The translations under genes were made by a program, and so were the position numbers. Shown piece after piece: positions 1-64,000 of a stretch of DNA of 64,000 nt; position 1 is the first letter of the stretch; each line of letters starts with the position of its first letter. The notes under the pieces were generated by a model. That model worked only from the letters and a program-made list of their open reading frames with translations, was not told the DNA's origin and did no database searches. Source of the DNA: Mucilaginibacter rubeus. GTDB lineage: Bacteria; Bacteroidota; Bacteroidia; Sphingobacteriales; Sphingobacteriaceae. The stretch spans positions 1-64,000 of the forward strand of contig NZ_BMKD01000005.1 in the NCBI RefSeq assembly GCF_014643835.1, written 5' to 3'.

Positions 1-296
1 TGTTTATTGAAGATAGCAAACATATTAACTGCTTTCAGCATTGCCTGTAAAAGCAAATGGCCGAATAATCTTTTGCTTTGCAATTTAATTATTCAGCCAT
101 TTTAAGCCCTGTTGCGCAACGGCCACGGTTTAAAGGGGCTTCAATGCTAATCAATCATTTACATAGTCATCAATCTGTCTACGCCAATTAAAATACCCCG
201 TTTGACTATAATAAAGCAAACATGAAAAAAGTAATTTTGTTAATAGTTTTAAATTGGGTATATTAAAGTATTAATTAATGGTTTAATAGCTAAGGT
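1..296. other. intergenic, no gene seen
   Basis: AT-rich stretch with stops in all frames. I see no gene, RNA or strong hairpin. It lies at the window edge, outside the first recognisable element gene, so the left end of the tail-gene element could lie here or further left. Confidence 0.5.
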
Positions 297-536
297 ATGT
301 TATTGTATATTAAAAATCTTATTTGTAAGCATAATATTCATTACTGGATATACAAACCAAATGAACGTACTTGCCAATGGTGTGGCAAAAAAATGATTGC
401 GCTTGACGAAGGCCCCTCAACGGGTTGGGACCAATCGTGTAGCTGGACAGAACCATCTGAAACAACCATTAACGATCAAAGAAATGCAGTCCAAGCGAAA
501 GTAGATCCTATTACTGCCGGAGCCGAGGAATCATAG
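297..536 (+). CDS. small zinc-ribbon-like protein
   Basis: A 79-residue product. Seen: CKHNIH at residues 10-15 and CQWCGKKM at residues 26-33, a C-x2-H plus C-x2-C arrangement that could bind one zinc ion. Small prophage-associated zinc-ribbon proteins of this layout are common, but I cannot name a family with certainty. The hydrophilic tail has no recognisable domain. Its 3' end overlaps, tail to tail, the remnant at 476-914 on the other strand. Its place at the ragged edge of the tail cluster suggests a phage accessory gene. The start at 297 is the first ATG after a stop. Confidence 0.4.
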   Translation: MLLYIKNLICKHNIHYWIYKPNERTCQWCGKKMIALDEGPSTGWDQSCSWTEPSETTINDQRNAVQAKVDPITAGAEES

Positions 537-914
537 CTTAATCTAATATTAACCCCGCTGATCACAGATATACTGGCTATAATTGCTGCTTGCGCGCTTG
601 AATTCATCGGAGTAACACTAAACCCTTTAAGGTTCTGATCACTTGAAAAACCTGTTGAAATGGTGTTTGTTGACCTGAATGTGATTACTTGCCCCTGAAC
701 CGGAAATGTTGAGCTCGCCTCGAATTGGCTCAACCCCAAGGGATAATCGGATGGTGATTGAGTAGCTGTGAATACATTCCCAGGCACAAAATTATTGTTT
801 AAGACTGGTCGAAAAATTGGCGGGAAAATAACATTGAAAAGCTTATCAGCCTGCCGCGCGTAAAATACACTTTTCTTAAATGGGCGAAACGAAGTTATTT
901 CATGGAGAGTGTAA
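476..914 (-). pseudogene. remnant of a phage-type structural protein
   Basis: An open frame of about 145 codons runs leftward from an in-frame TAA at 915-917 to the stop at 476. It has no ATG; the only recognised start is a GTG at 787, which would drop about 42 coherent upstream codons. The translated text is rich in Ser, Thr, Gly, Asn and Val with alternating hydrophobics, as in beta-structured phage adhesin or tail proteins. I do not recognise the family. The missing start and the overlap with the RadC remnant at 902 suggest that two broken genes were joined here by deletion or recombination. Confidence 0.4.
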
Positions 915-1165
915 ACTTAATATCGAACGTAGTTGCGTTTGAGCTTCCAGTGTTTACGCACCTCTCATGCGCATTGAGTTGCATGGCTACAAGTATCATT
1001 ATAGCACACAATCACCCTTCTGGAGAGCTTCAGCCATCGCTTGAAGATTACGAGGGTACTAAACGCCTAATGAACGCAGCGCGCCTAATTGATATAGGTG
1101 TATTAGATCACTTAATCATAAATAGAAATGGCTATTATTCAATAATCGAAAACTGCAATATTTAA
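902..1165 (+). pseudogene. truncated RadC-like JAB-domain protein
   Basis: The 87-residue frame carries the C-terminal half of a RadC/JAB domain. The JAMM metal-binding signature is intact: AHNHPSG with two histidines, followed ten residues later by PSLED, then the family-typical VLDHLII and GYYS. Full RadC-like proteins of mobile elements are about 150-230 residues and have a further N-terminal part that is absent here; the text before ALSCMATSIII does not match the family. I read it as a 5'-truncated remnant at the boundary of the tail-gene element. RadC-like genes are frequent cargo of Bacteroidota mobile elements. A shortened product remains possible. Confidence 0.6.
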
Positions 1166-1204
1166 TTATCGATAAAACTATAATTTAGCCACTTATAACC
1201 AAAT

Positions 1205-2089
1205 ATGAAAAAAGCAATTGTCACTTTGGCGATAGGCCAAAAGCACGAGACATTATTTGAAAAATATTGTCGGGAGAACTGGCAGCAGTATTGCGACATG
1301 TTCAATTTTAAACTTATTGTCATAAACGAACCTCTCGACAAATCTGAAAGAGCAAACAAACGGTCACCATCATGGCAAAAACTTCTCATTTTATCACAAC
1401 CATGGTCAAAAAATTATGACCAAATAGTTTGGGTTGATTGCGATGTGATAATTAATAATTCTAACGCACAAGATATTACCACAAATGTACCTTTAAACAT
1501 GGTTGGAGGAGTTGACCAATACACAATACCAACAAAAGAAATATTTGACATTTCATTACAGCGCCTATATGATGACTGGAAAAAAAACAACGTAAAATTT
1601 ATTGATAACAAAACACCCAGTGCTTATTATATCAATAGAGGCTTGCCAAATAATCAACTAAATCAAGTTTTGCAAGCTGGTATTTTTGTTTGCTCTCCTG
1701 CTTATCACAGAGATAAGTTTGAAAGTATATACAACAACTATGAAGATACCCATGGAGGAGAGTGGAATTTTGAGAACCCTGCAATGTCCTTTGAACTTGT
1801 TAAAGACGGCATGGTTAACTGGTTACCATCAAATTTTAATTTTTGCGTTATAAATATCCTTGCCGCATTTTATCCATTCTTATTTAACAAAAAGGTATCT
1901 GCCTTAGAATCTCTATACGATAAGATTGCAAGGAAGCTAACTAAAAAGGAAACCATACGAATTGATGAAACTGAACAAAGTGCATTAAAAAGCATCTATG
2001 ATTTATCAACATTTATGCACTTTGCTGGCTGCGCTCATCTTATGCCAAAAATGAAACCCATTTTAAACAACAAATCCCCTAATAATTAG
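1205..2089 (+). CDS. GT-A-type glycosyltransferase-like protein
   Basis: The 294-residue protein begins with MKKAIVTLAIG, a typical first beta strand of a GT-A fold. It has an acidic metal-binding DxD motif at residues 78-80 (VDCD after a hydrophobic strand) and a later QAGIFVCSP motif resembling the acceptor-side region of GT8-like enzymes. No signal peptide or membrane segment is seen. It converges on the fibre gene at 2106-4430 and shares its terminator. Base composition is clearly more AT-rich than the baseplate genes, suggesting separate acquisition. Phage glycosyltransferases beside fibres can modify the fibre or host surface sugars; which applies here is inference. Confidence 0.6.
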   Translation: MKKAIVTLAIGQKHETLFEKYCRENWQQYCDMFNFKLIVINEPLDKSERANKRSPSWQKLLILSQPWSKNYDQIVWVDCDVIINNSNAQDITTNVPLNMVGGVDQYTIPTKEIFDISLQRLYDDWKKNNVKFIDNKTPSAYYINRGLPNNQLNQVLQAGIFVCSPAYHRDKFESIYNNYEDTHGGEWNFENPAMSFELVKDGMVNWLPSNFNFCVINILAAFYPFLFNKKVSALESLYDKIARKLTKKETIRIDETEQSALKSIYDLSTFMHFAGCAHLMPKMKPILNNKSPNN

Positions 2090-2100
2090 GGGCTTTGTTG
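2076..2100. terminator. bidirectional terminator between glycosyltransferase and fibre gene
   Basis: Perfect inverted repeat CCCCTAAT/ATTAGGGG (2076-2083 and 2085-2092) followed by a T-rich run. It holds the stop codon of the glycosyltransferase and lies 14 bp from the fibre stop, so it can end both convergent transcripts. Confidence 0.65.
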
Positions 2101-2105
2101 TTCTG

Positions 2106-4430
2106 TTATGTTAAGTTTACTTGTTTCCATGCCTGCCACGATGACCATCCTACCCTTACGTATTCATTTGTCGCGGTGTCATAAGAAGACAACGTTTGTT
2201 TAACGGTACCGATACTCGCTTTATGAGTTATCAGCATTCCATTGATAGGCCACCCATCAGAGGAAGAAACATAATCAGTACATATCCCCGTTGGAAACGC
2301 AGTAGGAAGTTTAGAAAGTGTTATACCACTCGGAGTACCGTCATAAACAAGGGCTGTTGGAACAGGTGATAAAATGTAGAAAGATTGCCAACCCGATACT
2401 GACCATCCGACACGAACGTAAAGCTTACCGTTATTGGTTGCATCGAAAGACGCCAATTCTTGCCTATACATGTCATTACTAAGGTGATGAGTTATGAGAA
2501 ATCCGTTGATAGGCCACCCGTTAGACGATTCGACATATTCGTGTGTAATACCTTTGCTATACGCAGACGGTAACGCTGAAAACAAACGCCCAGATTGCCC
2601 GGCATCAACAACACCATCGCCTCTGAAGTATTCAGGGAATAAAACATCAAATGTCTTATTGGCCATTGCTACATATAGAGGGTCTTGCGGGTGAACTAAT
2701 TCGTTGGGTAATGATACATTTATGGCTGTTAAGTAATCCTGCCCGTGTACACTATCCTGAAAAGTGCCGTAAATGTCTTGATAAACACATTGGTATTTTC
2801 TGGCTAATGCTCTTAAGCCACTATTAACAAGCTCATTAAAAATCTGTCCCTGATGCCCATTAGAATCATCTGTCGTTGGATTTTGCGATTGGATAATAAT
2901 AGCTAAATGCCGATAATCAAACCCCGTTGTGCTCCTTATGGTAGATAGTCCAGTATCCAAGCGGCTTAAAAAAGCAGTAGCATTAGCTTCGGGAGTGCCA
3001 CCGGCCCAACTATCATTTATTCCCCAACGTAAAATATACACATCAGGATTTTGAGCCAAATCTGCCGATAAAGAAGTCGATAACCAATAAGGAGTACCTT
3101 GGCCTCCTATACCGCTGTTAACATAAGTTACGTTGTTAATCCGATTATTTAAAGTTATCTGATTAAGAAGTATATCCGGGTGATATGTGTTTGAGCTTGC
3201 GCCAGTTCCCGCAGTTGTACTATCTCCTGAAAGAATTACCTTAACAGCTGATTTAGCTAATAGCTTTTTGTGAAATGATGATAAATACTCTTCACCGAAT
3301 ACCCTTTGGTATTTATCAGCATAGCTATTTATCTGCTGTTTAAGGTATGTGGTTTGCTTTAAAATCCTGACATCGCCGTCTATAGTTACCCCGTTTGTAT
3401 TATCAAAAGCAGTGACCAAGAAATCACCCTTGTCAAATATCCTCTTATTGGCAGCTAAAGCATTTGCAACCGCCGCTGTATCATCGGTTACGCCATCGCC
3501 CACAGCGCCGTAATCAACCCTAAATGATTTAATTTGGCCGGAAGGTTCGGACGAACCGCCGCTGCCTCCAGATGGCGCGTTTATCCAATGTGTATCACCA
3601 TCCGCATTAGTGTTTTTCGCCAGTATTTGACCAGCAGTACCGCCGGTTGGCACTCCAACACCTGCCGGGCCTTGTGCGCCGTCTACAGGTGCATTTATCC
3701 AATGCAAATCACCATCGGCGTTACTGTTTTTTGCGAGTATTTGCCCGGCTGTACCTCCAGTCGGAATTTTAAACAGAGCCGTTATTTGAGCCTGCAATTT
3801 TCCAAACGCCTGTAATATGCTATCGGTAGCGGCTACGGCTGTTGATGTGCCAAAGCCGATACCTGTTAAAATGGAGTTTAAAACTCTTGAATTGGTAAAG
3901 TACTTGTTTGTTGCACCTTCGGGCACGGCATCAGTAGTACCCGGTGATGCAACGATTTGAATATAGGTTGAACCGCTCCAGCGGTATTCATTATTATTAT
4001 CCGTGGTAATGTAAATTTTACCAGCTTCGCCCGGTGCGGGTAATGCTACGAAATTGGCAAACTCCAGCACATCATCTACGTAGCTGGGTAACTGGCTTGC
4101 CGAAACTTTACCAGTTTCATCTAACCCGGCGTATCCATTTGCTATATTTTTATTAGCCACATCTTCGGCTGTATATCCTATGCCGCCGCTTTCTGTCAGT
4201 TCATCAATTTGCATTTGCAAATCCTCATCGGCGCTTGCGCGAGTGGTAGCCTCATTTTGTAAATCTTCGTTTGCAGCTTTCCCGGCCAGCGTGGTAGACA
4301 AGCCACCAATCTTACTAATAGGCAGAGTATCGTCATCTTTGTGCCAAAACGAATCAATCCACGAAGCGAATTGCCCGGCGGTAGGCTTTGCGCCTCTCGT
4401 AAAAAATGCTTTTAATTGTGCTCTTGTCAT
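2106..4430 (-). CDS. tail fibre with SGNH esterase and pyocin-knob-like repeats
   Basis: Probable receptor-binding fibre, 774 residues. Seen in order: an N-terminal attachment region (1-60); a heptad-like stretch (50-80); two repeats of PTGGTAGQILAKN...HWINAP (223-248 and 261-286) flanking a collagen-like GAQGPAGVG; a pectate-lyase-type DYGAVGDGVTDDTAA motif (306-320); an SGNH hydrolase with GDS (Ser404), glycine block GIGGQG (440-445), GIND (Asn472) and His580; then two similar C-terminal units (about 616-690 and 707-774) with GWPINGxLITH and YVRVGW, resembling pyocin-knob domains of R-type pyocin fibres. The usual catalytic Asp of block V appears as Glu577. The esterase would deacetylate surface glycan on the target cell (inference). 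Confidence 0.8.
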   Translation of the reverse strand: MTRAQLKAFFTRGAKPTAGQFASWIDSFWHKDDDTLPISKIGGLSTTLAGKAANEDLQNEATTRASADEDLQMQIDELTESGGIGYTAEDVANKNIANGYAGLDETGKVSASQLPSYVDDVLEFANFVALPAPGEAGKIYITTDNNNEYRWSGSTYIQIVASPGTTDAVPEGATNKYFTNSRVLNSILTGIGFGTSTAVAATDSILQAFGKLQAQITALFKIPTGGTAGQILAKNSNADGDLHWINAPVDGAQGPAGVGVPTGGTAGQILAKNTNADGDTHWINAPSGGSGGSSEPSGQIKSFRVDYGAVGDGVTDDTAAVANALAANKRIFDKGDFLVTAFDNTNGVTIDGDVRILKQTTYLKQQINSYADKYQRVFGEEYLSSFHKKLLAKSAVKVILSGDSTTAGTGASSNTYHPDILLNQITLNNRINNVTYVNSGIGGQGTPYWLSTSLSADLAQNPDVYILRWGINDSWAGGTPEANATAFLSRLDTGLSTIRSTTGFDYRHLAIIIQSQNPTTDDSNGHQGQIFNELVNSGLRALARKYQCVYQDIYGTFQDSVHGQDYLTAINVSLPNELVHPQDPLYVAMANKTFDVLFPEYFRGDGVVDAGQSGRLFSALPSAYSKGITHEYVESSNGWPINGFLITHHLSNDMYRQELASFDATNNGKLYVRVGWSVSGWQSFYILSPVPTALVYDGTPSGITLSKLPTAFPTGICTDYVSSSDGWPINGMLITHKASIGTVKQTLSSYDTATNEYVRVGWSSWQAWKQVNLT

Positions 4431-4454
4431 CTTTATAATGGTATTATAATTTTT

Positions 4455-5261
4455 TTAGTCAAAAAAGCCGAGAATCGGCTCAATCCACATGCCTGTTACG
4501 TAGGGGTTAATGGTTTTCATTGGAGTAGGCGTTTCACTTCCGGCAGGGCCAGTAGCAATAACATCTCCCGAATATAAGCCGCGATCATCGTCGCTCTTCA
4601 AAGAATTGCCTTCATACTGATCACCGATATGATCGGTACGCGGTCGATTAGTAGGGTGAGTGTGCTTTATTAAATTATCCAGCGTCATGGTTACATCTTT
4701 TGCACCGCCAATTTTTCCCACTGTGTCAAAGTCAGCATCGGCCGGATCCCAATGCATCGGCAATTTACCCCGCCAATCAACAACCTCTTGCCAACCAGCC
4801 GGAATATTTTCAATCGACCCCTTCCACCAAACCATACCTCCGGGGCCAGCAAATGGCCTTAGCAGCCCCTCTAAGCGATCAAGGCGGGCCAGCACGCCTT
4901 CTGCCGTATTTCTTTTAAAATTCGCCCATAGATAACTGCTTACACCGTTATCGCCGAATTTAGCTGTACGGACATACTTTACCGTCCGGGAGACATTATC
5001 CTCGAAAGTCAGCGAGGTAGCTTCTTCCATAATGATGACTTTGGCCTGTGCGACACCGCCCGTAAAAGGCAGGATCTCTCCGTTAATGACCACTACGCCG
5101 TTACTGACCGACCCGCCGCTGGCCACGCAGCCGGATAAGATCGACATTGGTCCCGAAAGGTTTGCAGCCGAAGCCGCGGTATTGATGCAATCCTGCATGA
5201 ATTGAAGAACACCCTGGTCAAACGGGAAACCGCCAGGCTGTGTAAAATCATATCTGTTCAT
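4455..5261 (-). CDS. tail-collar-domain protein
   Basis: 268 residues. The C-terminal half has the phage tail-collar pattern: a G-W-x-x-V-x-WRGKLPMHW segment near residues 155-170, GGAKDVTMTLDNLIKHTHP at about 185-203 and a final NPYVTGMWI, as in short fibres and collar proteins of contractile phages. The N-terminal half is likely the baseplate-attachment part. The start overlaps the stop of the upstream gene by 4 bases, so translation is probably coupled. It lies between the baseplate genes and the fibre. It may be a second adhesin or the connector for the long fibre. Confidence 0.7.
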   Translation of the reverse strand: MNRYDFTQPGGFPFDQGVLQFMQDCINTAASAANLSGPMSILSGCVASGGSVSNGVVVINGEILPFTGGVAQAKVIIMEEATSLTFEDNVSRTVKYVRTAKFGDNGVSSYLWANFKRNTAEGVLARLDRLEGLLRPFAGPGGMVWWKGSIENIPAGWQEVVDWRGKLPMHWDPADADFDTVGKIGGAKDVTMTLDNLIKHTHPTNRPRTDHIGDQYEGNSLKSDDDRGLYSGDVIATGPAGSETPTPMKTINPYVTGMWIEPILGFFD

Positions 5262-5746
5262 ATCGTTCTGTATATTAAAAATCGTTTTCCTGCCAGTTTG
5301 TAGTACCTCACCAGGGCGTTCATTTCTACCAGGTCCTGCGCACTGAGCGGGACCGCGGAGGGCACGTTGACGATAAAGTCTACACCCGTATCGCCGTAAT
5401 CCCCGGGGTTATGAAGCGCTATTGTACCGGCAAACAAAGGTTTGTTTTCATCAGTCCGGAAAATAAAGGTCCGGTCAAAGGCGAAAGCGTCAGCTATGGA
5501 GATACGCCGCCCAGTGGTATCAAAACGGTCGTTCATCACCGCCCGGAGGCTGAAGACCCTGCCATCATGCATGAGGTTGTACAGATCTGCCGCCCGGCGT
5601 ACCATCAACCGGTTGTAAAGCAGTACAAAGGGGCTGCACAGTGCGCGCAGCCAGGCGAATAGCACCGGTTTTCGTTTGAAACCGGGTATGGATTCCATGA
5701 TCAGCCTGTCATAGCCGATATTGAAAAGCTTATCATAATCAGGCAT
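5258..5746 (-). CDS. conserved tail/baseplate protein of unknown role
   Basis: 162 residues, no signal peptide. Its place after the gpJ-like gene and before the collar protein corresponds to gpI in P2-type tails, which trims the baseplate wedge. I see no diagnostic motif, so the gpI role rests on position alone. The N-terminal half is basic and tyrosine-rich; the C-terminal half is a predicted beta/alpha domain. It overlaps both neighbours by a few bases within one polycistronic unit. Confidence 0.55.
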   Translation of the reverse strand: MPDYDKLFNIGYDRLIMESIPGFKRKPVLFAWLRALCSPFVLLYNRLMVRRAADLYNLMHDGRVFSLRAVMNDRFDTTGRRISIADAFAFDRTFIFRTDENKPLFAGTIALHNPGDYGDTGVDFIVNVPSAVPLSAQDLVEMNALVRYYKLAGKRFLIYRTI

Positions 5747-6569
5747 ACGGGTAATAATTTATGGTGAAACCATCCTCTATAACCCTCAGGTAACCGGCAT
5801 CCGGTATGAGCCGCTCCTGGATCTCGGAAAAGGGACGGATACCATATCGCGACTGCGCGCTTAAAATCCCCACCAGCTCGACGCCTTCCACGGCCTGCAG
5901 CTGGTCCATCAGCCGCGTCTTGGCAAATTCTCCGTTGAACCGCAGGTTTTGCAGGTAAGCGTTAACCGCGTCGATGACCGGAGTGTCTCCGTTTCCGTCG
6001 ATGCGGGCTCCTGCGCCGTCGAGTACCAGCGGATCATAGTAAACATCCAGTACCAGTTTAAGATCATCGGGAGGCAGGCTATCCACGTGAACACGTACCC
6101 CGGCATCCTTGGTATCAAAGACGTAGGCACTGAACGCGAGCTTTTCGTCATCGGAAAGCTGCCCGTAGTCGCCTCCTGCCTGTTTCACTACTTTCATCCT
6201 GACGGAGCCATCGGTATTTTCTGTAACCGCCGCCTGGCTGATAATTTTCTGGGCTGCTATCTGCGTATCGCTGAGGCCGCTGTTCAGGTACTGATCAGTA
6301 TCCTGCAGGAGCATCTGCCCGTATTGAAAGCGCAGCGCCAGTTCCCGATACCAGTTCAGCGTATGCGGTTTTTTGGCGGCCAGCGTGTCGGTGATCTCGG
6401 CAGCGCGCAGGTCAAAAAGTACGTCGACCGTCCATGCTACGAAGGCCACAATATAAGCCCATAATTTAAAATCAGCCACCGCGCTGGTGTGGTCCAGTGC
6501 CGCCAGTGTTTCATCGCTGTTTACCTTGCTGATGATCTGGCCGTTCCAGTATTCTATTGTTTGTGCCAT
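5739..6569 (-). CDS. baseplate J-like wedge protein
   Basis: 276 residues. The layout fits Bacteroidota gpJ-like baseplate proteins: an N-terminal helical part (about 1-130), a central beta domain, then a C-terminal part with AVEGVELVGI and a final GYLRVIEDGFTINYY. In P2-type tails gpJ forms the ring of wedges round the hub. Homologues are sometimes labelled nucleotidyltransferase in databases; I see no nucleotidyltransferase motif here. It is 1 base from the LysM gene and overlaps the next gene by 8 bases. Confidence 0.65.
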   Translation of the reverse strand: MAQTIEYWNGQIISKVNSDETLAALDHTSAVADFKLWAYIVAFVAWTVDVLFDLRAAEITDTLAAKKPHTLNWYRELALRFQYGQMLLQDTDQYLNSGLSDTQIAAQKIISQAAVTENTDGSVRMKVVKQAGGDYGQLSDDEKLAFSAYVFDTKDAGVRVHVDSLPPDDLKLVLDVYYDPLVLDGAGARIDGNGDTPVIDAVNAYLQNLRFNGEFAKTRLMDQLQAVEGVELVGILSAQSRYGIRPFSEIQERLIPDAGYLRVIEDGFTINYYPYA

Positions 6570-6570
6570 A

Positions 6571-6861
6571 TTAACTTACTATAAAATCGTATTCAATTAT
6601 CCAATACTCTATCCCGGCGGGGGCAAGCACCTGTACATCAGCGACCGACGAAGCGGGGCTGATGCCGTAGGTCGCGAAGTAGCTGGCTACTTCAAATACG
6701 CTTACCCTACCCGCATCTATCGTTGCCCCTGGCTTCAGCGCATCCGTTATCCCAATTCTGTTCAGGGCAGCAAGCGCAAACACGTTTTCCGCTGTCCCCG
6801 TGTACTGCGTGGCGATATCGGCCAGTGCCTGGCCTGCCTTAATTATCTTATTATTTGACAT
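6571..6861 (-). CDS. LysM-like tail protein
   Basis: 96 residues. Residues 8-45 read AGQALADIATQYTG, then NVFALAALN and LKPGATI, a LysM-like fold with the expected spacing. It resembles gpX-type tail proteins that link hub and tube in contractile tails. The C-terminal half is a short beta-rich extension. It overlaps the gp25-like gene by 11 bases and is followed within 2 bases by the gpJ-like gene. Confidence 0.7.
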   Translation of the reverse strand: MSNNKIIKAGQALADIATQYTGTAENVFALAALNRIGITDALKPGATIDAGRVSVFEVASYFATYGISPASSVADVQVLAPAGIEYWIIEYDFIVS

Positions 6862-7147
6862 AGTCTCCTCTGATATTTAAAAAGCCGTTTTCAAATCCCA
6901 TGCCCTGGATCGCCACGCCGTCCTGACTGAAGCGAAGCCTAATCTCACGCAGCAAATCCTCACCGGCGATACTTCCTTCATCATTCAAAAACTGGAACGT
7001 ACCAACCGTAGCCAGCGGCGCCTGCCGGTATTCTCCCTTTTCAGCCAGCAACAGCTTCCGCTGCTGCTGCTGGTTACTTTCACCGCGAACGAAGTCGCCG
7101 TTTACGATCAGCAGATCGTCATTGTCATCCATCAGGTAATCAATCAT
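6851..7147 (-). CDS. gp25/gpW-like baseplate wedge protein
   Basis: 98 residues. Matches the small gp25-like wedge proteins of Bacteroidota tails: a GDFVRGESNQQQ start region, LLLAEKGEYRQAPLATVG in the middle (the family's core), then EDLLREIRLRFSQDG and a closing NIRGDYV. In contractile tails gp25 holds sheath and wedge together and is among the most conserved baseplate parts. Overlaps both neighbours slightly, as expected in a tail operon. Confidence 0.7.
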   Translation of the reverse strand: MIDYLMDDNDDLLIVNGDFVRGESNQQQQRKLLLAEKGEYRQAPLATVGTFQFLNDEGSIAGEDLLREIRLRFSQDGVAIQGMGFENGFLNIRGDYVK

Positions 7148-7362
7148 TGTAAATGCCCGTTAAAAGTTCCTGTTACCGGGTTGCTCCCGGCTGTCAAACC
7201 ATTGTTGTATATGATGTCGGCTGTCCTGATATATGCTTCCAACCTATCTGCAAAAGCATCGATAAAAGCGTCCAGCGCCGCATCTCTGTCCCCGGATGCC
7301 TCATAGGTCCGGGTATAGACCTCTTTCAGGCCCGCTTTAAAATCTTGTGTATCCAGGCTCAT
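7144..7362 (-). CDS. small conserved tail-operon protein
   Basis: 72 residues, mostly helical and acidic, with no motif I recognise. It sits between the spike and gp25-like genes, overlapping both by 4 bases (ATGA-type coupling), which supports it as a real gene. Function unknown; a baseplate accessory or chaperone is possible. Confidence 0.6.
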   Translation of the reverse strand: MSLDTQDFKAGLKEVYTRTYEASGDRDAALDAFIDAFADRLEAYIRTADIIYNNGLTAGSNPVTGTFNGHLQ

Positions 7363-7820
7363 GGTAAAAGATCATTTATGCGTTCAATCAATTCGGTTAT
7401 AGCGGGCACGTCCTTCGGAGCAGCGATACTTAATACGCCGCGGACCAGGTCATTCAGGATCTTCCCCAGGGTATCTCCGCCCTTACTGACCAATAAACCT
7501 TCAGGGTCGACCCGCAGAACTGTGTTCCCGGTCGTTATCCGGTACATGGCGATCTGATCGCAGGCGATCACGATATAATCATCATCTGCCAGCTTCCCGA
7601 TCACTACCGGAGAGCCCGCGACCGGCAACACATCAATACTTTTCCTGTCACTCATCACCGCTCTCAGCCGCACGCCGTAGACCTCTGCCTCATCCAGCAG
7701 TACGTCACAGGTAAAAGCGTCCTGATCCACTGCAACGACAACAGCATCATGAAAACTCACCGGGCCGCCTGCATGGGCGAGCTTTACAAACGACCTTCTT
7801 AGTTTATTTAATTCATTCAT
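7359..7820 (-). CDS. gpV-like central spike/OB-fold protein
   Basis: 153 residues. Residues 20-90 have the pattern of the gpV/gp5 N-terminal OB fold (VVVAVDQDAFTCDVLL, VYGVRLRAV, GSPVVIGKLADDDYIVIAC), followed by a short beta region and a helical C-terminus. The long triple-helix needle repeats and HxH iron tip of P2 gpV are not evident, so the tip may be supplied by another protein. The gene follows the hub gene with a 4-base overlap, the same order as hub and spike in many contractile tails. Confidence 0.65.
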   Translation of the reverse strand: MNELNKLRRSFVKLAHAGGPVSFHDAVVVAVDQDAFTCDVLLDEAEVYGVRLRAVMSDRKSIDVLPVAGSPVVIGKLADDDYIVIACDQIAMYRITTGNTVLRVDPEGLLVSKGGDTLGKILNDLVRGVLSIAAPKDVPAITELIERINDLLP

Positions 7821-8923
7821 TTGACCTCCGTGTTAGTTGAACTTTCCGACAAACGGTAGGTTAGTTGGACCTTTCGCTCTCCCCCGTTAACCCCGAAACC
7901 AACCTCGGTACCCTCTATAAAGTAGGTACCAGCCCGGCCACCGTCATACCGGGCATCAAAAATGACTGCCTTCCAGCCGGGTTTGCAAAAGGGTTCGAGC
8001 AAGCCCGAAAGCGAACCTTCATAACCATCATATTTCAGTTGCTTAAGTCCGTTTTTCGCGAGGGAGGCCAGGCTGTCCGGGTGGCCGGTAAACGGGATAT
8101 TGCGTTCCTCTACTGCACCTCCCGGATCTCCAGCCTCATAAGTGGTGACAGCGCCGGTCCGGCTATGCTGTTTTATCCTGACCAGTACCTTGGTTTCCTT
8201 AGCTGATCTGATCTTCAGGTCTGGCTGATCGGAGGCACAATTATAGCCTATCTTATAAGTCACCTGTTCCAGGTTGGTCATGCTTTCAGTAATACCCCCG
8301 GTCACTGTTGTCCTGGTTTCCTCCGTGCCGGCATACAGAACGTTATCATCAAAATAAACCGTCAGGAACATTTGATCCTTCAGGGACTCCAGCACCTGGA
8401 GCCCGTTCCTGTTCGGTATCCGGTAATTGATCAGCGGCATGTCCGGTATGTCCGGGCTTAAAACGATATCTGTCCCTGCTATAACCTGCCCCAGAACCTC
8501 GCGTAGCGTGGTTTTCTTCCAGCTGGCCAGTATGTTCCTGTTGCGGAGCTGCCATGCATAGCCTTCCATTTCAATGCTGACCGGCGTGGTAATATTGACC
8601 CGTCTGACAAAGCCCCGGAACTCGTTCTGCAGCACACCGTTGTATCCAAGGTCGATGCTGACCGGGTCACCCTCCCTGAATAGTTTGGCTATATCGATAC
8701 TTTCAGCCCGACGGTTAGCGGCACTGCCCGGTTCTCCCAACCCCGCGAAACCAAGTGCGTCCCTGATGGCAGGGATCTCCCTGACGATCCGGACGGCACC
8801 GGGTATTTTGAGAACTGCGCTGTCGACGATCGTATGAATGTTCTTTTTGATCACCAGGTCGTTGACGCCACCGGCAAAGCTGTAATTGCCTATGTTGATA
8901 ATGCTGTTCAGTACAAAAGCCAT
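7817..8923 (-). CDS. gpD-like baseplate hub protein
   Basis: 368 residues, the size expected for gp27/gpD-type hubs (about 320-400). The beta-rich N-terminal half, the central segment WKKTTLREVLGQVIAGTDI and the later IPNRNGLQVLESLKDQ followed by LTVYFDDNVLYAG are typical of phage late-control D proteins. The hub trimer joins tube and spike. It overlaps the spike gene by 4 bases and abuts the upstream DUF6046-like gene. Confidence 0.75.
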   Translation of the reverse strand: MAFVLNSIINIGNYSFAGGVNDLVIKKNIHTIVDSAVLKIPGAVRIVREIPAIRDALGFAGLGEPGSAANRRAESIDIAKLFREGDPVSIDLGYNGVLQNEFRGFVRRVNITTPVSIEMEGYAWQLRNRNILASWKKTTLREVLGQVIAGTDIVLSPDIPDMPLINYRIPNRNGLQVLESLKDQMFLTVYFDDNVLYAGTEETRTTVTGGITESMTNLEQVTYKIGYNCASDQPDLKIRSAKETKVLVRIKQHSRTGAVTTYEAGDPGGAVEERNIPFTGHPDSLASLAKNGLKQLKYDGYEGSLSGLLEPFCKPGWKAVIFDARYDGGRAGTYFIEGTEVGFGVNGGERKVQLTYRLSESSTNTEVK

Positions 8924-9540
8924 TACTTTGAATTTGAATCGATCGTTAATTTTAAAATGCTGTCGCTTTTCATTTCCATTGCGAAGTCACGGACGCCTAT
9001 CACCCTTGGTTTTTCAGGAATGGACAGCTTGTAGATCAGCACGCGATCATCTGCGGAAAGAAAAAGGTCTGAATAAGCTGATTTCAACCGAACCTCCTCT
9101 TTGCTCTGAAACACATATTTGAGCGCCTGCAGCTCGTCACCGGGTAATTGTTCCTGATATCCGATCACGAAACCTTTGACCGAGATGCTCCAGTCCTTCA
9201 TGCTGATGATCTGCTTGGCCGTTCCTCCGGCCTCCGACATTTCTGTTTCCTTGATCATTTTTTCGCGTTCAAAGCCGATGACGGTATAGGGGAAAAAATA
9301 TTCAATCTGGCCGACCATAATGGTCAGCGGGCAGAATACCTCGCGCCCTATTGTATCTTCGCCGCTGTAATAGGAATTACCATAAGGGTTCGTCAGCATT
9401 GGCGCACGCGGGCTGAAATTATAGGAACGCTCTGCCGCTGCAGACGGCAACTCCGGGATCTGGGCAGGCTTATAGCCGTACAACTGCCTGAAAATGGCTG
9501 CGATGTCAAAGACAGTATCTGATTGGTTTATTGTTAACAT
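8923..9540 (-). CDS. DUF6046-like tail protein
   Basis: 205 residues. The pattern (EVFCPLTIMVGQ near the middle, a KDWSISVKGFVIG strand, PGDELQALKYVFQS, then a C-terminal KSDSILKLTI) matches what I recall of DUF6046, a family confined largely to Bacteroidota contractile tails; the assignment is from memory. Position between tape measure and hub corresponds to the tube-initiator or gp53-like site. Shares a single base with each neighbour. Confidence 0.6.
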   Translation of the reverse strand: MLTINQSDTVFDIAAIFRQLYGYKPAQIPELPSAAAERSYNFSPRAPMLTNPYGNSYYSGEDTIGREVFCPLTIMVGQIEYFFPYTVIGFEREKMIKETEMSEAGGTAKQIISMKDWSISVKGFVIGYQEQLPGDELQALKYVFQSKEEVRLKSAYSDLFLSADDRVLIYKLSIPEKPRVIGVRDFAMEMKSDSILKLTIDSNSK

Positions 9541-11357
9541 TAGTTGGGGTTTACTGCGGCATTACCGCTGTTAATTACCTGGTTAAACATTTCGATGAAT
9601 ATGGCCCGGATCTCGGCTGCGCCTTCCGTAACGCTGGCAGCATGCAGGCTGATCTGATCCACGCCAAGCTTGGCGATATTGATGACCTGGTTCCGTTGCC
9701 CGCCGCCGCCGATTCCCTTGGCAGTCTCGCCGACCGTTGCAGGAACAGTTCCTGCCGATCCTAACGCAGCGTGCGTTGTTACTCCTGTGGGTATCCACTT
9801 TTCGGACGGGGAACTGCCGTTTTCGTTTTTACGTTTATTCCATTTAATACCTATCCCGTTCCAACCGGCCTTTACAGATTGCAAATGCCCGGCGAACTCC
9901 CTGCTGTTTTCGGCCAACTGGGCTGCACGTTTCCTGTTCAGCGCACTGATCTCTTTGTCTGCATCTGTACTGATGTGAGCGGTGAGTACACTTTTTGCGC
10001 CCGAAAAGTCTCGCTTTAGAGCCAGGTCAATAGCCCGGGCGGTGTTGCTGATCAGCTGGCCGATATACTGGAAGATACTTTTGGCTTTAAGATAGAGAAA
10101 ATCGAATGTATAAACCCATTCCTGGAATGATTCTCTAAAAAGCACCTTGGCTAAACCAAAACCGCTTTTGATGATCTGCCAGATAGATGTAAATGTTTTC
10201 CCTACACCTTCCAGATTGCTGATTAGCCATACGAGCCCGCCTACCAGTACTCCCACGAGCACGATAGGCCAAAGCATCAATCCATCGAGTATGGCCTGCC
10301 ATATTACCGCGCGCTGTGTCCAGGCAGAATATAAGCCCCAGGCAATTGCCATCGCTCCGATCCCGGCTGCGATCTCATACATAAGCGGCTTGTTGCCTGC
10401 AAAGCGGCTGAGCAGATCAGCAGCAAAGCCAAGGGCGGGCAGCAACGCCATTCCAATGGAAACACCCAACGACTGAATTGTTTCCCGGAGCGCCGCTATT
10501 TTACCTGCCGGGCTTTCTCCCATACGCTGCATTCCATTATGAAATGTACCCATCGGGCCCGTAGCGTATTGCAGCGTTTCTGCAAGTGCCTGGAAGCTGA
10601 TCTTGCCTTTATCTACATCTTCCCTGAGTTCGGCGGTAGTCCGGCCCGTTTTCCGGCTCATCTCAAGCAGCGGATTAAAACCGGCGTCGATAAATTTAGG
10701 GAGGTCGCCGGCAGCCAGTTTACCGGTACTCGCCGTTTCAGCGAACACATCGGTAAGCGCTTTCATTCGCCCTGAATCGCCCAGGGCCACATCGCCGAGC
10801 ATTTTTAGCCCCGGTATAATATTCTCAGGTACTATTCCGGAAGCCAGCAGCTTCCTGCCGTCTTTAAATACATCATCACCCATCCCGTTGCGGTCCGCGA
10901 ATGTATTGAGGTCGTTCTTTAGCTTACCTCCCTTTTTACCGCCCATGATTTCTATAGCATCGCCTTCTCTATCTCTGGACATTCCCTTTTCAATGAGGTC
11001 TGTCCCCAGTTCGAACATCTTGCCGATGCCTTTATCGAGCCAGTCCTTTACCTTGCTCTCCTTTTTATCTTTTTTGCCGCCTTCCGCTTTATCTTCTGTT
11101 TTGGAGAGATTGATACACTGGGCTTCCAGCGCGGCGAGTTGCCGGCTTGCCTTCCTGATCTCACTGGTGTCGATCGAGATTTGGCGGCTCCGGGTCAAAC
11201 CCTGGATCTGCGAATCCAGTCGCCGTACCTGAGCACTGACGCGGCTGATTCTGGAACTGATGTTATTGAATACCGAGTTCGCGTTGTTGGTCAATGATCG
11301 CATCGGGCCGGAAGCAATATCACGTATCTGGACAGTAAATTCGACAATGTTAGCCAT
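9540..11357 (-). CDS. tail tape-measure protein
   Basis: 605 residues from the ATG at 11357, chosen because it overlaps the end of the chaperone frameshift product and because residues upstream look non-coding. Seen: N-terminal coiled-coil region (about 25-90), a Lys-rich linker, a large helical middle, two hydrophobic segments (about 326-346 and 361-379) and a Gly-rich C-terminus. This is the standard tape-measure layout. At about 1.5 angstrom per residue the length predicts a tail near 90 nm, if the whole protein is stretched (inference). It is one of the longest genes in the cluster. Confidence 0.85.
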   Translation of the reverse strand: MANIVEFTVQIRDIASGPMRSLTNNANSVFNNISSRISRVSAQVRRLDSQIQGLTRSRQISIDTSEIRKASRQLAALEAQCINLSKTEDKAEGGKKDKKESKVKDWLDKGIGKMFELGTDLIEKGMSRDREGDAIEIMGGKKGGKLKNDLNTFADRNGMGDDVFKDGRKLLASGIVPENIIPGLKMLGDVALGDSGRMKALTDVFAETASTGKLAAGDLPKFIDAGFNPLLEMSRKTGRTTAELREDVDKGKISFQALAETLQYATGPMGTFHNGMQRMGESPAGKIAALRETIQSLGVSIGMALLPALGFAADLLSRFAGNKPLMYEIAAGIGAMAIAWGLYSAWTQRAVIWQAILDGLMLWPIVLVGVLVGGLVWLISNLEGVGKTFTSIWQIIKSGFGLAKVLFRESFQEWVYTFDFLYLKAKSIFQYIGQLISNTARAIDLALKRDFSGAKSVLTAHISTDADKEISALNRKRAAQLAENSREFAGHLQSVKAGWNGIGIKWNKRKNENGSSPSEKWIPTGVTTHAALGSAGTVPATVGETAKGIGGGGQRNQVINIAKLGVDQISLHAASVTEGAAEIRAIFIEMFNQVINSGNAAVNPN

Positions 11358-11900
11358 ATTGTTTAGCTTCTTCTTTTCGTAATTGTTCAATTTGTTTATA
11401 AACTTCCGCCCAACGCTCATCGGATAATGTTGAGGGATCATAGGTGGTGTAGTAGGCTATCGTGGTATCAATGAATCCGAGATAGTTGCTACTAACATCG
11501 CCACGGGCGGCCTCTATAATTTTTTTAGCTCCGATGACTTGATGTCCAGTACGCTCTGAACGGTTGGCATAATGCTGTAAAAAACCTCATCTTCGGTTTT
11601 GATCTCCTCGTCGCCGCCCAGCCACAGGGTATCCAACACGATCTCCGTGTAGGTAACCGGGTCGGTCTGCTTAGAGGTCAGTTCGCGCATCTCGTCCCTG
11701 GTCGGCTTGCGCATATAACCTTTATAGCGAACAACAGGCACCCTGAGGGGTACTTTGCTGTCTTCACTGTGAATGGTTTCAAATTCGCCGCTATGAACTA
11801 CGAGTTCAAAAACGCCGCCGGGATAATCTTTTTTCCAGGCAGCAAGCAATTCCGGCGTAACATTCCCGGCATTGCGGGGCATTATATCTCTTGTTTTCAC
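11350..11900 (-). CDS. tail-assembly chaperone, -1 frameshift (GT-type) product
   Basis: Predicted fusion made when ribosomes slip back one base at the A AAA AAA heptamer (11526-11520). The zero frame gives 127 residues up to the slip; the -1 frame then stays open for 56 codons, ending in REKEEAKQYG-like charged text (LRKEEAKQYG) at 11350, overlapping the tape-measure ATG at 11357. Long-tailed phages (lambda G/GT, P2 E/E+E') use exactly this arrangement: the fusion carries the tape-measure protein to the growing tail. Total 183 residues. Confidence 0.75.
11514..11900 (-). CDS. tail-assembly chaperone, zero-frame (G-type) product
   Basis: 128 residues ending at a TAG two codons after the slippery run. 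The order tube gene, this gene, frameshift extension, tape measure is the P2 FII-E-E'-T order. Sequence: PGGVFELVVHSGEF in the N-terminal part, then RKPTRDEMRELTSKQTDP and EIVLDTLWLGGDEEI, which look like the folded core of tail chaperones. Not a structural component of the finished particle in the known systems. Confidence 0.75.
   Translation of the reverse strand: MKTRDIMPRNAGNVTPELLAAWKKDYPGGVFELVVHSGEFETIHSEDSKVPLRVPVVRYKGYMRKPTRDEMRELTSKQTDPVTYTEIVLDTLWLGGDEEIKTEDEVFYSIMPTVQSVLDIKSSELKKL
11520..11526 (-). other. slippery heptamer A AAA AAA for -1 frameshifting
   Basis: Read on the minus strand the codons are CTA AAA AAA TTA TAG. The seven A's are in the X XXY YYZ register and lie directly before the zero-frame stop. 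Slipping by -1 opens a 56-codon coding extension that ends inside the next gene's start. Confidence 0.75.
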
Positions 11901-11937
11901 GATCCGATTTTTTTAATTTATTTTATTAAAAATACTG

Positions 11938-12372
11938 TTATTCAGACTTTAAGCTCAGCGCAATGAACGGGCAGTCGATCTCCATCATCTTGGCGCCCTG
12001 TTCCATGCCTTTCTCCCATTCCGTAAATTTGATGCCGGAAATGATGTCTGTCTGCTTATCGCGGCCGAAGGCTTCTTTATAATGGAAAGTCGCAACGATC
12101 GCCTGGTAAGGCACTTCGCTGAAATCAGCATAACCCGCGGTTCTGGCCGCTTTATTCAGGCGATCAAGCTCTGATTTCAACAATTTGATGCTGCCCTCGA
12201 TCTTTTTATTGCCGCTCTGGATACCGACCGGCTGGTCGCCTGCCGCGTACAGGTGCTCGCTTTCGGTAGATTTTTTGTATTTAAAGCCACGGAGGCCACG
12301 GATCGTTACACCAAGAAAACTGAGGTCCGCGTGTTTCCATTCCAGTTCCTGACTGTTTACATAATTTGCCAT
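11938..12372 (-). CDS. tail tube protein
   Basis: 144 residues. The start MANYVNSQELEWKHADLSFLG, the GLRGFKYKKS segment, AAGDQPVGIQSGNKKIEGSI and the C-terminal IDCPFIALSLKSE fit small contractile-tail tube subunits of Bacteroidota. The tube is the hollow shaft driven through the target envelope when the sheath contracts. It follows the sheath gene by 2 bases, the universal sheath-tube order. Confidence 0.8.
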   Translation of the reverse strand: MANYVNSQELEWKHADLSFLGVTIRGLRGFKYKKSTESEHLYAAGDQPVGIQSGNKKIEGSIKLLKSELDRLNKAARTAGYADFSEVPYQAIVATFHYKEAFGRDKQTDIISGIKFTEWEKGMEQGAKMMEIDCPFIALSLKSE

Positions 12373-12374
12373 CT

Positions 12375-13571
12375 TTAATTGTTGTTTTGCGGGTTATTGA
12401 AACCCAGTTTGATATTGATTAATTTGCTGTATCCTTTACGGCGGATGCCTATTTCAACCTGCAGGGTAGAGGTTTGCGTGATCTGCTGGGTGTCATCGAT
12501 ATAAACAACCGGGTCGCTGCTCATGCTCTCCGCCATATTCAGGTTAAGTGCATTTACCATAGAAGCCTCGAGTGCCTTCAGCACAACCGGTTCAATCCGG
12601 CCGTTGTCATCAAGATCGATGTCATCATTGATCTCATTAACATAAGTCTGGTAGGCAACGATCGCCGCCTTGTCGATCACACGGCCAAAAGTAAGGCTGT
12701 TGTAGTCATCTGTTTCAGGACTGGCCATCGGGTCGTTGCTGATAAACAAACCGCCCTTCTGATCATACTTTTTGACCGTGATATATCCTGCATCGATCAG
12801 CTGGTCAAGCTGCCTGAAATAAGCCTGGTCGGGATTGTCCAGGTCAGGCAATATACTTTGCGTTCCGATGAAATAGTTACTAATCGGCAGGTCCCCGTCT
12901 TTTACCCTGCCGATATTGACATGCGGTGCGGTAGCGGCGATTCTGCCAAGCACAAGGCCCAGAGACGTAACGCCGTTGGCTGCGGTTCCGCCGATCACCA
13001 GGCCTACGTTATTGGCAGTTAGTTCATTTGGATTGTCAATCGTGCTGCTTGTCACATCGTTAACGCGGGCTGCAAGCAGGATACGCAACGGTTTGTGTGC
13101 GGCAAACATTGCCAGGGCGAAAGCTTTCGCGTTCGGAACCGCGGCAATCACGTCGCTGTCGATAAACTTGGATACAGTGGGCGTATATCCGGTAACCGGG
13201 GTGCGTGCAACGGCGGCTACACGGATGTCTCCGCCGCCGAAATCGATCAGTTTTTTCAGACCGGTTGCTACGGTAACATCGCAAAGCGTCGTTAAGCTTG
13301 TCGCCGCGGCAGCGAGCATCAGGTATACCGGGCATCCCTGTGTACCGTCAATACTGTAGAATTCACGGACGAACTGGTAGGCCTCCGGTTCGGCCTCTTC
13401 GGTTATGCCCCTGGATTCGGCGTCTGCTAAGCTTACAAGCTTAACCGGGGTAAGCAGCGGTAGTGTTCCAGTTCCGGAACCGGTAAGCAAAACGCCTGTT
13501 ATATTGTCGTTGGTTGCGGTAGAACCGCCTAACTGGCCCTTGGCCAGTTGCACATTTACTGCAGGAATCAT
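12375..13571 (-). CDS. contractile tail sheath protein (DUF2586-like)
   Basis: 398 residues, full family length. Features recalled for the DUF2586 sheath family are visible: N-terminal MIPAVNVQLAKGQLG, the ESRGITEEAEPEAYQFVREF block (about 53-72), GCPVYLML, a middle Rossmann-like hydrophobic region, and a C-terminal Q-T-STLQVEIGIRRKGYSKLI strand that would form the inter-subunit handshake. Presence of a sheath defines the particle as contractile (myovirus or R-type), not siphovirus-like. Confidence 0.85.
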   Translation of the reverse strand: MIPAVNVQLAKGQLGGSTATNDNITGVLLTGSGTGTLPLLTPVKLVSLADAESRGITEEAEPEAYQFVREFYSIDGTQGCPVYLMLAAAATSLTTLCDVTVATGLKKLIDFGGGDIRVAAVARTPVTGYTPTVSKFIDSDVIAAVPNAKAFALAMFAAHKPLRILLAARVNDVTSSTIDNPNELTANNVGLVIGGTAANGVTSLGLVLGRIAATAPHVNIGRVKDGDLPISNYFIGTQSILPDLDNPDQAYFRQLDQLIDAGYITVKKYDQKGGLFISNDPMASPETDDYNSLTFGRVIDKAAIVAYQTYVNEINDDIDLDDNGRIEPVVLKALEASMVNALNLNMAESMSSDPVVYIDDTQQITQTSTLQVEIGIRRKGYSKLINIKLGFNNPQNNN

Positions 13572-13945
13572 TAGTTTTTATCTCCTTTAATTGATTGGGT
13601 TGCCTTTTCTATCAGGCTGTTTTGAAATGGTATTCTCTCATCGTCCACGGTGGCAAAAGCCTCCGCTAAAGTGTTCTTCGTTGTGCCGGCAGCTGCTTTC
13701 GCCTGGTCTTTTCCTAAAGCTTCCCCGAATAGTGTCTCTCCGCGGGTAACTTCAATAAAATCCGCGCAGGCAAGCTTTTGCGAATGACTACCGGCGGGGC
13801 TTTCAGAGAAAAAGGCCAGTCCGCCTGAGGTCACAAAGACGCTTTCCTGTTCAGGGCGGGTCGCAAACAGTACTTCGAGCGAAGCTTGCGTGACCCCGGC
13901 ATCACTGAGGGCCTTGATGAACGCTTGGTTCTTTTCGATTTTCAT
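13571..13945 (-). CDS. unknown tail-operon protein
   Basis: 124 residues from the ATG at 13945, preferred because the longer frame would run back into the upstream gene. No domain recognised. The acidic C-terminus and SGGLAFFSESPAG in the middle give no functional clue. It touches the sheath start (1 base) and so is part of the same operon. Possibly a capping, chaperone or tail-length factor. Confidence 0.6.
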   Translation of the reverse strand: MKIEKNQAFIKALSDAGVTQASLEVLFATRPEQESVFVTSGGLAFFSESPAGSHSQKLACADFIEVTRGETLFGEALGKDQAKAAAGTTKNTLAEAFATVDDERIPFQNSLIEKATQSIKGDKN

Positions 13946-13955
13946 TTTATATGGT

Positions 13956-14435
13956 TTATTGTTTATTGAATATTTGCTTAAAATAGATTTCAAGTATACT
14001 CACCGCCTCGCTCCAGCTTAAACGGCCTTCGCCAACGACCGTCATCAGCCTGGCGGCCAGCGCATGGTACAGATGGTCCTTATCCGCATCAGCGGCGGAT
14101 TTTATTTTATCAAGCGGTCCGCTGAGCAGATCACCATGACCGGCTGGCTGGTTACCGGCCGAAAAAGTGAGCCCCGATAATATGCCTGGCAATGCTTCTT
14201 CAATCATCTTCCTCATACGCTCATCGGCGGGGCCGGCGAGCAGCGAGGCCCGTCCGGCTGTCAGGTCACCGTTCAGGGCCTTCTTGATATTATTCACCAC
14301 GGTGATACAGTAATCGATTTGCTGGTTACTGATCGCTATGCCTTCGGGCAGGCGTACCCTGAGCGCCGTGAGCCCGGTCAGTTTTTGCAAAAGGCCTGCA
14401 AAAAGACCGCCTATAACTCTTAAAATATTGTTCAT
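13956..14435 (-). CDS. unknown tail-operon protein with helical C-terminus
   Basis: 159 residues. A hydrophobic N-terminal helix (MNNILRVIGGLFAGLLQKL) is followed by a soluble helical domain. The hydrophobic start next to holin and lysozyme genes makes a third lysis protein possible, but nothing diagnostic is seen. It begins 4 bases after the lysozyme stop. Confidence 0.55.
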   Translation of the reverse strand: MNNILRVIGGLFAGLLQKLTGLTALRVRLPEGIAISNQQIDYCITVVNNIKKALNGDLTAGRASLLAGPADERMRKMIEEALPGILSGLTFSAGNQPAGHGDLLSGPLDKIKSAADADKDHLYHALAARLMTVVGEGRLSWSEAVSILEIYFKQIFNKQ

Positions 14436-14439
14436 TTAT

Positions 14440-14916
14440 TCAGGCAGGGGTGTTAAACAGTTTCGTTTCTTTTTCACGTCTTTTAACCAGCGCTTCGCTG
14501 ACTTTTTTCTTTCCCGTTCCGGGATCGGTTACCTTGTTCCAGACCAGGAACTGCGCCGCGGCACCAGTATAATCTTCCTTGTTCAGCTTTTTGAGCAGGG
14601 TACTTGAGGGCAGGCTGCCGGTATTGTAATGAAAGCTGACCAGCGCGTCGTACTGATTCTGGTTGACGGGCACACTCACCACCCTGTTAACCGTCCGCTC
14701 AAAGTCTTTTAAAACCGCTGAAAGCAGATCCGCAGCGCATTCCTTGTTGGGCAGCCGGTCCGCCGGTTGTATCCCCTTGCCGTTTGCATAGTAAGTACAC
14801 CCATAACCTATCGTCCATTTACCCGCCTCGTCCTGATACGCGGTTAATTTCAGCCCCTCGAACGACTTTATTATATTTAATCCGCGTTCACTGAGCGTGT
14901 GTTTATTTATCGCCAT
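14440..14916 (-). CDS. GH24 endolysin (T4/P22-type lysozyme)
   Basis: 158 residues, the normal family size. The E-D-T catalytic signature is visible: Glu in IKSFEGLKLTAYQDEAG (about residue 20) and Thr in KWTIGYGCTYY (about 35). Later VNQNQYDALVSFHYNTG matches the second half of the family. It cleaves the MurNAc-GlcNAc bond of peptidoglycan. No signal peptide, so release needs the holin encoded just upstream (10-base overlap). In a headless cluster a lysozyme-holin pair implies release of particles by cell lysis. Confidence 0.9.
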   Translation of the reverse strand: MAINKHTLSERGLNIIKSFEGLKLTAYQDEAGKWTIGYGCTYYANGKGIQPADRLPNKECAADLLSAVLKDFERTVNRVVSVPVNQNQYDALVSFHYNTGSLPSSTLLKKLNKEDYTGAAAQFLVWNKVTDPGTGKKKVSEALVKRREKETKLFNTPA

Positions 14917-15482
14917 AATGATGTTATTTTAGTTTTGATTGATTCGATCCAGGCTGACTTTTCCTTGCCTTCAATTACTGCCAGGTTTTCCAGTATGGAA
15001 ACCATGTTTTCCTGCGCGATATGGATGATCAGGAAGTTCTGCAGCCAGTCAAAGCATTCCGCCATGACCGCCTCCCCCTTAGCCGCGTAATTCTGCGACC
15101 AGTGGTACGGGACCGCGATGAGCACCAGGTATATAAAAACCTTGAATGAAAACCGGGAGAGGCGAAAACTGCTGAAACGTTCCTTTTTTATTCTGGATGC
15201 TGCTATACCGCTCAACAACTCTACCACAAAGGCCATCAGCATCATGATCAGGGCAGCTGTCTGGATACCGAGCGCCAGCGGGATATCCGGAACGAGTGAG
15301 GCCAGCCCCGAAAGACCGGGGAACGTCAGGCTCACCACGAGCAGCGGTCTTGTCAGGCTGTACTTACAGGAGGGAGCAATGCTTTGAAAAAGGGTCCGCA
15401 GGTCCTCGTAGTCAAAAGTTACGAGCATCCTCGTTAGCAGAGAACTTATCATGGTACATATTTTTATTATATAGATCTTCAT
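14907..15482 (-). CDS. phage holin (Phage_holin_4/TcdE-like)
   Basis: About 191 residues from the ATG at 15482 (an alternative ATG lies at 15452). Hydrophobic segments: VVSLTFPGLSGLASLVP, ALGIQTAALIMMLMAFVV and VFIYLVLIAVPY, with ELLSGIAASRIKKERFSS between the second and third, the hallmark of this holin family. The holin permeabilises the inner membrane to let the lysozyme reach the wall. First recognisable gene of the long minus-strand tail operon. Confidence 0.8.
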   Translation of the reverse strand: MKIYIIKICTMISSLLTRMLVTFDYEDLRTLFQSIAPSCKYSLTRPLLVVSLTFPGLSGLASLVPDIPLALGIQTAALIMMLMAFVVELLSGIAASRIKKERFSSFRLSRFSFKVFIYLVLIAVPYHWSQNYAAKGEAVMAECFDWLQNFLIIHIAQENMVSILENLAVIEGKEKSAWIESIKTKITSLWR

Positions 15483-15545
15483 TTTTCTTTTTTTTAACCG
15501 CGCCGCCCCTGACCGTATCGGGGGACTATTAAGGCGCGGGTACAC

Positions 15546-15689
15546 TTACGACCGGTAGGCATTTCCTGCCCCTGCGGCGGGCGGCCCTTTGATAAAGCAG
15601 CTGGTGCTTTTCCCTGTTTCCGGGATTCCCAAGCCGTCGCTACAGGTTGTCATTTTTCTTTTTTCCGCTACTTTTCCAAGCGGCTTCAT
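15546..15689 (-). CDS. possible 47-residue small protein ahead of the lysis genes
   Basis: An ATG at 15689 opens 47 codons. The product is basic and Gly/Ser/Cys-rich with DGLGIPETGKSTS in the middle. A -7-like box TACGTTTG lies just upstream (15692-15699), though without a clear -33 TTG. This would be the first frame of the lysis-tail transcript. No family recognised; it could be only the untranslated leader. Confidence 0.25.
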   Translation of the reverse strand: MKPLGKVAEKRKMTTCSDGLGIPETGKSTSCFIKGPPAAGAGNAYRS

Positions 15690-15699
15690 GACAAACGTA

Positions 15700-16439
15700 C
15701 GGCGCTATTTCGGAGATAAAAAACCGTGTTTATGATTGATTGACAGCGTTTTTGGCAATGATAAAAGTTGCGTTAATCATTCGTTTTTTTATTCATTTCA
15801 ATAGAAAAAGCACCATGCTCAAAATGAAGCAATTACTAATATTTTTAGCAATCAAAACTCGCAGATTTCAATATCAGGGAGGCGCCCCTCCGGCATCCGG
15901 TTAATAATGAGACAACCCGGATTCCAGCACCCCTACCGGGATTATGCAGGTATAGCATTTGTCCGGAAGCTGCATTTGTCGGAATAACCGATAATCAAAG
16001 TGCCTGGGAACAGCAGGGCTCCGCTGCTTATTTTATAGCGTATTAAAACTGTTAATAAGACCGGCCGAAACTGACGGTGAAAACGCGGGCCTGCCGCCGG
16101 GCGCGTCGGAATGAATGCACTTGTAACTATTTCGCCGCTTTGTTTTTTGCAGAACTGCGCAGGACGCTTTTTCGGTTGCTGCAGATATTACACAGTATAC
16201 AGATGCAGACAGCACCTACAGACAGCTCCCCATTGTCTGCCTTTTTTCAGGATGATAGCTATCGTTTCAGCCAATGATGCACAGCGCATTAATCATCAGA
16301 ATATGCGATTGGCGGGAAAGCGGTAAAACAGACATCTTTGAATACCAAGAGCCCGGCATTACCGATAAAATACTGCTAAGGATTTTTTTCCAGCGTTATG
16401 GGTTACTGGCTAACAGTATATTAACAAAAAAATAAATAA
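15700..16439. other. 740-base intergenic gap between lysis genes and tail-terminator-like gene
   Basis: No convincing gene on either strand; the frames present have atypical codon use. The gap separates the leftward lysis/tail operon from the rightward gene at 16440, so both promoters should lie here. I could not identify an activator site or a copy of the TTAGAC-N4-GTCTAA repressor operator. Confidence 0.5.
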
Positions 16440-16952
16440 ATGAGCACATCACAAACAGATGCCATCCTGGCCAATGTATTTTCGAGCGTACAGGAGCGGC
16501 TTGCCACGATCCCTGATTTACAATTTATCGGTATGGATATCGGGCAGCTGGAATGGGGCGAAGAAAATGCGAGTCCGGTTCTATTTCCCTGCGTATTGCT
16601 TGGACGGATCGATATTAACTATACGGACAACAAGAAATCCATCCAGCAGGGGGACGCCATACTTGAATTATTACTGGCCATGGCGGCACCGGGGCCGGGG
16701 CCGGACAGCGGATCTACTGCAGCTGATTATTTCAATCTTGAACACAAGATCAATCAGGCCCTGCACGGCTGGTGCGACCAGCAGTATTTTAATCCCATGA
16801 GCAGGGTCCGTGCCAAGAACAAACGCAGAAAGCGGACTGATATCCGGGTCCGAGCGCTGCGTTTCGGCTTTGGCTTCGTCGACGACACCGCCATGCAGGT
16901 CGGACACACGGGTCAGCGTCCCGATATGGTACTGTCATTGCAATTATCTTAA
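16440..16952 (+). CDS. putative tail terminator/completion protein
   Basis: 170 residues. The start (helix with VQERLATIPDLQFIGMD), a central IQQGDAILELLLAMA strand/helix and the C-terminal RVRALRFGFGFVDDTAM resemble tail-terminator (gpU/DUF3168-like) proteins that cap the tube at the head-proximal end. The fold assignment is by pattern only. It is the sole late-type gene on the plus strand, facing away from the tail operon, with its own terminator. In a particle without a head a cap is still needed, which fits its retention. Confidence 0.5.
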   Translation: MSTSQTDAILANVFSSVQERLATIPDLQFIGMDIGQLEWGEENASPVLFPCVLLGRIDINYTDNKKSIQQGDAILELLLAMAAPGPGPDSGSTAADYFNLEHKINQALHGWCDQQYFNPMSRVRAKNKRRKRTDIRVRALRFGFGFVDDTAMQVGHTGQRPDMVLSLQLS

Positions 16953-16954
16953 AA

Positions 16955-16986
16955 CAAAAAAGCCGCTTTACCCAGCGGCTTTTTTG
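16955..16986. terminator. bidirectional terminator
   Basis: AGCCGCT (16961-16967) and AGCGGCT (16974-16980) form a 7-bp stem with a 6-base loop, flanked by an A run and a T run. It ends the plus-strand gene at 16952 and, from the other side, carries the stop codon of the minus-strand gene ending at 16968. Confidence 0.85.
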
Positions 16987-17213
16987 TTTAAGAGGGCTAA
17001 CAGTTCGGTGGTCCGTCTGATATCTCTCACCTCATCGCTTACGGTTACAAAGATCTCATCACCGGCGGTAAACGCTATGCTTATATTTCCGAGCCGGTAT
17101 ATTTCCGAAATTCCTATAAGAAAAGAGGAGGCGCCGGCCGGTTTGAAGCCCAGCGCTTCCACGACGGAATAATTTATAAACTCCAAAGCCTCGTGGTATT
17201 GTTGTATATCCAT
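16968..17213 (-). CDS. unknown small early-region protein
   Basis: 81 residues, mixed alpha/beta, no known motif. Part of a run of short minus-strand genes between the repressor and the structural genes. Its stop lies inside the bidirectional terminator, marking the end of this early transcript. Confidence 0.55.
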   Translation of the reverse strand: MDIQQYHEALEFINYSVVEALGFKPAGASSFLIGISEIYRLGNISIAFTAGDEIFVTVSDEVRDIRRTTELLALLNKKAAG

Positions 17214-17216
17214 ATG

Positions 17217-17279
17217 TCAGGTTCTTGTTTCTGTCCGTTTCAATTTGAATTCGGCCCGCGGCAATTGCGGCCTTGTCAT
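17217..17279 (-). CDS. possible 20-residue micro-ORF
   Basis: ATG at 17279 with a GGAG sequence about 6 bases upstream; the stop is 3 bases before the ATG at 17213. The product is short and strongly basic (R/K-rich, TRPQLPRAEFKLKR). Tight spacing suggests translational coupling, but length alone makes it uncertain. Confidence 0.25.
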   Translation of the reverse strand: MTRPQLPRAEFKLKRTETRT

Positions 17280-17303
17280 GAGGATCTCCGCCAGGTATAA
17301 CGT

Positions 17304-17615
17304 TTATGACCAGTTGAAGTGAGGTAGGAGCTTCTGAAGGTATTTGCTGTCCGCTTCCTCCGATTTAAGCTTTTCGAGCACATCACGCTCCTGCATAATG
17401 ATCTGGGAAATTGTTGTTTCACCCAAGTAAAATTCAGTATTCAGTTTTTCAACCGCGCGCTCATATTGCAGGCCTTTGATCTTGTAATGAAAATACAGGC
17501 GGCATACAATATCATGATCGCGGCGCGCTTTAAAAATGCCTTTTACGTGCTTAACGCCTTCTTTTTTTAATGGTTCCGAGAGTATATTGGAAATCAATTG
17601 TTTACCGAGTGCCAT
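17304..17615 (-). CDS. small phage protein with possible HTH-like region
   Basis: 103 residues from the ATG at 17615, chosen over a longer frame whose first part is a hydrophobic run of non-coding character. The pattern RRDHDIVCRLYFHY, AVEKLNTEFYLGETTISQII resembles a short Bacteroidota phage/ICE family in which the second part looks like a helix-turn-helix (EFYLGETTISQIIM). It could be the late activator of the tail operon; this is inference from position. Confidence 0.5.
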   Translation of the reverse strand: MALGKQLISNILSEPLKKEGVKHVKGIFKARRDHDIVCRLYFHYKIKGLQYERAVEKLNTEFYLGETTISQIIMQERDVLEKLKSEEADSKYLQKLLPHFNWS

Positions 17616-17727
17616 AGTTGGTTTAGATATAAAATAAAAGTAAAACGAAATTATCAACAATAATGTCCGGCCCGGGTCATTCAAAAGCTGATCCTTTTAA
17701 AAGTTACAGTAGGATTGTTATATGGTG

Positions 17728-17835
17728 TTATCCCTGCTGACGCAGCGCATATTTAAAAGGTTTGCAGTCCTCAACCGGCAGCCGCTGTAACCGCTGTCTT
17801 TGCGTGGCGTTGCCTGTCCCGTGTACCTTGCTCAT
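17728..17835 (-). CDS. 35-residue small protein, coupled start
   Basis: The ATG overlaps the stop of the preceding gene in an ATGA arrangement (17832-17835), a strong sign of translational coupling. The product is basic and Gln/Arg-rich (TQRQRLQRLP) and ends YALRQQG. No family is known to me; size and charge would fit a nucleic-acid-binding or accessory protein. Confidence 0.45.
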   Translation of the reverse strand: MSKVHGTGNATQRQRLQRLPVEDCKPFKYALRQQG

Positions 17836-18140
17836 GCGTAAAGCTTATTTAAAAGGTTCAGCTGGTCATTGATGAATGCCTGTTCGTATCTCCACCCCTC
17901 CCCGAGGTAACGCTGGCTAAAATAAAGATAGTATGCTTTGGCCTCCATATCAGTCAGCAATATACTATAGCCATCCCCTTTAAGCCTCGCTGCCAGTTTC
18001 GCCTCCAGTTTTCTGAAGACCGACTTCAGCAGGTCTTTTACTAGGCTTTCTGTAATATCAGGGGCAGGATCCTGGTTCACGATCTCCCGGAAAAGGTTGT
18101 GCAACGCTTCCGCCTGCCGGATGGTTAGTTTTAGTGTCAT
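17832..18140 (-). CDS. unknown helical early protein
   Basis: 102 residues from the ATG at 18140; a longer upstream frame has Cys/Arg-rich text unlike a phage protein and overlaps the preceding gene. Predicted mostly helical, with EALHNLFREIV near the N-terminus and YYLYFSQRYLGEGWRYEQAFIND near the C-terminus. No known domain. Lies in the repressor-proximal early transcript. Confidence 0.55.
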   Translation of the reverse strand: MTLKLTIRQAEALHNLFREIVNQDPAPDITESLVKDLLKSVFRKLEAKLAARLKGDGYSILLTDMEAKAYYLYFSQRYLGEGWRYEQAFINDQLNLLNKLYA

Positions 18141-18151
18141 ATTCAAGTGTG

Positions 18152-18313
18152 TTAAACAGGTTGATGGTGAGTAAAGGTCAGCGCATGATTTACACCGGCG
18201 GCAACGCATCCTTTGCCCCCCCGGTCGGTATCACCCGCTGTACGTGTGTGTAGCAACGAGTCGGTACCGTTTTTCTTGATATAAGTGGATTTAATATTTT
18301 TATTTTTGCTCAT
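18152..18313 (-). CDS. first gene of the early transcript, small basic protein
   Basis: 53 residues from the ATG at 18313, the first start after the divergent promoter. Very Lys/Asn-rich N-terminus (MSKNKNIKSTYIKK), no domain. It is the gene most directly exposed to repression from the operator at 18341, so it may encode an antirepressor or regulator; no sequence evidence beyond position. Confidence 0.4.
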   Translation of the reverse strand: MSKNKNIKSTYIKKNGTDSLLHTRTAGDTDRGGKGCVAAGVNHALTFTHHQPV

Positions 18314-18324
18314 AATAATGTTCC

Positions 18325-18387
18325 TTTGCACATACAAATATTAGACTATTGTCTATTATTTGCAAATAAAATTCGACAAAAGTCTAA
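18325..18387. promoter_or_regulatory. divergent promoter with two repressor operators
   Basis: Operator 1 (18341-18356) is TTAGAC-TATT-GTCTAT; operator 2 (18372-18387) is TTCGAC-AAAA-GTCTAA; centres are 31 bp apart, about three helical turns. Operator 1 is flanked symmetrically by CAAATA on the left and TATTTG on the right, which read as -7-type boxes for leftward and rightward transcription. A TTTG lies 19 bases upstream of the leftward box. Repressor bound to operator 1 would block both promoters. Confidence 0.7.
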
Positions 18388-18402
18388 TAATATTATCAGA
18401 TT

Positions 18403-19287
18403 ATGCCTAACAGGCCCATAGACAGGCTTTTAATTTTTTTAGCCCACAAAAAGATTTCTCCCTCAAAGGCTGAGAGGCAATTATTGTTGGGAAATGGCTA
18501 TATAAAGAAGTCTCAGCAACGGGACGGCGGCATCGGAAGCGCCATACTGGAAAAGATCTGCAGGACATACTTAGACATTAGTCTAACCTGGCTTATCACG
18601 GGCGATGGGGCGATGCTGCTTGATGAAAAGGATGGAAACGCCCCCCTTGATGACAAAGAAAAAACAGGAATTGCGACCAGTACGGTCAGGCGTACCGGTA
18701 GCTTCAAGCAGCTTCAGGCCAGCCACCCTCCAATTTCTCCGATCCAGGTTATCAGCGTAGATAACGACGGCAACGAGACCATTTTGTATGTGCCCGTCAG
18801 GGCCTCCGCTGGGTATCCCAAGGGATACGCAGACCGGGAGTATATGGAGAAACTTGCATCTTTTAGCTTGCCTTACCTGAACAACGGGACGCACCGGGCA
18901 TTCGAGGTAGACGGCGACAGTATGTTCCCAACACTCGAAAACAAAGAAATCGTAGTAGGGCGTTTCGTGGAAAAGTTCGAGGATATCGTAGAAGATCATG
19001 TGCACATCATCGTAACCAGGGACCGGGGAATACTGATCAAGAGACTACTGAACAGGATCCAGAAATATGGCTTTATCGTCGCCAAATCCGATGCCCTGGA
19101 CAACCGTAACCTGTACCCTAACCAGGAGATCTACCCTGATGAAGTGGTTGAGATCTGGTTTGCAGTGGGCCATATCAATAATAAGTTCCGGCACCCGACT
19201 GATATGTATAAACGCGTGAACAACCTGGAGGCGGATCTTACAGAAATCATGAGGGTATTGAAATCAAAAAACTTGCTGGATAAATAG
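18403..19287 (+). CDS. LexA/CI-type S24 repressor with self-cleavage site
   Basis: 294 residues. N-terminal DNA-binding region (about 1-70); S24 peptidase domain at about 125-260. The self-cleavage bond is visible as Ala136-Gly137 in RASAGYP, the nucleophile as Ser173 in VDGDSMFP and the general base as Lys213 in ILIKRLL. A short coiled coil ends the protein. Such repressors are cleaved when RecA filaments form, so DNA damage should induce the cluster. Divergent from the early genes, with operators in the shared promoter and one inside the gene at 18571. Confidence 0.85.
   Translation: MPNRPIDRLLIFLAHKKISPSKAERQLLLGNGYIKKSQQRDGGIGSAILEKICRTYLDISLTWLITGDGAMLLDEKDGNAPLDDKEKTGIATSTVRRTGSFKQLQASHPPISPIQVISVDNDGNETILYVPVRASAGYPKGYADREYMEKLASFSLPYLNNGTHRAFEVDGDSMFPTLENKEIVVGRFVEKFEDIVEDHVHIIVTRDRGILIKRLLNRIQKYGFIVAKSDALDNRNLYPNQEIYPDEVVEIWFAVGHINNKFRHPTDMYKRVNNLEADLTEIMRVLKSKNLLDK
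18571..18586. promoter_or_regulatory. third operator copy inside the repressor gene
   Basis: Perfect palindrome TTAGAC-ATTA-GTCTAA, the same motif as the two sites in the divergent promoter, 168 bases into the repressor coding sequence (about codons 57-62). It could allow DNA looping or a roadblock, by analogy with auxiliary lac or lambda operators (inference). Confidence 0.55.
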
Positions 19288-19725
19288 GCAAGCTCCCGTT
19301 TGATGAACTCAATATAGCAGACAATCTACCGACATTCCCGCTTAATTTTAGATACACCTTGTGCGGACAATATAGATAAGACAAAATTACCTCGTTTGTA
19401 ATAATCATTTTCGAGCCAAAATTGATAAATGAAGGAATGCATTAGCTTGGTCTATATCAAGTTATACCAAACTGGTTAAATTGCTTAATTTGTAAAATGC
19501 TATTCGTGCAACTAAAGCAACATTTTTAAACGTTGGCTGGATAAAACATCTTCCTCCTCACCTATGGTTTGCAATCAATTGGAAAAAGATCTTATAGGCG
19601 ACCGTTAAAGTACAATTGACGAACAAAATTACAGTGGATTGCGAGTGAATTATAGTTGCGAGAGAAAGATAGTTATTCTTATTATTAAGTAAAGACCACG
19701 AAGCCCATGCGACTGCGGCAGGTGG
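19288..19725. other. intergenic gap after repressor
   Basis: AT-rich, stops in all frames, no strong hairpin and no operator copy. Likely the junction between the tail cluster and the integration zone. Confidence 0.5.
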
Positions 19726-19845
19726 CTACATTACACCACGCGCTCCGGGTTCCATTACGCCGCCAGCCTTACCGCCGCACGTGCAGGAGTGTATTCGTTC
19801 CTCATACACACCTGCCTTACCGCCCGCTGAATATTGATTAGTCAT
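19726..19845 (-). CDS. possible 39-residue Gly-rich peptide with repeated GGKAG
   Basis: ATG at 19845, stop at 19726. The product has SAGGKAGVYEE and CTCGGKAGGVM, i.e. GGKAG twice, plus two cysteines. GC-rich compared with its surroundings. The size and repeat would suit a modified-peptide precursor, but no maturation enzyme is nearby. It may be chance. Confidence 0.2.
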   Translation of the reverse strand: MTNQYSAGGKAGVYEERIHSCTCGGKAGGVMEPGARGVM

Positions 19846-19877
19846 CGCACCGCAGTTACAAAGATAGCTACGCATGA

Positions 19878-19925
19878 AAACTGTCAAGGGCAAGTAAACC
19901 GACTATCGCCGGCCCTTGACAGTTT
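19878..19925. repeat. perfect 14-bp inverted repeat
   Basis: AAACTGTCAAGGGC (19878-19891) and its exact complement (19912-19925) enclose a 20-base loop, 22 bases past the original stop of the integrase pseudogene. A terminator for that gene or a recombinase-related site; the T run on the minus strand is short. Confidence 0.55.
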
Positions 19926-19947
19926 CCCTGCTAACAGCTCCAGGTGT

Positions 19948-21097
19948 TTAAGCGGTGATATGACTGGGTGTGCGCAGATCAAAAGTCGAGGACAATCCGG
20001 CTCGCTGCTTCTTTCTTTGCCTTGTCCATTACACGAGTATATCGCTGCGTGGTTTTAAGGTGCCTGTGCCCTAATAGTTTTGATATAGTATAGATATCTG
20101 TGCCATGATCGAGTTGTAAGGTTGATAGGTATGCCGAAGGCAACTAAACGTCAGGTGTTTGTTTATGCCCGCTTCCCTTGGCCAGGCTTTGAGCATATTC
20201 CGGGTGTAATTATAGTTAACTTTTGGAAAGACAGTTTTTTCAGGACCGCCACGTTCTCCCATTAAATCAAATGCCTGGTTAGAAATGTAAACGTGCTGAG
20301 GTTTGTATGTTTTGCGCTGACGGAATTGTAGGTAGTAGTTATCCCGTTCACCGCGAACCTGTTTCCAGGTAAGATATTTAATATCGCAAAACCGAAGACC
20401 TGTTAAAATTGCAAGTAATACCACTCTTTTATACAGATCATCATTTAAGGGCGTTTCAAGCAATTTCCGTATTTCATCCATCGTTAAATACTCCACTTCT
20501 GCTTCAATTTCTCTTAGTCCGGGCGACAAGGCATGCAGATCATCGTTGATGAGTTTTTCACGCCAGGCTTGTTTTAATGCTGTACGGAATTTATTGAAAT
20601 AACTCAGTGCGCTGTTATGCCCGATGCCACGCCTTGATTCGCGCAACTTGGGTTCACTTAGTAAGAAACGTTTGAACTGTTCGCAGAGGGAAAGGTCAAG
20701 TTCAGAAGGTTAAATCTGCCCTATCGGCAAATAGTTGAAAATACCTAACACTGCTATCTCAGTTATGCCAGTTCAAACCACGTTGCTGATCGGCAAGTTT
20801 TCTGAAATAGGCAATAAAACTTTCGTGTTTCCTGAAACTTGGAGACATTCCATGTTTCTGAGCCTGTAATTCGAGCTGGCGGCTCGCGCAGATCGTTGTT
20901 GCCAGTTCCATCGTAGTCCTGTTATGATTTCTTTCGCCGGAAGTAGCCGGATGGTCATATACGAAGAGTTTAAGGTTTTCGTAGGCGGTCTGCTTATTTG
21001 TTTTTGGGTTTACGATTGGTGGATAGTAGTCCAAAAACAGGCGGTGACGCCCCTTTGTAAGAGCGTGTTTTCCGATTGTTACTTTCATGGTGTTCAA
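19948..21097 (-). pseudogene. tyrosine integrase, disrupted by several lesions
   Basis: Three reading-frame pieces together make one Sphingobacteriaceae-type phage integrase of about 380 residues. The first (21097-20759) is the arm-binding domain (VTIGKHALTKGRHRLFLDYY, then FIAYFRKLADQQRG). The second (20646-20135) holds the core and catalytic domain with TGLRFCDIKYLTW (Arg) and CLRHTY. The third, in another frame after a lesion near 20135, holds TISKLLGHRHLKTTQRYTRV (His and the nucleophilic Tyr) to a TAA at 19948. Stops and frame changes also lie between 20647 and 20758. No single product can be active. Confidence 0.85.
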
Positions 21098-21176
21098 AGT
21101 TGGTTACGCATGAAGTAACAGATCAACCGATAAAAGGCTTGAACTGTTTAGGTTATTAGCAAAGTTGAAATTATTA

Positions 21177-21584
21177 CTAACTTTTATTTTTAAAGATTTC
21201 GATTTTTTCACGCTCGCTTTTAAGTAACTCTTGGTATAGCTTTTTGTTTTCCTCGAATAACTCAATTAATTTATCAATAGGGTTAAAGGTGCATTGATAT
21301 TGAACTGAACTCGAAGTATCGTGGTAGGTATTACCGATTATGTTAAAAACTGCTTCCTCTGTGAAACTTTTGATCGCCTCAACAGGCACTTTTAGGATTT
21401 CAGCCACCTGCCTTAATATATCATCTTCAATAACTTCTTTCTGTTCCAATAAAGACACCCTTTTCTGACTCCATTCGTCACCAAGCGCAATTGCCAGTGC
21501 TTCTTGCTTCAGTCCCATCATTTCACGAAAGCGTTTAACGTTGCGGCCTTGATGTATATTTTTTGATGTGTCAGTCGTGTTCAT
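21177..21584 (-). CDS. XRE-family helix-turn-helix regulator
   Basis: 135 residues. HTH at about 14-70: GRNVKRFREMMGLKQEALA, then EWSQKRVSLLEQKEVIEDD, with a following VAEILKVPVEAIKSF typical of Bacteroidota XRE proteins. The C-terminal part is a coiled coil (LIELFEENKKLYQELLKSE) likely for dimerisation. It lies upstream of the dead integrase and divergent from the HEPN-like gene; a regulator of either is plausible. Confidence 0.75.
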   Translation of the reverse strand: MNTTDTSKNIHQGRNVKRFREMMGLKQEALAIALGDEWSQKRVSLLEQKEVIEDDILRQVAEILKVPVEAIKSFTEEAVFNIIGNTYHDTSSSVQYQCTFNPIDKLIELFEENKKLYQELLKSEREKIEIFKNKS

Positions 21585-21776
21585 AAGTTATTATATAGCG
21601 TTCGTTCAAAATTAAACAAAATAATAAAAAGCCTTGCTTTATCTAATATAGAAATAATATTGAGTAATTTATCCCTTCAACGGTATTACATAGTACAGGG
21701 GGCGATTAGGTTAGAAACCACAATATGTAAAAGTTTGTACCGGCGATGAAAGTCATCGCCAGCTAAATCAAACTAT

Positions 21777-23264
21777 ATGTATTTTCGTCATTACGTACCT
21801 TGGGAACACTATCCTAAAAATCTGTATTTCGAGGAGATACAGAATCCTTATGCTGCGTTTTCAGAATTCTTTTTTTTCGCAGACCACCCTTGTTTTGAAA
21901 AAACACAGTTAACCAAGTTGAAGGAGTCGGCCCTCTCTGATGATTATTATATCGGCGAGAGGGGACCGGGCGAATTAGTTTACAGCGTTCGCCAATGGTT
22001 TCGCCTGATCGAAGCGTGCCATGTACTGTGGACTACTCGCAAAATTGATTGTGTTGATGAAGGCCCTGATATCATAACATTTGAGGAGCTACAGGAAGCC
22101 AAACAGCAATGGGCTTACTTTCCTAATGATCTATATGAAAAAGAGTTGTTGAATCCGTTTTTTGCTTTAACTAAAGTGTATGAAGAGATAGGCGTGGAAC
22201 TTTACCGCGATCATCTGCAACAGTGGCTGTATGCAGCTCTACAAGACTACGAACTCAATAATGAAAGCATCATCTTGAAGATGGAGAGCATATACAATAA
22301 TCTTTGTAAACTGCACTCTGCCGCGTGGCTGCTCAATCAAATTGAAAGTGGTTACCCTTATGAAAGCAAAAAGTATAAATCCAGAGATAATGATACTGTT
22401 AGCACTGAAGATCATCCCCCTCCAGCCGAGGACATTCGACTAAAACAGCAAAATCTTGTTAACCTCGAATCAATCAGAATGTCAGAGTCCGCCTCGCCCC
22501 GCAGGGATGATTATACGAAACTTGCAGGAGGGATATTTGATCTTGAACAATCATTGTCAGCGATCATTTACCTCGGTGAGGCCAAATCCCCAAATTTCAC
22601 TTTCCTTCTAATCTTGACAGACAATGAAGATGCGGTGTGGAAAAGAAAACTGGCAGATTCGATTACAAAAGAAACCGAGGTGTATCCGATTATTTACAGT
22701 GTCAGAAGTGCAGTTGAAGGTATAAAATCCGATGGCCGTTTCTGGAATTATGTTTTTACCGAGGGAGTTAATATCTATTCTAAAGATGGATTTATACTGC
22801 CCCCGTTCCAGATTCAGTCAGCCGAGAAGCAAAAAGAGGCGATGAGAGCGATCTGGACCAAATGGAATAAAATCGGCAGAGCATTTTTGACAGATGCCGA
22901 GCGGATTGCCAGAGATTACGATTGCGGGATAGCAACCTACTTTTTAAGCCAGGTCTCAGGGTATGCACTCAAATGTGTGCTGCAATTGGCCATCGGCTTC
23001 AGACAGCCGGTTGATGACCTCGAGAAGCTATTGACTTTAACACGGATGTTATCCGATGATTTCGCCAACATTTTTGAATTAGACACAACCATTGGCAAAA
23101 AGAATTTTCAACGTTTATGTGACCGCTACACCAAAGTTGCAAATTATGAAAGTTCCCTCAATATATTCGCCGTAAATAACATCATTGATACCGTTCGCCG
23201 TTTGACAGTACAGGTCGAAAAGTTTTACAAGAAAGAATTAAAAAGAATTGAATTAACAGAATAA
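21777..23264 (+). CDS. large protein with nucleotidyltransferase-like and HEPN-like domains
   Basis: 495 residues. The N-terminal 170 residues (PKNLYFEEIQNPYAAFSEFF, later WAYFPNDLYEKELLNPFFAL) repeat a Tyr/Pro/Phe pattern and are unknown. Residues about 255-345 look like an MNT-type fold (SAIIYLGEAKSPNFTFLLIL). Residues about 365-450 resemble a HEPN domain (ARDYDCGIATYFLSQVSGYALKCVL and a following LEKLL). I cannot find a clear GSxxxGxxDxD active site or R-x4-6-H RNase motif, so one or both may be inactive. HEPN/MNT pairs act as toxin-antitoxin modules; here both are in one chain. Defence is a possibility, not shown. Confidence 0.5.
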   Translation: MYFRHYVPWEHYPKNLYFEEIQNPYAAFSEFFFFADHPCFEKTQLTKLKESALSDDYYIGERGPGELVYSVRQWFRLIEACHVLWTTRKIDCVDEGPDIITFEELQEAKQQWAYFPNDLYEKELLNPFFALTKVYEEIGVELYRDHLQQWLYAALQDYELNNESIILKMESIYNNLCKLHSAAWLLNQIESGYPYESKKYKSRDNDTVSTEDHPPPAEDIRLKQQNLVNLESIRMSESASPRRDDYTKLAGGIFDLEQSLSAIIYLGEAKSPNFTFLLILTDNEDAVWKRKLADSITKETEVYPIIYSVRSAVEGIKSDGRFWNYVFTEGVNIYSKDGFILPPFQIQSAEKQKEAMRAIWTKWNKIGRAFLTDAERIARDYDCGIATYFLSQVSGYALKCVLQLAIGFRQPVDDLEKLLTLTRMLSDDFANIFELDTTIGKKNFQRLCDRYTKVANYESSLNIFAVNNIIDTVRRLTVQVEKFYKKELKRIELTE

Positions 23265-23388
23265 CAATTATCCTTTCTGGTTTGCTATGCCACTCAATGG
23301 ATATCTTCCGTTATTAGACTTGTAAGACTTTTGGAAATTTACAAACGAGTTTGCGGCTCGCCTCGCGGTATCACAGGATTTTTGTTGG

Positions 23389-24285
23389 ATGAACAAATCA
23401 AATAAAAACGATTCAATCGGCCTGCTGTTCCAGCAGGCCTTGAATAAAAAGCTCGAATCCGATCTAAGCAAGCACCACAAAAACAATTTACGCTACGCCT
23501 TCAACCATTTCATGGAGTTTCTTGGAGCGGAAGGACGTGAAATGTCGATCCGGGAATTGACCACCTCCAGGATCGAAGAGTTCTTACAGCTTTTCGGTTC
23601 TTCTGCAACCTATTATATGAACAGGCGGCGGGAGCTGAATATTCTTTTTAACCTCGCTTCAAGAATGATCGACGAGGATTTGATAGCCGCGAAAAGAACT
23701 GAATCCAGGCGGGTTAAAGCAACACTCCATCTGGCTTACGAAAAAGAGCAGTTAGAACCTGTATTTACTTTCCTGAAAGCTAACCACACCAATCTTTACC
23801 GGTGCTGCCTGATGACTTACGGTTGCTTATTACGCCCGCATGAAGAGATCAGGTTGTTAACCAAGAAACACTTCAGGAAAGACAATACGGAGATTCATCT
23901 CGATGGCTCAGAAAACAAAGGCGGCAAGATCCGTGTGGTTTACGTACCGGATTACGTCAGGGATGAACTGGATCCGGTATTGCAGGGGTTAAAAAGGGAG
24001 GACAATATCTTCAGTGGTATTAGCGAACCTTTCAACCAAACCTATTTCGGAAAGCAATGGAACCGCGAAAAAAAGAAAATGCTAAGCCACGGCCTGATCT
24101 ATCCCAAACAAACCCTTTATTCTTTCCGGCATACGGCTGCAATTGACGTGTTTCGCCGAACAAAGGATGTTTATATGGTGCAAAAGATCATGGGACATTC
24201 CTCAGTGGTCATCACATTGAAATACCTGCGCAGCCTGGGTGAGTTCGATACCGAAGAATTAAAAGCAGCAGCCCCGGTATTATGA
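23389..24285 (+). CDS. tyrosine recombinase (Xer/phage-integrase family)
   Basis: 298 residues. N-terminal SAM-like core-binding domain (about 10-110), catalytic domain from about 125. Catalytic residues visible: Arg in YGCLLRPHEEIRLL, the Lys-containing ENKGGKIRVVYVP hairpin, SFRHTAA (His-x-x-Arg neighbourhood), MGHSSVVITLKYL with the second His and Tyr. It ends in a TGA/ATG overlap with the next gene, so the two are co-translated. Not an arm-binding integrase: the N-terminal arm domain is missing. Confidence 0.85.
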   Translation: MNKSNKNDSIGLLFQQALNKKLESDLSKHHKNNLRYAFNHFMEFLGAEGREMSIRELTTSRIEEFLQLFGSSATYYMNRRRELNILFNLASRMIDEDLIAAKRTESRRVKATLHLAYEKEQLEPVFTFLKANHTNLYRCCLMTYGCLLRPHEEIRLLTKKHFRKDNTEIHLDGSENKGGKIRVVYVPDYVRDELDPVLQGLKREDNIFSGISEPFNQTYFGKQWNREKKKMLSHGLIYPKQTLYSFRHTAAIDVFRRTKDVYMVQKIMGHSSVVITLKYLRSLGEFDTEELKAAAPVL

Positions 24286-25337
24286 TCACATTTACACGTG
24301 AAGAGTTGTACCGGCTTGTTTGGGAAACACCCATGACGCTGATCGCGAAGAAATATCTCATATCAGATGTTGGCTTTCGCAAGTTATGTATCCGCATGGA
24401 CGTTCCTGTTCCCAAGCGGGGACAATGGGCTAAGATCCAGGCAGGGCATAAACTGAAACAGCCCGTGCTGCCCGTAACCGGCAAAATTTATAAACCGGCT
24501 GTATTTGAAGAAAGACCCGCCGGAGCACCGGTAAAAAAGGCTTGTCAACTAAAAATTCATACCAGAAAAGTGGCATCCGAAAAGCTGCCTTTCAGGGTGC
24601 CTGATCGCCTCGTCAGGCCCGAGCCGGTCACGCTCGCTGCCAGGGAGAGCTTGAAAAGGCTGACTGATCCGAATTTTCCGGGCATGGTAATCACGGCAAA
24701 GCGGGAACTGGATATCAAAGTCTCACCTGCTAACGTAGGGCGTGCACTCCGCTTTATGGATACGCTGATCAAATGCGTGAGGGCACGCGGTTATTTTTTT
24801 GAACTGCATGACGATGGCAATTATGTTGTGATACGCGATATTAGATTGAAAGTGACATTTCGGGAGCGGACAACCAAGGTGAAGGTATATGATAAATCCT
24901 ATCGTAATTACGAGTGGCACCCGAACGGGAAAGTTGTTTTCAGAATTGATACGAGGCTAAAATCGGAATGGCAGGATCTCAAAGCTGTTTTGCTGGAAGA
25001 GCAATTACCCAAAATACTGGCAAAGCTGGAACTGGCCGCAAAAGAGGAAGAACTTTACCTGGAGAAAGCGCGGATCTGGCAGGCAAACTGGGAACGGGAA
25101 AGAAAAGAAAAAGCTGAATTTGAAGCCAGAAAGAAACAGGAAAAAGAAGCTTTTAAAGAATTGATGAGGGATGCCGAACGCTGGAAGCAAGCTCAACTCA
25201 TCCGGGAATATACATTGGCTATGCCGGATCCCGATCCGCAATGGTTTTCCTGGGCGAATGCCAAAGCAGACTGGCTGGATCCTTATAGCCCGGCTGAGGA
25301 TGAATGGTTGAAAGATGCAGATAAGAGTGATTTCTGA
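24282..25337 (+). CDS. conserved unknown protein coupled to the recombinase
   Basis: 351 residues. The N-terminus (FTREELYRLVWETPMTLIAKKY, then SDVGFRKLCIRMDVPVPKRGQWAK) is a conserved motif I have seen in proteins of mobile elements in several phyla, apparently a DNA-binding HTH-like unit; no function is established to my knowledge. The middle is a mixed fold; the C-terminal third (about 245-300) is a Lys/Glu-rich coiled coil. The 4-base overlap with the recombinase suggests the two act together. Confidence 0.6.
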   Translation: MITFTREELYRLVWETPMTLIAKKYLISDVGFRKLCIRMDVPVPKRGQWAKIQAGHKLKQPVLPVTGKIYKPAVFEERPAGAPVKKACQLKIHTRKVASEKLPFRVPDRLVRPEPVTLAARESLKRLTDPNFPGMVITAKRELDIKVSPANVGRALRFMDTLIKCVRARGYFFELHDDGNYVVIRDIRLKVTFRERTTKVKVYDKSYRNYEWHPNGKVVFRIDTRLKSEWQDLKAVLLEEQLPKILAKLELAAKEEELYLEKARIWQANWERERKEKAEFEARKKQEKEAFKELMRDAERWKQAQLIREYTLAMPDPDPQWFSWANAKADWLDPYSPAEDEWLKDADKSDF

Positions 25338-25384
25338 AGCTTGAGTGTACCATCGTTAAATAAATACTAAATACATTTACAATT

Positions 25385-26173
25385 ATGCATTTATAGATAG
25401 CCTCAGACCTTCACCTGGAATTCCCGGAAAACCGGAATTATATGGCTTTAAACCCTTTGCAGATAAATGGAGATATCCTTTTATTGGCGGGAGATATAAT
25501 ACCATTGAAGGAAATTGACCGTCATGGTGATTTCTTTAGTTTACTTGCCGATAGTTATGATCATACGTATTGGGTTCCTGGTAATCACGAATTTTACCAT
25601 TTCGATATAGCCAACAGGTCAGGTGTTTTTCGTGAGTCGATCCGATCCAACGTGACGCTGCTTAACAATTCTACTATTGAATTGAACCGCGTCAAGATCC
25701 ATTTTACTACACTATGGTCGAAAATATCGAAATATAAAGCCCGTTATATCGAACGGGGGATGATGGATTTCAGGGTGATCAAAGATGAAGGTCGGTGGTT
25801 CTCGGTAGAAAAATACAACCAGATGCATTCTGATTCCCTTGCATTTCTCGAAAATGCATTAAAGGCTGGAGCGGATAACCGCAATGAGGATATCAGGAAC
25901 ATCGTTGTGTCGCATCACGTGCCTACATTTCAGCATTATCCCAAACAATATTTAGACAGCGTTTTAAATGAAGCTTTTGCCACCGACTTAGATGCTTTTA
26001 TTGAGGACAGCGGCGTTGATTACTGGATATACGGCCATCATCACGATGCTACCCCTGAATTTAATATCGGGAAAACTAAGCTGCTGACCAATCAACTCGG
26101 ATATGTACACCAGGACGAGCATAGCAATTTTGATTGCGGCAAGACTATAACAATTGATGCACAGATAGCATAA
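25385..26173 (+). pseudogene. metallophosphoesterase with premature stop at codon 4
   Basis: Calcineurin-like phosphoesterase of about 262 codons. Codon 4 is TAG (25394-25396); right after it the frame continues IASDLHLEFPENRNY, which contains the first metal motif D-x-H (25406-25414). The downstream ATG at 25442 would give 243 residues without that motif. The remaining motifs are intact: LLAGDIIPL (GD), VPGNHEFYH (GNHE), VVSHHVP and YGHHHDA. One C-to-T change (CAG to TAG) would explain the stop. Activity of a restarted protein is doubtful. Confidence 0.75.
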
Positions 26174-26242
26174 AGGATTCACTGGCATGGAAATCCATGC
26201 CAGTGTTCCTAAGTATATAAAGGTGAATTGAATGCCTGTTTT

Positions 26243-26800
26243 TTAAAAGCTATCAGTATCCGGCATATAACCTATTCTTTTTCTGTCCATCGGCTGTGAT
26301 TTTTTTTCGATCAGTTCATCGAGATAGCCGAATAGCAAGTCAATATTTTTATCCTGGCTTTCAAGTTTTGTTCTGATACGCTCTATTTCCAGCTTCAACT
26401 CTGTGTTATCTATAAGTATTTGGCGTAAGCGAATAAAAATTCGCATAATCCTGATGTTTACCTGAATTGCAGCTGCGCTGTTTAAAACACTTGAAAGCAT
26501 GCTGATACCTAATTCCGTGAAAACCATCGGAGCATATTTAATATTATAACCTTGTTTCATGGTGCCATTTTGGCTCCTTGAAATTAAACTATACTCATCT
26601 GGTGTAAGTTCAAACATAAAATCTTCGCCTGGAAACCTTTCTATATTCCTTCTGACCTGTCTCTTTAATTGTTTAGTTTCTACCTGGTAGAGCGTTGCCA
26701 GATCGCTGTCCAGCATTACTTTTTGGCCTCTTATGTAGTAAATCTGTTTTACTACGATCTCCTCGGGTATTAAGTCATTATTTGCCATTGTCGTCTTCAT
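26243..26800 (-). CDS. ORF6N-domain protein
   Basis: 185 residues. The ORF6N domain covers about residues 12-100 (IYYIRGQKVMLDSDLATLY, then TKQLKRQVRRNIERFPGEDFMFEL and FTELGISMLSSVLNS), followed by a C-terminal coiled coil (ELKLEIERIRTKLESQDKNI). ORF6N and KilA-N proteins are common phage and mobile-element DNA-binding proteins, often anti-repressors. It lies directly downstream of the integrase on its strand side. Not evidently linked to the tail cluster. Confidence 0.8.
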   Translation of the reverse strand: MKTTMANNDLIPEEIVVKQIYYIRGQKVMLDSDLATLYQVETKQLKRQVRRNIERFPGEDFMFELTPDEYSLISRSQNGTMKQGYNIKYAPMVFTELGISMLSSVLNSAAAIQVNIRIMRIFIRLRQILIDNTELKLEIERIRTKLESQDKNIDLLFGYLDELIEKKSQPMDRKRIGYMPDTDSF

Positions 26801-26872
26801 CTTTAAAATATTAGAACCTTCTTATAAGTTAAGAAACACGGGATAGCAGACTATCCCGTATTCGATTATGTA

Positions 26873-28090
26873 TCAACTTGCAGCTAACTTTTGCTTCAGC
26901 AGACTCATATCCTCACTGATCTTATGATCCATCACCTTGGCATAGATCTGCGTCGTTTTGATATTGGTATGCCCCATCATTTTAGCAACGCTTTCTATCG
27001 GCACCCCATTATTCAGCGTGATGGTGGTGGCAAATGTGTGCCTGGCAATATGGAAAGTAAGTACTTTAGTGATCCCAGACAAATCGGCGATTTCTTTAAG
27101 ATAGGCGTTCATCTTCTGATTGCTTAATACCGGCAATACCCTGTCATCGCATTGACATTGCGGGTTTTCCTGGTATCGTTCCATAATTTCGAGCGCAGCA
27201 GGGAGCAAGGGAATCCGGGATAATGTATCGGTTTTTTTCCGGTTCGTATATATCCAGTTTTCACCATCGATTCCCCTTAGTACTTCAGAACGTTTAAGCT
27301 TACTCACATCAACGTAAGCAAGACCGGTATAACAACTAAACAGAAAAATATCCTTAACCAGTTTCAGCCGCTCTACTGGCATTTCTCTCTCCAAAATGGC
27401 TTTGAGTTCGTCTTTCGTTAGTGCTACCCGGTTAACCTTTGAAGTTTTAGGTTTATAGTTGAGATAAGGGTCGACGGTTAACCATCCGTTACCAAGACAT
27501 ATTCTAACAATCTTTCCAAAGTTTTTAATGTATTTGATAGCTGAGTTGTTACCGCATCTGCGAATACTTCTTAGATAGTATTCGAAATCATTTAAAAAAG
27601 AAAAGCTAATCTTGGTAACAGGCAGGTCCGATACGTTGAACTGCCATTGCATAAAATCTTTGATGTGCATCAAGCAAGTTTCATAGCGCTGCAAAGTGCT
27701 TTTCTCAAATTCCTGCCCTACCAGGTTTTTCATTTTTTGGTTATGATCTGCGAAGACAGTTGTAACTGTTCTTACGTTATCTGTCTTTCCGATAAACTTG
27801 TTTCTTAAGGTTTCGGCAGTGATCAGTTCATCATGCAGGGTCATGATCCGGTGGCAATCAAATGCTTTAGATTGTAATCCATCGAGATAATTGTTTAAAG
27901 CACGGACATCTTCTTTCATTCCGGTAAGTCTTCCGGCTTTGTTGTTCCAGCGGGAGGGCTCACAGGTTCTTCCGCTGGCGGTTTCTGATCGTTTACCATC
28001 AACAGTGAACCGGAGGTAAACGGGCATGGGGCCTGATTGGTAGTGCTTTGGCTTTTTTAAATAGAAAAGCAGACTGACGTTTGTTCTCAT
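26873..28090 (-). CDS. IntDOT-type tyrosine integrase
   Basis: 405 residues from the ATG at 28090 (MRTNVSLLFYLKKPKHY, the usual start of this family; 21 extra upstream codons have no family match). Arm domain 1-80, core domain about 110-210, catalytic domain after 230. Catalytic His-x-x-Arg is in FHIARHTFA, the second His in MMGHTNIKTTQIY with the Tyr nucleophile. The first Arg of the family is replaced: the box reads CYTGLAYVDVSKL. Loss of that Arg is known for IntDOT of Bacteroides conjugative transposons. The gene starts 252 bp from a tRNA-Asp gene 3' end, the likely attachment site. Confidence 0.85.
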   Translation of the reverse strand: MRTNVSLLFYLKKPKHYQSGPMPVYLRFTVDGKRSETASGRTCEPSRWNNKAGRLTGMKEDVRALNNYLDGLQSKAFDCHRIMTLHDELITAETLRNKFIGKTDNVRTVTTVFADHNQKMKNLVGQEFEKSTLQRYETCLMHIKDFMQWQFNVSDLPVTKISFSFLNDFEYYLRSIRRCGNNSAIKYIKNFGKIVRICLGNGWLTVDPYLNYKPKTSKVNRVALTKDELKAILEREMPVERLKLVKDIFLFSCYTGLAYVDVSKLKRSEVLRGIDGENWIYTNRKKTDTLSRIPLLPAALEIMERYQENPQCQCDDRVLPVLSNQKMNAYLKEIADLSGITKVLTFHIARHTFATTITLNNGVPIESVAKMMGHTNIKTTQIYAKVMDHKISEDMSLLKQKLAAS

Positions 28091-28283
28091 AATAATGAGG
28101 ATTAATAGTGAATCAAAATTAATTTTCTCATCACTTGAGCGCAAGATGTTCATTTACCGAACATGCTACATATCAAACAGTTGCAATAGAATTGGTGAGT
28201 CATTGAGCTACTTTAATTGACTCACCGAATTACTCACCTGAATTATGATTCCAGATGAACAATTTGGTGTGTCCCGAAAACAA

Positions 28284-28317
28284 AAAACCCGTCAAATGAT
28301 ATCATTTGACGGGTTTT
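28284..28317. terminator. strong bidirectional terminator
   Basis: Perfect 34-base palindrome (AAAACCCGTCAAATGAT and its complement) with T runs on both sides. It lies just past the 3' end of the left tRNA-Asp gene and ahead of the integrase. Confidence 0.85.
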
Positions 28318-28341
28318 GCTCAATTTTAATATTGATTTAGC

Positions 28342-28414
28342 GGAATGGACGGGACTCGAACCCGCGACCCCATGCGTGACAGGCATGTATTCTAACCAGC
28401 TGAACTACCACTCC
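28342..28414 (-). tRNA. tRNA-Asp (GTC), copy 1
   Basis: 73-base cloverleaf: acceptor GGAGTGG/CCATTCC (one G-T pair), anticodon loop CTGTCAC with GTC, T arm GGGTTCGAGTCCC. CCA is not encoded. It is the copy nearest the integrase at 26873-28090, so its 3' end is the candidate attachment site. Confidence 0.95.
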
Positions 28415-28429
28415 CCCCGTTTGGGGTTG

Positions 28430-28460
28430 CAAATATACAAACCTTTTTGATCTACACAAA
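28430..28460 (-). promoter_or_regulatory. promoter of tRNA-Asp copy 1
   Basis: On the minus strand, -7 box TATATTTG (28430-28437) and -33 TTTG (28457-28460) with a 19-base spacer, matching the Bacteroidota sigma consensus. Confidence 0.8.
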
Positions 28461-28496
28461 TTGTAGAACTTAAAATAAAAAAAGCTTAAAACACAA

Positions 28497-28524
28497 AAAA
28501 GCCTTACTTTTCAGTAAGGCTTTT
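28497..28524 (-). terminator. terminator between the two tRNA-Asp genes
   Basis: AAAAGCCTTAC and GTAAGGCTTTT form an 11-bp stem with a 6-base loop, followed on the minus strand by a T run. It ends copy 2, so the two tRNA genes are separate transcription units. Confidence 0.8.
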
Positions 28525-28527
28525 AGC

Positions 28528-28600
28528 GGAATGGACGGGACTCGAACCCGCGACCCCATGCGTGACAGGCATGTATTCTAACCAGCTGAACTACCACTCC
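28528..28600 (-). tRNA. tRNA-Asp (GTC), copy 2
   Basis: Identical over all 73 bases to copy 1 at 28342-28414. The upstream promoter region is also nearly the same, so a block of about 125 bp was duplicated. Confidence 0.95.
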
Positions 28601-28614
28601 TCCGTTTGGGTGTG

Positions 28615-28645
28615 CAAATATACAAACCATTTTATTCTACACAAA
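28615..28645 (-). promoter_or_regulatory. promoter of tRNA-Asp copy 2
   Basis: -7 box TATATTTG (28615-28622) and -33 TTTG (28642-28645) with a 19-base spacer, the same geometry as copy 1. Confidence 0.8.
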
Positions 28646-28786
28646 TTGTTTTTTCAAAAAAGTTCATTATTTTGAAAATTAAGCACTTTTTTGTGCGGTG
28701 TGCCTTTTTTGGTGGCTGTAAATTACTGATATTCAACATTAAATCAGGAATCACAAAATATAAATCCTGTAGAAATTTAATAGTAG

Positions 28787-31171
28787 TTAATTCACTTCAA
28801 AGCTAAAATATTGGCTTGCGATGTCACCTTGTAACGTAACCCCTTGTACAATTCCTATATATTTCCCTGTTTGATCAGACGTATAAAACGACAACTGATT
28901 TTTACCAGCGGCTGAAGTATTGATATCCGGCCCCCAATAAAGCAGGTTTCTGAAATCGGGTAACCTGTTTTTTACTGACTGTTCAGTGTCATATACCGGA
29001 GAATAAAACTCACGTTGTAATTGCAGACCTTCATAATCGAGCACTACTGCCTTTGGGTCTATTTCAACACCGCCAAGATCGCCCTTATAAGTTGTAAAGC
29101 TTAAGATTCCTTCGTAAACAGATGGTCCCCAATAATACCGGTACGGAACATCTTCCAGCTTACGAACTTTCAACGGGTCAATACCCATAACCTTATCTAT
29201 GTTAAAAACAGGTACGTCATCAAGCATCACTAAGGGGTCGCCATCTAAAAATCCATTACCATTCAATACTTTGATGTGATACCGTTTTTGCGATCTGTTA
29301 ACCCAAACCTCCTTTACATACTCTCTCAATACCTCTTCCATTGTAGTAAAGCGGGTATAGTTATCCAAAAGGTAGGTTTTATAGGGGGTTGTATAAAAAC
29401 CCGAACTATCAACCTGCGGCTCATAAAAGTGCTTGATCTTATTGCCTAAATAAATATTTTGAACCTGCGTGCCCAGGCTTCGTTCTTCAATGGCACTTTG
29501 CATGCCCCGGGTTAGGTTAAATTTTAATATTGGGGATTTTGCGAATTGTTCAGAAAAAGGGCTTAAAATATCAATATGATAGGTGGTATCCCGTTCTGAA
29601 TTGGTTTGAACTACTATTTCGCCGGGACCATAAAGTTGTCTTGTATTAAAAATCAACCTGCCTGTCGAATCGCTTTTTGCGGCATACAGCTGTACCCGTT
29701 TTCCCGGGACACTTAAATAAGCTACTACATCTTTGGCAATACCACCGGTTTGCGTATTGGTTATTTTACCGGTAATCAGGTGCCCGTCATACTCTGGCAA
29801 AAAACTAAATGCCGCCTGTTTATTACCAAATACATTATCCCATTGAAACCTTCGCCACCCTTGTGTTAGCATGAGGTTATCAAGGGCTGTGTCGGCTTCA
29901 GCATCGGAATTTTTGAAATAGTAGCCTGGCGATTCAATATTTCCACGTAAATCTGACTTGAGCCACAGATAGCTGAATATTTCGCCGGCATCAATATTTT
30001 GTAATGAGTCAATCTTATAAACCGACATTGACAGGTTAGCAGGTTTTACGCGCCCCGAAAAATCTTTGGCAGCGATGTCCACACTTACCTTTTTACGGCG
30101 GGTATATGAAGGCTGATCAGCAGAGGCCTCGATAATGAGGTTTTGTTTGGGACGTTTAAAATAAAGCCTTTCGCACACGGGTTGTCTGGCGCTATTGAAA
30201 ATTGTTAAGTGCGACACTCCTTCGCCCAATTTAGCTTTATCAAGCGTAAAAATGGCACTGCCGTTGTTAAAAGGTGCTGTCATGCCGGCTTTAACCGATT
30301 GGCCTGTATGAGCAAACAGATATAATTCGCCAGCTTCAGCGCCGGCGCCTTTTACTGTGATCTCCACCCGTGTGCTACCTGCATCTTTTACAGCCATTAC
30401 ATAACCCCGACTTTCAACGGCAGGTAACTCTTTGGTAACAGCCGGGGTATTGCCCGATTTAATAACAGCCGTATAAACATTCCCGGCTATCGGGGTGAAT
30501 AAAAAGCTGCCAATACCAAATTTCAATGGCCGGAAGCGCGCTACCGTATCGTGCTTCTGATCAACAATAAAACCTCTGCATTCACTTAAGCCTGTACCGT
30601 CTGATGCCGTAACCTTAAAAGCAACTTTACTGTTAATACCCGCGACCAAATCTCCCCCTTCCGGGAAAAACTGAACATCGTAGCCCGGTGCCTGTACTTT
30701 AGTTATGGCTTCGGGAGATTTTAGAGGATTAATAATGGTAATATTCTTTTCGAAATAATAATCAGGAGTAAAATTTTTCATCCAGTTGGTATAGGCCCTT
30801 AACTTATAATTACCATTGCTTGCCGATACTGGTATATAAACAGAGCCACTCCCGAGGCCGTTTTTCATTTCTATTTTAGTTTGGATTATGGCATTTTGCT
30901 TGTTGTCCAATACATCAACATATACAACTTTGCTAAGACCAAGCGGCTTATGATAAGTAGCGTCAACGTTATACGCTTTAAACCATAAAATTTCGCCGGT
31001 CATATAGGCGCTTTTGTCAGTATGTACAAAAATCTTTTCCTGTACAGTAGCCTGATAGTATTTGTTAAAGCTGTCGGAGATTTGGCTTATAGTTTGCGCC
31101 ATCCCGTTCACTGACAACAGTAACATGCCGGAAATCATCGGAACCACAGCAAGTTTTTTAATTTCATTCAT
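28787..31171 (-). CDS. secreted MG2/plug-domain protein of a TonB/DUF4249 module
   Basis: 794 residues from the ATG at 31171. Signal peptide (about 1-26, ending GMAQ). The N-terminal part has the FVHTDKSAYMTGEILWFKA motif typical of MG2/alpha-2-macroglobulin-like domains in Bacteroidota; then several beta domains; near the C-terminus VMLDDVPVFNIDKVMGIDP resembles a TonB-receptor plug segment without the barrel. Such proteins accompany TonB receptors and DUF4249 lipoproteins as here (third gene of the set). Ligand unknown. Probably periplasmic or outer-membrane associated. Confidence 0.65.
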   Translation of the reverse strand: MNEIKKLAVVPMISGMLLLSVNGMAQTISQISDSFNKYYQATVQEKIFVHTDKSAYMTGEILWFKAYNVDATYHKPLGLSKVVYVDVLDNKQNAIIQTKIEMKNGLGSGSVYIPVSASNGNYKLRAYTNWMKNFTPDYYFEKNITIINPLKSPEAITKVQAPGYDVQFFPEGGDLVAGINSKVAFKVTASDGTGLSECRGFIVDQKHDTVARFRPLKFGIGSFLFTPIAGNVYTAVIKSGNTPAVTKELPAVESRGYVMAVKDAGSTRVEITVKGAGAEAGELYLFAHTGQSVKAGMTAPFNNGSAIFTLDKAKLGEGVSHLTIFNSARQPVCERLYFKRPKQNLIIEASADQPSYTRRKKVSVDIAAKDFSGRVKPANLSMSVYKIDSLQNIDAGEIFSYLWLKSDLRGNIESPGYYFKNSDAEADTALDNLMLTQGWRRFQWDNVFGNKQAAFSFLPEYDGHLITGKITNTQTGGIAKDVVAYLSVPGKRVQLYAAKSDSTGRLIFNTRQLYGPGEIVVQTNSERDTTYHIDILSPFSEQFAKSPILKFNLTRGMQSAIEERSLGTQVQNIYLGNKIKHFYEPQVDSSGFYTTPYKTYLLDNYTRFTTMEEVLREYVKEVWVNRSQKRYHIKVLNGNGFLDGDPLVMLDDVPVFNIDKVMGIDPLKVRKLEDVPYRYYWGPSVYEGILSFTTYKGDLGGVEIDPKAVVLDYEGLQLQREFYSPVYDTEQSVKNRLPDFRNLLYWGPDINTSAAGKNQLSFYTSDQTGKYIGIVQGVTLQGDIASQYFSFEVN

Positions 31172-31218
31172 AGCCAAACCTTATTGATTTATTTTCATGG
31201 CATCATTCATAAACTTTT

Positions 31219-32403
31219 TTATCTCTCTTTCCAAAATGAGGGAGTTTGTACTCGTCCCCTGATCCTGCAATCGGTACATTCAATTGATGAATAAGTATAA
31301 CCTATTACGTTCATTTTCTCGGTTATATCAAGCACAGGTATTGCATTACCATTAATTATGATGCCCAGTACATCATTTTGTTTGGTTTTGGGATTAAAAA
31401 AGAGTGCAGTATCAAGGGGACCGCAATCATATGGATATGTAGGCGCCCAATCGCGAGGGAGATCGGCATTGTCAATAAATACTCTTTTCGATTGAATGTT
31501 GGTTACACTTATATAGCCAATAACAGGCTCAGCCGGATCTTTAAGATTGTGGATATTCCCTGTTAACTGCGATGGCTGCGCATCAAATATACTTCCTAAT
31601 TGCTCCGTGTTTTTCTTCATATTTTCCCAAAACTGATAAGCTTCTTTGGTTAACGCATACTGTTTCAGAAAAATGGAATAACGCATTTCAATCTTTTCAG
31701 ATGTTGAGGCTATGGTTGTTACCGGTTGCTGGTATATTACATCTTGTGACAGCTTAGCTGATGATCCTATAACTATGGTACTGGATTTGGCCCCCGCAAA
31801 GCAGTAATAATTATACTCACTGGGTGGCCGAAAAACAACTGCTTTAGCCACAGGATCAACCATATAGGCCGATTGATATTTAGCATGAAAGCGCCACGTT
31901 TCTTCATAACTCCACCTATAATATCGGGAGCTATTGGAAGCATCGTGCGTATTTGCATAAACCTGCATGTTGCCATTTTTAATATTAAACCCTATGCTAT
32001 CAATTGGCTGTGTCTTTTTTACCTCAACATAGTCAGACGCATACTCTTTATTATCGTTAGTGATAATATGCACACGGTACTTTTTTGACACATCCAGGTT
32101 AAGCGCCGGTATAACATAAGTCCCATTTCCCCGGGGTGTAAGTGAATATGCTGTTCCCCCCTCGGCTTCAACAGATACCGCGCAATTATCAACTCCGCTT
32201 GTGCTTACATTGCCTGAGATGTTAACCGTTCTGCTTAATTTTATTATGGTTGAATCGCTGCCATTGTTTATTACCCCTTCAACAACCAGGTAATGATTGG
32301 GAGAGTCAACAATTTTAGGGTTATAAGGCTTTTTACAGGCATTGTATATGCCCCCCAGCAATAATAAAATTAATATATATCGTTTTCCTTTCATCGCTTT
32401 CAA
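31219..32403 (-). CDS. DUF4249 lipoprotein
   Basis: 394 residues with a lipoprotein signal: hydrophobic YILILLLLGGIYNAC, Cys near residue 23. The following beta-rich part with YLVVEGVINN and a C-terminal CTDCRIRG (two Cys pairs with a Tyr-rich stretch) is typical of DUF4249, a family that sits with TonB receptors. Presumably an outer-membrane surface partner of the receptor at 32404-35178, whose stop abuts its start. Function unknown. Confidence 0.75.
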   Translation of the reverse strand: MKAMKGKRYILILLLLGGIYNACKKPYNPKIVDSPNHYLVVEGVINNGSDSTIIKLSRTVNISGNVSTSGVDNCAVSVEAEGGTAYSLTPRGNGTYVIPALNLDVSKKYRVHIITNDNKEYASDYVEVKKTQPIDSIGFNIKNGNMQVYANTHDASNSSRYYRWSYEETWRFHAKYQSAYMVDPVAKAVVFRPPSEYNYYCFAGAKSSTIVIGSSAKLSQDVIYQQPVTTIASTSEKIEMRYSIFLKQYALTKEAYQFWENMKKNTEQLGSIFDAQPSQLTGNIHNLKDPAEPVIGYISVTNIQSKRVFIDNADLPRDWAPTYPYDCGPLDTALFFNPKTKQNDVLGIIINGNAIPVLDITEKMNVIGYTYSSIECTDCRIRGRVQTPSFWKER

Positions 32404-35178
32404 TTAAAACCTGATATTGTAATTAATAAATGGAATAGGCTTGGCAAATATGGACAGCTTATACCCGTTAATGACCCCTCCCTGCTCTGTAAAGAATGTC
32501 GAATACGCGTTTTGCCTGCCGGTTAAGTTATACACCCCTATTGTAAATGAGTTATGGGTTAATTGGTGCACTTTATGGTTGCCCTCTATGTTCATTGAAA
32601 AATCCGACCTGAAATAATCCGGGATGCGGTATTGGTTCCTGTCCGAATAAAATACCCGCTCGGAACCACCATACTCATACTTGGCAATAGGCAGGGTAAT
32701 AGGCCTGCCCGTGCTGTAAGTAAGATTTAAAGAAACACTGAACCTATGTGAAAACCTGTAGTTACCAATAAAATTAAAAGCATGTGGCTTATCAAAATTT
32801 GCAGGATAATAAGCCCCCCCATTAATCAAATCGCCGGCATTAGGATCATTTTGTCTTAAAAACGTGCGCGAATAAGTATAGCTGATCCACCCATTGGCTT
32901 TCCCGGTGGCTTTTTTTACTAAAAACTCAATTCCATATGCTTTGCCTTTTGTACCTACCACATCCGTTTCAATATGATGGTTTAATACGAGGTTAGCGCC
33001 GCTCTTATAGTCGAGATAATCCCTTAATCGTTTGTAGTAAACCTCGACCGACGTTTCAATGGTGTTTGATTTTAAATTATGATAAAGGCCTAATGATACC
33101 TGGTCACCATATTGAGGTTTGATATTGGGATCACTCAGTTGCCAAACATCAGTGGGGGATATGGCAGTTGTGTTTGATAACAGGTGAATATACTGCCTGA
33201 GTGTGTTATAGCCGCCCTTGATCGATAGGTTATCGCCCAGTTGATATCTGGCCGAAAGCCTGATTTCGGGCCCCGAATAAGTTTTAATAAACTTACCACT
33301 TGCGTAATAGGTACTATCCAACAGGTTGGCGCTTGTTTTGGGCAGGTTAGGCGCATAGTTATACACTGTTTGCGGCCCCAGGAAATTGTAGATCGAATAC
33401 CTTACACCACCGCTTATCGACAGATCGTCGGTCACGTCAAACTTATCGCCCAGATATAAGGCGCTTTCCAGGGCCTGTTGTGTGGAAACGACATCAGGAG
33501 CTACCAATGATTGGGCGCCAAGAGGCTGAAAGCTGCCCGGATGGAGCTTATAATAAATGGAACTTAACCCAAAATCGACAGTATTTTTGCGGTTAAGGTA
33601 ATAGGTAAAATCCGTTTTAAAATTACTTTGGTTAATATCAAAATTCAGCTTATAAGCATTTACCGGGTTATCGGCGCTTGAAACATCATATTGGTACTTG
33701 TCTATCCCGGCCGTAATAACACTGAATAGTTTATTATTAAAATTATGCTTCCATTTTAGGTTGATATTCCTGTTGCTGTAACTATAAGCAGTATCGCTAT
33801 TAAGCCTGAATTTATCTCTGCTTATATAACTGGTTAGATACAGGTTGTTTTTATCATCAATCTGGTGGCTTATATCCAGGTTAAGATCATAAAATGAAGC
33901 CGAACTGTGCTTGTAGGCATCGGGCAGGAGTTTAAGGAGCCAGTCGGAGTACGTGGTACGGCCTCCGAATGAAAACGAGGTTTTATCCTTGATGATAGGC
34001 CCTTCAACATTAAGCCTGCTGGTGATTAAACCAATGCCTGCCGAACCTGTAAATTTCTTTTTATTACCCTCACGATTGGTAACATCCAACACCGATGATA
34101 AACGCCCGCCGAACCTTTCGGGGATACTGCTTTTATATAGTTCGATATCTTTAACTATGTCGGGGTTAAATGATGAAAAGAAGCCGAAAAAATGCGAGGG
34201 GTTATAAATGGTGGCGTCATTCATCAGGATCAGGTTCTGATCGGCCGAGCCCCCGCGTACATTAAAACCCGTGGTAGCCTCGCCTACTGATTGAACGCCG
34301 GGCAGGGTAAGCACTACCCTTAATATATCGGCTTCGCCAAATACCGTAGGTACTTGTTTAATGCTTTTAATATCAAGCCTGTTCACCCCTAGTTGAACAT
34401 TACGCACATTAGCCACTTTCTCGGCAGAGATCTTTACCTCTTTAAGGCTGGTTACCTGCTCTTGCATTTCAATAATGATCTTACCGTCCGAATAAAGGAT
34501 GATCTGCCTGCGGGTATCGCGCATGCCAACGCCCCTAACGCTTAAAACCTGCCTGCCTTTGGGTAATTTGATAGTGAAATAGCCAAACTGGTCGGTAGCT
34601 ACACCCGTTTTGGTATTGGTTACATATATGCTGGCACCTGTTACAGATTCGCCCGATTTTGCTTCCTTTACATATCCCGAAAGCGTTGCCGTACCCGCCT
34701 CAATAGTGTTGGTTTTGATCCCTATTTCGTATAGCTTATTTTCGGTTGTTGCTTCGGGTATCTTTTTATCTTTATCAAGATCAGCATTAGCCGGGGATAC
34801 ACTTATATTTGCTGCAGTTGCATTGGCAGTTGTAATGCCAAAATAACCTACCGCCAGTCCGGTTTGTATTTCGCGCCCTTTAGTTAAAAACACCTGCTGG
34901 TGTTTGGTTATGGCGAAACTAAAACCGGTGTTTTTAAAAGCCTGGCTCAATATGGTTTCAATAGGTTTATTGGTTGCCTGCAGAGTTATTTTCAAACTGT
35001 CAAACTGCATGGCGTCGTAAAAAAAATGAAAGCCTGATTTTGCTTCCAGCTCTGTTACAAACTGCTCAATCGTAGCTTGTTGAAAGTTTACGCTGATTGA
35101 TTTTACCGGACCCTGCTGGGCCTGGCACAGTTTAATTAAAATCAAAAAACAGAAACTTAGAAAGTAAATTTTTTTCAT
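32404..35178 (-). CDS. TonB-dependent outer-membrane receptor with STN domain
   Basis: 924 residues. Signal peptide; secretin/TonB N-terminal (STN) domain at about 25-105 (FVTELEAKSGFHFFYDA, IETILSQAFKNTGFSF); carboxypeptidase-regulatory-like domain at about 165-250 (GYVKEAKSGESVTGASIYV); plug with GEADILRVVLTLPGVQSVGEAT and FNVRGGSADQNLILMNDA; 22-strand barrel to a terminal Phe. STN domains usually signal to an anti-sigma factor, yet no sigma/FecR pair is adjacent. First gene of the operon with DUF4249 and MG2-plug protein. Substrate unknown. Confidence 0.85.
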   Translation of the reverse strand: MKKIYFLSFCFLILIKLCQAQQGPVKSISVNFQQATIEQFVTELEAKSGFHFFYDAMQFDSLKITLQATNKPIETILSQAFKNTGFSFAITKHQQVFLTKGREIQTGLAVGYFGITTANATAANISVSPANADLDKDKKIPEATTENKLYEIGIKTNTIEAGTATLSGYVKEAKSGESVTGASIYVTNTKTGVATDQFGYFTIKLPKGRQVLSVRGVGMRDTRRQIILYSDGKIIIEMQEQVTSLKEVKISAEKVANVRNVQLGVNRLDIKSIKQVPTVFGEADILRVVLTLPGVQSVGEATTGFNVRGGSADQNLILMNDATIYNPSHFFGFFSSFNPDIVKDIELYKSSIPERFGGRLSSVLDVTNREGNKKKFTGSAGIGLITSRLNVEGPIIKDKTSFSFGGRTTYSDWLLKLLPDAYKHSSASFYDLNLDISHQIDDKNNLYLTSYISRDKFRLNSDTAYSYSNRNINLKWKHNFNNKLFSVITAGIDKYQYDVSSADNPVNAYKLNFDINQSNFKTDFTYYLNRKNTVDFGLSSIYYKLHPGSFQPLGAQSLVAPDVVSTQQALESALYLGDKFDVTDDLSISGGVRYSIYNFLGPQTVYNYAPNLPKTSANLLDSTYYASGKFIKTYSGPEIRLSARYQLGDNLSIKGGYNTLRQYIHLLSNTTAISPTDVWQLSDPNIKPQYGDQVSLGLYHNLKSNTIETSVEVYYKRLRDYLDYKSGANLVLNHHIETDVVGTKGKAYGIEFLVKKATGKANGWISYTYSRTFLRQNDPNAGDLINGGAYYPANFDKPHAFNFIGNYRFSHRFSVSLNLTYSTGRPITLPIAKYEYGGSERVFYSDRNQYRIPDYFRSDFSMNIEGNHKVHQLTHNSFTIGVYNLTGRQNAYSTFFTEQGGVINGYKLSIFAKPIPFINYNIRF

Positions 35179-35258
35179 CCGGTTATTTTATTTTCCTGCC
35201 GTATACATTAATGCTATATTATTTTTTGCCCTGTTATTAAATAATAAGGCACGCCGCA

Positions 35259-35990
35259 TTAATTAGTTAAATGATCATAATAAGTAGTTACATCCACTAT
35301 AGCCTGTTCCTGATTTTCGCGAAAGTCGATATGATTGGCTTTTATATATTGCCGCAACTCCTTCTTTTTATCCTTAAAAATATCTAACAGTCCGCTCTTT
35401 CCGCTAAAGCTGAAATAGTTATCCCCTTTTTTAACATAATAATCTTTGGTTTCGCTAAAAAAAGATTCGATGGTGTTGTTTCCCGTGCTGGTTTGGATAC
35501 TCTTGGCCCTTTTTACAATGATCCCGATCTTTTTTCCCTGGTATAATTGATCATAGAAACCGGTAGCAAGGCGGGCCTGGCCTGTTGAGTCGGTAGTAAT
35601 GCGTATAAAATGATGGTTAAGCAGCCAGAACTCCGGCACACGCTCGCTTAGTAATGAAATTTTTGTAAAGTGGTTATAAAGCAGTATAACCACCAAATCT
35701 TTATTCAGATCATATAACATCGGGACGTCGCGATAAACCGCTGCCCCGTATTTTACATCTCCAGCCGTAAATGACTTATTGTCAAAAACATATGCGTTAC
35801 CTTTTATTATGGGATCATAAAACTCATATTCGGGCCCGTTATATAAGTGTGATTGTTGCCCTATAGCAGTGTGATAATTAGCAATTACGAGGCCTAAACC
35901 CGTGCTATCGGGACCCGTTTGTGCAGAAACATGACCGTTTGCCATTATGCCCCAGGTGATAACTAGGGCCAGGAGTGATTTTTTTACCAT
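35259..35990 (-). CDS. secreted protein of unknown function
   Basis: 243 residues with a signal peptide (MVKKSLLALVITWGIMANGHVSAQ). The mature part is mixed, with YHTAIGQQSHLYNGPEY at its start and many Tyr/Lys/Asp residues. I do not recognise the family; it resembles small outer-membrane-associated Bacteroidota proteins found beside TonB modules. It lies 80 bp upstream of the receptor gene on the same strand and could share its transcript. Confidence 0.6.
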   Translation of the reverse strand: MVKKSLLALVITWGIMANGHVSAQTGPDSTGLGLVIANYHTAIGQQSHLYNGPEYEFYDPIIKGNAYVFDNKSFTAGDVKYGAAVYRDVPMLYDLNKDLVVILLYNHFTKISLLSERVPEFWLLNHHFIRITTDSTGQARLATGFYDQLYQGKKIGIIVKRAKSIQTSTGNNTIESFFSETKDYYVKKGDNYFSFSGKSGLLDIFKDKKKELRQYIKANHIDFRENQEQAIVDVTTYYDHLTN

Positions 35991-36379
35991 TTAGGTTTTT
36001 ATAAAAACGGAATTTACATGACTTTCACTTAATTACCAAATCACTCTCCCTTAATACGCTACAGCAAGTGTATTAATCGTGTTACATAAAAAAGCGACTG
36101 GGCGACTACAACGTACTATTACGAATGAGCTAAAACAGATGCAACAACCATTGTTAAATAATTGCGTATTACGCAACTAAATTATCTCCCCCTCTTCTGT
36201 AACAACCGCCCCCTGTCATCGTCTTATTTTTGTGTAGACAATTTTACAATATCACCTCAATAAAACATCTACCTTAGATTAAGCGTTTAATTGCCGGTTT
36301 GTCTCCGGCTCAATACCTGCAGCGCCGCGCAAAACCCAATAGGCTACACAGGTTTTACCTAAAAATAACACATACTAAA
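35991..36379. other. divergent intergenic region upstream of ter cluster
   Basis: 390 bases between a leftward gene and the rightward ter genes. A -7-like TATTTTTG occurs at 36225-36232, about 150 bases before the first TerD start, without a clear -33 TTG. I see no riboswitch or palindromic operator. Confidence 0.4.
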
Positions 36380-36955
36380 ATGGCTATTAACTTACAAAAA
36401 GGGCAGAAAATTGATATCGGCCTTTCAAAAATGACAGTTGGCTTGGGCTGGAACCCAAACGAAGGCACAGGTTATGACTTCGACCTTGACGTATCGGCTA
36501 TCATGATCGATGCTAACCGACTGGTACCCCAGGATGAATTTTTTGTATTCTATAATAATGTCGACTCGCCCGAGCAATCGGTACATCATACCGGCGATGA
36601 CCCAACAGGCGGCAACAGCGACGGCGGCGATGATGAATCGATCACTGTTGACCTCACTAAAGTAGATGCCCGCATCCAGGAGATCCTGTTTGTGGTAACT
36701 ATTCACGAAGCACAAGCCCGTCGTCAAAATTTTGGCCAGGTGCGTGACTCATACATTCGTATCTTAGATAACCAAACGGGTGCCGAAGTATGCAAATATG
36801 AATTGGGTGAGGATTTTTCTATCGAAACAGCCATTGAGTTTGGCAGATTATACAAACGCGGTGGCGCATGGAAATTTGAAGCATCTGGTGTGGGTTACAA
36901 AGAAGACCTCGCCTTCTTTTTAAGTAAATATTTTAAAGGGCAAATAATCAAATAA
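36380..36955 (+). CDS. terD: TerD-family calcium-binding stress protein 1
   Basis: 191 residues from the ATG at 36380 (MAINLQKGQKIDIG is the family start; an upstream extension has no match). The Asp-rich Ca2+-binding motifs are visible: DFDLDVSAIMID, FFVFYNN, VHHTGDDPTGG and DGGDDESITVDL. TerD proteins act in tellurite and general chemical-stress resistance, apparently at the membrane. First gene of a seven-gene run. Closest in layout to the paralogue at 39285. Confidence 0.9.
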   Translation: MAINLQKGQKIDIGLSKMTVGLGWNPNEGTGYDFDLDVSAIMIDANRLVPQDEFFVFYNNVDSPEQSVHHTGDDPTGGNSDGGDDESITVDLTKVDARIQEILFVVTIHEAQARRQNFGQVRDSYIRILDNQTGAEVCKYELGEDFSIETAIEFGRLYKRGGAWKFEASGVGYKEDLAFFLSKYFKGQIIK

Positions 36956-36959
36956 GGCA

Positions 36960-37625
36960 ATGGCTATAAATTTGGTAAAAGGTCAAACAATTGACCTGCG
37001 TAAAAATGATAAAGGCGAAAGCTTCGACCTGTCATCAGTAACTATAGGTTTGGGCTGGGACGTTAGGAAAACCCATGGCGGCTTTTTAGGCAAGCTGTTT
37101 GGCGGTGCCGAAGAGGCAGAATATGATTTGGATGCGATTGCATTTTTGCTGGACAAGAACGGTAAAGTAGCGAATCGCGGCTATGCCAAACAAACCGCTA
37201 ATGGGCGTACTATCAATATGTTCGAGGGAGATGTGATTTACTTTAACTCGATGCGCCATCCTTCGGGACACATCTGGCTTACCGGCGATAACCGCACCGG
37301 GGCCGGTGAGGGCGATGACGAGCAAATCATCGTAAAGCTTGATTCGCTCGATCCGAAATATGACCGCATCCTTTTCCTGGTAGCTATTTATCAGGGGCGT
37401 AAAAACAATCAACACTTTGGCATGGTGGAGAATGCTTTCATCCGCGCGGTTGACAGCCATGGTAAAGAGATCGCAAAATTCAGTCTCTCCGGCGATTCAA
37501 CTTACAACGGCATGTGTTCCATGACCTTTGCGGAAGTATACCGCAAAGACGGCACCTGGAAATTCCGTGCCATAGGTGATCCGCATAGTACTGATAGTCT
37601 TTCGGAATTGCTTCGGAACTATTAA
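36960..37625 (+). CDS. TerD-family protein 2 (with insertion)
   Basis: 221 residues, longer than classic TerD because of an extra segment (HGGFLGKLFGGAEEAEYDLDA) before the first metal site. Conserved TerD positions: YDLDAIAFLLD, GDNRTGAGEGDDEQIIVKL and a C-terminal RKDGTWKFRAIG. Starts 5 bases after TerD 1. The layout resembles the fourth paralogue at 39844, which has a similar insertion near its start. Confidence 0.85.
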   Translation: MAINLVKGQTIDLRKNDKGESFDLSSVTIGLGWDVRKTHGGFLGKLFGGAEEAEYDLDAIAFLLDKNGKVANRGYAKQTANGRTINMFEGDVIYFNSMRHPSGHIWLTGDNRTGAGEGDDEQIIVKLDSLDPKYDRILFLVAIYQGRKNNQHFGMVENAFIRAVDSHGKEIAKFSLSGDSTYNGMCSMTFAEVYRKDGTWKFRAIGDPHSTDSLSELLRNY

Positions 37626-37634
37626 TATAAAAAC

Positions 37635-37726
37635 ATGTCATTGCGAGGAGGAACGACGAAGCAATCGCACGTAAGCATAGCCGCTCTGTATAGCAAGCGA
37701 TTGCCACGCTACGCTCGCAATGACAT
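37635..37726. repeat. palindromic intergenic repeat (GTCATTGCGAGG type)
   Basis: ATGTCATTGCGAG (37635-37647) pairs with CTCGCAATGACAT (37714-37726); inner arms GCAATCGC/GCGATTGC. The sequence type is widespread in Bacteroidota intergenic regions. It may affect mRNA stability between TerD 2 and the HAD gene. Confidence 0.75.
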
Positions 37727-37757
37727 TTTGGTTAAGTTTAATTCTACCTAAACATAA

Positions 37758-38453
37758 ATGTACCAACATTACTCATTTGATCTTTGGCTCACGCTCATCA
37801 AATCAAACCCATACTTTAAAATAGAACGTACCAAGATCTTTCACCGGGATTTTAATCCGGCGGGTAAAAGTATTGATGAGGTAGCGCGGGCTTTCAGGCA
37901 GGTTGACCTCATGTGCAATGCCGTGAACGAACGTACTGGTAAAAACATTGACGCGGATGAAATGTACCTGATGGTGATCAGCACAATTAATGATAACCAA
38001 TATCCGCTTGCCGATGTTAATATCGATAAGCTGTATGCCGACATGGAAACCCTGCTGTTTTACTATCTGCCGGTGCTTTACTCACCTGTAACAATTGAGG
38101 TGCTGCAGCATCTAAAACAAAAAGGTGATTGCTCATTGAGTATTTTAAGTAATACAGGCTTTATAAAAGGACAAACGCTCCGCAAGGTAATGGTTAAATT
38201 AGGGCTGGATACGTTCTTTAACTTTCAGATCTATTCGGACGAGGAGGGGATGTCGAAACCAAACGGGGATTTATTTAAGCTGATGGTGCAAAAAGTTAAA
38301 GAGTGTAATAAACCAAAGCAGATAGACCGGTCAGGTATCATACATATAGGCGATAACCCGGCGGCAGATATAGCGGGGGCTAAAGATGCAGGCCTTGATA
38401 GCCTGCTCATCAATTCAAACAACTTATCCATTTTAACCTTATTAAGTTTATGA
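37758..38453 (+). CDS. HAD-superfamily phosphatase of the ter cluster
   Basis: 231 residues. HAD motifs: SFDLWLTL (motif I, second Asp replaced by Trp, as in some HAD branches), LSILSNTG (II), SKPNGDLF (III Lys) and HIGDNPAADIAGAKDAG (IV). Overlaps the phosphoribosyltransferase gene by 4 bases. Comparative work on ter gene neighbourhoods describes HAD and phosphoribosyltransferase members of a predicted small-molecule (nucleoside-like) pathway; this pair fits it. Substrate unknown. Confidence 0.75.
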   Translation: MYQHYSFDLWLTLIKSNPYFKIERTKIFHRDFNPAGKSIDEVARAFRQVDLMCNAVNERTGKNIDADEMYLMVISTINDNQYPLADVNIDKLYADMETLLFYYLPVLYSPVTIEVLQHLKQKGDCSLSILSNTGFIKGQTLRKVMVKLGLDTFFNFQIYSDEEGMSKPNGDLFKLMVQKVKECNKPKQIDRSGIIHIGDNPAADIAGAKDAGLDSLLINSNNLSILTLLSL

Positions 38454-39295
38454 AAGCTACCTACTCATTACATCATATCAACAGCGCAACACATTTTGGT
38501 TTCGATGCCGATGATTACAGTCGCTTTAAATTTGGCGATGGCGAGGTATCCCGCTACTTCGGCACCGATCTGGCCGATGGCTTTATCAGCGAAATCTTAA
38601 CTAAACAGCCAATAGAAAAACAGATCGTAGTTATATCAAGCCCATACTCATTTATTCCTACGGCTACTTTTGCAATGAAAAACCACTTTGTGTGCAGGCT
38701 TAACCGCTGGCTGGCCCATCATGGTTACCCTGTAGTGCAGGAAACCAAGGTTCACCGTACCATAACCTACAAAGAAGATTATGGCGAGCTGGATGCTGAG
38801 CAAAGGATTAATTTAATAGGTAACGATTCGTTTCATATTGATAAGGATTTTCTTAAAGACAAAACCCTGCTTTTTTTAGATGATATCAAGATAACCGGCA
38901 GTCACGAACGCATGATCATGAAAATGGTAAATGAATACGGTTTACAGAACGATATTTACATGCTGTACTTTGCCGAACTGGTGAACAAAAACATCCACCC
39001 CAATATTGAGAATTATCTTAACTATCATCATGTTAAAAACATTTACCATTTAAATGATATCATTAAGGGCACTAATTTTTGCATCAACACCCGCATAGTA
39101 AAATATATTTTAAATTACGATCACGAAAGTTTTTGCATCTTTATACAAGATCAAGGCAGCAATTTCATAAACTTGCTGTATGATATGGCTTTGGGTAATG
39201 GTTATCATACCATTGAAGCCTATACACCTAACTTAAACTTTATTAAACAAAACCTATTAATAAACAATAATAAACTAATTCAGCATGGCAATTAA
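38450..39295 (+). CDS. phosphoribosyltransferase-like protein of the ter cluster
   Basis: 281 residues. The PRPP-binding loop appears as LLFLDDIKITGSHERMI (about residues 140-158; acidic pair followed by TG). IVVISSPYSFIPTATFAMKN near residue 65 is a further conserved block. It matches the PRTase type reported beside TerD genes. Ends by overlapping the start of the third TerD gene by 11 bases. With the HAD enzyme it could make or break a ribosylated metabolite (inference). An ATP-grasp partner often seen in ter clusters is not in this window. Confidence 0.7.
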   Translation: MKATYSLHHINSATHFGFDADDYSRFKFGDGEVSRYFGTDLADGFISEILTKQPIEKQIVVISSPYSFIPTATFAMKNHFVCRLNRWLAHHGYPVVQETKVHRTITYKEDYGELDAEQRINLIGNDSFHIDKDFLKDKTLLFLDDIKITGSHERMIMKMVNEYGLQNDIYMLYFAELVNKNIHPNIENYLNYHHVKNIYHLNDIIKGTNFCINTRIVKYILNYDHESFCIFIQDQGSNFINLLYDMALGNGYHTIEAYTPNLNFIKQNLLINNNKLIQHGN

Positions 39296-39839
39296 CTTGC
39301 AAAAAGGCCAAAGGGAAACTATTGGTGCCCCTAAATTTACGATAGGCCTTGGTTGGGATACAAACAGCTCATCAACAGGCTCGGCCTTTGACCTGGACGC
39401 TTCGGTGTTCATCATAGGCGATAATAAGAAAATACTGGCCGACGAATTTTTCGTTTTCTATAATAACTCAAAATCTCCGGATGGTGCTGTAGAGCATACC
39501 GGCGATAACCTGACCGGTGCAGGTGACGGTGACGATGAGCAGATCATTGTTGATCTTTCAAAGATCGATCCGCGTGCTACTGAGATCTGCATTGTGGTAA
39601 CCATTCATGAGGCCGAAAGCCGCCGCCAAAACTTTGGTCAGGTACGCAACTCTTTTGTCCGCATTTTTGACTCGGCTACTAACGTCGATATTTTGAAATA
39701 CGAACTGGAAGAAGACTTTTCGATAGAAACCGCGGTTGAATTTGGCCGTATCTACAAAAAAGATAACAACTGGAAATTTGAAGCTGTGGGTGCCGGTATG
39801 AAAGGCGGCTTACAGGATTATTTAAACAAATACAACTAA
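39285..39839 (+). CDS. terD: TerD-family protein 3
   Basis: 184 residues. MAINLQKGQRETIG, AFDLDASVFIIG, FFVFYNN, VEHTGDNLTGAGDGDDEQIIVDL and AESRRQNFGQVRNSFVRI all match TerD/TerE. Very similar in length and motifs to TerD 1, indicating recent duplication. The start is set by the family N-terminus and overlaps the PRTase gene end. Confidence 0.9.
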   Translation: MAINLQKGQRETIGAPKFTIGLGWDTNSSSTGSAFDLDASVFIIGDNKKILADEFFVFYNNSKSPDGAVEHTGDNLTGAGDGDDEQIIVDLSKIDPRATEICIVVTIHEAESRRQNFGQVRNSFVRIFDSATNVDILKYELEEDFSIETAVEFGRIYKKDNNWKFEAVGAGMKGGLQDYLNKYN

Positions 39840-39843
39840 AATT

Positions 39844-40458
39844 ATGGCTATCAATCTTCAAAAAGGACAGCGGATCAGCCTTGAAAAAAGTAACGGCAGC
39901 AAATTACAAAATGTATGCGTTGGGATAAACTGGGGCGCGATAGAAAGAAAAGGCCTGTTTGGCTTTGGCACTACCAAAGAGGCCGTTGACCTTGATGCCA
40001 GCTGCATTTTATATGATGAAAGCAAACGTTTGGTTGATGTAATCTACTTCGGAAACCTGCGTTCAAAAGACCACGCTGTAAGGCACAGCGGTGATGACCT
40101 AACCGGCGATATGGCCGGCAACGACGGCCTGGACAATGAAGTGATCACCGTTGATTTTGCTACGCTGAGCCCAACCATAAGCTATGTAGCCTTTGTGTTA
40201 AACAGCTTCCGTGGCCAGGACTTCGGCACTATACCGTTTGCCTCTATCCGTATTTATGAAGGTACGCCAACCCGTGTTAACGAAATCTTCGCTACTTATG
40301 ATATTGCGCACAGCAAGGATTTTGCAGGCCATGTATCTATGGTGATGGGCGTGTTTTACAAAAAGAACGGCGAGTGGAAATTTAATGCCATCGGCGAACC
40401 AACCCGCGACCGTAAATTGGAAGAAACAGTGAAAACTGTAACCGCAACCTACTTGTAA
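39844..40458 (+). CDS. TerD-family protein 4 (TerZ/TerX-like)
   Basis: 204 residues with the family start MAINLQKGQRISLE, then CVGINWGAIERKG, KEAVDLDASCILYD, VRHSGDDLTGDMAGNDG and a C-terminal KKNGEWKFNAIGEP. The insertion before the first Asp motif sets it apart from paralogues 1 and 3 and resembles TerZ-like members. Starts 5 bases after TerD 3. Confidence 0.85.
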   Translation: MAINLQKGQRISLEKSNGSKLQNVCVGINWGAIERKGLFGFGTTKEAVDLDASCILYDESKRLVDVIYFGNLRSKDHAVRHSGDDLTGDMAGNDGLDNEVITVDFATLSPTISYVAFVLNSFRGQDFGTIPFASIRIYEGTPTRVNEIFATYDIAHSKDFAGHVSMVMGVFYKKNGEWKFNAIGEPTRDRKLEETVKTVTATYL

Positions 40459-40545
40459 AAGTTTAATTCATTGATCTTAAGTATTAAGCCGGGTGGCGCT
40501 TAAGATCAGCTAATTAAGTACTACTAAATCATTAATAATAAGATT

Positions 40546-41712
40546 ATGGAAAGTGCACCAAACAATGATGAACTAAATCTGAATATACCACCGCTGATCA
40601 CTCCAACCAATCTGGACCTTCCGGCGGCAGCTTCACCAGGCAGCAATGTACCAATGAAGGTAGATAAGCAGGGGAATGTAAACCTTGACGCTATACCAAA
40701 CCAGGACCTGCAAAAGTACGGTGAAATGGGGAAAGATATCAATCCAGCCGATGTTAACTCGATACTGAACTATGGTGTTGAGGTACAAAACTCCATGGAG
40801 AAATACAGCAACAACTTTCTTACTTCAGTACGCACCTATAACTCTGGCGAGGTAGGCGGGCTGATTAACGAGTTACTTACCGAGCTTAATTATATTGACG
40901 TTGACGAGCTGAACCAAAACGCATTCACCTCATTTATATCACATATCCCCTTCATGAAAAAGCTGGTGGTTGATACCAAAAAGCTTTTCCAGAAATACGA
41001 TACCGTGGTTAATAACATCGATAAGATCACCAATAAGATCAAGGCAGGCCGTGTTAATTCGTTAAAGGATAACAGCTCGCTGCAAACCATGTTTGACAGC
41101 AACGTTACTTATATCAAGCAAATGGAAGACCTGATCATTGCCGGGCAGCTCAAATACAATGAGCTTAACGAAAAACTGGCTGTGATGGACGGTAACCCGA
41201 CAGGCTACCAGGACTATGAAATTGCCGATCTGCGCGATTTTGTGAACCGCCTTGATAAACGCCTTGCCGACCTGAAAGTGGTTCGTTTTATCATGCTGCA
41301 GTCGCTGGCGCAGATCCGTGTGGTGCAGAACAACAATACCACCATTGCCGAAAAGGCGCAATCTATCGTATCAACCACTATCCCGGTTTGGAAAAACCAG
41401 CTCACCATAGCTGTTGCCCTCAACCGTCAGAAAGAGAATGTGGAGATGCAGAAAAAGATCTCGGATACCACCAATACCATTTTACAAAAGAATGCCGAAA
41501 TGCTGAAACAAAACAGTATTGATGTAGCCCGCGAAAATGAAAAAACGGTAGTATCGTTAGATACACTGAAAAAGACCACTTCATCTCTTATTGAAACCCT
41601 TACTGAGGTAAAACGGATCCACGATGAAGGCACGGCCAATCGCCGCACGTTAAATACCGAGCTTCAAAACCTGGAAACAGAACTGAAGAAAACGGTAACG
41701 AGTGTGAGTTAA
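40546..41712 (+). CDS. telA: TelA/toxic-anion resistance protein
   Basis: 388 residues. Matches the TelA family: a Pro-rich disordered N-terminus, VNSILNYGVEVQNSMEKYS, IPFMKKLVVDTKKLFQKYDTV, then VVRFIMLQSLAQIRVVQNNN and TIPVWKNQLTIAVALNRQK, with long helices and a C-terminal coiled coil. TelA is linked to tellurite resistance and envelope stress and commonly accompanies TerD genes. Last gene of the cluster, 88 bases after TerD 4. Confidence 0.85.
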   Translation: MESAPNNDELNLNIPPLITPTNLDLPAAASPGSNVPMKVDKQGNVNLDAIPNQDLQKYGEMGKDINPADVNSILNYGVEVQNSMEKYSNNFLTSVRTYNSGEVGGLINELLTELNYIDVDELNQNAFTSFISHIPFMKKLVVDTKKLFQKYDTVVNNIDKITNKIKAGRVNSLKDNSSLQTMFDSNVTYIKQMEDLIIAGQLKYNELNEKLAVMDGNPTGYQDYEIADLRDFVNRLDKRLADLKVVRFIMLQSLAQIRVVQNNNTTIAEKAQSIVSTTIPVWKNQLTIAVALNRQKENVEMQKKISDTTNTILQKNAEMLKQNSIDVARENEKTVVSLDTLKKTTSSLIETLTEVKRIHDEGTANRRTLNTELQNLETELKKTVTSVS

Positions 41713-41803
41713 GGCCCCACCCAACTCCCTTCCGGGCATAACCGTCAATTTAAGCGAAAGCAATAAAAATGAGTTTGTTTTTTTGAGATTGAGGGCAGAA
41801 CGT

Positions 41804-41902
41804 AGTTTGCCCGTAAAGGCAAACTTTATGTATTTTTGCTATCATAGTTTTATTTCTATTTTTTTGAAAGGCAGACCGGTGAAGGGTTCTGCCTTTCTTT
41901 TT
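41804..41902 (+). terminator. terminator region after telA, possible small RNA
   Basis: First hairpin AGTTTGCC/GGCAAACT (41804-41825); second, stronger GAAAGGCAGA/TCTGCCTTTC (41866-41875 and 41888-41897) with a T run, a good intrinsic terminator. Between them TATTTTTG (41831-41838) resembles a -7 box, so a short RNA of about 55-60 bases ending at 41902 could be made here. Confidence 0.6.
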
Positions 41903-42072
41903 GTCTACCCCTAAAGACAACATTTAATCTATTGATTATCAAATAATTATTATAACTTTCTTTGTTTTGATCCGTCCTTTTTTCTGCTCTTTAAGCAGTT
42001 TATAAAATGGAAGCTGTTCGAGCATATCCAGCCACTCTCTGCTCAATCCCCACAATTGCAGCCTTAGCTCAA

Positions 42073-42103
42073 TTGCAGCAAACCTGCAACCCGCCTATAT
42101 TTG
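42073..42103 (+). promoter_or_regulatory. promoter of DNA polymerase IV gene
   Basis: -33 TTG at 42073-42075 and -7 TATATTTG at 42096-42103 with a 20-base spacer. It lies inside a longer upstream frame and 11 bases before the ATG at 42115, which supports that ATG as start and a very short leader. Confidence 0.7.
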
Positions 42104-42114
42104 TTCTTATCACC

Positions 42115-43233
42115 ATGACCGAGCAATCACCCAATACCCATCGTAAAATTATCCATATTGATATGGATGCGTTTTACGCGTCGGTTGAGCAGCGGGATTT
42201 TCCGGAATACCGGGGTAAACCTTTGGTGGTGGGCGGCTTGCCCGAAGGTCGGGGAGGTGTGGTAGCCACCGCCAGTTACGAGGCCCGAAAATTTGGCATC
42301 CGATCGGCAATGTCATCGAAAAAGGCATTACAGCTTTGCCCGCATGCTTTGTTTGTAAGGCCAAGGTTTAATGTATACCGGGAGGTATCACAACATATCC
42401 GGGAGATCTTTAGCCGTTATACCGACCTGATAGAACCGCTCTCTTTAGATGAAGCTTTCCTGGATGTAACCAACGATAAGCAGGACATCGGCTCGGCCAT
42501 CGAAATAGCCAAACTTATCAAACAGGCTATTAAAGACGAACTGCAGCTCACCGCATCGGCAGGAGTGTCTATCAATAAATTTGTAGCCAAAATAGCATCT
42601 GACATCAATAAACCCGATGGCCTGAAGTTTATCGGACCATCAAGCATCGAAAACTTTATGGAGCAGCTGCCTGTCGAAAAATTCTTTGGTGTAGGTAAGG
42701 TGACCGCTCAAAAAATGAAACAGATGGGACTGCACACCGGAGCCGATCTGAAACGAATGGAAGAAAGTGACCTTGTAAAACACTTTGGCAAGGTTGGCAA
42801 ATTTTACTACCAGATAGTGCGCGGCATTGATAACCGCGAAGTGCAACCCCACCGCGAAACCAAATCCCTGGGCGCCGAAGATACTTTCGCTTATGACCTG
42901 ACAACACTTGAGGAAATGGAGGCTGAACTGGATAAGATAGCGATCACGGTACATAACCGGCTGCTTAAATATGAATTGAAAGGCCGCACCATTACCCTCA
43001 AGGTAAAATACCACGATTTTAAACAGATTACCCGCAATCAGTCCTTCCCAACCCCGGTAAATGATCTGGAAACAATCAGCCATACGGCCAAACAATTGAT
43101 GGCTGCCACAGGTGTTGATGATGTAAAAGTGCGGCTGTTGGGCATTTCGCTTTCAAACTTTGGCGAATTGCCGGTTAAGCAGCGGGATGATAAAGAGCTT
43201 GGGCCGGGGGATCAGTTGGAATTGGAGTTATAA
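42115..43233 (+). CDS. dinB: DNA polymerase IV (Y-family, DinB)
   Basis: 372 residues. Y-family hallmarks: HIDMDAFYASVEQ (metal Asp), VATASYEARKFGIRSAM, SLDEAFLDVT (catalytic SLDE), the KFVAKIASDINKPDG thumb motif, a FFGVGKVTAQKM helix-hairpin-helix, and a C-terminal little-finger domain. A translesion polymerase. I chose the ATG at 42115 because homology starts there and a promoter lies just upstream. No beta-clamp motif was checked in detail beyond the short acidic tail. Confidence 0.9.
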   Translation: MTEQSPNTHRKIIHIDMDAFYASVEQRDFPEYRGKPLVVGGLPEGRGGVVATASYEARKFGIRSAMSSKKALQLCPHALFVRPRFNVYREVSQHIREIFSRYTDLIEPLSLDEAFLDVTNDKQDIGSAIEIAKLIKQAIKDELQLTASAGVSINKFVAKIASDINKPDGLKFIGPSSIENFMEQLPVEKFFGVGKVTAQKMKQMGLHTGADLKRMEESDLVKHFGKVGKFYYQIVRGIDNREVQPHRETKSLGAEDTFAYDLTTLEEMEAELDKIAITVHNRLLKYELKGRTITLKVKYHDFKQITRNQSFPTPVNDLETISHTAKQLMAATGVDDVKVRLLGISLSNFGELPVKQRDDKELGPGDQLELEL

Positions 43234-43309
43234 AAACTTGGTTCTGCAGGGGCATGTTAACGATTGCCGAGACCGGTTTATCATTACCTGTTTTTTGTCA
43301 TGAGTGGCG

Positions 43310-43850
43310 TTTAAATCCGGCGGGCTCTCAAAGCGAAATGACAAAAGAGGGCCTGTCACCCTGAGCCTGTCGAAGGTCGCGCGCAGAGACCCAGCCCGCT
43401 ATGCTTCGACAGGCTACCCATGACATAATAAATAAAGAATGTTCCCGTCAGCAGGTAAGCTTCGGATGAAAGCGGGCAGAACAATGGTGGCCTTGAGCGC
43501 TGGAAGGGGCATAGCAAGTTTTTGCAGAAGCATTGGGAAAGCGCGAGCGTAGCGGGCAAAATAATTGCAGCCCGTGGTTCTGCCCGTTTTGCAGGGCAAA
43601 GGCCGGCGCGACGGGTTGTGGAGTGGGTGAGCGCAAAGAAGCCTATCTGCTGACTTGACTTTTTGGATACTTTTGTGTCAAGACAAAAGTATCTGGCCCC
43701 GCGCGGCCAAGAGCGCGACGATGTAAGTTCAATACCACTAAGCACCTTGTCTGCCTATAAGAGATTGCTTCGTAACTCAGCAATGACGTGGAGGAGATGT
43801 CATTGCTCCTTCAGAATCCAACGGATTTAAATCACTCAGCATGACACCCG
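43310..43850. repeat. block of intergenic repeats
   Basis: In the 800-base gap between dinB and the next gene are several repeat types: GTCACCCTGAGCCTGTCGAAGG with a matching CTTCGACAGGC, a TACTTTTGTGTCAAGACAAAAGTA hairpin-like unit in pieces (about 43660-43695), and GCAATGAC/GTCATTGC arms near 43780-43805. A frame of 129 codons here is repeat sequence, not a gene. Confidence 0.65.
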
Positions 43851-44032
43851 TTTTTAATCATGTCACCCCCACTGCCCGAAGTCTTTGACTTTGGACCATT
43901 ATATTTGTAGTTTGTAACTACAGGAAATGTTTTGGGTTTTATCGTCTCAGACTACAGGCATACTTAATTCGAAGTCAGAGACTTCGAACAGCACTTCTCT
44001 TTTTAAGTCAAAATGATATTTTTAAATGATCG

Positions 44033-45862
44033 TCAATTCACCATCCTCCCCGCAATATCCACCGACCGCGCAAAAGGATTAAAAAACCTGTTGGCCAGTA
44101 TAGCAAATTCACGACGGGTTACCGGCCGTTTCATATCAAAATCAGAACTGAATTTATATTGATCTTTCCAGGCCTTTTGCATGGCAATTTCTAAAGTATG
44201 CGGATCGGTTAGCGTAGTTTCGCTGATAAACGATAATAGGTTTCCTACCGTGAACACCGGGCCGGGCTTCTCTTTATTAAACCATAAAAAGCCCCGGGTA
44301 TAAATCTCTTCCAGCGTTGGTTTGATTTCGGCTGTGGCAACTAAGGAATCAGGCTGAAATAACAAACGCGCAGTATTGCCCTCCGTTTTTTGTACGCCTT
44401 TTAGTAACCCTGAAGCACCTATTTGTTGTATTGCCCTGAAATACGGATCGGTTGGTTTAATATCGGCAAAGGGCATGATCCAGGCTTTAAAGTCGAGCAG
44501 TTCGCCTTGGATTATCCGCACATTTAAGTTTTGGGTGGTGGTTTTAAAAAAGGCGCAATAGGCTGCGGCTGCACCGGCACCCTGTCCAATGGCCATTTGT
44601 ACCGAGGGGTACATGGTACTGGCATTTACCAGGTGCGTTACCGACATGGCTTTTTCCGTTACCAGTAAATTATCGAGGTCTTTAAGCACAATAGCCCCCA
44701 GCGGTACGCCATAAGCAGGGAAAGGCGGGTAAATAACTTTCGGAGCATTGGCATCTGTATAATGCTGCCCCGGCGAGGCATCGCCAACGGCAATGGCTGT
44801 ACGGTAAAGTTTTGATTCGCGGTCGTAAGGTTTGTACACATCATCCAGCATCATCCTCACCAAACCTTTTGTCGCGCGACCTGCCTCGCGCAAATATGGA
44901 AGATATGGCAAATGATCGGGGGTAGTAAAGTCTTCGTCCAAACCGAGGTTTTTGTAGCCCAGTTCGGTTTGCAGATAGTAGATCAATCCTAAAGTATGCA
45001 AGCGTGCTTTGGCATAAAAAGCTTCCCGGTTTTCCGGCTTTAAATTATCAGGGGCAACTGGGAACTGGTTTCCGCATTCGGCCCATTTGATCATGTATTT
45101 ATCATTGGGCAGCCTGCCATCATCAAGCATTTTTTTAATATTCTTACCCTTAAGGCAAGTGTACGCCGCGGCATCATAGCCTTCGGGCCTGGCAATGGTC
45201 TTATCTGTCGCGGCACCAAAATCTTTCAAAATAACAATCCAGCTAAGGTCCTGCAACTGTGCCGATTCATTATCTGGCGCCAGGGCTTCGTTAGTTTGCT
45301 TTTTACTCTCAAAACCATAAACATAGGTTTCGCCTGCTTTGGCGGCCACATCGCCGGTTTCGGTAGCATCAATAACTACTTTGGCTTTTACGGTAGCGGT
45401 TTTCCCGTCGAGGGTGATAGTTACATCCCAACCGGTGCCATCTTTTTTAATACCTGTAAATGGGGTATTTAATTTTACGGTGAGGTTTTTTACTGTATCG
45501 GTTATTTTTTTGAGGATAGCTGCCCCGGTATAGGGTTCAAATCTCAGCATAGCATTGTAAGCCGTATCATAACCCGGGGTTTTGCTGTAAAAATCACGCA
45601 CTCTGCGCCTGAACTCGCCCCAGATGCCTGTTGGTAAATTGCGGTTACCTTCAATTATACACATCCCGCCGGCTGTCATGCTGCCGCCAAGCCAGGGGCC
45701 CTGTTCAACCAGCATGGTTTTTAGTTTGCTTCGTGCGCCTTGTATGGCGGCCGCTGTTCCGCTTGCGCTTCCGCCTACAACTAATATGTCGGTTTTAATG
45801 GTTTGTGCAAAGGATAGCGTACAGTTAAAAACTAAAAGTACGGCCAGTAACTTTTTTATCAT
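44033..45862 (-). CDS. secreted FAD-dependent oxidoreductase
   Basis: 609 residues. Signal peptide (MIKKLLAVLLVFNCTLSFAQ); Rossmann FAD motif DILVVGGSASGTAAAIQGAR; a second conserved GPWLGGSMTAGGMC; VVIDATETGDVAAKAG; C-terminal GQGAGAAAAYC. This is the FAD_oxidored family found in Bacteroidota polysaccharide contexts. The last ~130 residues (PFADIKPTDPYFRAIQQIGASGLLKG, then RPVTRREFAILANRFF) resemble S-layer-homology-type repeats, an unusual tail. Substrate unknown; exported, likely periplasmic. Confidence 0.75.
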   Translation of the reverse strand: MIKKLLAVLLVFNCTLSFAQTIKTDILVVGGSASGTAAAIQGARSKLKTMLVEQGPWLGGSMTAGGMCIIEGNRNLPTGIWGEFRRRVRDFYSKTPGYDTAYNAMLRFEPYTGAAILKKITDTVKNLTVKLNTPFTGIKKDGTGWDVTITLDGKTATVKAKVVIDATETGDVAAKAGETYVYGFESKKQTNEALAPDNESAQLQDLSWIVILKDFGAATDKTIARPEGYDAAAYTCLKGKNIKKMLDDGRLPNDKYMIKWAECGNQFPVAPDNLKPENREAFYAKARLHTLGLIYYLQTELGYKNLGLDEDFTTPDHLPYLPYLREAGRATKGLVRMMLDDVYKPYDRESKLYRTAIAVGDASPGQHYTDANAPKVIYPPFPAYGVPLGAIVLKDLDNLLVTEKAMSVTHLVNASTMYPSVQMAIGQGAGAAAAYCAFFKTTTQNLNVRIIQGELLDFKAWIMPFADIKPTDPYFRAIQQIGASGLLKGVQKTEGNTARLLFQPDSLVATAEIKPTLEEIYTRGFLWFNKEKPGPVFTVGNLLSFISETTLTDPHTLEIAMQKAWKDQYKFSSDFDMKRPVTRREFAILANRFFNPFARSVDIAGRMVN

Positions 45863-45952
45863 CAGTTAAATTAACAATCTACAGAACGCTAAAATAGGCC
45901 AAAAGCTTGTGGTAGTATAAAATAATACCTAATTTAAATTTTTTTAACATTT

Positions 45953-46489
45953 ATGATGACAGACGAACAAATGAAATACCCTATCGGGAAGTTTGCGCCC
46001 CCGGCTTCGTACACTGCCGAAGATATGCGCGGCTGGATTGAAGATATCGCTACCCTGCCCGGGAAACTGAGACATGCAATTGCCGGCCTTAATTACCAGG
46101 AGCTGGATACCCCATACCGCACCGGCGGCTGGACACTGCGCCAGGTGATCCACCATTTGGCCGATAGCCACATGAATTCCATTACCCGCTTTAAGCTTGC
46201 CCTTACCGAAAATAACCCAACCATAAAGCCATATGAAGAGGCCGACTGGGCATTGCTGCCAGATTACCGCCTGCCGGTTGAACCTTCATTAAAAATGCTG
46301 GAAGGCATCCATCAGCATTTTGTAGCCCTGTTTGAAAGTTTCACCGAAAACGAATGGGCACGCACATTTGTTCACCCGGCCTCGGGCGAAACGATATCGC
46401 TGAAAAAAGGACTGGCCCTGTACGCATGGCACAGCAACCACCATTTGGCACATGTAACCGAAACGGTGAAGAAGTTTGCGAAGGTTTGA
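45953..46489 (+). CDS. DinB/YfiT-family putative metal-dependent hydrolase/transferase
   Basis: 178 residues. Four-helix DinB-like fold with the metal histidines: VIHHLADSHMN (about 67) and HSNHHLAHV (about 163). In Firmicutes YfiT/BstA is a bacillithiol transferase; Bacteroidota also make bacillithiol-type thiols in some lineages, so the role is plausible but unproven. ATG at 45953 has a second ATG beside it (MMTDEQ). Divergent from the FAD oxidoreductase gene. Confidence 0.75.
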   Translation: MMTDEQMKYPIGKFAPPASYTAEDMRGWIEDIATLPGKLRHAIAGLNYQELDTPYRTGGWTLRQVIHHLADSHMNSITRFKLALTENNPTIKPYEEADWALLPDYRLPVEPSLKMLEGIHQHFVALFESFTENEWARTFVHPASGETISLKKGLALYAWHSNHHLAHVTETVKKFAKV

Positions 46490-46814
46490 TTTGGGGTGAA
46501 AGGATAAAGGTAAAAGGCGAAAGGTGTGTTTTACCGGAATCAAGTTTATGTTCCCTCAGGGTCTCTCTGCGAGAGGCTCTGAAGGGACGTTATGACGTAA
46601 ATGTAAGTTATTGATTATCGGGTGCGTTTTTTAATTGATTTATAAATATGGGCGTTGCCTGCGGCCCGGGCTGTACGCTCATACTGCACAAGGCCTTAGC
46701 CACAGGCCGGTATCCGCTCCCATCCCTAACGCAGCCCCATGCACCATCTTTAAATAAATTTCAAACGTCATTCCGATTTTTTACGGGGTTACGAACGAGC
46801 TAACTGAATATCTT
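46490..46814. other. intergenic gap with repeat element
   Basis: No gene. About 46645-46735 holds a GC-rich element (GGGCGTTGCCTGCGGCCCGGG ... CCATCCCTAACGC) that resembles a repeat I recall from Sphingobacteriaceae intergenic regions. Confidence 0.4.
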
Positions 46815-47906
46815 TTAATCAATCGATTCAAAGGTTAACAGCGAATGCTGACCTGCGGTATGCAGGTCCCGCCATACCTGGTTAATTTCCGTATCGGGGT
46901 TGGCGGCGGATAAACCACAGTAGGTATAAAGCCTATCCACACTTTCGCGCGAAACTTTGGCCAGCTTCCGGCTCATTAAACTTACTTCCTGTAAGCAGTT
47001 ATTATCGGCCGAGTCAAAGTTGTTCCATGAGTAATCAACAGCCTGGTAAAATTCGGCGCGGACTTCATCGAGTAAAATGATCTGATCGGCCAGAAGTTGT
47101 TGAATGTATACCTTTTGAGGTTTGGTTAAACGCGGGTTTTTCATCCGTTCCTCAAAGGCCGGTCCGCACAGGTCAAGAAAATGAACAGCTAATCCCGAAA
47201 GGTTAGCAGCCAGCGTTGCTTCGGCTAATTGCAGAAAGGGGTAGCGGTACAACGGCTCATTGACAACTGTGTATTGCGGATCGATCTTAAAACAGCGGTT
47301 TTTATCAACGTACAGGTCTTTTACTTCATAGGCATCGCTCCCGGTAGCCATCATGCCAACATATTTCCAGGCCGGGAAAACATGTACATCTTTTTTATCA
47401 AAAATAAAAGGTAATATCAGTGGCTCACCATCATCATTCAAAACAGTTTCATCGCCTTTTTTAATGATGCAATTTGCAGTGATATGTGTGGCATGATGTG
47501 CACCGCTGGCATATTTCCACGTTCCGTTGATCATATAGCCATCACCACTGATGGTAGCTGTACCTGTTGATGCACCGCTACCTGCCAGGCATAATTGCGG
47601 ATTGGCCATGATCTCTGCGGCTAAAGCCGGATCCAGAAATCCACCAAACCAACCTGCACCGGCACAAAGAGTCACAACCCAACCCAAACTGCCATTGGCC
47701 CAGGCCAAACTTTCTTCCAGGCGCACCATTTGCGGCAAGGCCAATTGCAGACCGGAATAAGCCTGCGGCACTAAAAATTTAAACCAGCCCTGCTCATAAA
47801 TAAGTGCCAGCTGATCGGGGTGCAGCTTGCCGGCCTGCTCAGCTGCAGGAGCTGCTTTCCGGATGATATCTACCCATTCGGGTTTTAAATTTTGTGATGG
47901 ATGCAT
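46815..47906 (-). CDS. acyl-CoA dehydrogenase-like flavoprotein
   Basis: 363 residues. Fold order of acyl-CoA dehydrogenases: helical N-domain (FLVPQAYSGLQLALPQMVRLEESLA is the family's N-terminal block), a beta domain with LAGSGASTGTATISGDGYMINGTWKYASGA, and a helical C-domain with the terminal SAANPDTEINQVWRDLHTAGQH. The layout is closer to the flavin hydroxylase (HpaB/HsaA-like) branch, where the final His-containing segment is typical, than to fatty-acid dehydrogenases. The catalytic Glu is not evident. Substrate unknown. Confidence 0.65.
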   Translation of the reverse strand: MHPSQNLKPEWVDIIRKAAPAAEQAGKLHPDQLALIYEQGWFKFLVPQAYSGLQLALPQMVRLEESLAWANGSLGWVVTLCAGAGWFGGFLDPALAAEIMANPQLCLAGSGASTGTATISGDGYMINGTWKYASGAHHATHITANCIIKKGDETVLNDDGEPLILPFIFDKKDVHVFPAWKYVGMMATGSDAYEVKDLYVDKNRCFKIDPQYTVVNEPLYRYPFLQLAEATLAANLSGLAVHFLDLCGPAFEERMKNPRLTKPQKVYIQQLLADQIILLDEVRAEFYQAVDYSWNNFDSADNNCLQEVSLMSRKLAKVSRESVDRLYTYCGLSAANPDTEINQVWRDLHTAGQHSLLTFESID

Positions 47907-48229
47907 TTTTTATTTAGCTTAAAGCTGAAAGCAAAAGGCTTAAAGCGTAACAGACAATACTCAATTTACCATCAGGATAACAAAAGATACTGACAGTATT
48001 TTGTCAGTGTTCAATTTTTGAAAAACGGGTGTTCAATGATTCGGCTCCTTAAAAACACAAAGTGCTGATTACCAAAACCAAGGCGTTCAATTTGATTAAA
48101 ATTGAATTTCAACCAATTCGTAAAGCATTGACTATCAACCATGTTTATTTTTCAAAAAACGCCGGGTGTTTACACTTTTTAAAATTGAACACCTGGTACA
48201 ACCTGGCCATTGAACATTTTTCCTAACCT
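47907..48229. other. intergenic gap
   Basis: No gene. Several imperfect copies of GTTCAATTTT and its complement occur (around 48008, 48090 and 48180), without clear symmetry. Confidence 0.4.
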
Positions 48230-48862
48230 CTAATCTCCAACCGCCACCCGCTCTGCCTCTACCTGTTTCTTCCACTCAAAATAGCCCCATATCGCTATAA
48301 TAAACAGGAAGATGGTGAGCATGGCAAACATAGGCAGCTTTTTGTAAAACAGAAGCGGCACCGCGAAGAAGTTGGAAATGTTCAAAAAAATCCAATTCTC
48401 CATTTTACGGCGTGCCAGTAACCACATACCTGCCCAGGCGGTAGAGGATACCAAAGCATCCCAGCCGGGCACATTTGACGGTGTAAAATACTTAGCAGGT
48501 AGGTTTTTGATCATGTAATAAAATACCACCCAACCCACAATGCTGATCGCCAAACTTATTATCCATTCATTTTTGGTGGAGTAGGTAATTTTTACCGGAG
48601 GCTCGTTACGCTTCTTTATCCAGTAGATCCAGCCATAAACGCTCATTACAATGTAGTAGCCGTTCAGTACCGATTCGGCATATAAATGAACTTCCATCAG
48701 CAGAAATATCGAGATGGCCGTACCCAATATTCCTGCCGGGTACAACAATATGTTATTTACGCGGGCCAGCAGCACCTCGGTAACACCCAGCGCAACAGCA
48801 AGCCATTGCAGCCAGGTAGTTTCCTTTATTTGTTCAATGAACAGGTCGAGCCAATGATTCAT
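48230..48862 (-). CDS. pnuT: PnuC-family transporter, likely thiamine (PnuT)
   Basis: 210 residues with about seven hydrophobic segments and the family features WLQWLAVALGVTEVLLARVNN, SVYGWIYWIKK and the Trp-rich tail. PnuC proteins carry vitamins by facilitated diffusion driven by phosphorylation inside. The gene lies 70 bases downstream of a TonB receptor under a TPP riboswitch, which points to thiamine rather than nicotinamide riboside. The symbol is inferred from that context. A kinase partner is not in the window. Confidence 0.7.
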   Translation of the reverse strand: MNHWLDLFIEQIKETTWLQWLAVALGVTEVLLARVNNILLYPAGILGTAISIFLLMEVHLYAESVLNGYYIVMSVYGWIYWIKKRNEPPVKITYSTKNEWIISLAISIVGWVVFYYMIKNLPAKYFTPSNVPGWDALVSSTAWAGMWLLARRKMENWIFLNISNFFAVPLLFYKKLPMFAMLTIFLFIIAIWGYFEWKKQVEAERVAVGD

Positions 48863-48932
48863 ATCCTAATCCTCAATTCGTGAAATTCGATCCAATTCGT
48901 AAAATTTGTGTCGATATAAAATTAGTGCTCAT

Positions 48933-51401
48933 TTAAAATCCCAGACTCAACGATGCCATAAAATTTCGCGGGGCCTGCGGGAAGTAATAGTTGTAGTTAA
49001 TTACGTGCCCGCCCTCAATATCCGGGTAGGTAGCACCATTATTTTCATACTTCTCGCTGAAGATATTATTAACCTGCAGGCCAACGGTAATGTTTTTAAC
49101 CGAGCGAACACTGAAGCTGTACCTCAACCTCACATCGTTCACAAAAAAGCTGTTCAGCAAACGGTTGGCAGCATAAGGATTAGCAGCATTATCAGGTGCT
49201 ATGCCAAAACCTTCGGGATTACGGTTCATGGTATTATCTAAGTATTGCTTGCCTACATATTTGCTGATGAAAGCAATTTCCCCGCCTTTAACAGGGCTGT
49301 AACTGATTACGCTTGAACCGGTGAATGACGGCGAATAGGCAATATCTGTTTTGGCAAAAGTTTCCTCAACCAGCGAGCCATCGTCATAATTAGAGAAAAA
49401 CTGGTGATAATTTTTAATCTTGTTAGTGCTGAGGGTTGCGGTAGCGCTCCAGTTTAACTGATCAGTGATTTTGACTTTTCCACTAAACTCCAAACCCGCT
49501 CGGTAACTGTCCTTTACGTTGGTACGCACCGGGCTGCCTACATCATTCAATGAGCCGGTTAATACCAGTTGATTTTTATATAGCATGTAGAAACCATTCA
49601 ACTCCCCGCTAAAAACAGGTGAGCTGAGGCGGTAGCCGGCCTCAAAATCTTTCAGGTTTTCTGGTTTCGGCCGGTTTTGCGGAGGCGAGTCGACATAATC
49701 ATCGCGATTGGGCTCATGGTTGCCCACCGCAAAGGAGGCATACACATTACTGTGCTCATTAAACTGGTAAGTAACACCTGCTTTAGGGTTAAAGAAGTTT
49801 AACTGCGCTGTTTGCTGGGCATTATTCAGGTTTTTGTCGATACCGTAAAATGAATAATTAATGTGACGGTATTGCATATCTGCATACAACAAAAATTTGT
49901 CTACATGCCATTCGGCGCGGCCAAAAATATTAAAGTCCTTCTTTTTGGCATCATCCCGATAGTATTGATAGTTAGGACCAACGCCTATGCTTTCTTCGGC
50001 AGAAATAATATTACCATAATGCGCACCTTTATATTCGTTATAGGCGCCGCCAAGGTTGAAGTTCAGTTTGGTAGTAGGCTGATATTTTAAGGCATAAGTA
50101 ACACCATAAAAATCATTATTAAGCCACAGCCTGCGAACAAGATTAGTGATTGAAATGGTATCGGTACCATAAATAACAGGTGATAAACCATAATTACTCA
50201 CAGCATCTCCTTTCCTGTACTCTTCGTAATAACCTTCGCCATGAGTGTAATGCAGGGCCCCGCTGAACGACAGTTTATCCGAAAACTTTTTATCGTATAG
50301 CAACTGGTAATGGTTTTGCAGGTAATCGTCAACCTGGTCTTTATAAAAGGCTCCGTTACCCATATCTCCCAGTTCGTTATAAGTACGGTTATCCGGGCGG
50401 GTATCATCGCCTATTACATAATCGGCTACGCCGTTCCAGGCCTGGTAGGTACGTTCATGGCCCGAGAACACGTTTAATCTTAAAGTACTGTTATCACCAT
50501 AATAAGCTCCGCTTACAAAAAAGGATTTTAACCGGGACGATGCACGGGCGATATACCCGTCGGAACGGATGCGCGATAAGCGACCATCTATGCTAAACTT
50601 GCCGCCAAGCAAACCGGTGCCTACGCTTACTGTATTTTTTAATGAACCGTATGAACCTGCCGAGTTATCGAGCTGAGCATAGGCGGTATCCCTGCGGGTA
50701 GCCGTTTGTACGTTGATACTACCACCAAAGGCACCTGCTCCATTGGTTGAGGTACCCACACCACGCTGGATCTGCAGGGTGTTGACAGATGATGCGAAGT
50801 CGGGCAGATCGACAAAGTATGCGCCCTGGCTTTCCGCGTCATTTAAAGGAATGCCGTTAACCGTTACGTTAATGCGTGATGCGTCTGATCCGCGGATGCG
50901 GATCCCTGTGTAACCTATACCTGTACCTGCATCCGAGTTGATCACTACCGATGGCGTTTGGTTAAGCAGGTAAGGCAAGTCCTGGCCAAAGTTGTTTTTT
51001 TCGAGATCTTTTTTGCTGAGGTTAGTGAATGCTGTAGGTGAGTTTTTACCTGCACGGGTAGCGGTTACAGTAACCTCATCGGCAGTAAATGTACTGCCGC
51101 CCAATAAAAAGTTAATTGATTGATTAGCAGCAAGCGTAACACTTTTGGTTAAAGGTTGATAGCCGATATAGCTTGCTTTAACGGCATAATTGCCTTTTTT
51201 CAGATCGTTAAAACTATACTTACCTGCAGCGTCGGTAACGGTGCTTTGCTGAGGGTTTGAAATAGTAATAGTTGCGCCGGGCAATGCTTCGCCGGATTGA
51301 TTGGTCACTTTCCCCGAAATGGAAATCTGGGCCGATGCCATAACAGGCAACAACAGGGCCATAACAGCCACAAATAAATTTTTCAAAATATTGTAAAACA
51401 A
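48933..51401 (-). CDS. TonB-dependent receptor, likely thiamine uptake
   Basis: 822 residues. Signal peptide, N-terminal carboxypeptidase-regulatory-like domain (GKVTNQSGEALPGATITI), plug (NFGQDLPYLLNQTPSVVINSD, GYTGIRIRGSDASRINVTVNG), 22-strand barrel to the final Phe. It begins 60 bases after the TPP riboswitch and precedes the PnuC gene, so the pair probably imports thiamine (or a precursor) across outer and inner membranes. Substrate assignment rests on the riboswitch. Confidence 0.8.
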   Translation of the reverse strand: MFYNILKNLFVAVMALLLPVMASAQISISGKVTNQSGEALPGATITISNPQQSTVTDAAGKYSFNDLKKGNYAVKASYIGYQPLTKSVTLAANQSINFLLGGSTFTADEVTVTATRAGKNSPTAFTNLSKKDLEKNNFGQDLPYLLNQTPSVVINSDAGTGIGYTGIRIRGSDASRINVTVNGIPLNDAESQGAYFVDLPDFASSVNTLQIQRGVGTSTNGAGAFGGSINVQTATRRDTAYAQLDNSAGSYGSLKNTVSVGTGLLGGKFSIDGRLSRIRSDGYIARASSRLKSFFVSGAYYGDNSTLRLNVFSGHERTYQAWNGVADYVIGDDTRPDNRTYNELGDMGNGAFYKDQVDDYLQNHYQLLYDKKFSDKLSFSGALHYTHGEGYYEEYRKGDAVSNYGLSPVIYGTDTISITNLVRRLWLNNDFYGVTYALKYQPTTKLNFNLGGAYNEYKGAHYGNIISAEESIGVGPNYQYYRDDAKKKDFNIFGRAEWHVDKFLLYADMQYRHINYSFYGIDKNLNNAQQTAQLNFFNPKAGVTYQFNEHSNVYASFAVGNHEPNRDDYVDSPPQNRPKPENLKDFEAGYRLSSPVFSGELNGFYMLYKNQLVLTGSLNDVGSPVRTNVKDSYRAGLEFSGKVKITDQLNWSATATLSTNKIKNYHQFFSNYDDGSLVEETFAKTDIAYSPSFTGSSVISYSPVKGGEIAFISKYVGKQYLDNTMNRNPEGFGIAPDNAANPYAANRLLNSFFVNDVRLRYSFSVRSVKNITVGLQVNNIFSEKYENNGATYPDIEGGHVINYNYYFPQAPRNFMASLSLGF

Positions 51402-51461
51402 AAATTGAGTTAAACCATCTGCGCGCCAGGGTAACGCGGCAGTACACTTAACTTATTTACC

Positions 51462-51660
51462 TTTATCCCTCCGCCGGCATTATCCGGATCAGGTGTGGGA
51501 GGAAGTCGTGAGCCGGAAGTCGTTAGTCCAAAGTCGCTTTGACTTAAGGCTTAAAACTTAGTACTTATTGACTTACTCCCTGGGTATGATCTCAGCCCGT
51601 CTTTCAGTTTGGTAAAACAATCTGCAGTTTGTTTTGCAACCAAAGCAAGGCACCCCTTGA
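51462..51660 (-). promoter_or_regulatory. TPP (thiamine pyrophosphate) riboswitch with long insertion
   Basis: On the minus strand the conserved parts are present in order: GGGGTGCC (near 51650), GGCTGAGATCATACCC (51582-51598), CCTGATCCGGATAATGCCGGCGG (51471-51493) and GAGGGA. An insert of about 88 bases separates ACCC from CCTGATC, closed by GGGAG/CTCCC arms, and another of about 50 bases sits between GGGGTGCC and CTGAGA. It lies just upstream of the TonB receptor gene. Confidence 0.9.
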
Positions 51661-51827
51661 GAATTATTGAGGCAAAGATAGGATTTAAGTCCGAAAGTCA
51701 ATGGTCAGGAAGTCCGAAAGCTGAATATCTGCACTCAAAAGCCAGTAAGCCTATAGATTATGCAGAAAGAATACTGTTACTTTCGGACTTTCCGACTTTC
51801 GGACTTCCAGACTTCCAACTAAAACCC

Positions 51828-51835
51828 TACTTTTG
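51828..51835 (+). promoter_or_regulatory. -7 box of the aspS promoter
   Basis: TACTTTTG 22 bases before the aspS ATG. The -33 region has no clear TTG. The gap also holds inverted GGAAGTCCGAAAG/CTTTCGGACTTCC arms (about 51708 and 51798). Confidence 0.5.
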
Positions 51836-51857
51836 CAGACTTTTATAAAACATTGTT

Positions 51858-53603
51858 ATGCTTAGAACTCATACCTGCGGCGAATTAAATATCAGCCATT
51901 TAGGCCAAACCGTTACTTTATGCGGTTGGGTACAAAAATCGCGCGATTTGGGCGGTACCACTTTTATCGATGTGCGCGACCGTTATGGTTTAACCCAATT
52001 GATATTTAACACAGATACAGATGCTACCCTGCGCGAAAAAAGCCGCGGGCTTGGTCGTGAGTTTGTGATCAAAGTTACCGGTGATGTAATTGAACGGGCC
52101 AGCAAGAATACCAAAATCCCAACCGGCGAAATTGAAATTGCCGTTACTGATATTGAAGTGCTTAATGCCGCCAAGCTGCCGCCGTTCCTGATTGAGGACG
52201 AAACCGATGGCGGCGAGGAACTGCGTGCCAAATATCGCTACCTCGACCTGCGCCGTAACCCTATCCGCAACAACCTGGTGCTTCGCCACAAAATGGCGCA
52301 GGAAGTGCGTAAATATTTAGATAAGCTTGATTTTATCGAGGTAGAAACCCCGGTACTGATCAAATCGACTCCAGAAGGCGCGCGTGACTTTGTGGTGCCA
52401 AGCCGCATGAACGCAGGTGAATTTTACGCCCTCCCGCAATCGCCCCAAACTTTTAAGCAATTATTGATGGTAAGCGGCTTTGACCGTTATTTCCAGATCG
52501 TAAAATGTTTCAGGGATGAGGACTTACGTGCCGACCGCCAGCCAGAGTTTACCCAGATCGACTGCGAGCTTTCGTTTGTGAGCCAGGAAGATATCCTGAA
52601 TATTTTTGAAGGCCTTACACGTCACCTGTTCAAAACTGTAAAGGGTATTGATTTGGTTGAACTGCCGCGCATGTTGTATTCAGATGCTATGCGTTTATAC
52701 GGATCTGACAAACCCGACCTACGTTTTGGGATGGAGTTTGTTGATCTGAATGATATTGTTAAAGGCAAAGGATTTAGCATTTTTGACAATGCAGAACTGG
52801 TTGTTGGCATCAACGCCAAAGGCTGCGCAGGTTATACCCGTAAACAGGTTGATGAGCTTACCGAGTGGTTAAAACGCCCGCAAATTGGTGTAACCGGCAT
52901 GATCTATTGCCGTTACAATGAGGATGGCACCCTGAAGTCATCGGTTGATAAATTTTATAGTGAAGATGAGCTGACCAACTGGGCTGCTGCTTTCAATGCC
53001 GAAAAAGGCGATTTGATGCTGATCCTGGCCGGTGGCGCTGATAAGGTGCGTAAACAACTGAACGAACTGCGTTTAGAAATGGGTAACCGTTTAGGCCTTC
53101 GCGATAAAAATACTTTTGCGCCGCTATGGGTTGTTGACTTCCCGTTGCTGGAGTGGGACGAAGAAAGTGGCCGTTATCATGCTATGCACCATCCGTTCAC
53201 CTCGCCAAAACCCGAAGACATTGCCATGCTGGATACCGAACCGGGAGCTGTACGTGCCAATGCTTATGATTTGGTGATCAACGGTACCGAAATTGGTGGT
53301 GGCTCTATCCGGATCCACGACCGCGGCTTGCAATCATTGATGTTCAAGCACCTTGGTTTCTCGCCGGAGGAAGCACAAAAACAGTTTGGCTTTTTGATGG
53401 ATGCTTTTGAATATGGAGCACCTCCACATGGTGGTATTGCTTTTGGTTTCGATCGTTTGGCATCGATATTTGCAGGTTTGGATTCAATTCGCGATGTGAT
53501 CGCATTTCCTAAAAATAATTCGGGCCGCGATGTGATGATCGATTCACCATCAACCATTGCCGAAGCACAAATGACCGAACTAAAAATAAAAACAACGGTT
53601 TAA
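51858..53603 (+). CDS. aspS: aspartyl-tRNA synthetase
   Basis: 581 residues, full bacterial length. N-terminal OB-fold anticodon domain ([21 protein letters not shown]), class II motif 2 ([18 protein letters not shown]) and motif 3 ([19 protein letters not shown]), and the bacterial GAD insertion between them. Charges tRNA-Asp; the two identical tRNA-Asp genes lie at 28.3-28.6 kb. Followed by a terminator. Confidence 0.97.
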
Positions 53604-53623
53604 CCAACCCAAAACATACACTG

Positions 53624-53655
53624 AGCCTCCTTTATTGCAAAGGGGGCTTTTATTT
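53624..53655 (+). terminator. terminator after aspS
   Basis: AGCCTCCTTT/AAAGGGGGCT stem (one G-T pair) with a 5-base loop and T run. Confidence 0.75.
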
Positions 53656-53666
53656 GGCCAACCCTC

Positions 53667-54131
53667 ATGAAAAAATACGTTCTATTGCTAAGCGCGGTTA
53701 TTATTACACTGATGATGTCATGTGATAACTCAGCGAAATTAAACCGTGCTAAACAAGCCCAAACAGATGATTCGCTGATACGCGTTTACCTGAAGGCCAA
53801 CCCGCAGATCAAAGTGCAGAAACACCCCTCCGGTATTTATTACCAGGTTTTATCCGAAGGCAAGGGGAGAAATCCTAACGAAAATTCGTTGGTCACTGTA
53901 AATTATACCGCAGCGCTGTTAAATGATATGGTGGTTGATAAAGCAAGCGGTTTTTCAAGCTCGTTAGACCGTTTGATTAAAGGCTGGCAAATAGGCATCC
54001 CGTTGGTAAAAGCGGGCGGCACCGTATTGCTCATTGTACCCTCGGGCCTCGCCTATGGTGCCAATGGCGTAGGCCGCATCCCCGAAAATTCGGTATTGGT
54101 GTTCACCGTCGATTTAACAGAATTTAACTAA
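53667..54131 (+). CDS. FKBP-type peptidyl-prolyl isomerase, lipoprotein 1
   Basis: 154 residues. Lipobox MMSC near residue 19. FKBP domain from about 60: VNYTAALLNDMVVDKASG, LIKGWQIGIPLVKAGG, VLLIVPSGLAYGANGVG and IPENSVLVFTVDL. The usual active-site aromatic/Asp set is only partly kept (the V/D/F strand is altered), so isomerase activity may be weak. Tandem paralogue at 54211. Confidence 0.8.
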   Translation: MKKYVLLLSAVIITLMMSCDNSAKLNRAKQAQTDDSLIRVYLKANPQIKVQKHPSGIYYQVLSEGKGRNPNENSLVTVNYTAALLNDMVVDKASGFSSSLDRLIKGWQIGIPLVKAGGTVLLIVPSGLAYGANGVGRIPENSVLVFTVDLTEFN

Positions 54132-54210
54132 TCTTCCCAAAATAAGTTCAATTATTGTAGCGTTCTGTAGCTTTTGCGCGTCAAATTAATCCAAACAGAA
54201 CTATTAACTA

Positions 54211-54666
54211 ATGAAGAAATTTCTATTATTCGTATTCGCCCCATTGGTGATCCTCACCTCGTGCTCAAAAGACAAATTCGATGCCTCAAAACAGGCAGCC
54301 ACGGATGATGCCGCTATTAAAGCTTATATCGGTACTGACACTGCTTTTCATACTACTGCTGATGGCTCTGGTGTTTATTACAAGATAGTAATCCAGGGAA
54401 CAGGTGCAAATCCAACCATTAAATCGACTGTTAAAGTAACTTATACCGGCAAACTATTGGATGGAACTACATTTGACTCGGGCACCATTAACCAAAGCCT
54501 GCAGGGCCTTATCAAGGGTTGGCAATCGGGCCTGCCGTATGTAAAAACCGGCGGTCGGATTATTTTGGTGATCCCCTCAAGAGAAGGCTACGGCAATAGT
54601 GCGGCCGGAAGCATCCCCGCAAATTCGGTTTTGGTATTTACAATTGATCTGCTTAGTTTTAGTTGA
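54211..54666 (+). CDS. FKBP-type peptidyl-prolyl isomerase, lipoprotein 2
   Basis: 151 residues. Lipobox LTSC near residue 18. FKBP core: VKVTYTGKLLDGTTFDSG, LIKGWQSGLPYVKTGGR, ILVIPSREGYGNSAAGSIP and VLVFTIDL, closer to the canonical family than its neighbour at 53667. Likely an envelope folding helper. The two genes are 79 bp apart and arose by duplication. Confidence 0.85.
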   Translation: MKKFLLFVFAPLVILTSCSKDKFDASKQAATDDAAIKAYIGTDTAFHTTADGSGVYYKIVIQGTGANPTIKSTVKVTYTGKLLDGTTFDSGTINQSLQGLIKGWQSGLPYVKTGGRIILVIPSREGYGNSAAGSIPANSVLVFTIDLLSFS

Positions 54667-54873
54667 TTTAACTAATGCTATAGAAAAACCTTGCTGGTAT
54701 GGTTTTTACTGCCGGCATGATGTGCTAAACACGGCAACCGGTACTCATACCGGATCAAGCGCCAATAACGAAGGCTATCCCATAAAGATGGTCTTCATTT
54801 TTTAATTTCCACGGTAAAAATACCTTTTACCTTTCGCCTTTAACCTTTCACCTCCAAAAACTATCTTTGTACT

Positions 54874-55473
54874 GTGAGTGAGAAAACCATCCTAAAACTG
54901 CAGTTGCCTACCGATCCGCTTTGGGTTAAAAACGTGGTAGAGAGCAATATTGAAGAAATTTTGACCGATCATGCTTTTTGTGAACAAAAGGCTGCCAGCA
55001 ATGCCATTACCCTTATTGTTCAAAACCCAAACCTGAGCGAATTGGTACAGGAAATGGCCCTGCTGGTGCAGGAAGAAATGGATCATTTTAAACGCGTACA
55101 TGATATTATATTGGAACGCGGTTATATTCTCGGCCGCGAGCGGAAGGACAACTATGTGAACGAGCTCAGAAAATTTATCATCACCGGCGGAGGCCGCGAA
55201 GCCCAGCTAATTGACAGGCTGCTGTTTTCGGCCATGATAGAGGCCAGGAGCTGCGAACGCTTCAAAGTGCTGTCCGAAAATATTAATGATGAACAACTGG
55301 CAACTTTTTACCACGAACTAATGGTAAGCGAAGCAACCCACTACTCTATGTTTATTCGGCTGGCCAAAAAATACGCTGAAGAAATTGATGTTGAAGCCCG
55401 CTGGAAACAATTTCTGGAGTATGAAGCCCAGGTAATTCAGAACTACGGTAAAGGTGAAACTATTCATGGGTAA
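54874..55473 (+). CDS. miaE: tRNA hydroxylase MiaE-like
   Basis: 199 residues from a GTG at 54874 directly after a TATCTTTG -7 box (54862-54869), so transcription and translation start almost together. Ferritin-like di-iron protein: DHAFCEQKAASNAITLIVQ, LVQEEMDHFKRVHDI, MIEARSCERFKVLSE and ELMVSEATHYSMFI give the two ExxH-type metal sites. MiaE hydroxylates the isopentenyl group of ms2i6A37 in tRNA. Confidence 0.9.
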   Translation: MSEKTILKLQLPTDPLWVKNVVESNIEEILTDHAFCEQKAASNAITLIVQNPNLSELVQEMALLVQEEMDHFKRVHDIILERGYILGRERKDNYVNELRKFIITGGGREAQLIDRLLFSAMIEARSCERFKVLSENINDEQLATFYHELMVSEATHYSMFIRLAKKYAEEIDVEARWKQFLEYEAQVIQNYGKGETIHG

Positions 55474-55592
55474 GTTTTGAGTCTGAATCGAAGCTTTGAC
55501 GTGTTGACCTGTACGCTTTACTTACTACTTAAACTACAGACTTTTAAGTTAAGACTGTTCATGGCCTTTCCGCTGTTTTTTTAAATACCCGG

Positions 55593-55796
55593 GGCCAGTG
55601 CAAATATGGCGTAAGCAAGCGCGAACCTGCTGCTATTGATATTAGAATTAATATTAATGAGCGCAATATTTCATTTTACTGCAAAAACCGGGTTTTTGGT
55701 TTACGGAAAAGTGATTACCAGCATACCGGCATCGGCATAAACAACACCAAACAGCGCCTGGACATTGATATCCTGGCAGGCATTTGTTCAATATAA
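55593..55796 (+). pseudogene. remnant of a LytS-type sensor histidine kinase
   Basis: A 67-codon in-frame stretch reads CKYGVSKREPAAIDIRINI (N-box of the kinase ATPase domain), NISFYCKNR and QHTGIGINNTKQRLDIDI (G-box), then a TAA. This is the C-terminal ATP-binding part of LytS-family kinases, without start and upstream domains. It lies just before the LytTR response regulator at 55847, the usual place of its kinase. Confidence 0.8.
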
Positions 55797-55846
55797 GCAG
55801 CCTGAATAATGAGTATATTGTTCAACTTACTTTACAAACTTAAATT

Positions 55847-56548
55847 ATGGTGCTTAAATGTATAGCCATTGATGATGAACCGCTGGCCTTAAGGCTTATA
55901 AGCGAATATGTATCACGCTTCCCGGCATTGCAAATGGTTAATACTTTTGAAGATGCTATAACCGGCGCCGAATTTTTAAAAAACACCCCAATAGATCTTC
56001 TTTTTGTTGATATCAACATGCCCGATGTTACCGGCATTGACCTTGTGCGCTCTTTGCAGACTAAACCCATGGTAATATTTACTACCGCCTATAAAAAGTT
56101 TGCGTATGAGGGTTTTGAACTGGAAGCGATTGATTATATTTTAAAACCGATAGATATTAAACGCTTCACCAAAGCTGTTGAAAAGGCGTTTGATTACTAC
56201 AAGTACAAAAACAAGCCCACCGACGACGAAACTGACGAAAGCCTGTATGTATACTCCGAATACCGCATGGTTAAAATAGATCTGGATACTATTGAATATA
56301 TTGAAAGTATGGAGGATTATATCAAGATCCATATCACTAATGATAAAACCATCCTTACGCTGATACCCATGAAAAAGGTATTGGAGAAATTGCCCTCCGC
56401 CAAATTTCAGCGCATTCACCGCAGCTATATCGTACCTGTCAACAAGATCCGGTCTATTCAAAATCGTAAGGTGCGGCTTACAAATGTTGAGCTGCCGGTA
56501 AGCGAAAGCTATAATGATTTTGCACGCAACTGGTCGAAACAGAAGTAA
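55847..56548 (+). CDS. LytTR-family response regulator
   Basis: 233 residues. Receiver domain (about 1-125) with acidic AIDDEPLAL, phospho-Asp in LLFVDINMPDVTG and Lys in YILKPIDIKRF. DNA-binding LytTR domain from about 135 (VYSEYRMVKIDLDTIEYIE, KFQRIHRSYIVPVNKI). Its kinase partner is only a fragment (55593-55796), so it may be an orphan or be phosphorylated by another kinase. Target genes unknown; the acyltransferase gene follows. Confidence 0.9.
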   Translation: MVLKCIAIDDEPLALRLISEYVSRFPALQMVNTFEDAITGAEFLKNTPIDLLFVDINMPDVTGIDLVRSLQTKPMVIFTTAYKKFAYEGFELEAIDYILKPIDIKRFTKAVEKAFDYYKYKNKPTDDETDESLYVYSEYRMVKIDLDTIEYIESMEDYIKIHITNDKTILTLIPMKKVLEKLPSAKFQRIHRSYIVPVNKIRSIQNRKVRLTNVELPVSESYNDFARNWSKQK

Positions 56549-56608
56549 AATGAATGCAATTATCATGATTGGCTTATCAATAACAATTAATCAACTGGCT
56601 TTTATATA

Positions 56609-57550
56609 ATGACTTTAACAGAGAATAAAACCAGGCAACATATCCAGCAGGTTGATTATATCAGGGCAATAGCTTCATTGGCGGTAGCTTTGTTTCATCT
56701 TGGCGGCAAATCATTACCCGGCCTGCACTACGGCTGGCTGGGCGTTCAAATGTTTTTCCTGTTGTCAGGCTTTATAATTTGCTGGGCTATTCCTGAAAAT
56801 TATAGCTGGGCCTTATTCCCCAAGTACATTTTAAAAAGAATAGCACGCATTGAGCCGCCTTACATAGCCTCCATATTATTAACCATTTTGGCCGGGTATT
56901 TATTAAACACAAATTATCGGCCCGATATCAGTAACATATTAACCCACTTAGCTTATATCAACAATTTTACTGGTCGCCCATACCTAAACCCCGTTTACTG
57001 GACGCTGGGGATTGAGTTGCAATATTACCTGTTCATCGGCGTTTTCTTTCCAATTATTATAAAAAAATGGGGCGCCATCTCCCTGCCCCTGATTTGCTTA
57101 TTGCCTTTATTTATACCCGTACCCGGATCAACACTGTTAAACGTTTTTCCTTTTTTTGCTCTTGGGATATTATATTACCTGTACCTGACAGGTAAAAAGG
57201 GGGTAGCTGAGGTTTTGATATATGGCGTAGCTGTAACTGCCATTGGTTTATATGGTGCGGGGTGGCTTCCTATGGCTGCCGGCCTTCTGGCACTTGTCCT
57301 TTTAATACTGCCGTTAAAACGCTATCCGGTTATTGCGTTTTTTTCCAAAATCTCTTTTTCGCTATACCTTACCCATGATGTTGTTGGGAGCAGTCTTGTA
57401 GCTTTTATGGGTATGCACCTGCCAAAAACATTTGGATTCAGGGCGTTTGAATTTTTAACAGGCATTGCTGTGAGTATCAGTTTTGCTTACCTGTTTTATC
57501 GCCTGGTGGAGCTGCCCTGTTTACGGTTATCCAAACGGATCAGATACTGA
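56609..57550 (+). CDS. acyltransferase family 3 membrane protein
   Basis: 313 residues, about ten membrane segments. N-terminal QQVDYIRAIASLAVALFH (family start with catalytic His), LLSGFIICW and a C-terminal helix ending VELPCLRL are typical of OafA-type acyltransferases that O-acetylate lipopolysaccharide or other glycans. Donor and acceptor unknown. 60 bases after the regulator. Confidence 0.85.
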   Translation: MTLTENKTRQHIQQVDYIRAIASLAVALFHLGGKSLPGLHYGWLGVQMFFLLSGFIICWAIPENYSWALFPKYILKRIARIEPPYIASILLTILAGYLLNTNYRPDISNILTHLAYINNFTGRPYLNPVYWTLGIELQYYLFIGVFFPIIIKKWGAISLPLICLLPLFIPVPGSTLLNVFPFFALGILYYLYLTGKKGVAEVLIYGVAVTAIGLYGAGWLPMAAGLLALVLLILPLKRYPVIAFFSKISFSLYLTHDVVGSSLVAFMGMHLPKTFGFRAFEFLTGIAVSISFAYLFYRLVELPCLRLSKRIRY

Positions 57551-57741
57551 TTAACTGGTTATTTACAGGCGTTTAAACTATTTTCCACTCCTTTTACATT
57601 CACCAATACAAAAGCGCTATTCATCGATACATTATTGATAAAAACCGGCTTTGCCCCCATATTTATATCATAAACCAATTATAACCCCATAAATGGTTTA
57701 TTAATACCCCTTTTCATAATAGTTGCGATAGTAGCGTCTGT

Positions 57742-57924
57742 ATGTTAGTAGTTACATGCAGGCGCTTTTTTAAAAACAGTATTCCGTTGGAAGCAAAAAA
57801 GTTACTCCCCCTAATCAGCCTTTTTTTTTTCTTTTTATCAGTTCGCAAAACAAACGCGCAAAGCCTTGGCGATCCTGTGGTGAGCATTACCGAGATATTC
57901 CGTCAGGAATATATTACTATATAA
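57742..57924 (+). pseudogene. signal peptide plus start of a T9SS-type adhesin, truncated
   Basis: 60 codons. A hydrophobic signal segment (LLPLISLFFFFLS) is followed by NAQSLGDPVVSIT, the usual mature start of large secreted PKD/gliding-associated adhesins of Bacteroidota (AQSLGDPVV...ITFG), then unrelated text and a stop. It reads as the 5' stub of a deleted gene. Confidence 0.45.
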
Positions 57925-58067
57925 TAGATTTAAAGAATTGGAATTTAATGAGCGGCTGGGTGATGGTGGTTTATTAGTCCATGGCCAATAGTCGATAGTC
58001 CATGGTAAATGTGACAGAAATGAGGCTTTGACTTCTACAGGTGACTTTTAACTTCAAGAGCTATGGA
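57925..58067. repeat. AGTCCATAG/CTATGGACT-type intergenic repeat
   Basis: Copies of TAGTCCATGG and CTATGGACT lie at 57975-58005 and 58060-58090 in opposite orientation. The right arm runs into the last codons of the monooxygenase gene. Confidence 0.5.
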
Positions 58068-59678
58068 CTATTGACCATCGTCTATGGACTTCATCCCCGC
58101 TACATTCAGCAAATAATTATCCATCATATCAATATCCACCACATCATTTAAAAAACCGATATGCATATCCGGGCGTATGATGAGGGCTTTCTTTTGGTTT
58201 TCTTTGATGGCGAAAGCATCGAAAATGTGTTGATTTTTTGTTGAAGGCGGCAGGTAAAAAAAGTTGAGACTGGCCCCATAGTTTTGGGTTATCCATTTGG
58301 CGATGGTAAACAGGTCGAGCTCTTTGAGCTTGCCTAAACAGATGAGCGTAAAACCCGGTTTACTGCACCATTCATGCAGGTCGGTTTCCACCTCCCGTTT
58401 TTCGTCGAACACTTTGAGATAAGGAAGCCTGTCGCCTGCTTTGATCTGGCTGGCATGGCTTAAGTTAAGGTTTATGGCGCTATCGCGATAGGAGATACCG
58501 GTTTGCGATACCCGTTTAAAAAAGGCTTCGCGAAGGCTGGGCTTCCTCCATACCCATTTTAAAACAACAGGCAGCAAATATTTCTTTAATAAGTTAATGA
58601 ACCAGTTACGCGACAGGATCATTTTAAAGATCCGGTCGGTAGTATTGAGCAATTCTTTTGCTACAGGCATCCTTTCCTGCGCATAGCTATCTAACACCGA
58701 TACCTTAAGCTGGTTATTAACCACACCTGCCAGTTTCCAGGCCAGGTTATAGGCGTCCTGCAAACCGGTATTCATCCCCTGGCCGCCAACCGGCGAGTGG
58801 ATATGCGCGGCATCGCCAATTAAAAAGCAGCGCTGCTTCCTGAATTTATCGGCCATGCGGTGATGCAGGCGGTAGGTAGTGAACCAGTTGGTATGTTCAA
58901 CAATGATCTGTTGTTGGGTTACATCCCGCAAATGCGGTAACACCTCTTCAATTTGAAGCTCGTCTTTTTTATCAAACTCATCGGGCAGGTTGCCTACCAC
59001 ACGATAGCTCCGTTCATCGGGCATGGGGAAAAAGCCCGCGAAACCTTTTTTTGAGAGGAACAGGTTAACCTTATCGCCAAAGTCGGAGTCTATTTTTATA
59101 TCGGCCAAATAAAATTGGTGCTGGTAGGTATCCCCATTAAAAGGAATATTCAGTTGCTTGCGCACAGTGCTATGGGCACCATCTGCCGCAACCAGCCAAT
59201 CGCAGGTAATGGTTTCTTTATCCTCGCCGCTTTGCAGTTTCAGTGTTACCTTATCAGCATCCTGGCTTAGTGACAGCAGCGATGTGTTCCAGTATACCGG
59301 GCAGCAGTTGAGGGTAATAAAATCCAGCAATAACCGCTCGTTTTTGCTCTGCGGGTACATCTGGATAAATGGAAAAGCCGTTTGCATTTCGCCAACATTG
59401 GCAAGCGAAAGACTGGCAACCTCTTCACCGTCCTGGTTAAACTGTACACCTCCTCCCCGTTTACCATCATTGAGCACTTTATCGACAATGCCCATCTGCC
59501 GATAAATCTCCATAGACCGTGCCTGAACTGCAAGCGCCTTTGAATGGGTGGTTGGTCCCTGCTTGCTATCAACAATTACCGGCTGCACACCATAGCGCAA
59601 AAGCTGGGCGGCCATCATCAAACCTGACGGACCGGCGCCTACTATTACAACCGGGGTATGCTGCTGGCTTATGGTCAT
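58068..59678 (-). CDS. FAD-dependent aromatic monooxygenase
   Basis: 536 residues. PheA/TfdB-type flavoprotein hydroxylase: VVIVGAGPSGLMMAAQLL (FAD fingerprint), CDWLVAADGAHSTVRKQL (DG motif), CFLIGDAAHIHSPVGGQG (GD motif), and a C-terminal thioredoxin-like region after about 410. Hydroxylates aromatic compounds or polyketides; substrate unknown. Its last codons overlap a repeat arm. Downstream gene of a pair with the methyltransferase (4-base overlap). Confidence 0.85.
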   Translation of the reverse strand: MTISQQHTPVVIVGAGPSGLMMAAQLLRYGVQPVIVDSKQGPTTHSKALAVQARSMEIYRQMGIVDKVLNDGKRGGGVQFNQDGEEVASLSLANVGEMQTAFPFIQMYPQSKNERLLLDFITLNCCPVYWNTSLLSLSQDADKVTLKLQSGEDKETITCDWLVAADGAHSTVRKQLNIPFNGDTYQHQFYLADIKIDSDFGDKVNLFLSKKGFAGFFPMPDERSYRVVGNLPDEFDKKDELQIEEVLPHLRDVTQQQIIVEHTNWFTTYRLHHRMADKFRKQRCFLIGDAAHIHSPVGGQGMNTGLQDAYNLAWKLAGVVNNQLKVSVLDSYAQERMPVAKELLNTTDRIFKMILSRNWFINLLKKYLLPVVLKWVWRKPSLREAFFKRVSQTGISYRDSAINLNLSHASQIKAGDRLPYLKVFDEKREVETDLHEWCSKPGFTLICLGKLKELDLFTIAKWITQNYGASLNFFYLPPSTKNQHIFDAFAIKENQKKALIIRPDMHIGFLNDVVDIDMMDNYLLNVAGMKSIDDGQ

Positions 59679-60391
59679 TTATTGCCGTGATAGAGTAAAA
59701 AGATGGTTGGGCGCTTGTGCAGGTCAGGCACTTTCTTTTGCCATTCGGCAATGGTTTTAGTTTGCACAAACTCAGTTGCGGAGGTCAGGTCGCGGGCTAT
59801 ACAAAGCTTGGTTTTGGGATTGCCTGTTTTCAGGATCTCCTCAAGCATGGGGTTATTGCGGAAAGGTGTTTCGATAAATAGCTGGGTTTGATCAAGCTTT
59901 ATGGCTGTGCTTTCCAGCTCTTTGATCTTTTTAGCACGAAGCACTTTATCAATAGGCAGATAGCCGTGAAATGCAAAACTTTGTCCGCTGAAGCCTGAAG
60001 CCATCAGCGCCAGCAAAATAGAACTTGGGCCAACCAGGGGTACAACCTTAATGCCCATGCGGTGGGCTTTATCCACAATCTCGGCACCGGGATCAGCAAC
60101 ACCGGGACAGCCGGCTTCACTCATCAAACCCACATCATTACCTGCTTGCAGGCCTTTAAAAAAGTCAGCCTTACCCATGTCGCGGTTATGCTTGCCATAA
60201 TCATGGATCAAAAGCTCGCTTTGCGGGGTTTTCAAGCCGGCCTCTTTTAAAAAGCGACGGGCGGTTTTTTCATTCTCCACGATGTACTCCTTGATACTGT
60301 TTATGGTATCAGTAAGGTATGGTGTAAATGATTTTGCAGCCGCGTCATCGGCCAGCGGTACGGGAATTAAATAAAGGGTTCCATAGGGCAT
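59675..60391 (-). CDS. tetrapyrrole-methylase-family SAM methyltransferase (RsmI-like)
   Basis: 238 residues. Fold motifs of the RsmI/YraL group: TLYLIPVPLADDA at the start, VGLMSEAGCPGVADPGAEI (SAM site), GIKVVPLVGPSSILLALMASG, FIETPFRNNPMLEEIL. RsmI modifies the ribose of C1402 in 16S rRNA; this is a shorter divergent branch common in Bacteroidota, so the substrate is uncertain. Confidence 0.75.
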   Translation of the reverse strand: MPYGTLYLIPVPLADDAAAKSFTPYLTDTINSIKEYIVENEKTARRFLKEAGLKTPQSELLIHDYGKHNRDMGKADFFKGLQAGNDVGLMSEAGCPGVADPGAEIVDKAHRMGIKVVPLVGPSSILLALMASGFSGQSFAFHGYLPIDKVLRAKKIKELESTAIKLDQTQLFIETPFRNNPMLEEILKTGNPKTKLCIARDLTSATEFVQTKTIAEWQKKVPDLHKRPTIFLLYHGNK

Positions 60392-60445
60392 ATTGCAAAG
60401 TTGGTGTTTTTTGTTTAATTTAAGCTATCAAAAGGAGGCTGAAAA

Positions 60446-61162
60446 ATGAGGCAATTAGGCGCAAACTGGTTTATTGAAGGTCATATTGATTTTGAATACA
60501 AAAAATATATCCTGTTAAGTTACCTTCAGGAAATTAATAGTCACTTTGATAACAGCCGGTTATATCCCAACCTGGCCGACCTGATATTTCATTACAATAA
60601 CCTCATCGATTTTAAAAAGAATAAATCGCTGTTACAGCAGGCTTTTCCGCAACGCTTAACACAGGCTGATATCGACGCCGTAAAGCTTACCTATCAAAAG
60701 ATCATTATGGATGATCAAAGCATGCAGGAGATAGAGCAGATCATTACCTATGCCTTAGGCAAAATGGACCCGGCTATAAAAACCGGCAGGGACATTTATG
60801 ATTTTGTAGAAAGCCATGTGAATATTGATCCGGTGGGCATTATCCCTTTAATGCCCTATCACGGTTATTTTTCGTTACAGAATGGCAAAGAACGCACCAA
60901 CCGGGTCTACGAGTACCAGATCACTATTTTTGAAGGTAAGGATGATAAATACCGGGGCATTAACGTAGCTTTTGTTGATGCCTACGAACAAAGTATCACC
61001 AATACCCCCGAAAGTATTAAACTGCATCTCATAAACCGGAACAAGTTTATGCCCAACCCCGCGGTTTACTATGTACACAGCGATATCACTTTTCCGCTTG
61101 AGCAAACACTGCTGCCGGTGGCCAAAAGAAGCCTGGTGAAGTATATTTCGAATGCTGCGTAA
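60446..61162 (+). CDS. conserved Bacteroidota protein of unknown function
   Basis: 238 residues, no signal peptide or membrane segment. The text (LGANWFIEGHIDFEYKKYIL, LYPNLADLIFHYNNLIDFKKNK, VHSDITFPLEQTLLPVAKR) suggests a soluble helical protein. I recognise it as a conserved hypothetical family of this phylum but know no function. Divergent from the methyltransferase gene. Confidence 0.65.
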   Translation: MRQLGANWFIEGHIDFEYKKYILLSYLQEINSHFDNSRLYPNLADLIFHYNNLIDFKKNKSLLQQAFPQRLTQADIDAVKLTYQKIIMDDQSMQEIEQIITYALGKMDPAIKTGRDIYDFVESHVNIDPVGIIPLMPYHGYFSLQNGKERTNRVYEYQITIFEGKDDKYRGINVAFVDAYEQSITNTPESIKLHLINRNKFMPNPAVYYVHSDITFPLEQTLLPVAKRSLVKYISNAA

Positions 61163-61601
61163 GTGCTTATCAAATTATTTTTATTCAGGAAGCAAGGGTG
61201 GCACTGTTGCCTATTACGTTTACCTATCGGGCAAACCCTGAATCGCGCATGAAACAACGCTCCTCCCGGTTAGGCTTTTGCAACGTTGAAGAGCTTATGG
61301 CAAGCCCGGGCATTTAAGATGAGAGTTTGATGAACTCTCCGGAAGGAGAATCATACCCTGGGCCGAAAATTCAACCATGAAGGCTGCCAACGGGCGGTTA
61401 AAAGTGGCCGGTTCAATTGGCACATGCTCGCACATGTCAGGCTCTCACTTTTTTAGCTCCTATTTATCTACCCTTACCTATCTGTAATATACTATCTCTC
61501 AAGAAGATCGGAATCAACTTTATAATTATTACTGCTAATTGCTTTTCATATGATTATAAATCGTGAAATTATTTGTCTTACCTGGATAAATACTATCTGA
61601 C
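61163..61601. other. intergenic gap
   Basis: No gene and no strong repeat. Small inverted arms around GAGAGTTTGATGAACTCTC (61321-61339) could form a short hairpin. Confidence 0.4.
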
Positions 61602-63506
61602 ATGAAAAAAAACGCAATAATATTGATTACCGGTTTATGGTTAAGCTGCTTTATCAGTGTGGTTCGGGGACAGGGAATAAAAGATTCTGTACTTAGCCTT
61701 CGGTCGCCGGATAAAAATATAACATTCAGGTTTCGTCAAAAAGTTGAGGCCGGGAAACATGCCATGTACTATAGCGTGGATTATAAAAACAAACCGGTAA
61801 TTCTGCAGTCGGTTCTCGATCTGCAACTGGATAATGACCTTTCAGAAAAAGCAATGGCGCTGAAGGTAGATCAGCATAAAAACTGGTGCGAAAACCTGTT
61901 GATCACCGGCGTTGATTCATCCCGGCATGATACCACATGGGCACCAGTTACCGGAGAGCGGGCTATGATCCGGGATCATTACAACGCAATCAATATTACG
62001 CTGGTAAAGGATGACAATCCCATTTATGTAATGCAGGTGCAGGTAAGGGTTTATAACGAGGGGGTTGCATTCCGGTATTATTTCCCCGAAAACCCTAAAG
62101 GAACCTACTACAACATCACTGCGGAAAACACCGAGTTTCACCTGCCTGAAGGCACCCAGGCCTGGTTTGCCAATTGGGCACAAGCGCCGTATTACAAACT
62201 GTCGCTAAAAAACTGGCCCGGCGAAAGCGAACGGCCGTTAACCATCGAATTGCCTAACGGCCTTTTTGCAGCGCTGGGGGAAGCACAACTAATTGATTAT
62301 GCACGCACCAAATTTAAGCTGAGTGCCGATAAACCATCCACCCTGGTAACCTCTATGTTTGGCGGGGCGCAGCTCATCTCGCCGATAGGCACGCCATGGC
62401 GGGCAATCATGATAGCTGAAAAACCGGGCGACCTGATTGAACATAATTACATGATGTTAAATCTTAATGAGCCATCGGCAATAGCCAATACTAATTGGAT
62501 TAAACCCGGTAAAATCATGCGGGTAATGGCCATGACAACAAATGATGCAAAAACCAATATTGATTTCGCGGTAAAGCATAACCTGCAATATATTCTGTTT
62601 GATTGGAAATGGTACGGACCGGCATTTAGCTTTAGCTCGGATGCTACCAAGGTTGCTATACCTGATTTTGACCTCTCCGGTATAATCAAATATGGCAAGG
62701 ATAAGGGCGTTGGTGTTTGGTTATATGTTAATCAGCAGGGTTTATTAGCCCAAAGTGATAGTTTATTTGCCATTTATCATAAATGGGGTGTAAAAGGCGT
62801 AAAATTTGGTTTTGTGCAGCAGGGCTCGCACCGCTGGACAACCTGGGTGGAAAAAGCAATTCAACAGGCGGCCGCTGCCCAGATCATGGTAAATATTCAT
62901 GACGACTGGCGGCCAACCGGCGAGCAGCGTACCTGGCCAAACCTGATGTCGGCCGAAGGGATCCGTGGCAACGAGGAAATGCCCGATGCCACGCACAATA
63001 CCGTGCTGCCTTTTACGCGATACATTGCCGGAGCAGCCGATTATACCTTCTGTTATTTTAATAAACGTATTAAAACTACCCATGCCCATCAATTGGCGCT
63101 GGCCGCAATTTATTACAGCCCGCTGCAAACGTTGTATTGGTATGACAAGCCATCGGCGGAGCATAATGAGCACGAACTGGAATTTTGGGACAAGATCCCA
63201 ACCACATGGGACGAAACGAAAATAGTGCAGGGAACACCTGGCGAATACATTTCTACAGCCCGCAGGAGCGGAAAAGATTGGTTTGTAGGTACTATCACAA
63301 ACAATGATGCACGTGAAATCAAACTTGACCTAAGTTTTTTAGAACCCGGTAAAAAGTATAAAGCGACTATTTACAGCGATGACCCGTCGGTGAATACTGA
63401 GACGCATGTTAGGGTCAGCAGTAAAACTGTTAACAGTAAAACAGTATTAAAACTTGCCCTGCTGCCATCAGGCGGAGAGGCGGTTTACTTAACTCCGGAA
63501 AAATAA
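61602..63506 (+). CDS. GH97 glycoside hydrolase (alpha-glucosidase/galactosidase type)
   Basis: 634 residues with a signal peptide (about 1-24). N-terminal beta-supersandwich (SLRSPDKNITFRFRQK), then the barrel with YILFDWKWYGP, MVNIHDDWRPTGEQRTWPN and LMSAEGIRGNEEMPDATHN, C-terminal beta domain. The HDDWRPTG and EGIRGNEE blocks correspond to the region of catalytic and Ca2+ residues in GH97. Which stereochemical type (inverting or retaining) I cannot settle by eye. Followed by a ROK kinase, suggesting that the released sugar is phosphorylated. Confidence 0.85.
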   Translation: MKKNAIILITGLWLSCFISVVRGQGIKDSVLSLRSPDKNITFRFRQKVEAGKHAMYYSVDYKNKPVILQSVLDLQLDNDLSEKAMALKVDQHKNWCENLLITGVDSSRHDTTWAPVTGERAMIRDHYNAINITLVKDDNPIYVMQVQVRVYNEGVAFRYYFPENPKGTYYNITAENTEFHLPEGTQAWFANWAQAPYYKLSLKNWPGESERPLTIELPNGLFAALGEAQLIDYARTKFKLSADKPSTLVTSMFGGAQLISPIGTPWRAIMIAEKPGDLIEHNYMMLNLNEPSAIANTNWIKPGKIMRVMAMTTNDAKTNIDFAVKHNLQYILFDWKWYGPAFSFSSDATKVAIPDFDLSGIIKYGKDKGVGVWLYVNQQGLLAQSDSLFAIYHKWGVKGVKFGFVQQGSHRWTTWVEKAIQQAAAAQIMVNIHDDWRPTGEQRTWPNLMSAEGIRGNEEMPDATHNTVLPFTRYIAGAADYTFCYFNKRIKTTHAHQLALAAIYYSPLQTLYWYDKPSAEHNEHELEFWDKIPTTWDETKIVQGTPGEYISTARRSGKDWFVGTITNNDAREIKLDLSFLEPGKKYKATIYSDDPSVNTETHVRVSSKTVNSKTVLKLALLPSGGEAVYLTPEK

Positions 63507-63527
63507 TCCATAATATATATAGCATAC

Positions 63528-64000
63528 ATGAGCCAACAGAATAAAAATAATTATGTAATCAGTGCAGATATCGGCGGTACGCATATTACGGCAGCGGTCA
63601 TTGATCTGGAAAAAAAAATGATCATTGAAGATACCCGTACCCGGTTAACTGTGGACTCCCATGGAACGGCAACTGAAATACTTAAAACCTGGGCGGAAGC
63701 ATTAACACAGGCTTATGAAAAATTCGGATCTCCGGCTCAGCAGGTTGCCCTGGCCATGCCTGGCCCGTTTGATTATGAAAATGGGATTTCACTGATCAAA
63801 GACCTGCATAAGTATGAGGCCATTTATGGTTTAAATATTAAGTTATACTTGTCGGAAGAGCTCAGGATAGATGCTACAAATATCCTGTTCCGAAATGATG
63901 CCGAAGCATTTTTACAAGGGGAAGTTGTAGCGGGAGCAGGCACCGGCTCCCGTAAGGTTCTTGGGCTTACGCTGGGCACAGGGTTTGGTTCAGCTTTGAG
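63528..64000 (+). CDS. ROK-family sugar kinase, partial (cut by window end)
   Basis: ATG at 63528; 157 codons visible. VISADIGGTHITAAVIDL (phosphate-1 motif), ALAMPGPFDYENG, LFRNDAEAFLQGEV and LGLTLGTGFGSAL (phosphate-2 region) are ROK glucokinase/hexokinase signatures. It follows GH97 by 21 bases, likely one operon for sugar use. The rest lies outside the window. Confidence 0.85.
   Translation, partial: MSQQNKNNYVISADIGGTHITAAVIDLEKKMIIEDTRTRLTVDSHGTATEILKTWAEALTQAYEKFGSPAQQVALAMPGPFDYENGISLIKDLHKYEAIYGLNIKLYLSEELRIDATNILFRNDAEAFLQGEVVAGAGTGSRKVLGLTLGTGFGSAL

Follow-up and report, generated by a model that had tools for sequence, protein, structure and literature searches.

The cluster at positions 2106-19287 of the window, that is, of the whole 64-kb stretch of DNA analyzed from Mucilaginibacter rubeus, a soil-dwelling member of the Bacteroidota, can with good confidence be regarded as an R-type (contractile) tailocin whose ancestor was a Mucilaginibacter transposable phage of the Mu type. 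Its gene content is best explained by the loss, in the window lineage, of eight head and packaging genes and of the transposition genes, with the tail, lysis, fiber, repressor and small putative regulator genes being kept. The retained tail genes probably serve to build a particle lethal to rival bacteria, and control by the repressor, as read from the genes alone, belongs to the same favored reading. In the R-type pyocins of Pseudomonas aeruginosa, a headless contractile tail is likewise combined with lysis genes and regulated release. An earlier note on this DNA had described a headless contractile tail cluster with lysis genes and an S24 repressor, and this description was borne out by profile searches and tblastn. 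Its reading of the cluster as an R-type tailocin is supported by four headless clusters that are alike, by purifying selection, by a deletion footprint, and by a complete chromosome in which neither a Mu-type terminase nor a Mu-type portal was matched. A P2-like ancestry, such as the P2-like gene order named in the note might suggest, did not hold, as the nearest relatives are headed Mu-like phages.

Ten loci were compared, four of them headless (the window, G182, G103, and G104) and six headed (G106, G107, G108, G129, G015, and G155). The features of the window cluster are as follows, with proteins named by position where indicated.

2106..4430, minus strand: tail fiber of 774 aa with a GDSL esterase-type domain at residues 402-567 (1.3e-12; Pfam, PHROGs)
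4455..5261, minus strand: tail-tip protein with a gp10-like C-terminus (weak PF21939 match below the cut-off; PHROG tail protein 8e-7)
5258..5746, minus strand: 162-aa baseplate-region protein (in 10/10 loci; no Pfam or PHROG family match)
5739..6569, minus strand: gpJ-like baseplate protein of 276 aa (PHROG 38413, of unknown function, 8e-56; named by position)
6571..6861, minus strand: 96-aa protein at the LysM position (in 10/10 loci; no family match)
6851..7147, minus strand: presumed gp25-like baseplate protein (in 10/10 loci; no family match; named by position)
7359..7820, minus strand: protein at the spike position (in 10/10 loci; no family match; named by position)
7817..8923, minus strand: baseplate hub (PHROG 4930 baseplate hub 2.3e-49)
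8923..9540, minus strand: DUF6046 protein, hub-associated (Pfam 9.7e-18; PHROG baseplate hub 2.6e-6)
9540..11357, minus strand: tape measure of 605 aa (PHROG 9959 3e-23)
11514..11900, minus strand: protein at the tail-assembly-chaperone position (PHROG 19076, of unknown function, 6.9e-18)
11938..12372, minus strand: tail tube (PHROG 4579 tail protein 1.6e-15)
12375..13571, minus strand: contractile sheath (DUF2586 3.7e-37; PHROG 907 tail sheath 6.7e-31)
13571..14435, minus strand: orf140 and orf159, small proteins in the gap between sheath and lysis genes (no family match)
14440..14916, minus strand: endolysin, a phage lysozyme (Pfam 2.9e-39)
14907..15452, minus strand: holin of ~181 aa (Pfam Phage_holin_4_1 4.3e-11)
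15498..15540, no strand: left flank of the deletion (97.7% identical to G108 over 43 bp)
15690..15780, no strand: retained two-way promoter region (78% identical to G108 over 91 bp; blocks common to ten loci)
16440..16952, plus strand: tail-terminator-like protein (PHROG 6911, of unknown function, 7.9e-24; named by position)
16968..17213, minus strand: orf81, 81 aa (found only in the four headless clusters)
17304..17684, minus strand: orf126, small regulator candidate with a shared core at 17304-17615 (putative function, from position)
17832..18209, minus strand: orf125, small protein retained from the phage early operon (tblastn match in 9/10 loci, including the window)
18341..18387, no strand: two operator-like palindromes TTAGAC-N4-GTCTAA (matching places in G182 and G104)
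18403..19287, plus strand: S24 (LexA/CI-type) repressor (PHROG 4 4.8e-13; Pfam 23.0 bits, cut-off 23.3)
18571-18586, no strand: third, perfect TTAGAC-N4-GTCTAA palindrome (matching places in G182 and G104)

Within the contractile tail set, the sheath, tube, tape measure, hub, and fiber were recognized by profile; for the small baseplate proteins, the assignment comes from their position and conservation. Lysis and control are represented by the holin, the lysozyme, and the S24 repressor with its conserved palindromes. The core parts of the gene list first drawn up for this cluster stood, but the list had left out the gene at 16440-16952(+), a neighbor of the phages' head genes. The fiber repeats previously likened to the pyocin knob found no pyocin-knob family in Pfam, which gave the GDSL esterase-type domain. 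The stronger match of the tail tube is to the first third of a 501-position profile annotated as major head protein (PHROG 9206, 4e-20). Comparison with the relatives favors a start at 11357 for the tape measure, which is Met29 of its listed ORF, and at 15452 for the holin, whose listed ORF extends to 15545. Searching solved structures by sequence gave none for the terminator or the sheath and, for the hub, two marginal matches to unrelated proteins.

The three other headless clusters have the layout of the window, and the G182 and window copies adjoin the same tRNA-Asp. The six headed relatives carry the same core tail genes together with the eight head/packaging genes and MuA/MuB-type genes. 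In these Mu-like phages, which come from Mucilaginibacter and other Bacteroidota and include G108 of Mucilaginibacter sp. SMC90, the core tail, terminator, and regulator genes stand in the window's order, and most also have its lysis genes and repressor; they differ in keeping the head/packaging and the transposition/early genes and in lacking orf81. P2-like ancestry was ruled out by the matches of the headed relatives to Portal_Mu (5.5e-59 in G108) and, more weakly in G108, to Mu F, Mu gp36, and Mu transposase C, G108 also matching virion morphogenesis. The tail module of the window is nested among Mu-like phages, and six trees separated the headless from the headed group, five of them with a support of 100 and one with 82. 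The absence of terminase, portal, capsid, and replication genes claimed for the cluster was upheld: tblastn (E<=1e-3) with sixteen proteins of a headed relative, eight from the head and eight early ones, gave no match in the 64 kb of the window; the same sixteen proteins were unmatched in G103, in G104, and in 60 kb around the G182 cluster. Neither the MuA/MuB transposition genes nor Mu-type portal, terminase, and head genes were matched by tblastn in the window. A head module just past the left edge of the window is unlikely, because the headed relatives carry their head genes within the cluster.

The eight head genes of the headed relatives correspond to ~0.9 kb in the window, between the holin and the tail-terminator-like gene. 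In phage G108, the counterpart of 15498..15540 lies between the holin and the major head gene, and that of 15690..15780 sits between the protease and the small terminase. The window retains holin-side sequence and the phages' two-way promoter, with the head genes gone from both sides of the promoter. The terminator-like protein, whose gene adjoins a gpG-type gene in the headed phages, is 83-95% identical in headless and 42-52% in headed relatives. The locus would show how a Mu-like phage becomes a tail-only weapon, both head blocks having gone while the intervening promoter and the terminator-like gene were kept. The footprint is at the nucleotide level only, the best protein match to a head gene in 15453-16439 having an E of 0.095. 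In G387, of another headless lineage, 37 codons of the protease gene remain, and nucleotide scar searches against headed loci gave a single 98-bp match for G489 and nothing for G488, G446, G374, and G715. Position 15490-15560 was rejected as a hairpin, its stability not exceeding that of shuffles (z -0.60).

The tail, lysis, and repressor genes of the headless clusters are under purifying selection. Between the window and G182, omega was 0.045 for the sheath, 0.018 for the tube, 0.026 for the holin, 0.041 for the lysozyme, 0.061 for the repressor, and 0.010 for orf126 (0.01-0.04 for the latter across the headless relatives), although many of the dS values lie close to 1 or exceed it, and that of the fiber is saturated, the fiber being too diverged for an estimate of selection. 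The constraint is looser on orf140, orf159, orf81, and gp10C (up to 0.62 in single pairs) and weakest on orf81 (0.26-0.62); orf140 and orf159 are present in the headless relatives and absent from some headed ones. These values bear on the first alternative, a cryptic prophage in decay, which would have lost its head genes by chance and whose remainder would not yet have decayed. The loss of transposase and early genes, the weak constraint on orf81 and orf140, and the split gpJ gene of G374, another headless lineage, are in its favor. We nonetheless consider it improbable, as the window and its headless relatives have open reading frames for the core tail, lysis, and repressor genes, with omega mostly 0.01-0.2, the two-way promoter is retained, and headless loci are spread over five separate clades.

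Helper-dependent elements exist, and the heads could also come from a second site in the genome or from a helper phage, the cluster then being part of a split phage or a satellite; the search for head genes in the carrier itself covers the 64-kb window only. Against this second alternative, the complete chromosome of G182 has no match to Mu-type TerL or Portal_Mu, the two profiles used in the whole-genome searches, and Portal_Mu is missing from eight other headless genomes (absent in 9/9 headless genomes tested, present in 8/8 headed ones). Moreover, satellites seldom retain a whole tail, as this cluster does. We regard such a dependence as still less probable than decay. Least probable of all is that the cluster encodes an eCIS- or T6SS-type contractile injection system with a protein cargo: the sheath is common to both, and Bacteroidales injection systems are known, with gene sets including FtsH/ATPase (PMC7394362), but the available part of that paper mentions no phage lysis or repressor module, whereas the window cluster has a holin, a lysozyme, and a phage repressor, its closest relatives are headed Mu-like phages, and Pfam found no AAA+ ATPase or toxin family in twenty of its proteins (all but orf81 and orf125).

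Under the favored reading, a tailocin of Mu ancestry, the S24 repressor would hold the early promoter through the three palindromic operators until DNA damage led to its self-cleavage. The repressor with operators had been proposed before, and the three palindromes (at most one mismatch; starts at 18341, 18372, and 18571) recur in headless G182 and G104. At two mismatches, four or more copies of the pattern occurred in 19 of 100 shuffles of the 64 kb; it is therefore not rare by chance, and its weight rests on position and conservation. The product of orf126, perhaps with that of orf125, may then activate the two-way late promoter near 15690-15780, driving transcription of the lysis and tail genes to the left and of the terminator gene to the right. 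The orf126 family was found close to the terminator gene in 17 of 48 loci scanned, and its predicted structure is of low confidence (pLDDT 47.9). The promoter word CAAACGTA occurs in 10 of the 10 compared loci, headless and headed alike; of eight other headless loci, just one has it in the interval chosen. A sigma-70 scan gave no excess. Headless contractile tails would assemble, the producer would be lysed by holin and lysozyme, and the freed particles would bind relatives through the fiber and pierce their envelope, killing them.

Tailocins are known mostly from Proteobacteria, and a literature search at the level of titles and abstract openings found no phage-derived tailocin of Bacteroidota. 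The closest precedent in origin is the R-type syringacin of Pseudomonas syringae, described as having arisen from phage Mu, in an origin separate from that of the P2-derived R-type pyocins (PMC12090994, citing Hockett 2015); by this account, the window cluster differs from the pyocins by their P2 origin. It shares a Mu origin with the syringacin and differs from it in phylum: the ancestor here is a Mu-like phage of Bacteroidota, head loss is found in five clades, several relatives retain MuA and MuB, and fiber arrays arise. BceTMilo was rejected as a Mu-derived precedent, the available literature describing it as resembling P2 and KL3. The isolated Flavobacterium phages fF4, lotta8, pippi8, and FPSV, from other hosts, were matched through their gpJ-type baseplate proteins, with 37-39% identity.

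For wider sampling, the gpJ-like protein served as the search profile. At the level of the bacterial family, it was found at 25 places: 20 were added as stretches, three (G182, G129, and G015) were already in the set, G007 is at a contig edge, and the two pieces in G374 count as one place. Of 21 places at the level of the class, 20 were taken and G769 was left out. Among the resulting 40 stretches, 26 had at least four head profiles, the incomplete L107 had two, eight had tail genes and no head profile, and five had gpJ and no other tail or head profile; seven (L099, L107, L109, and L112-L115) were omitted from the trees. In all, 14 loci are headless, and heads seem to have been lost repeatedly among related Mu-like phages. 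A lone weak TerL-profile match in G446 (E 0.0064), 7.6 kb beyond the repressor, was taken as chance.

Outside the window's group, seven of ten headless loci keep both MuA and MuB, which were under purifying selection in the sole pair tested, and an alignment of 12 MuA proteins has three invariant acidic columns. In gpJ searches, the headless loci outside Mucilaginibacter were single-copy, which lends no support to recent transposition; a comparison of G324 with G374 for an empty site left the left flank of G324 unmatched in six other genomes and its right flank unmatched in G374. We tentatively suggest that head loss may be a recurrent route of Bacteroidota Mu-like phages, by which five or more lineages turned into tailocins, often bearing fiber arrays, and that those keeping MuA/MuB may be transposable tailocins. 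If so, these would be mobile elements whose sole particle is a killing machine, and replicative transposition could raise gene dosage upon induction or spread the element within or between genomes. Since headed and headless members of this group are interleaved in the tree, it permits direct tests of the reasons for head loss, for the fiber arrays that come after it, and for the retention of a transposase in some headless elements.

More than one fiber module was found in eight of 14 headless and in none of 27 headed loci, which is what selection on the spectrum of a weapon would be expected to give. The count is restricted to loci with sequence downstream of gpJ (the headed ones being 26 loci together with G835) and leaves out G259d, G674, G566, G577, and G713b; a fiber module was detected in 15 of the headed loci. 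One module each was detected in the window and in G182, and the fiber of the window matches that of headed G107 at 84.5% identity along its full length.

The cluster is made up of the following features.

2106–15452, minus strand: contractile tail genes, from the fibre (2106) to the holin (15452)
16440–16952, plus strand: 170-aa tail-terminator-like gene, after the tail cluster
16968–18209, minus strand: three small genes, after the 170-aa gene
18403–19287, plus strand: S24 repressor, right end of the cluster

Profile matches were obtained for DUF6046 and for the sheath, tube, tape measure, hub, lysozyme, holin, repressor, and fibre, the latter eight as named in the earlier note. The small baseplate proteins belong to no named family and were named by position and by presence in relatives. 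Adjoining the fibre (902–2089) are a RadC-domain gene and a 294-aa gene with no Pfam match, glycosyltransferase-like by eye. The headed phage of G015 likewise has a RadC-like stretch after its fibre, and these two window genes are possibly right-end cargo of the element.

A sheath search (E ≤ 1e-40) matched 5 of the 149 Mucilaginibacter genomes, one with a headless cluster (G182) and four with headed phages (G129, G015, G155, and G159, the last being the Mucilaginibacter sp. SMC90 phage, also G108). In IMG/VR, record G102 is identical to the window, and two close headless relatives, G103 and G104, are also present. Most core proteins of G182, G103, and G104 are 83–100% identical to those of the window, with lower values for the tape measure (52–58%), DUF6046 (69–85%), and the hub (74–84%). 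The core tail genes, in the window's order, are common to six headed relatives (G106, G107, G108, G129, G015, and G155), where the holin to the 170-aa gene spans 8.3–8.7 kb and an early-gene block lies near the repressor. Of the genes between the sheath and lysis genes, orf140 and orf159 are missing from G106, and orf159 from G155, together with the lysozyme; in this comparison, the small minus-strand gene orf81 was seen in the four headless clusters only.

The tail gene order had been described as P2-like; the headed relatives point instead to phage Mu, as they carry Portal_Mu (5.5e-59 in the extra blocks of G108) and score weakly against Mu F, Mu gp36, and Mu transposase C. These G108 blocks also hold a MuB-like ATPase and weak matches to a virion morphogenesis family and a prohead protease, while its terminases and major head protein, with no Pfam match to such families, owe their names to size, position, and conservation. 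Eight head and eight early proteins of a headed relative all lacked matches in the window, in G103 and G104, or in 60 kb around the G182 cluster, in agreement with the lack of head and replication genes first noticed. One passage of PMC12090994 describes the R-type tailocin of P. syringae as derived from Mu. Full-text searches, screened by title and start of abstract and covering part of the literature, returned no Bacteroidota tailocin of phage origin. In the SMC90 phage, the Mu F-like protein (L022:17407–18657) has a C-terminal PBECR2 nuclease-like domain (1.2e-15). A headed Mu-like phage is present four times in genome G259 (L079–L082) and is possibly an active transposable phage.

Traces of the head region are still found in the window. 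Positions 15498–15540 are 97.7% identical to the G108 stretch between the holin and the major head gene, and positions 15690–15780 share 78% identity with the two-way promoter region that separates the protease and the small terminase of G108. Blocks in this region, CAAACGTA among them, are common to all 10 loci (four headless, six headed). When read backward, CAAACGTA agrees with the -7 box of Bacteroidota, TAnnTTTG. Because head genes are gone from either side of the kept promoter region, the comparison points to at least two deletions. The lineage of the headless G387 shows the same pattern of head loss with a kept intergenic region: compared with its headed sister G395, it retains this region and, of the protease gene, 37 codons (E 8e-13), and none of the head profiles searched was matched.

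Two Mu-type head proteins were also searched for in whole genomes of relatives. Among three genomes, the G108 large terminase had no match in the single-contig chromosome of G182 and a distant one (28% identity) in G005. In 18 genomes, a sample not including G837 and G848, Portal_Mu was absent from all nine tested with headless clusters and from G001, whereas each of the eight genomes with headed loci had it.

The tailocin appears to be cargo of an island. From 28278 onward the window is 94% identical to G001, a Mucilaginibacter genome with no sheath match, and matches to both G001 and G182 start at two tandem tRNA-Asp genes (28340–28600). Next to these is a gene for a tyrosine integrase (26873–28153) in which all three domains were recognised. 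Across this place G001 is collinear with G182, except for ~131 kb found only in G182, and inside that stretch lies the G182 headless cluster, oriented as in the window. Since nothing left of the tRNA genes matched in the 99 kb of G001 examined, the window's cluster is apparently also part of an insert, whose other end falls beyond the window. The headless clusters of the window and of G182 are next to the same tRNA-Asp. Two adjacent frames at 20071–21097 match the catalytic and arm-binding parts of a tyrosine integrase and are probably one broken gene. Neighbouring genes match the PADLOC candidate defence families PDC-S05 (26243–26800, 2e-59), PDC-S10 (25442–26173, 4e-12), and HTH_VI (21177–21584, 1e-5).

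A profile of the gpJ-type baseplate protein matched 20 of 399 family, 20 of 395 class, and 23 of 400 order genomes, in overlapping samples. The 40 stretches fetched comprise 26 with four or more head profiles, a cut one with two, five in which gpJ was the sole tail profile, and eight in which tail genes were present but head profiles were not. Wider stretches around these eight gave no head profile at E ≤ 1e-3; in G446, one terminase-like match (E 0.0064) lies outside the cluster. Adding G837, G848, and the window's own group of four brings the headless loci to 14. Sheath, gpJ, and hub trees place them in five separate clades, whichever of five outgroups was used. In the initial tree, of 45 loci, G387 groups with headed G395 (support 100), G489 with headed G257b and G005 (100), and G488 and G446 with headed G259 (98). 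Of the 10 headless loci that do not belong to the window's group, seven keep MuA and MuB (G484, G324, G374, G848, G488, G489, and G387); in G446, G837, and G715 neither gene was detected. Between G324 and G374, omega was 0.057 for MuA (dS 1.16) and 0.051 for MuB (dS 1.03), similar to their tail genes; the gpJ frame of G374 is split, which argues against this locus being intact. In the headless clade of G374, G324, G484, and G848 (L091, L084, L083, and L162), a gp25-like gene neighbours the terminator gene and runs antiparallel to the other tail genes.

Between the window and G182, omega was low for the sheath (0.045), tube (0.018), hub (0.091), tape measure (0.163), holin (0.026), lysozyme (0.041), 170-aa gene (0.114), repressor (0.061), and the small minus-strand gene orf126 (0.010), and looser for orf140 (0.30), orf81 (0.26), and the tail-tip protein gp10C (0.22); these figures are approximate, many dS values being near or above 1. 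The fibre is saturated. In other pairs, omega rises to 0.62 for orf81 and to 0.59 for orf159. The four headless and six headed clusters stood apart in six trees, three from joined and three from single genes (support 100 in five, 82 in one). The 170-aa gene has a long stem between the groups (0.98), as if the constraint on it had changed with head loss; the stem measured 0.53 for the hub, tape measure, and neighbours, 0.27 for the holin, and 0.11 for the sheath, the tube, and the protein at the chaperone position. The tape measure has 605–634 aa in the headless clusters versus 594–597 aa in the six headed relatives.

As for control, the palindrome TTAGAC-N4-GTCTAA occurs at 18341, 18372, and 18571, with matching places in G182 and G104. 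Of 48 scanned loci, 17 have a member of the small orf126 family close to the terminator gene, whether headed or headless, some stretches ending before that region; by position, orf126 is the best candidate late activator.

More than one fibre N-terminal module downstream of gpJ was detected in 7 of 12 headless versus 0 of 26 headed loci (Fisher p 6e-5), downstream sequence being <9 kb in four loci of each kind. With G837 (three modules), G848 (one), and headed G835 (one) added, the counts become 8 of 14 and 0 of 27; they include related, non-independent loci, and only three headless clades out of five contain arrays. Among the 26 headed loci, a single module was detected in 15 and no module in 11. 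Between gp10C and the common 612-aa fibre, G103 and G104 carry extra fibre genes, different in each. The window's fibre (2106–4430) is 84.5% identical to that of the headed phage G107, most other tail proteins being 50–84% identical; tailocins and phages may therefore exchange fibres.
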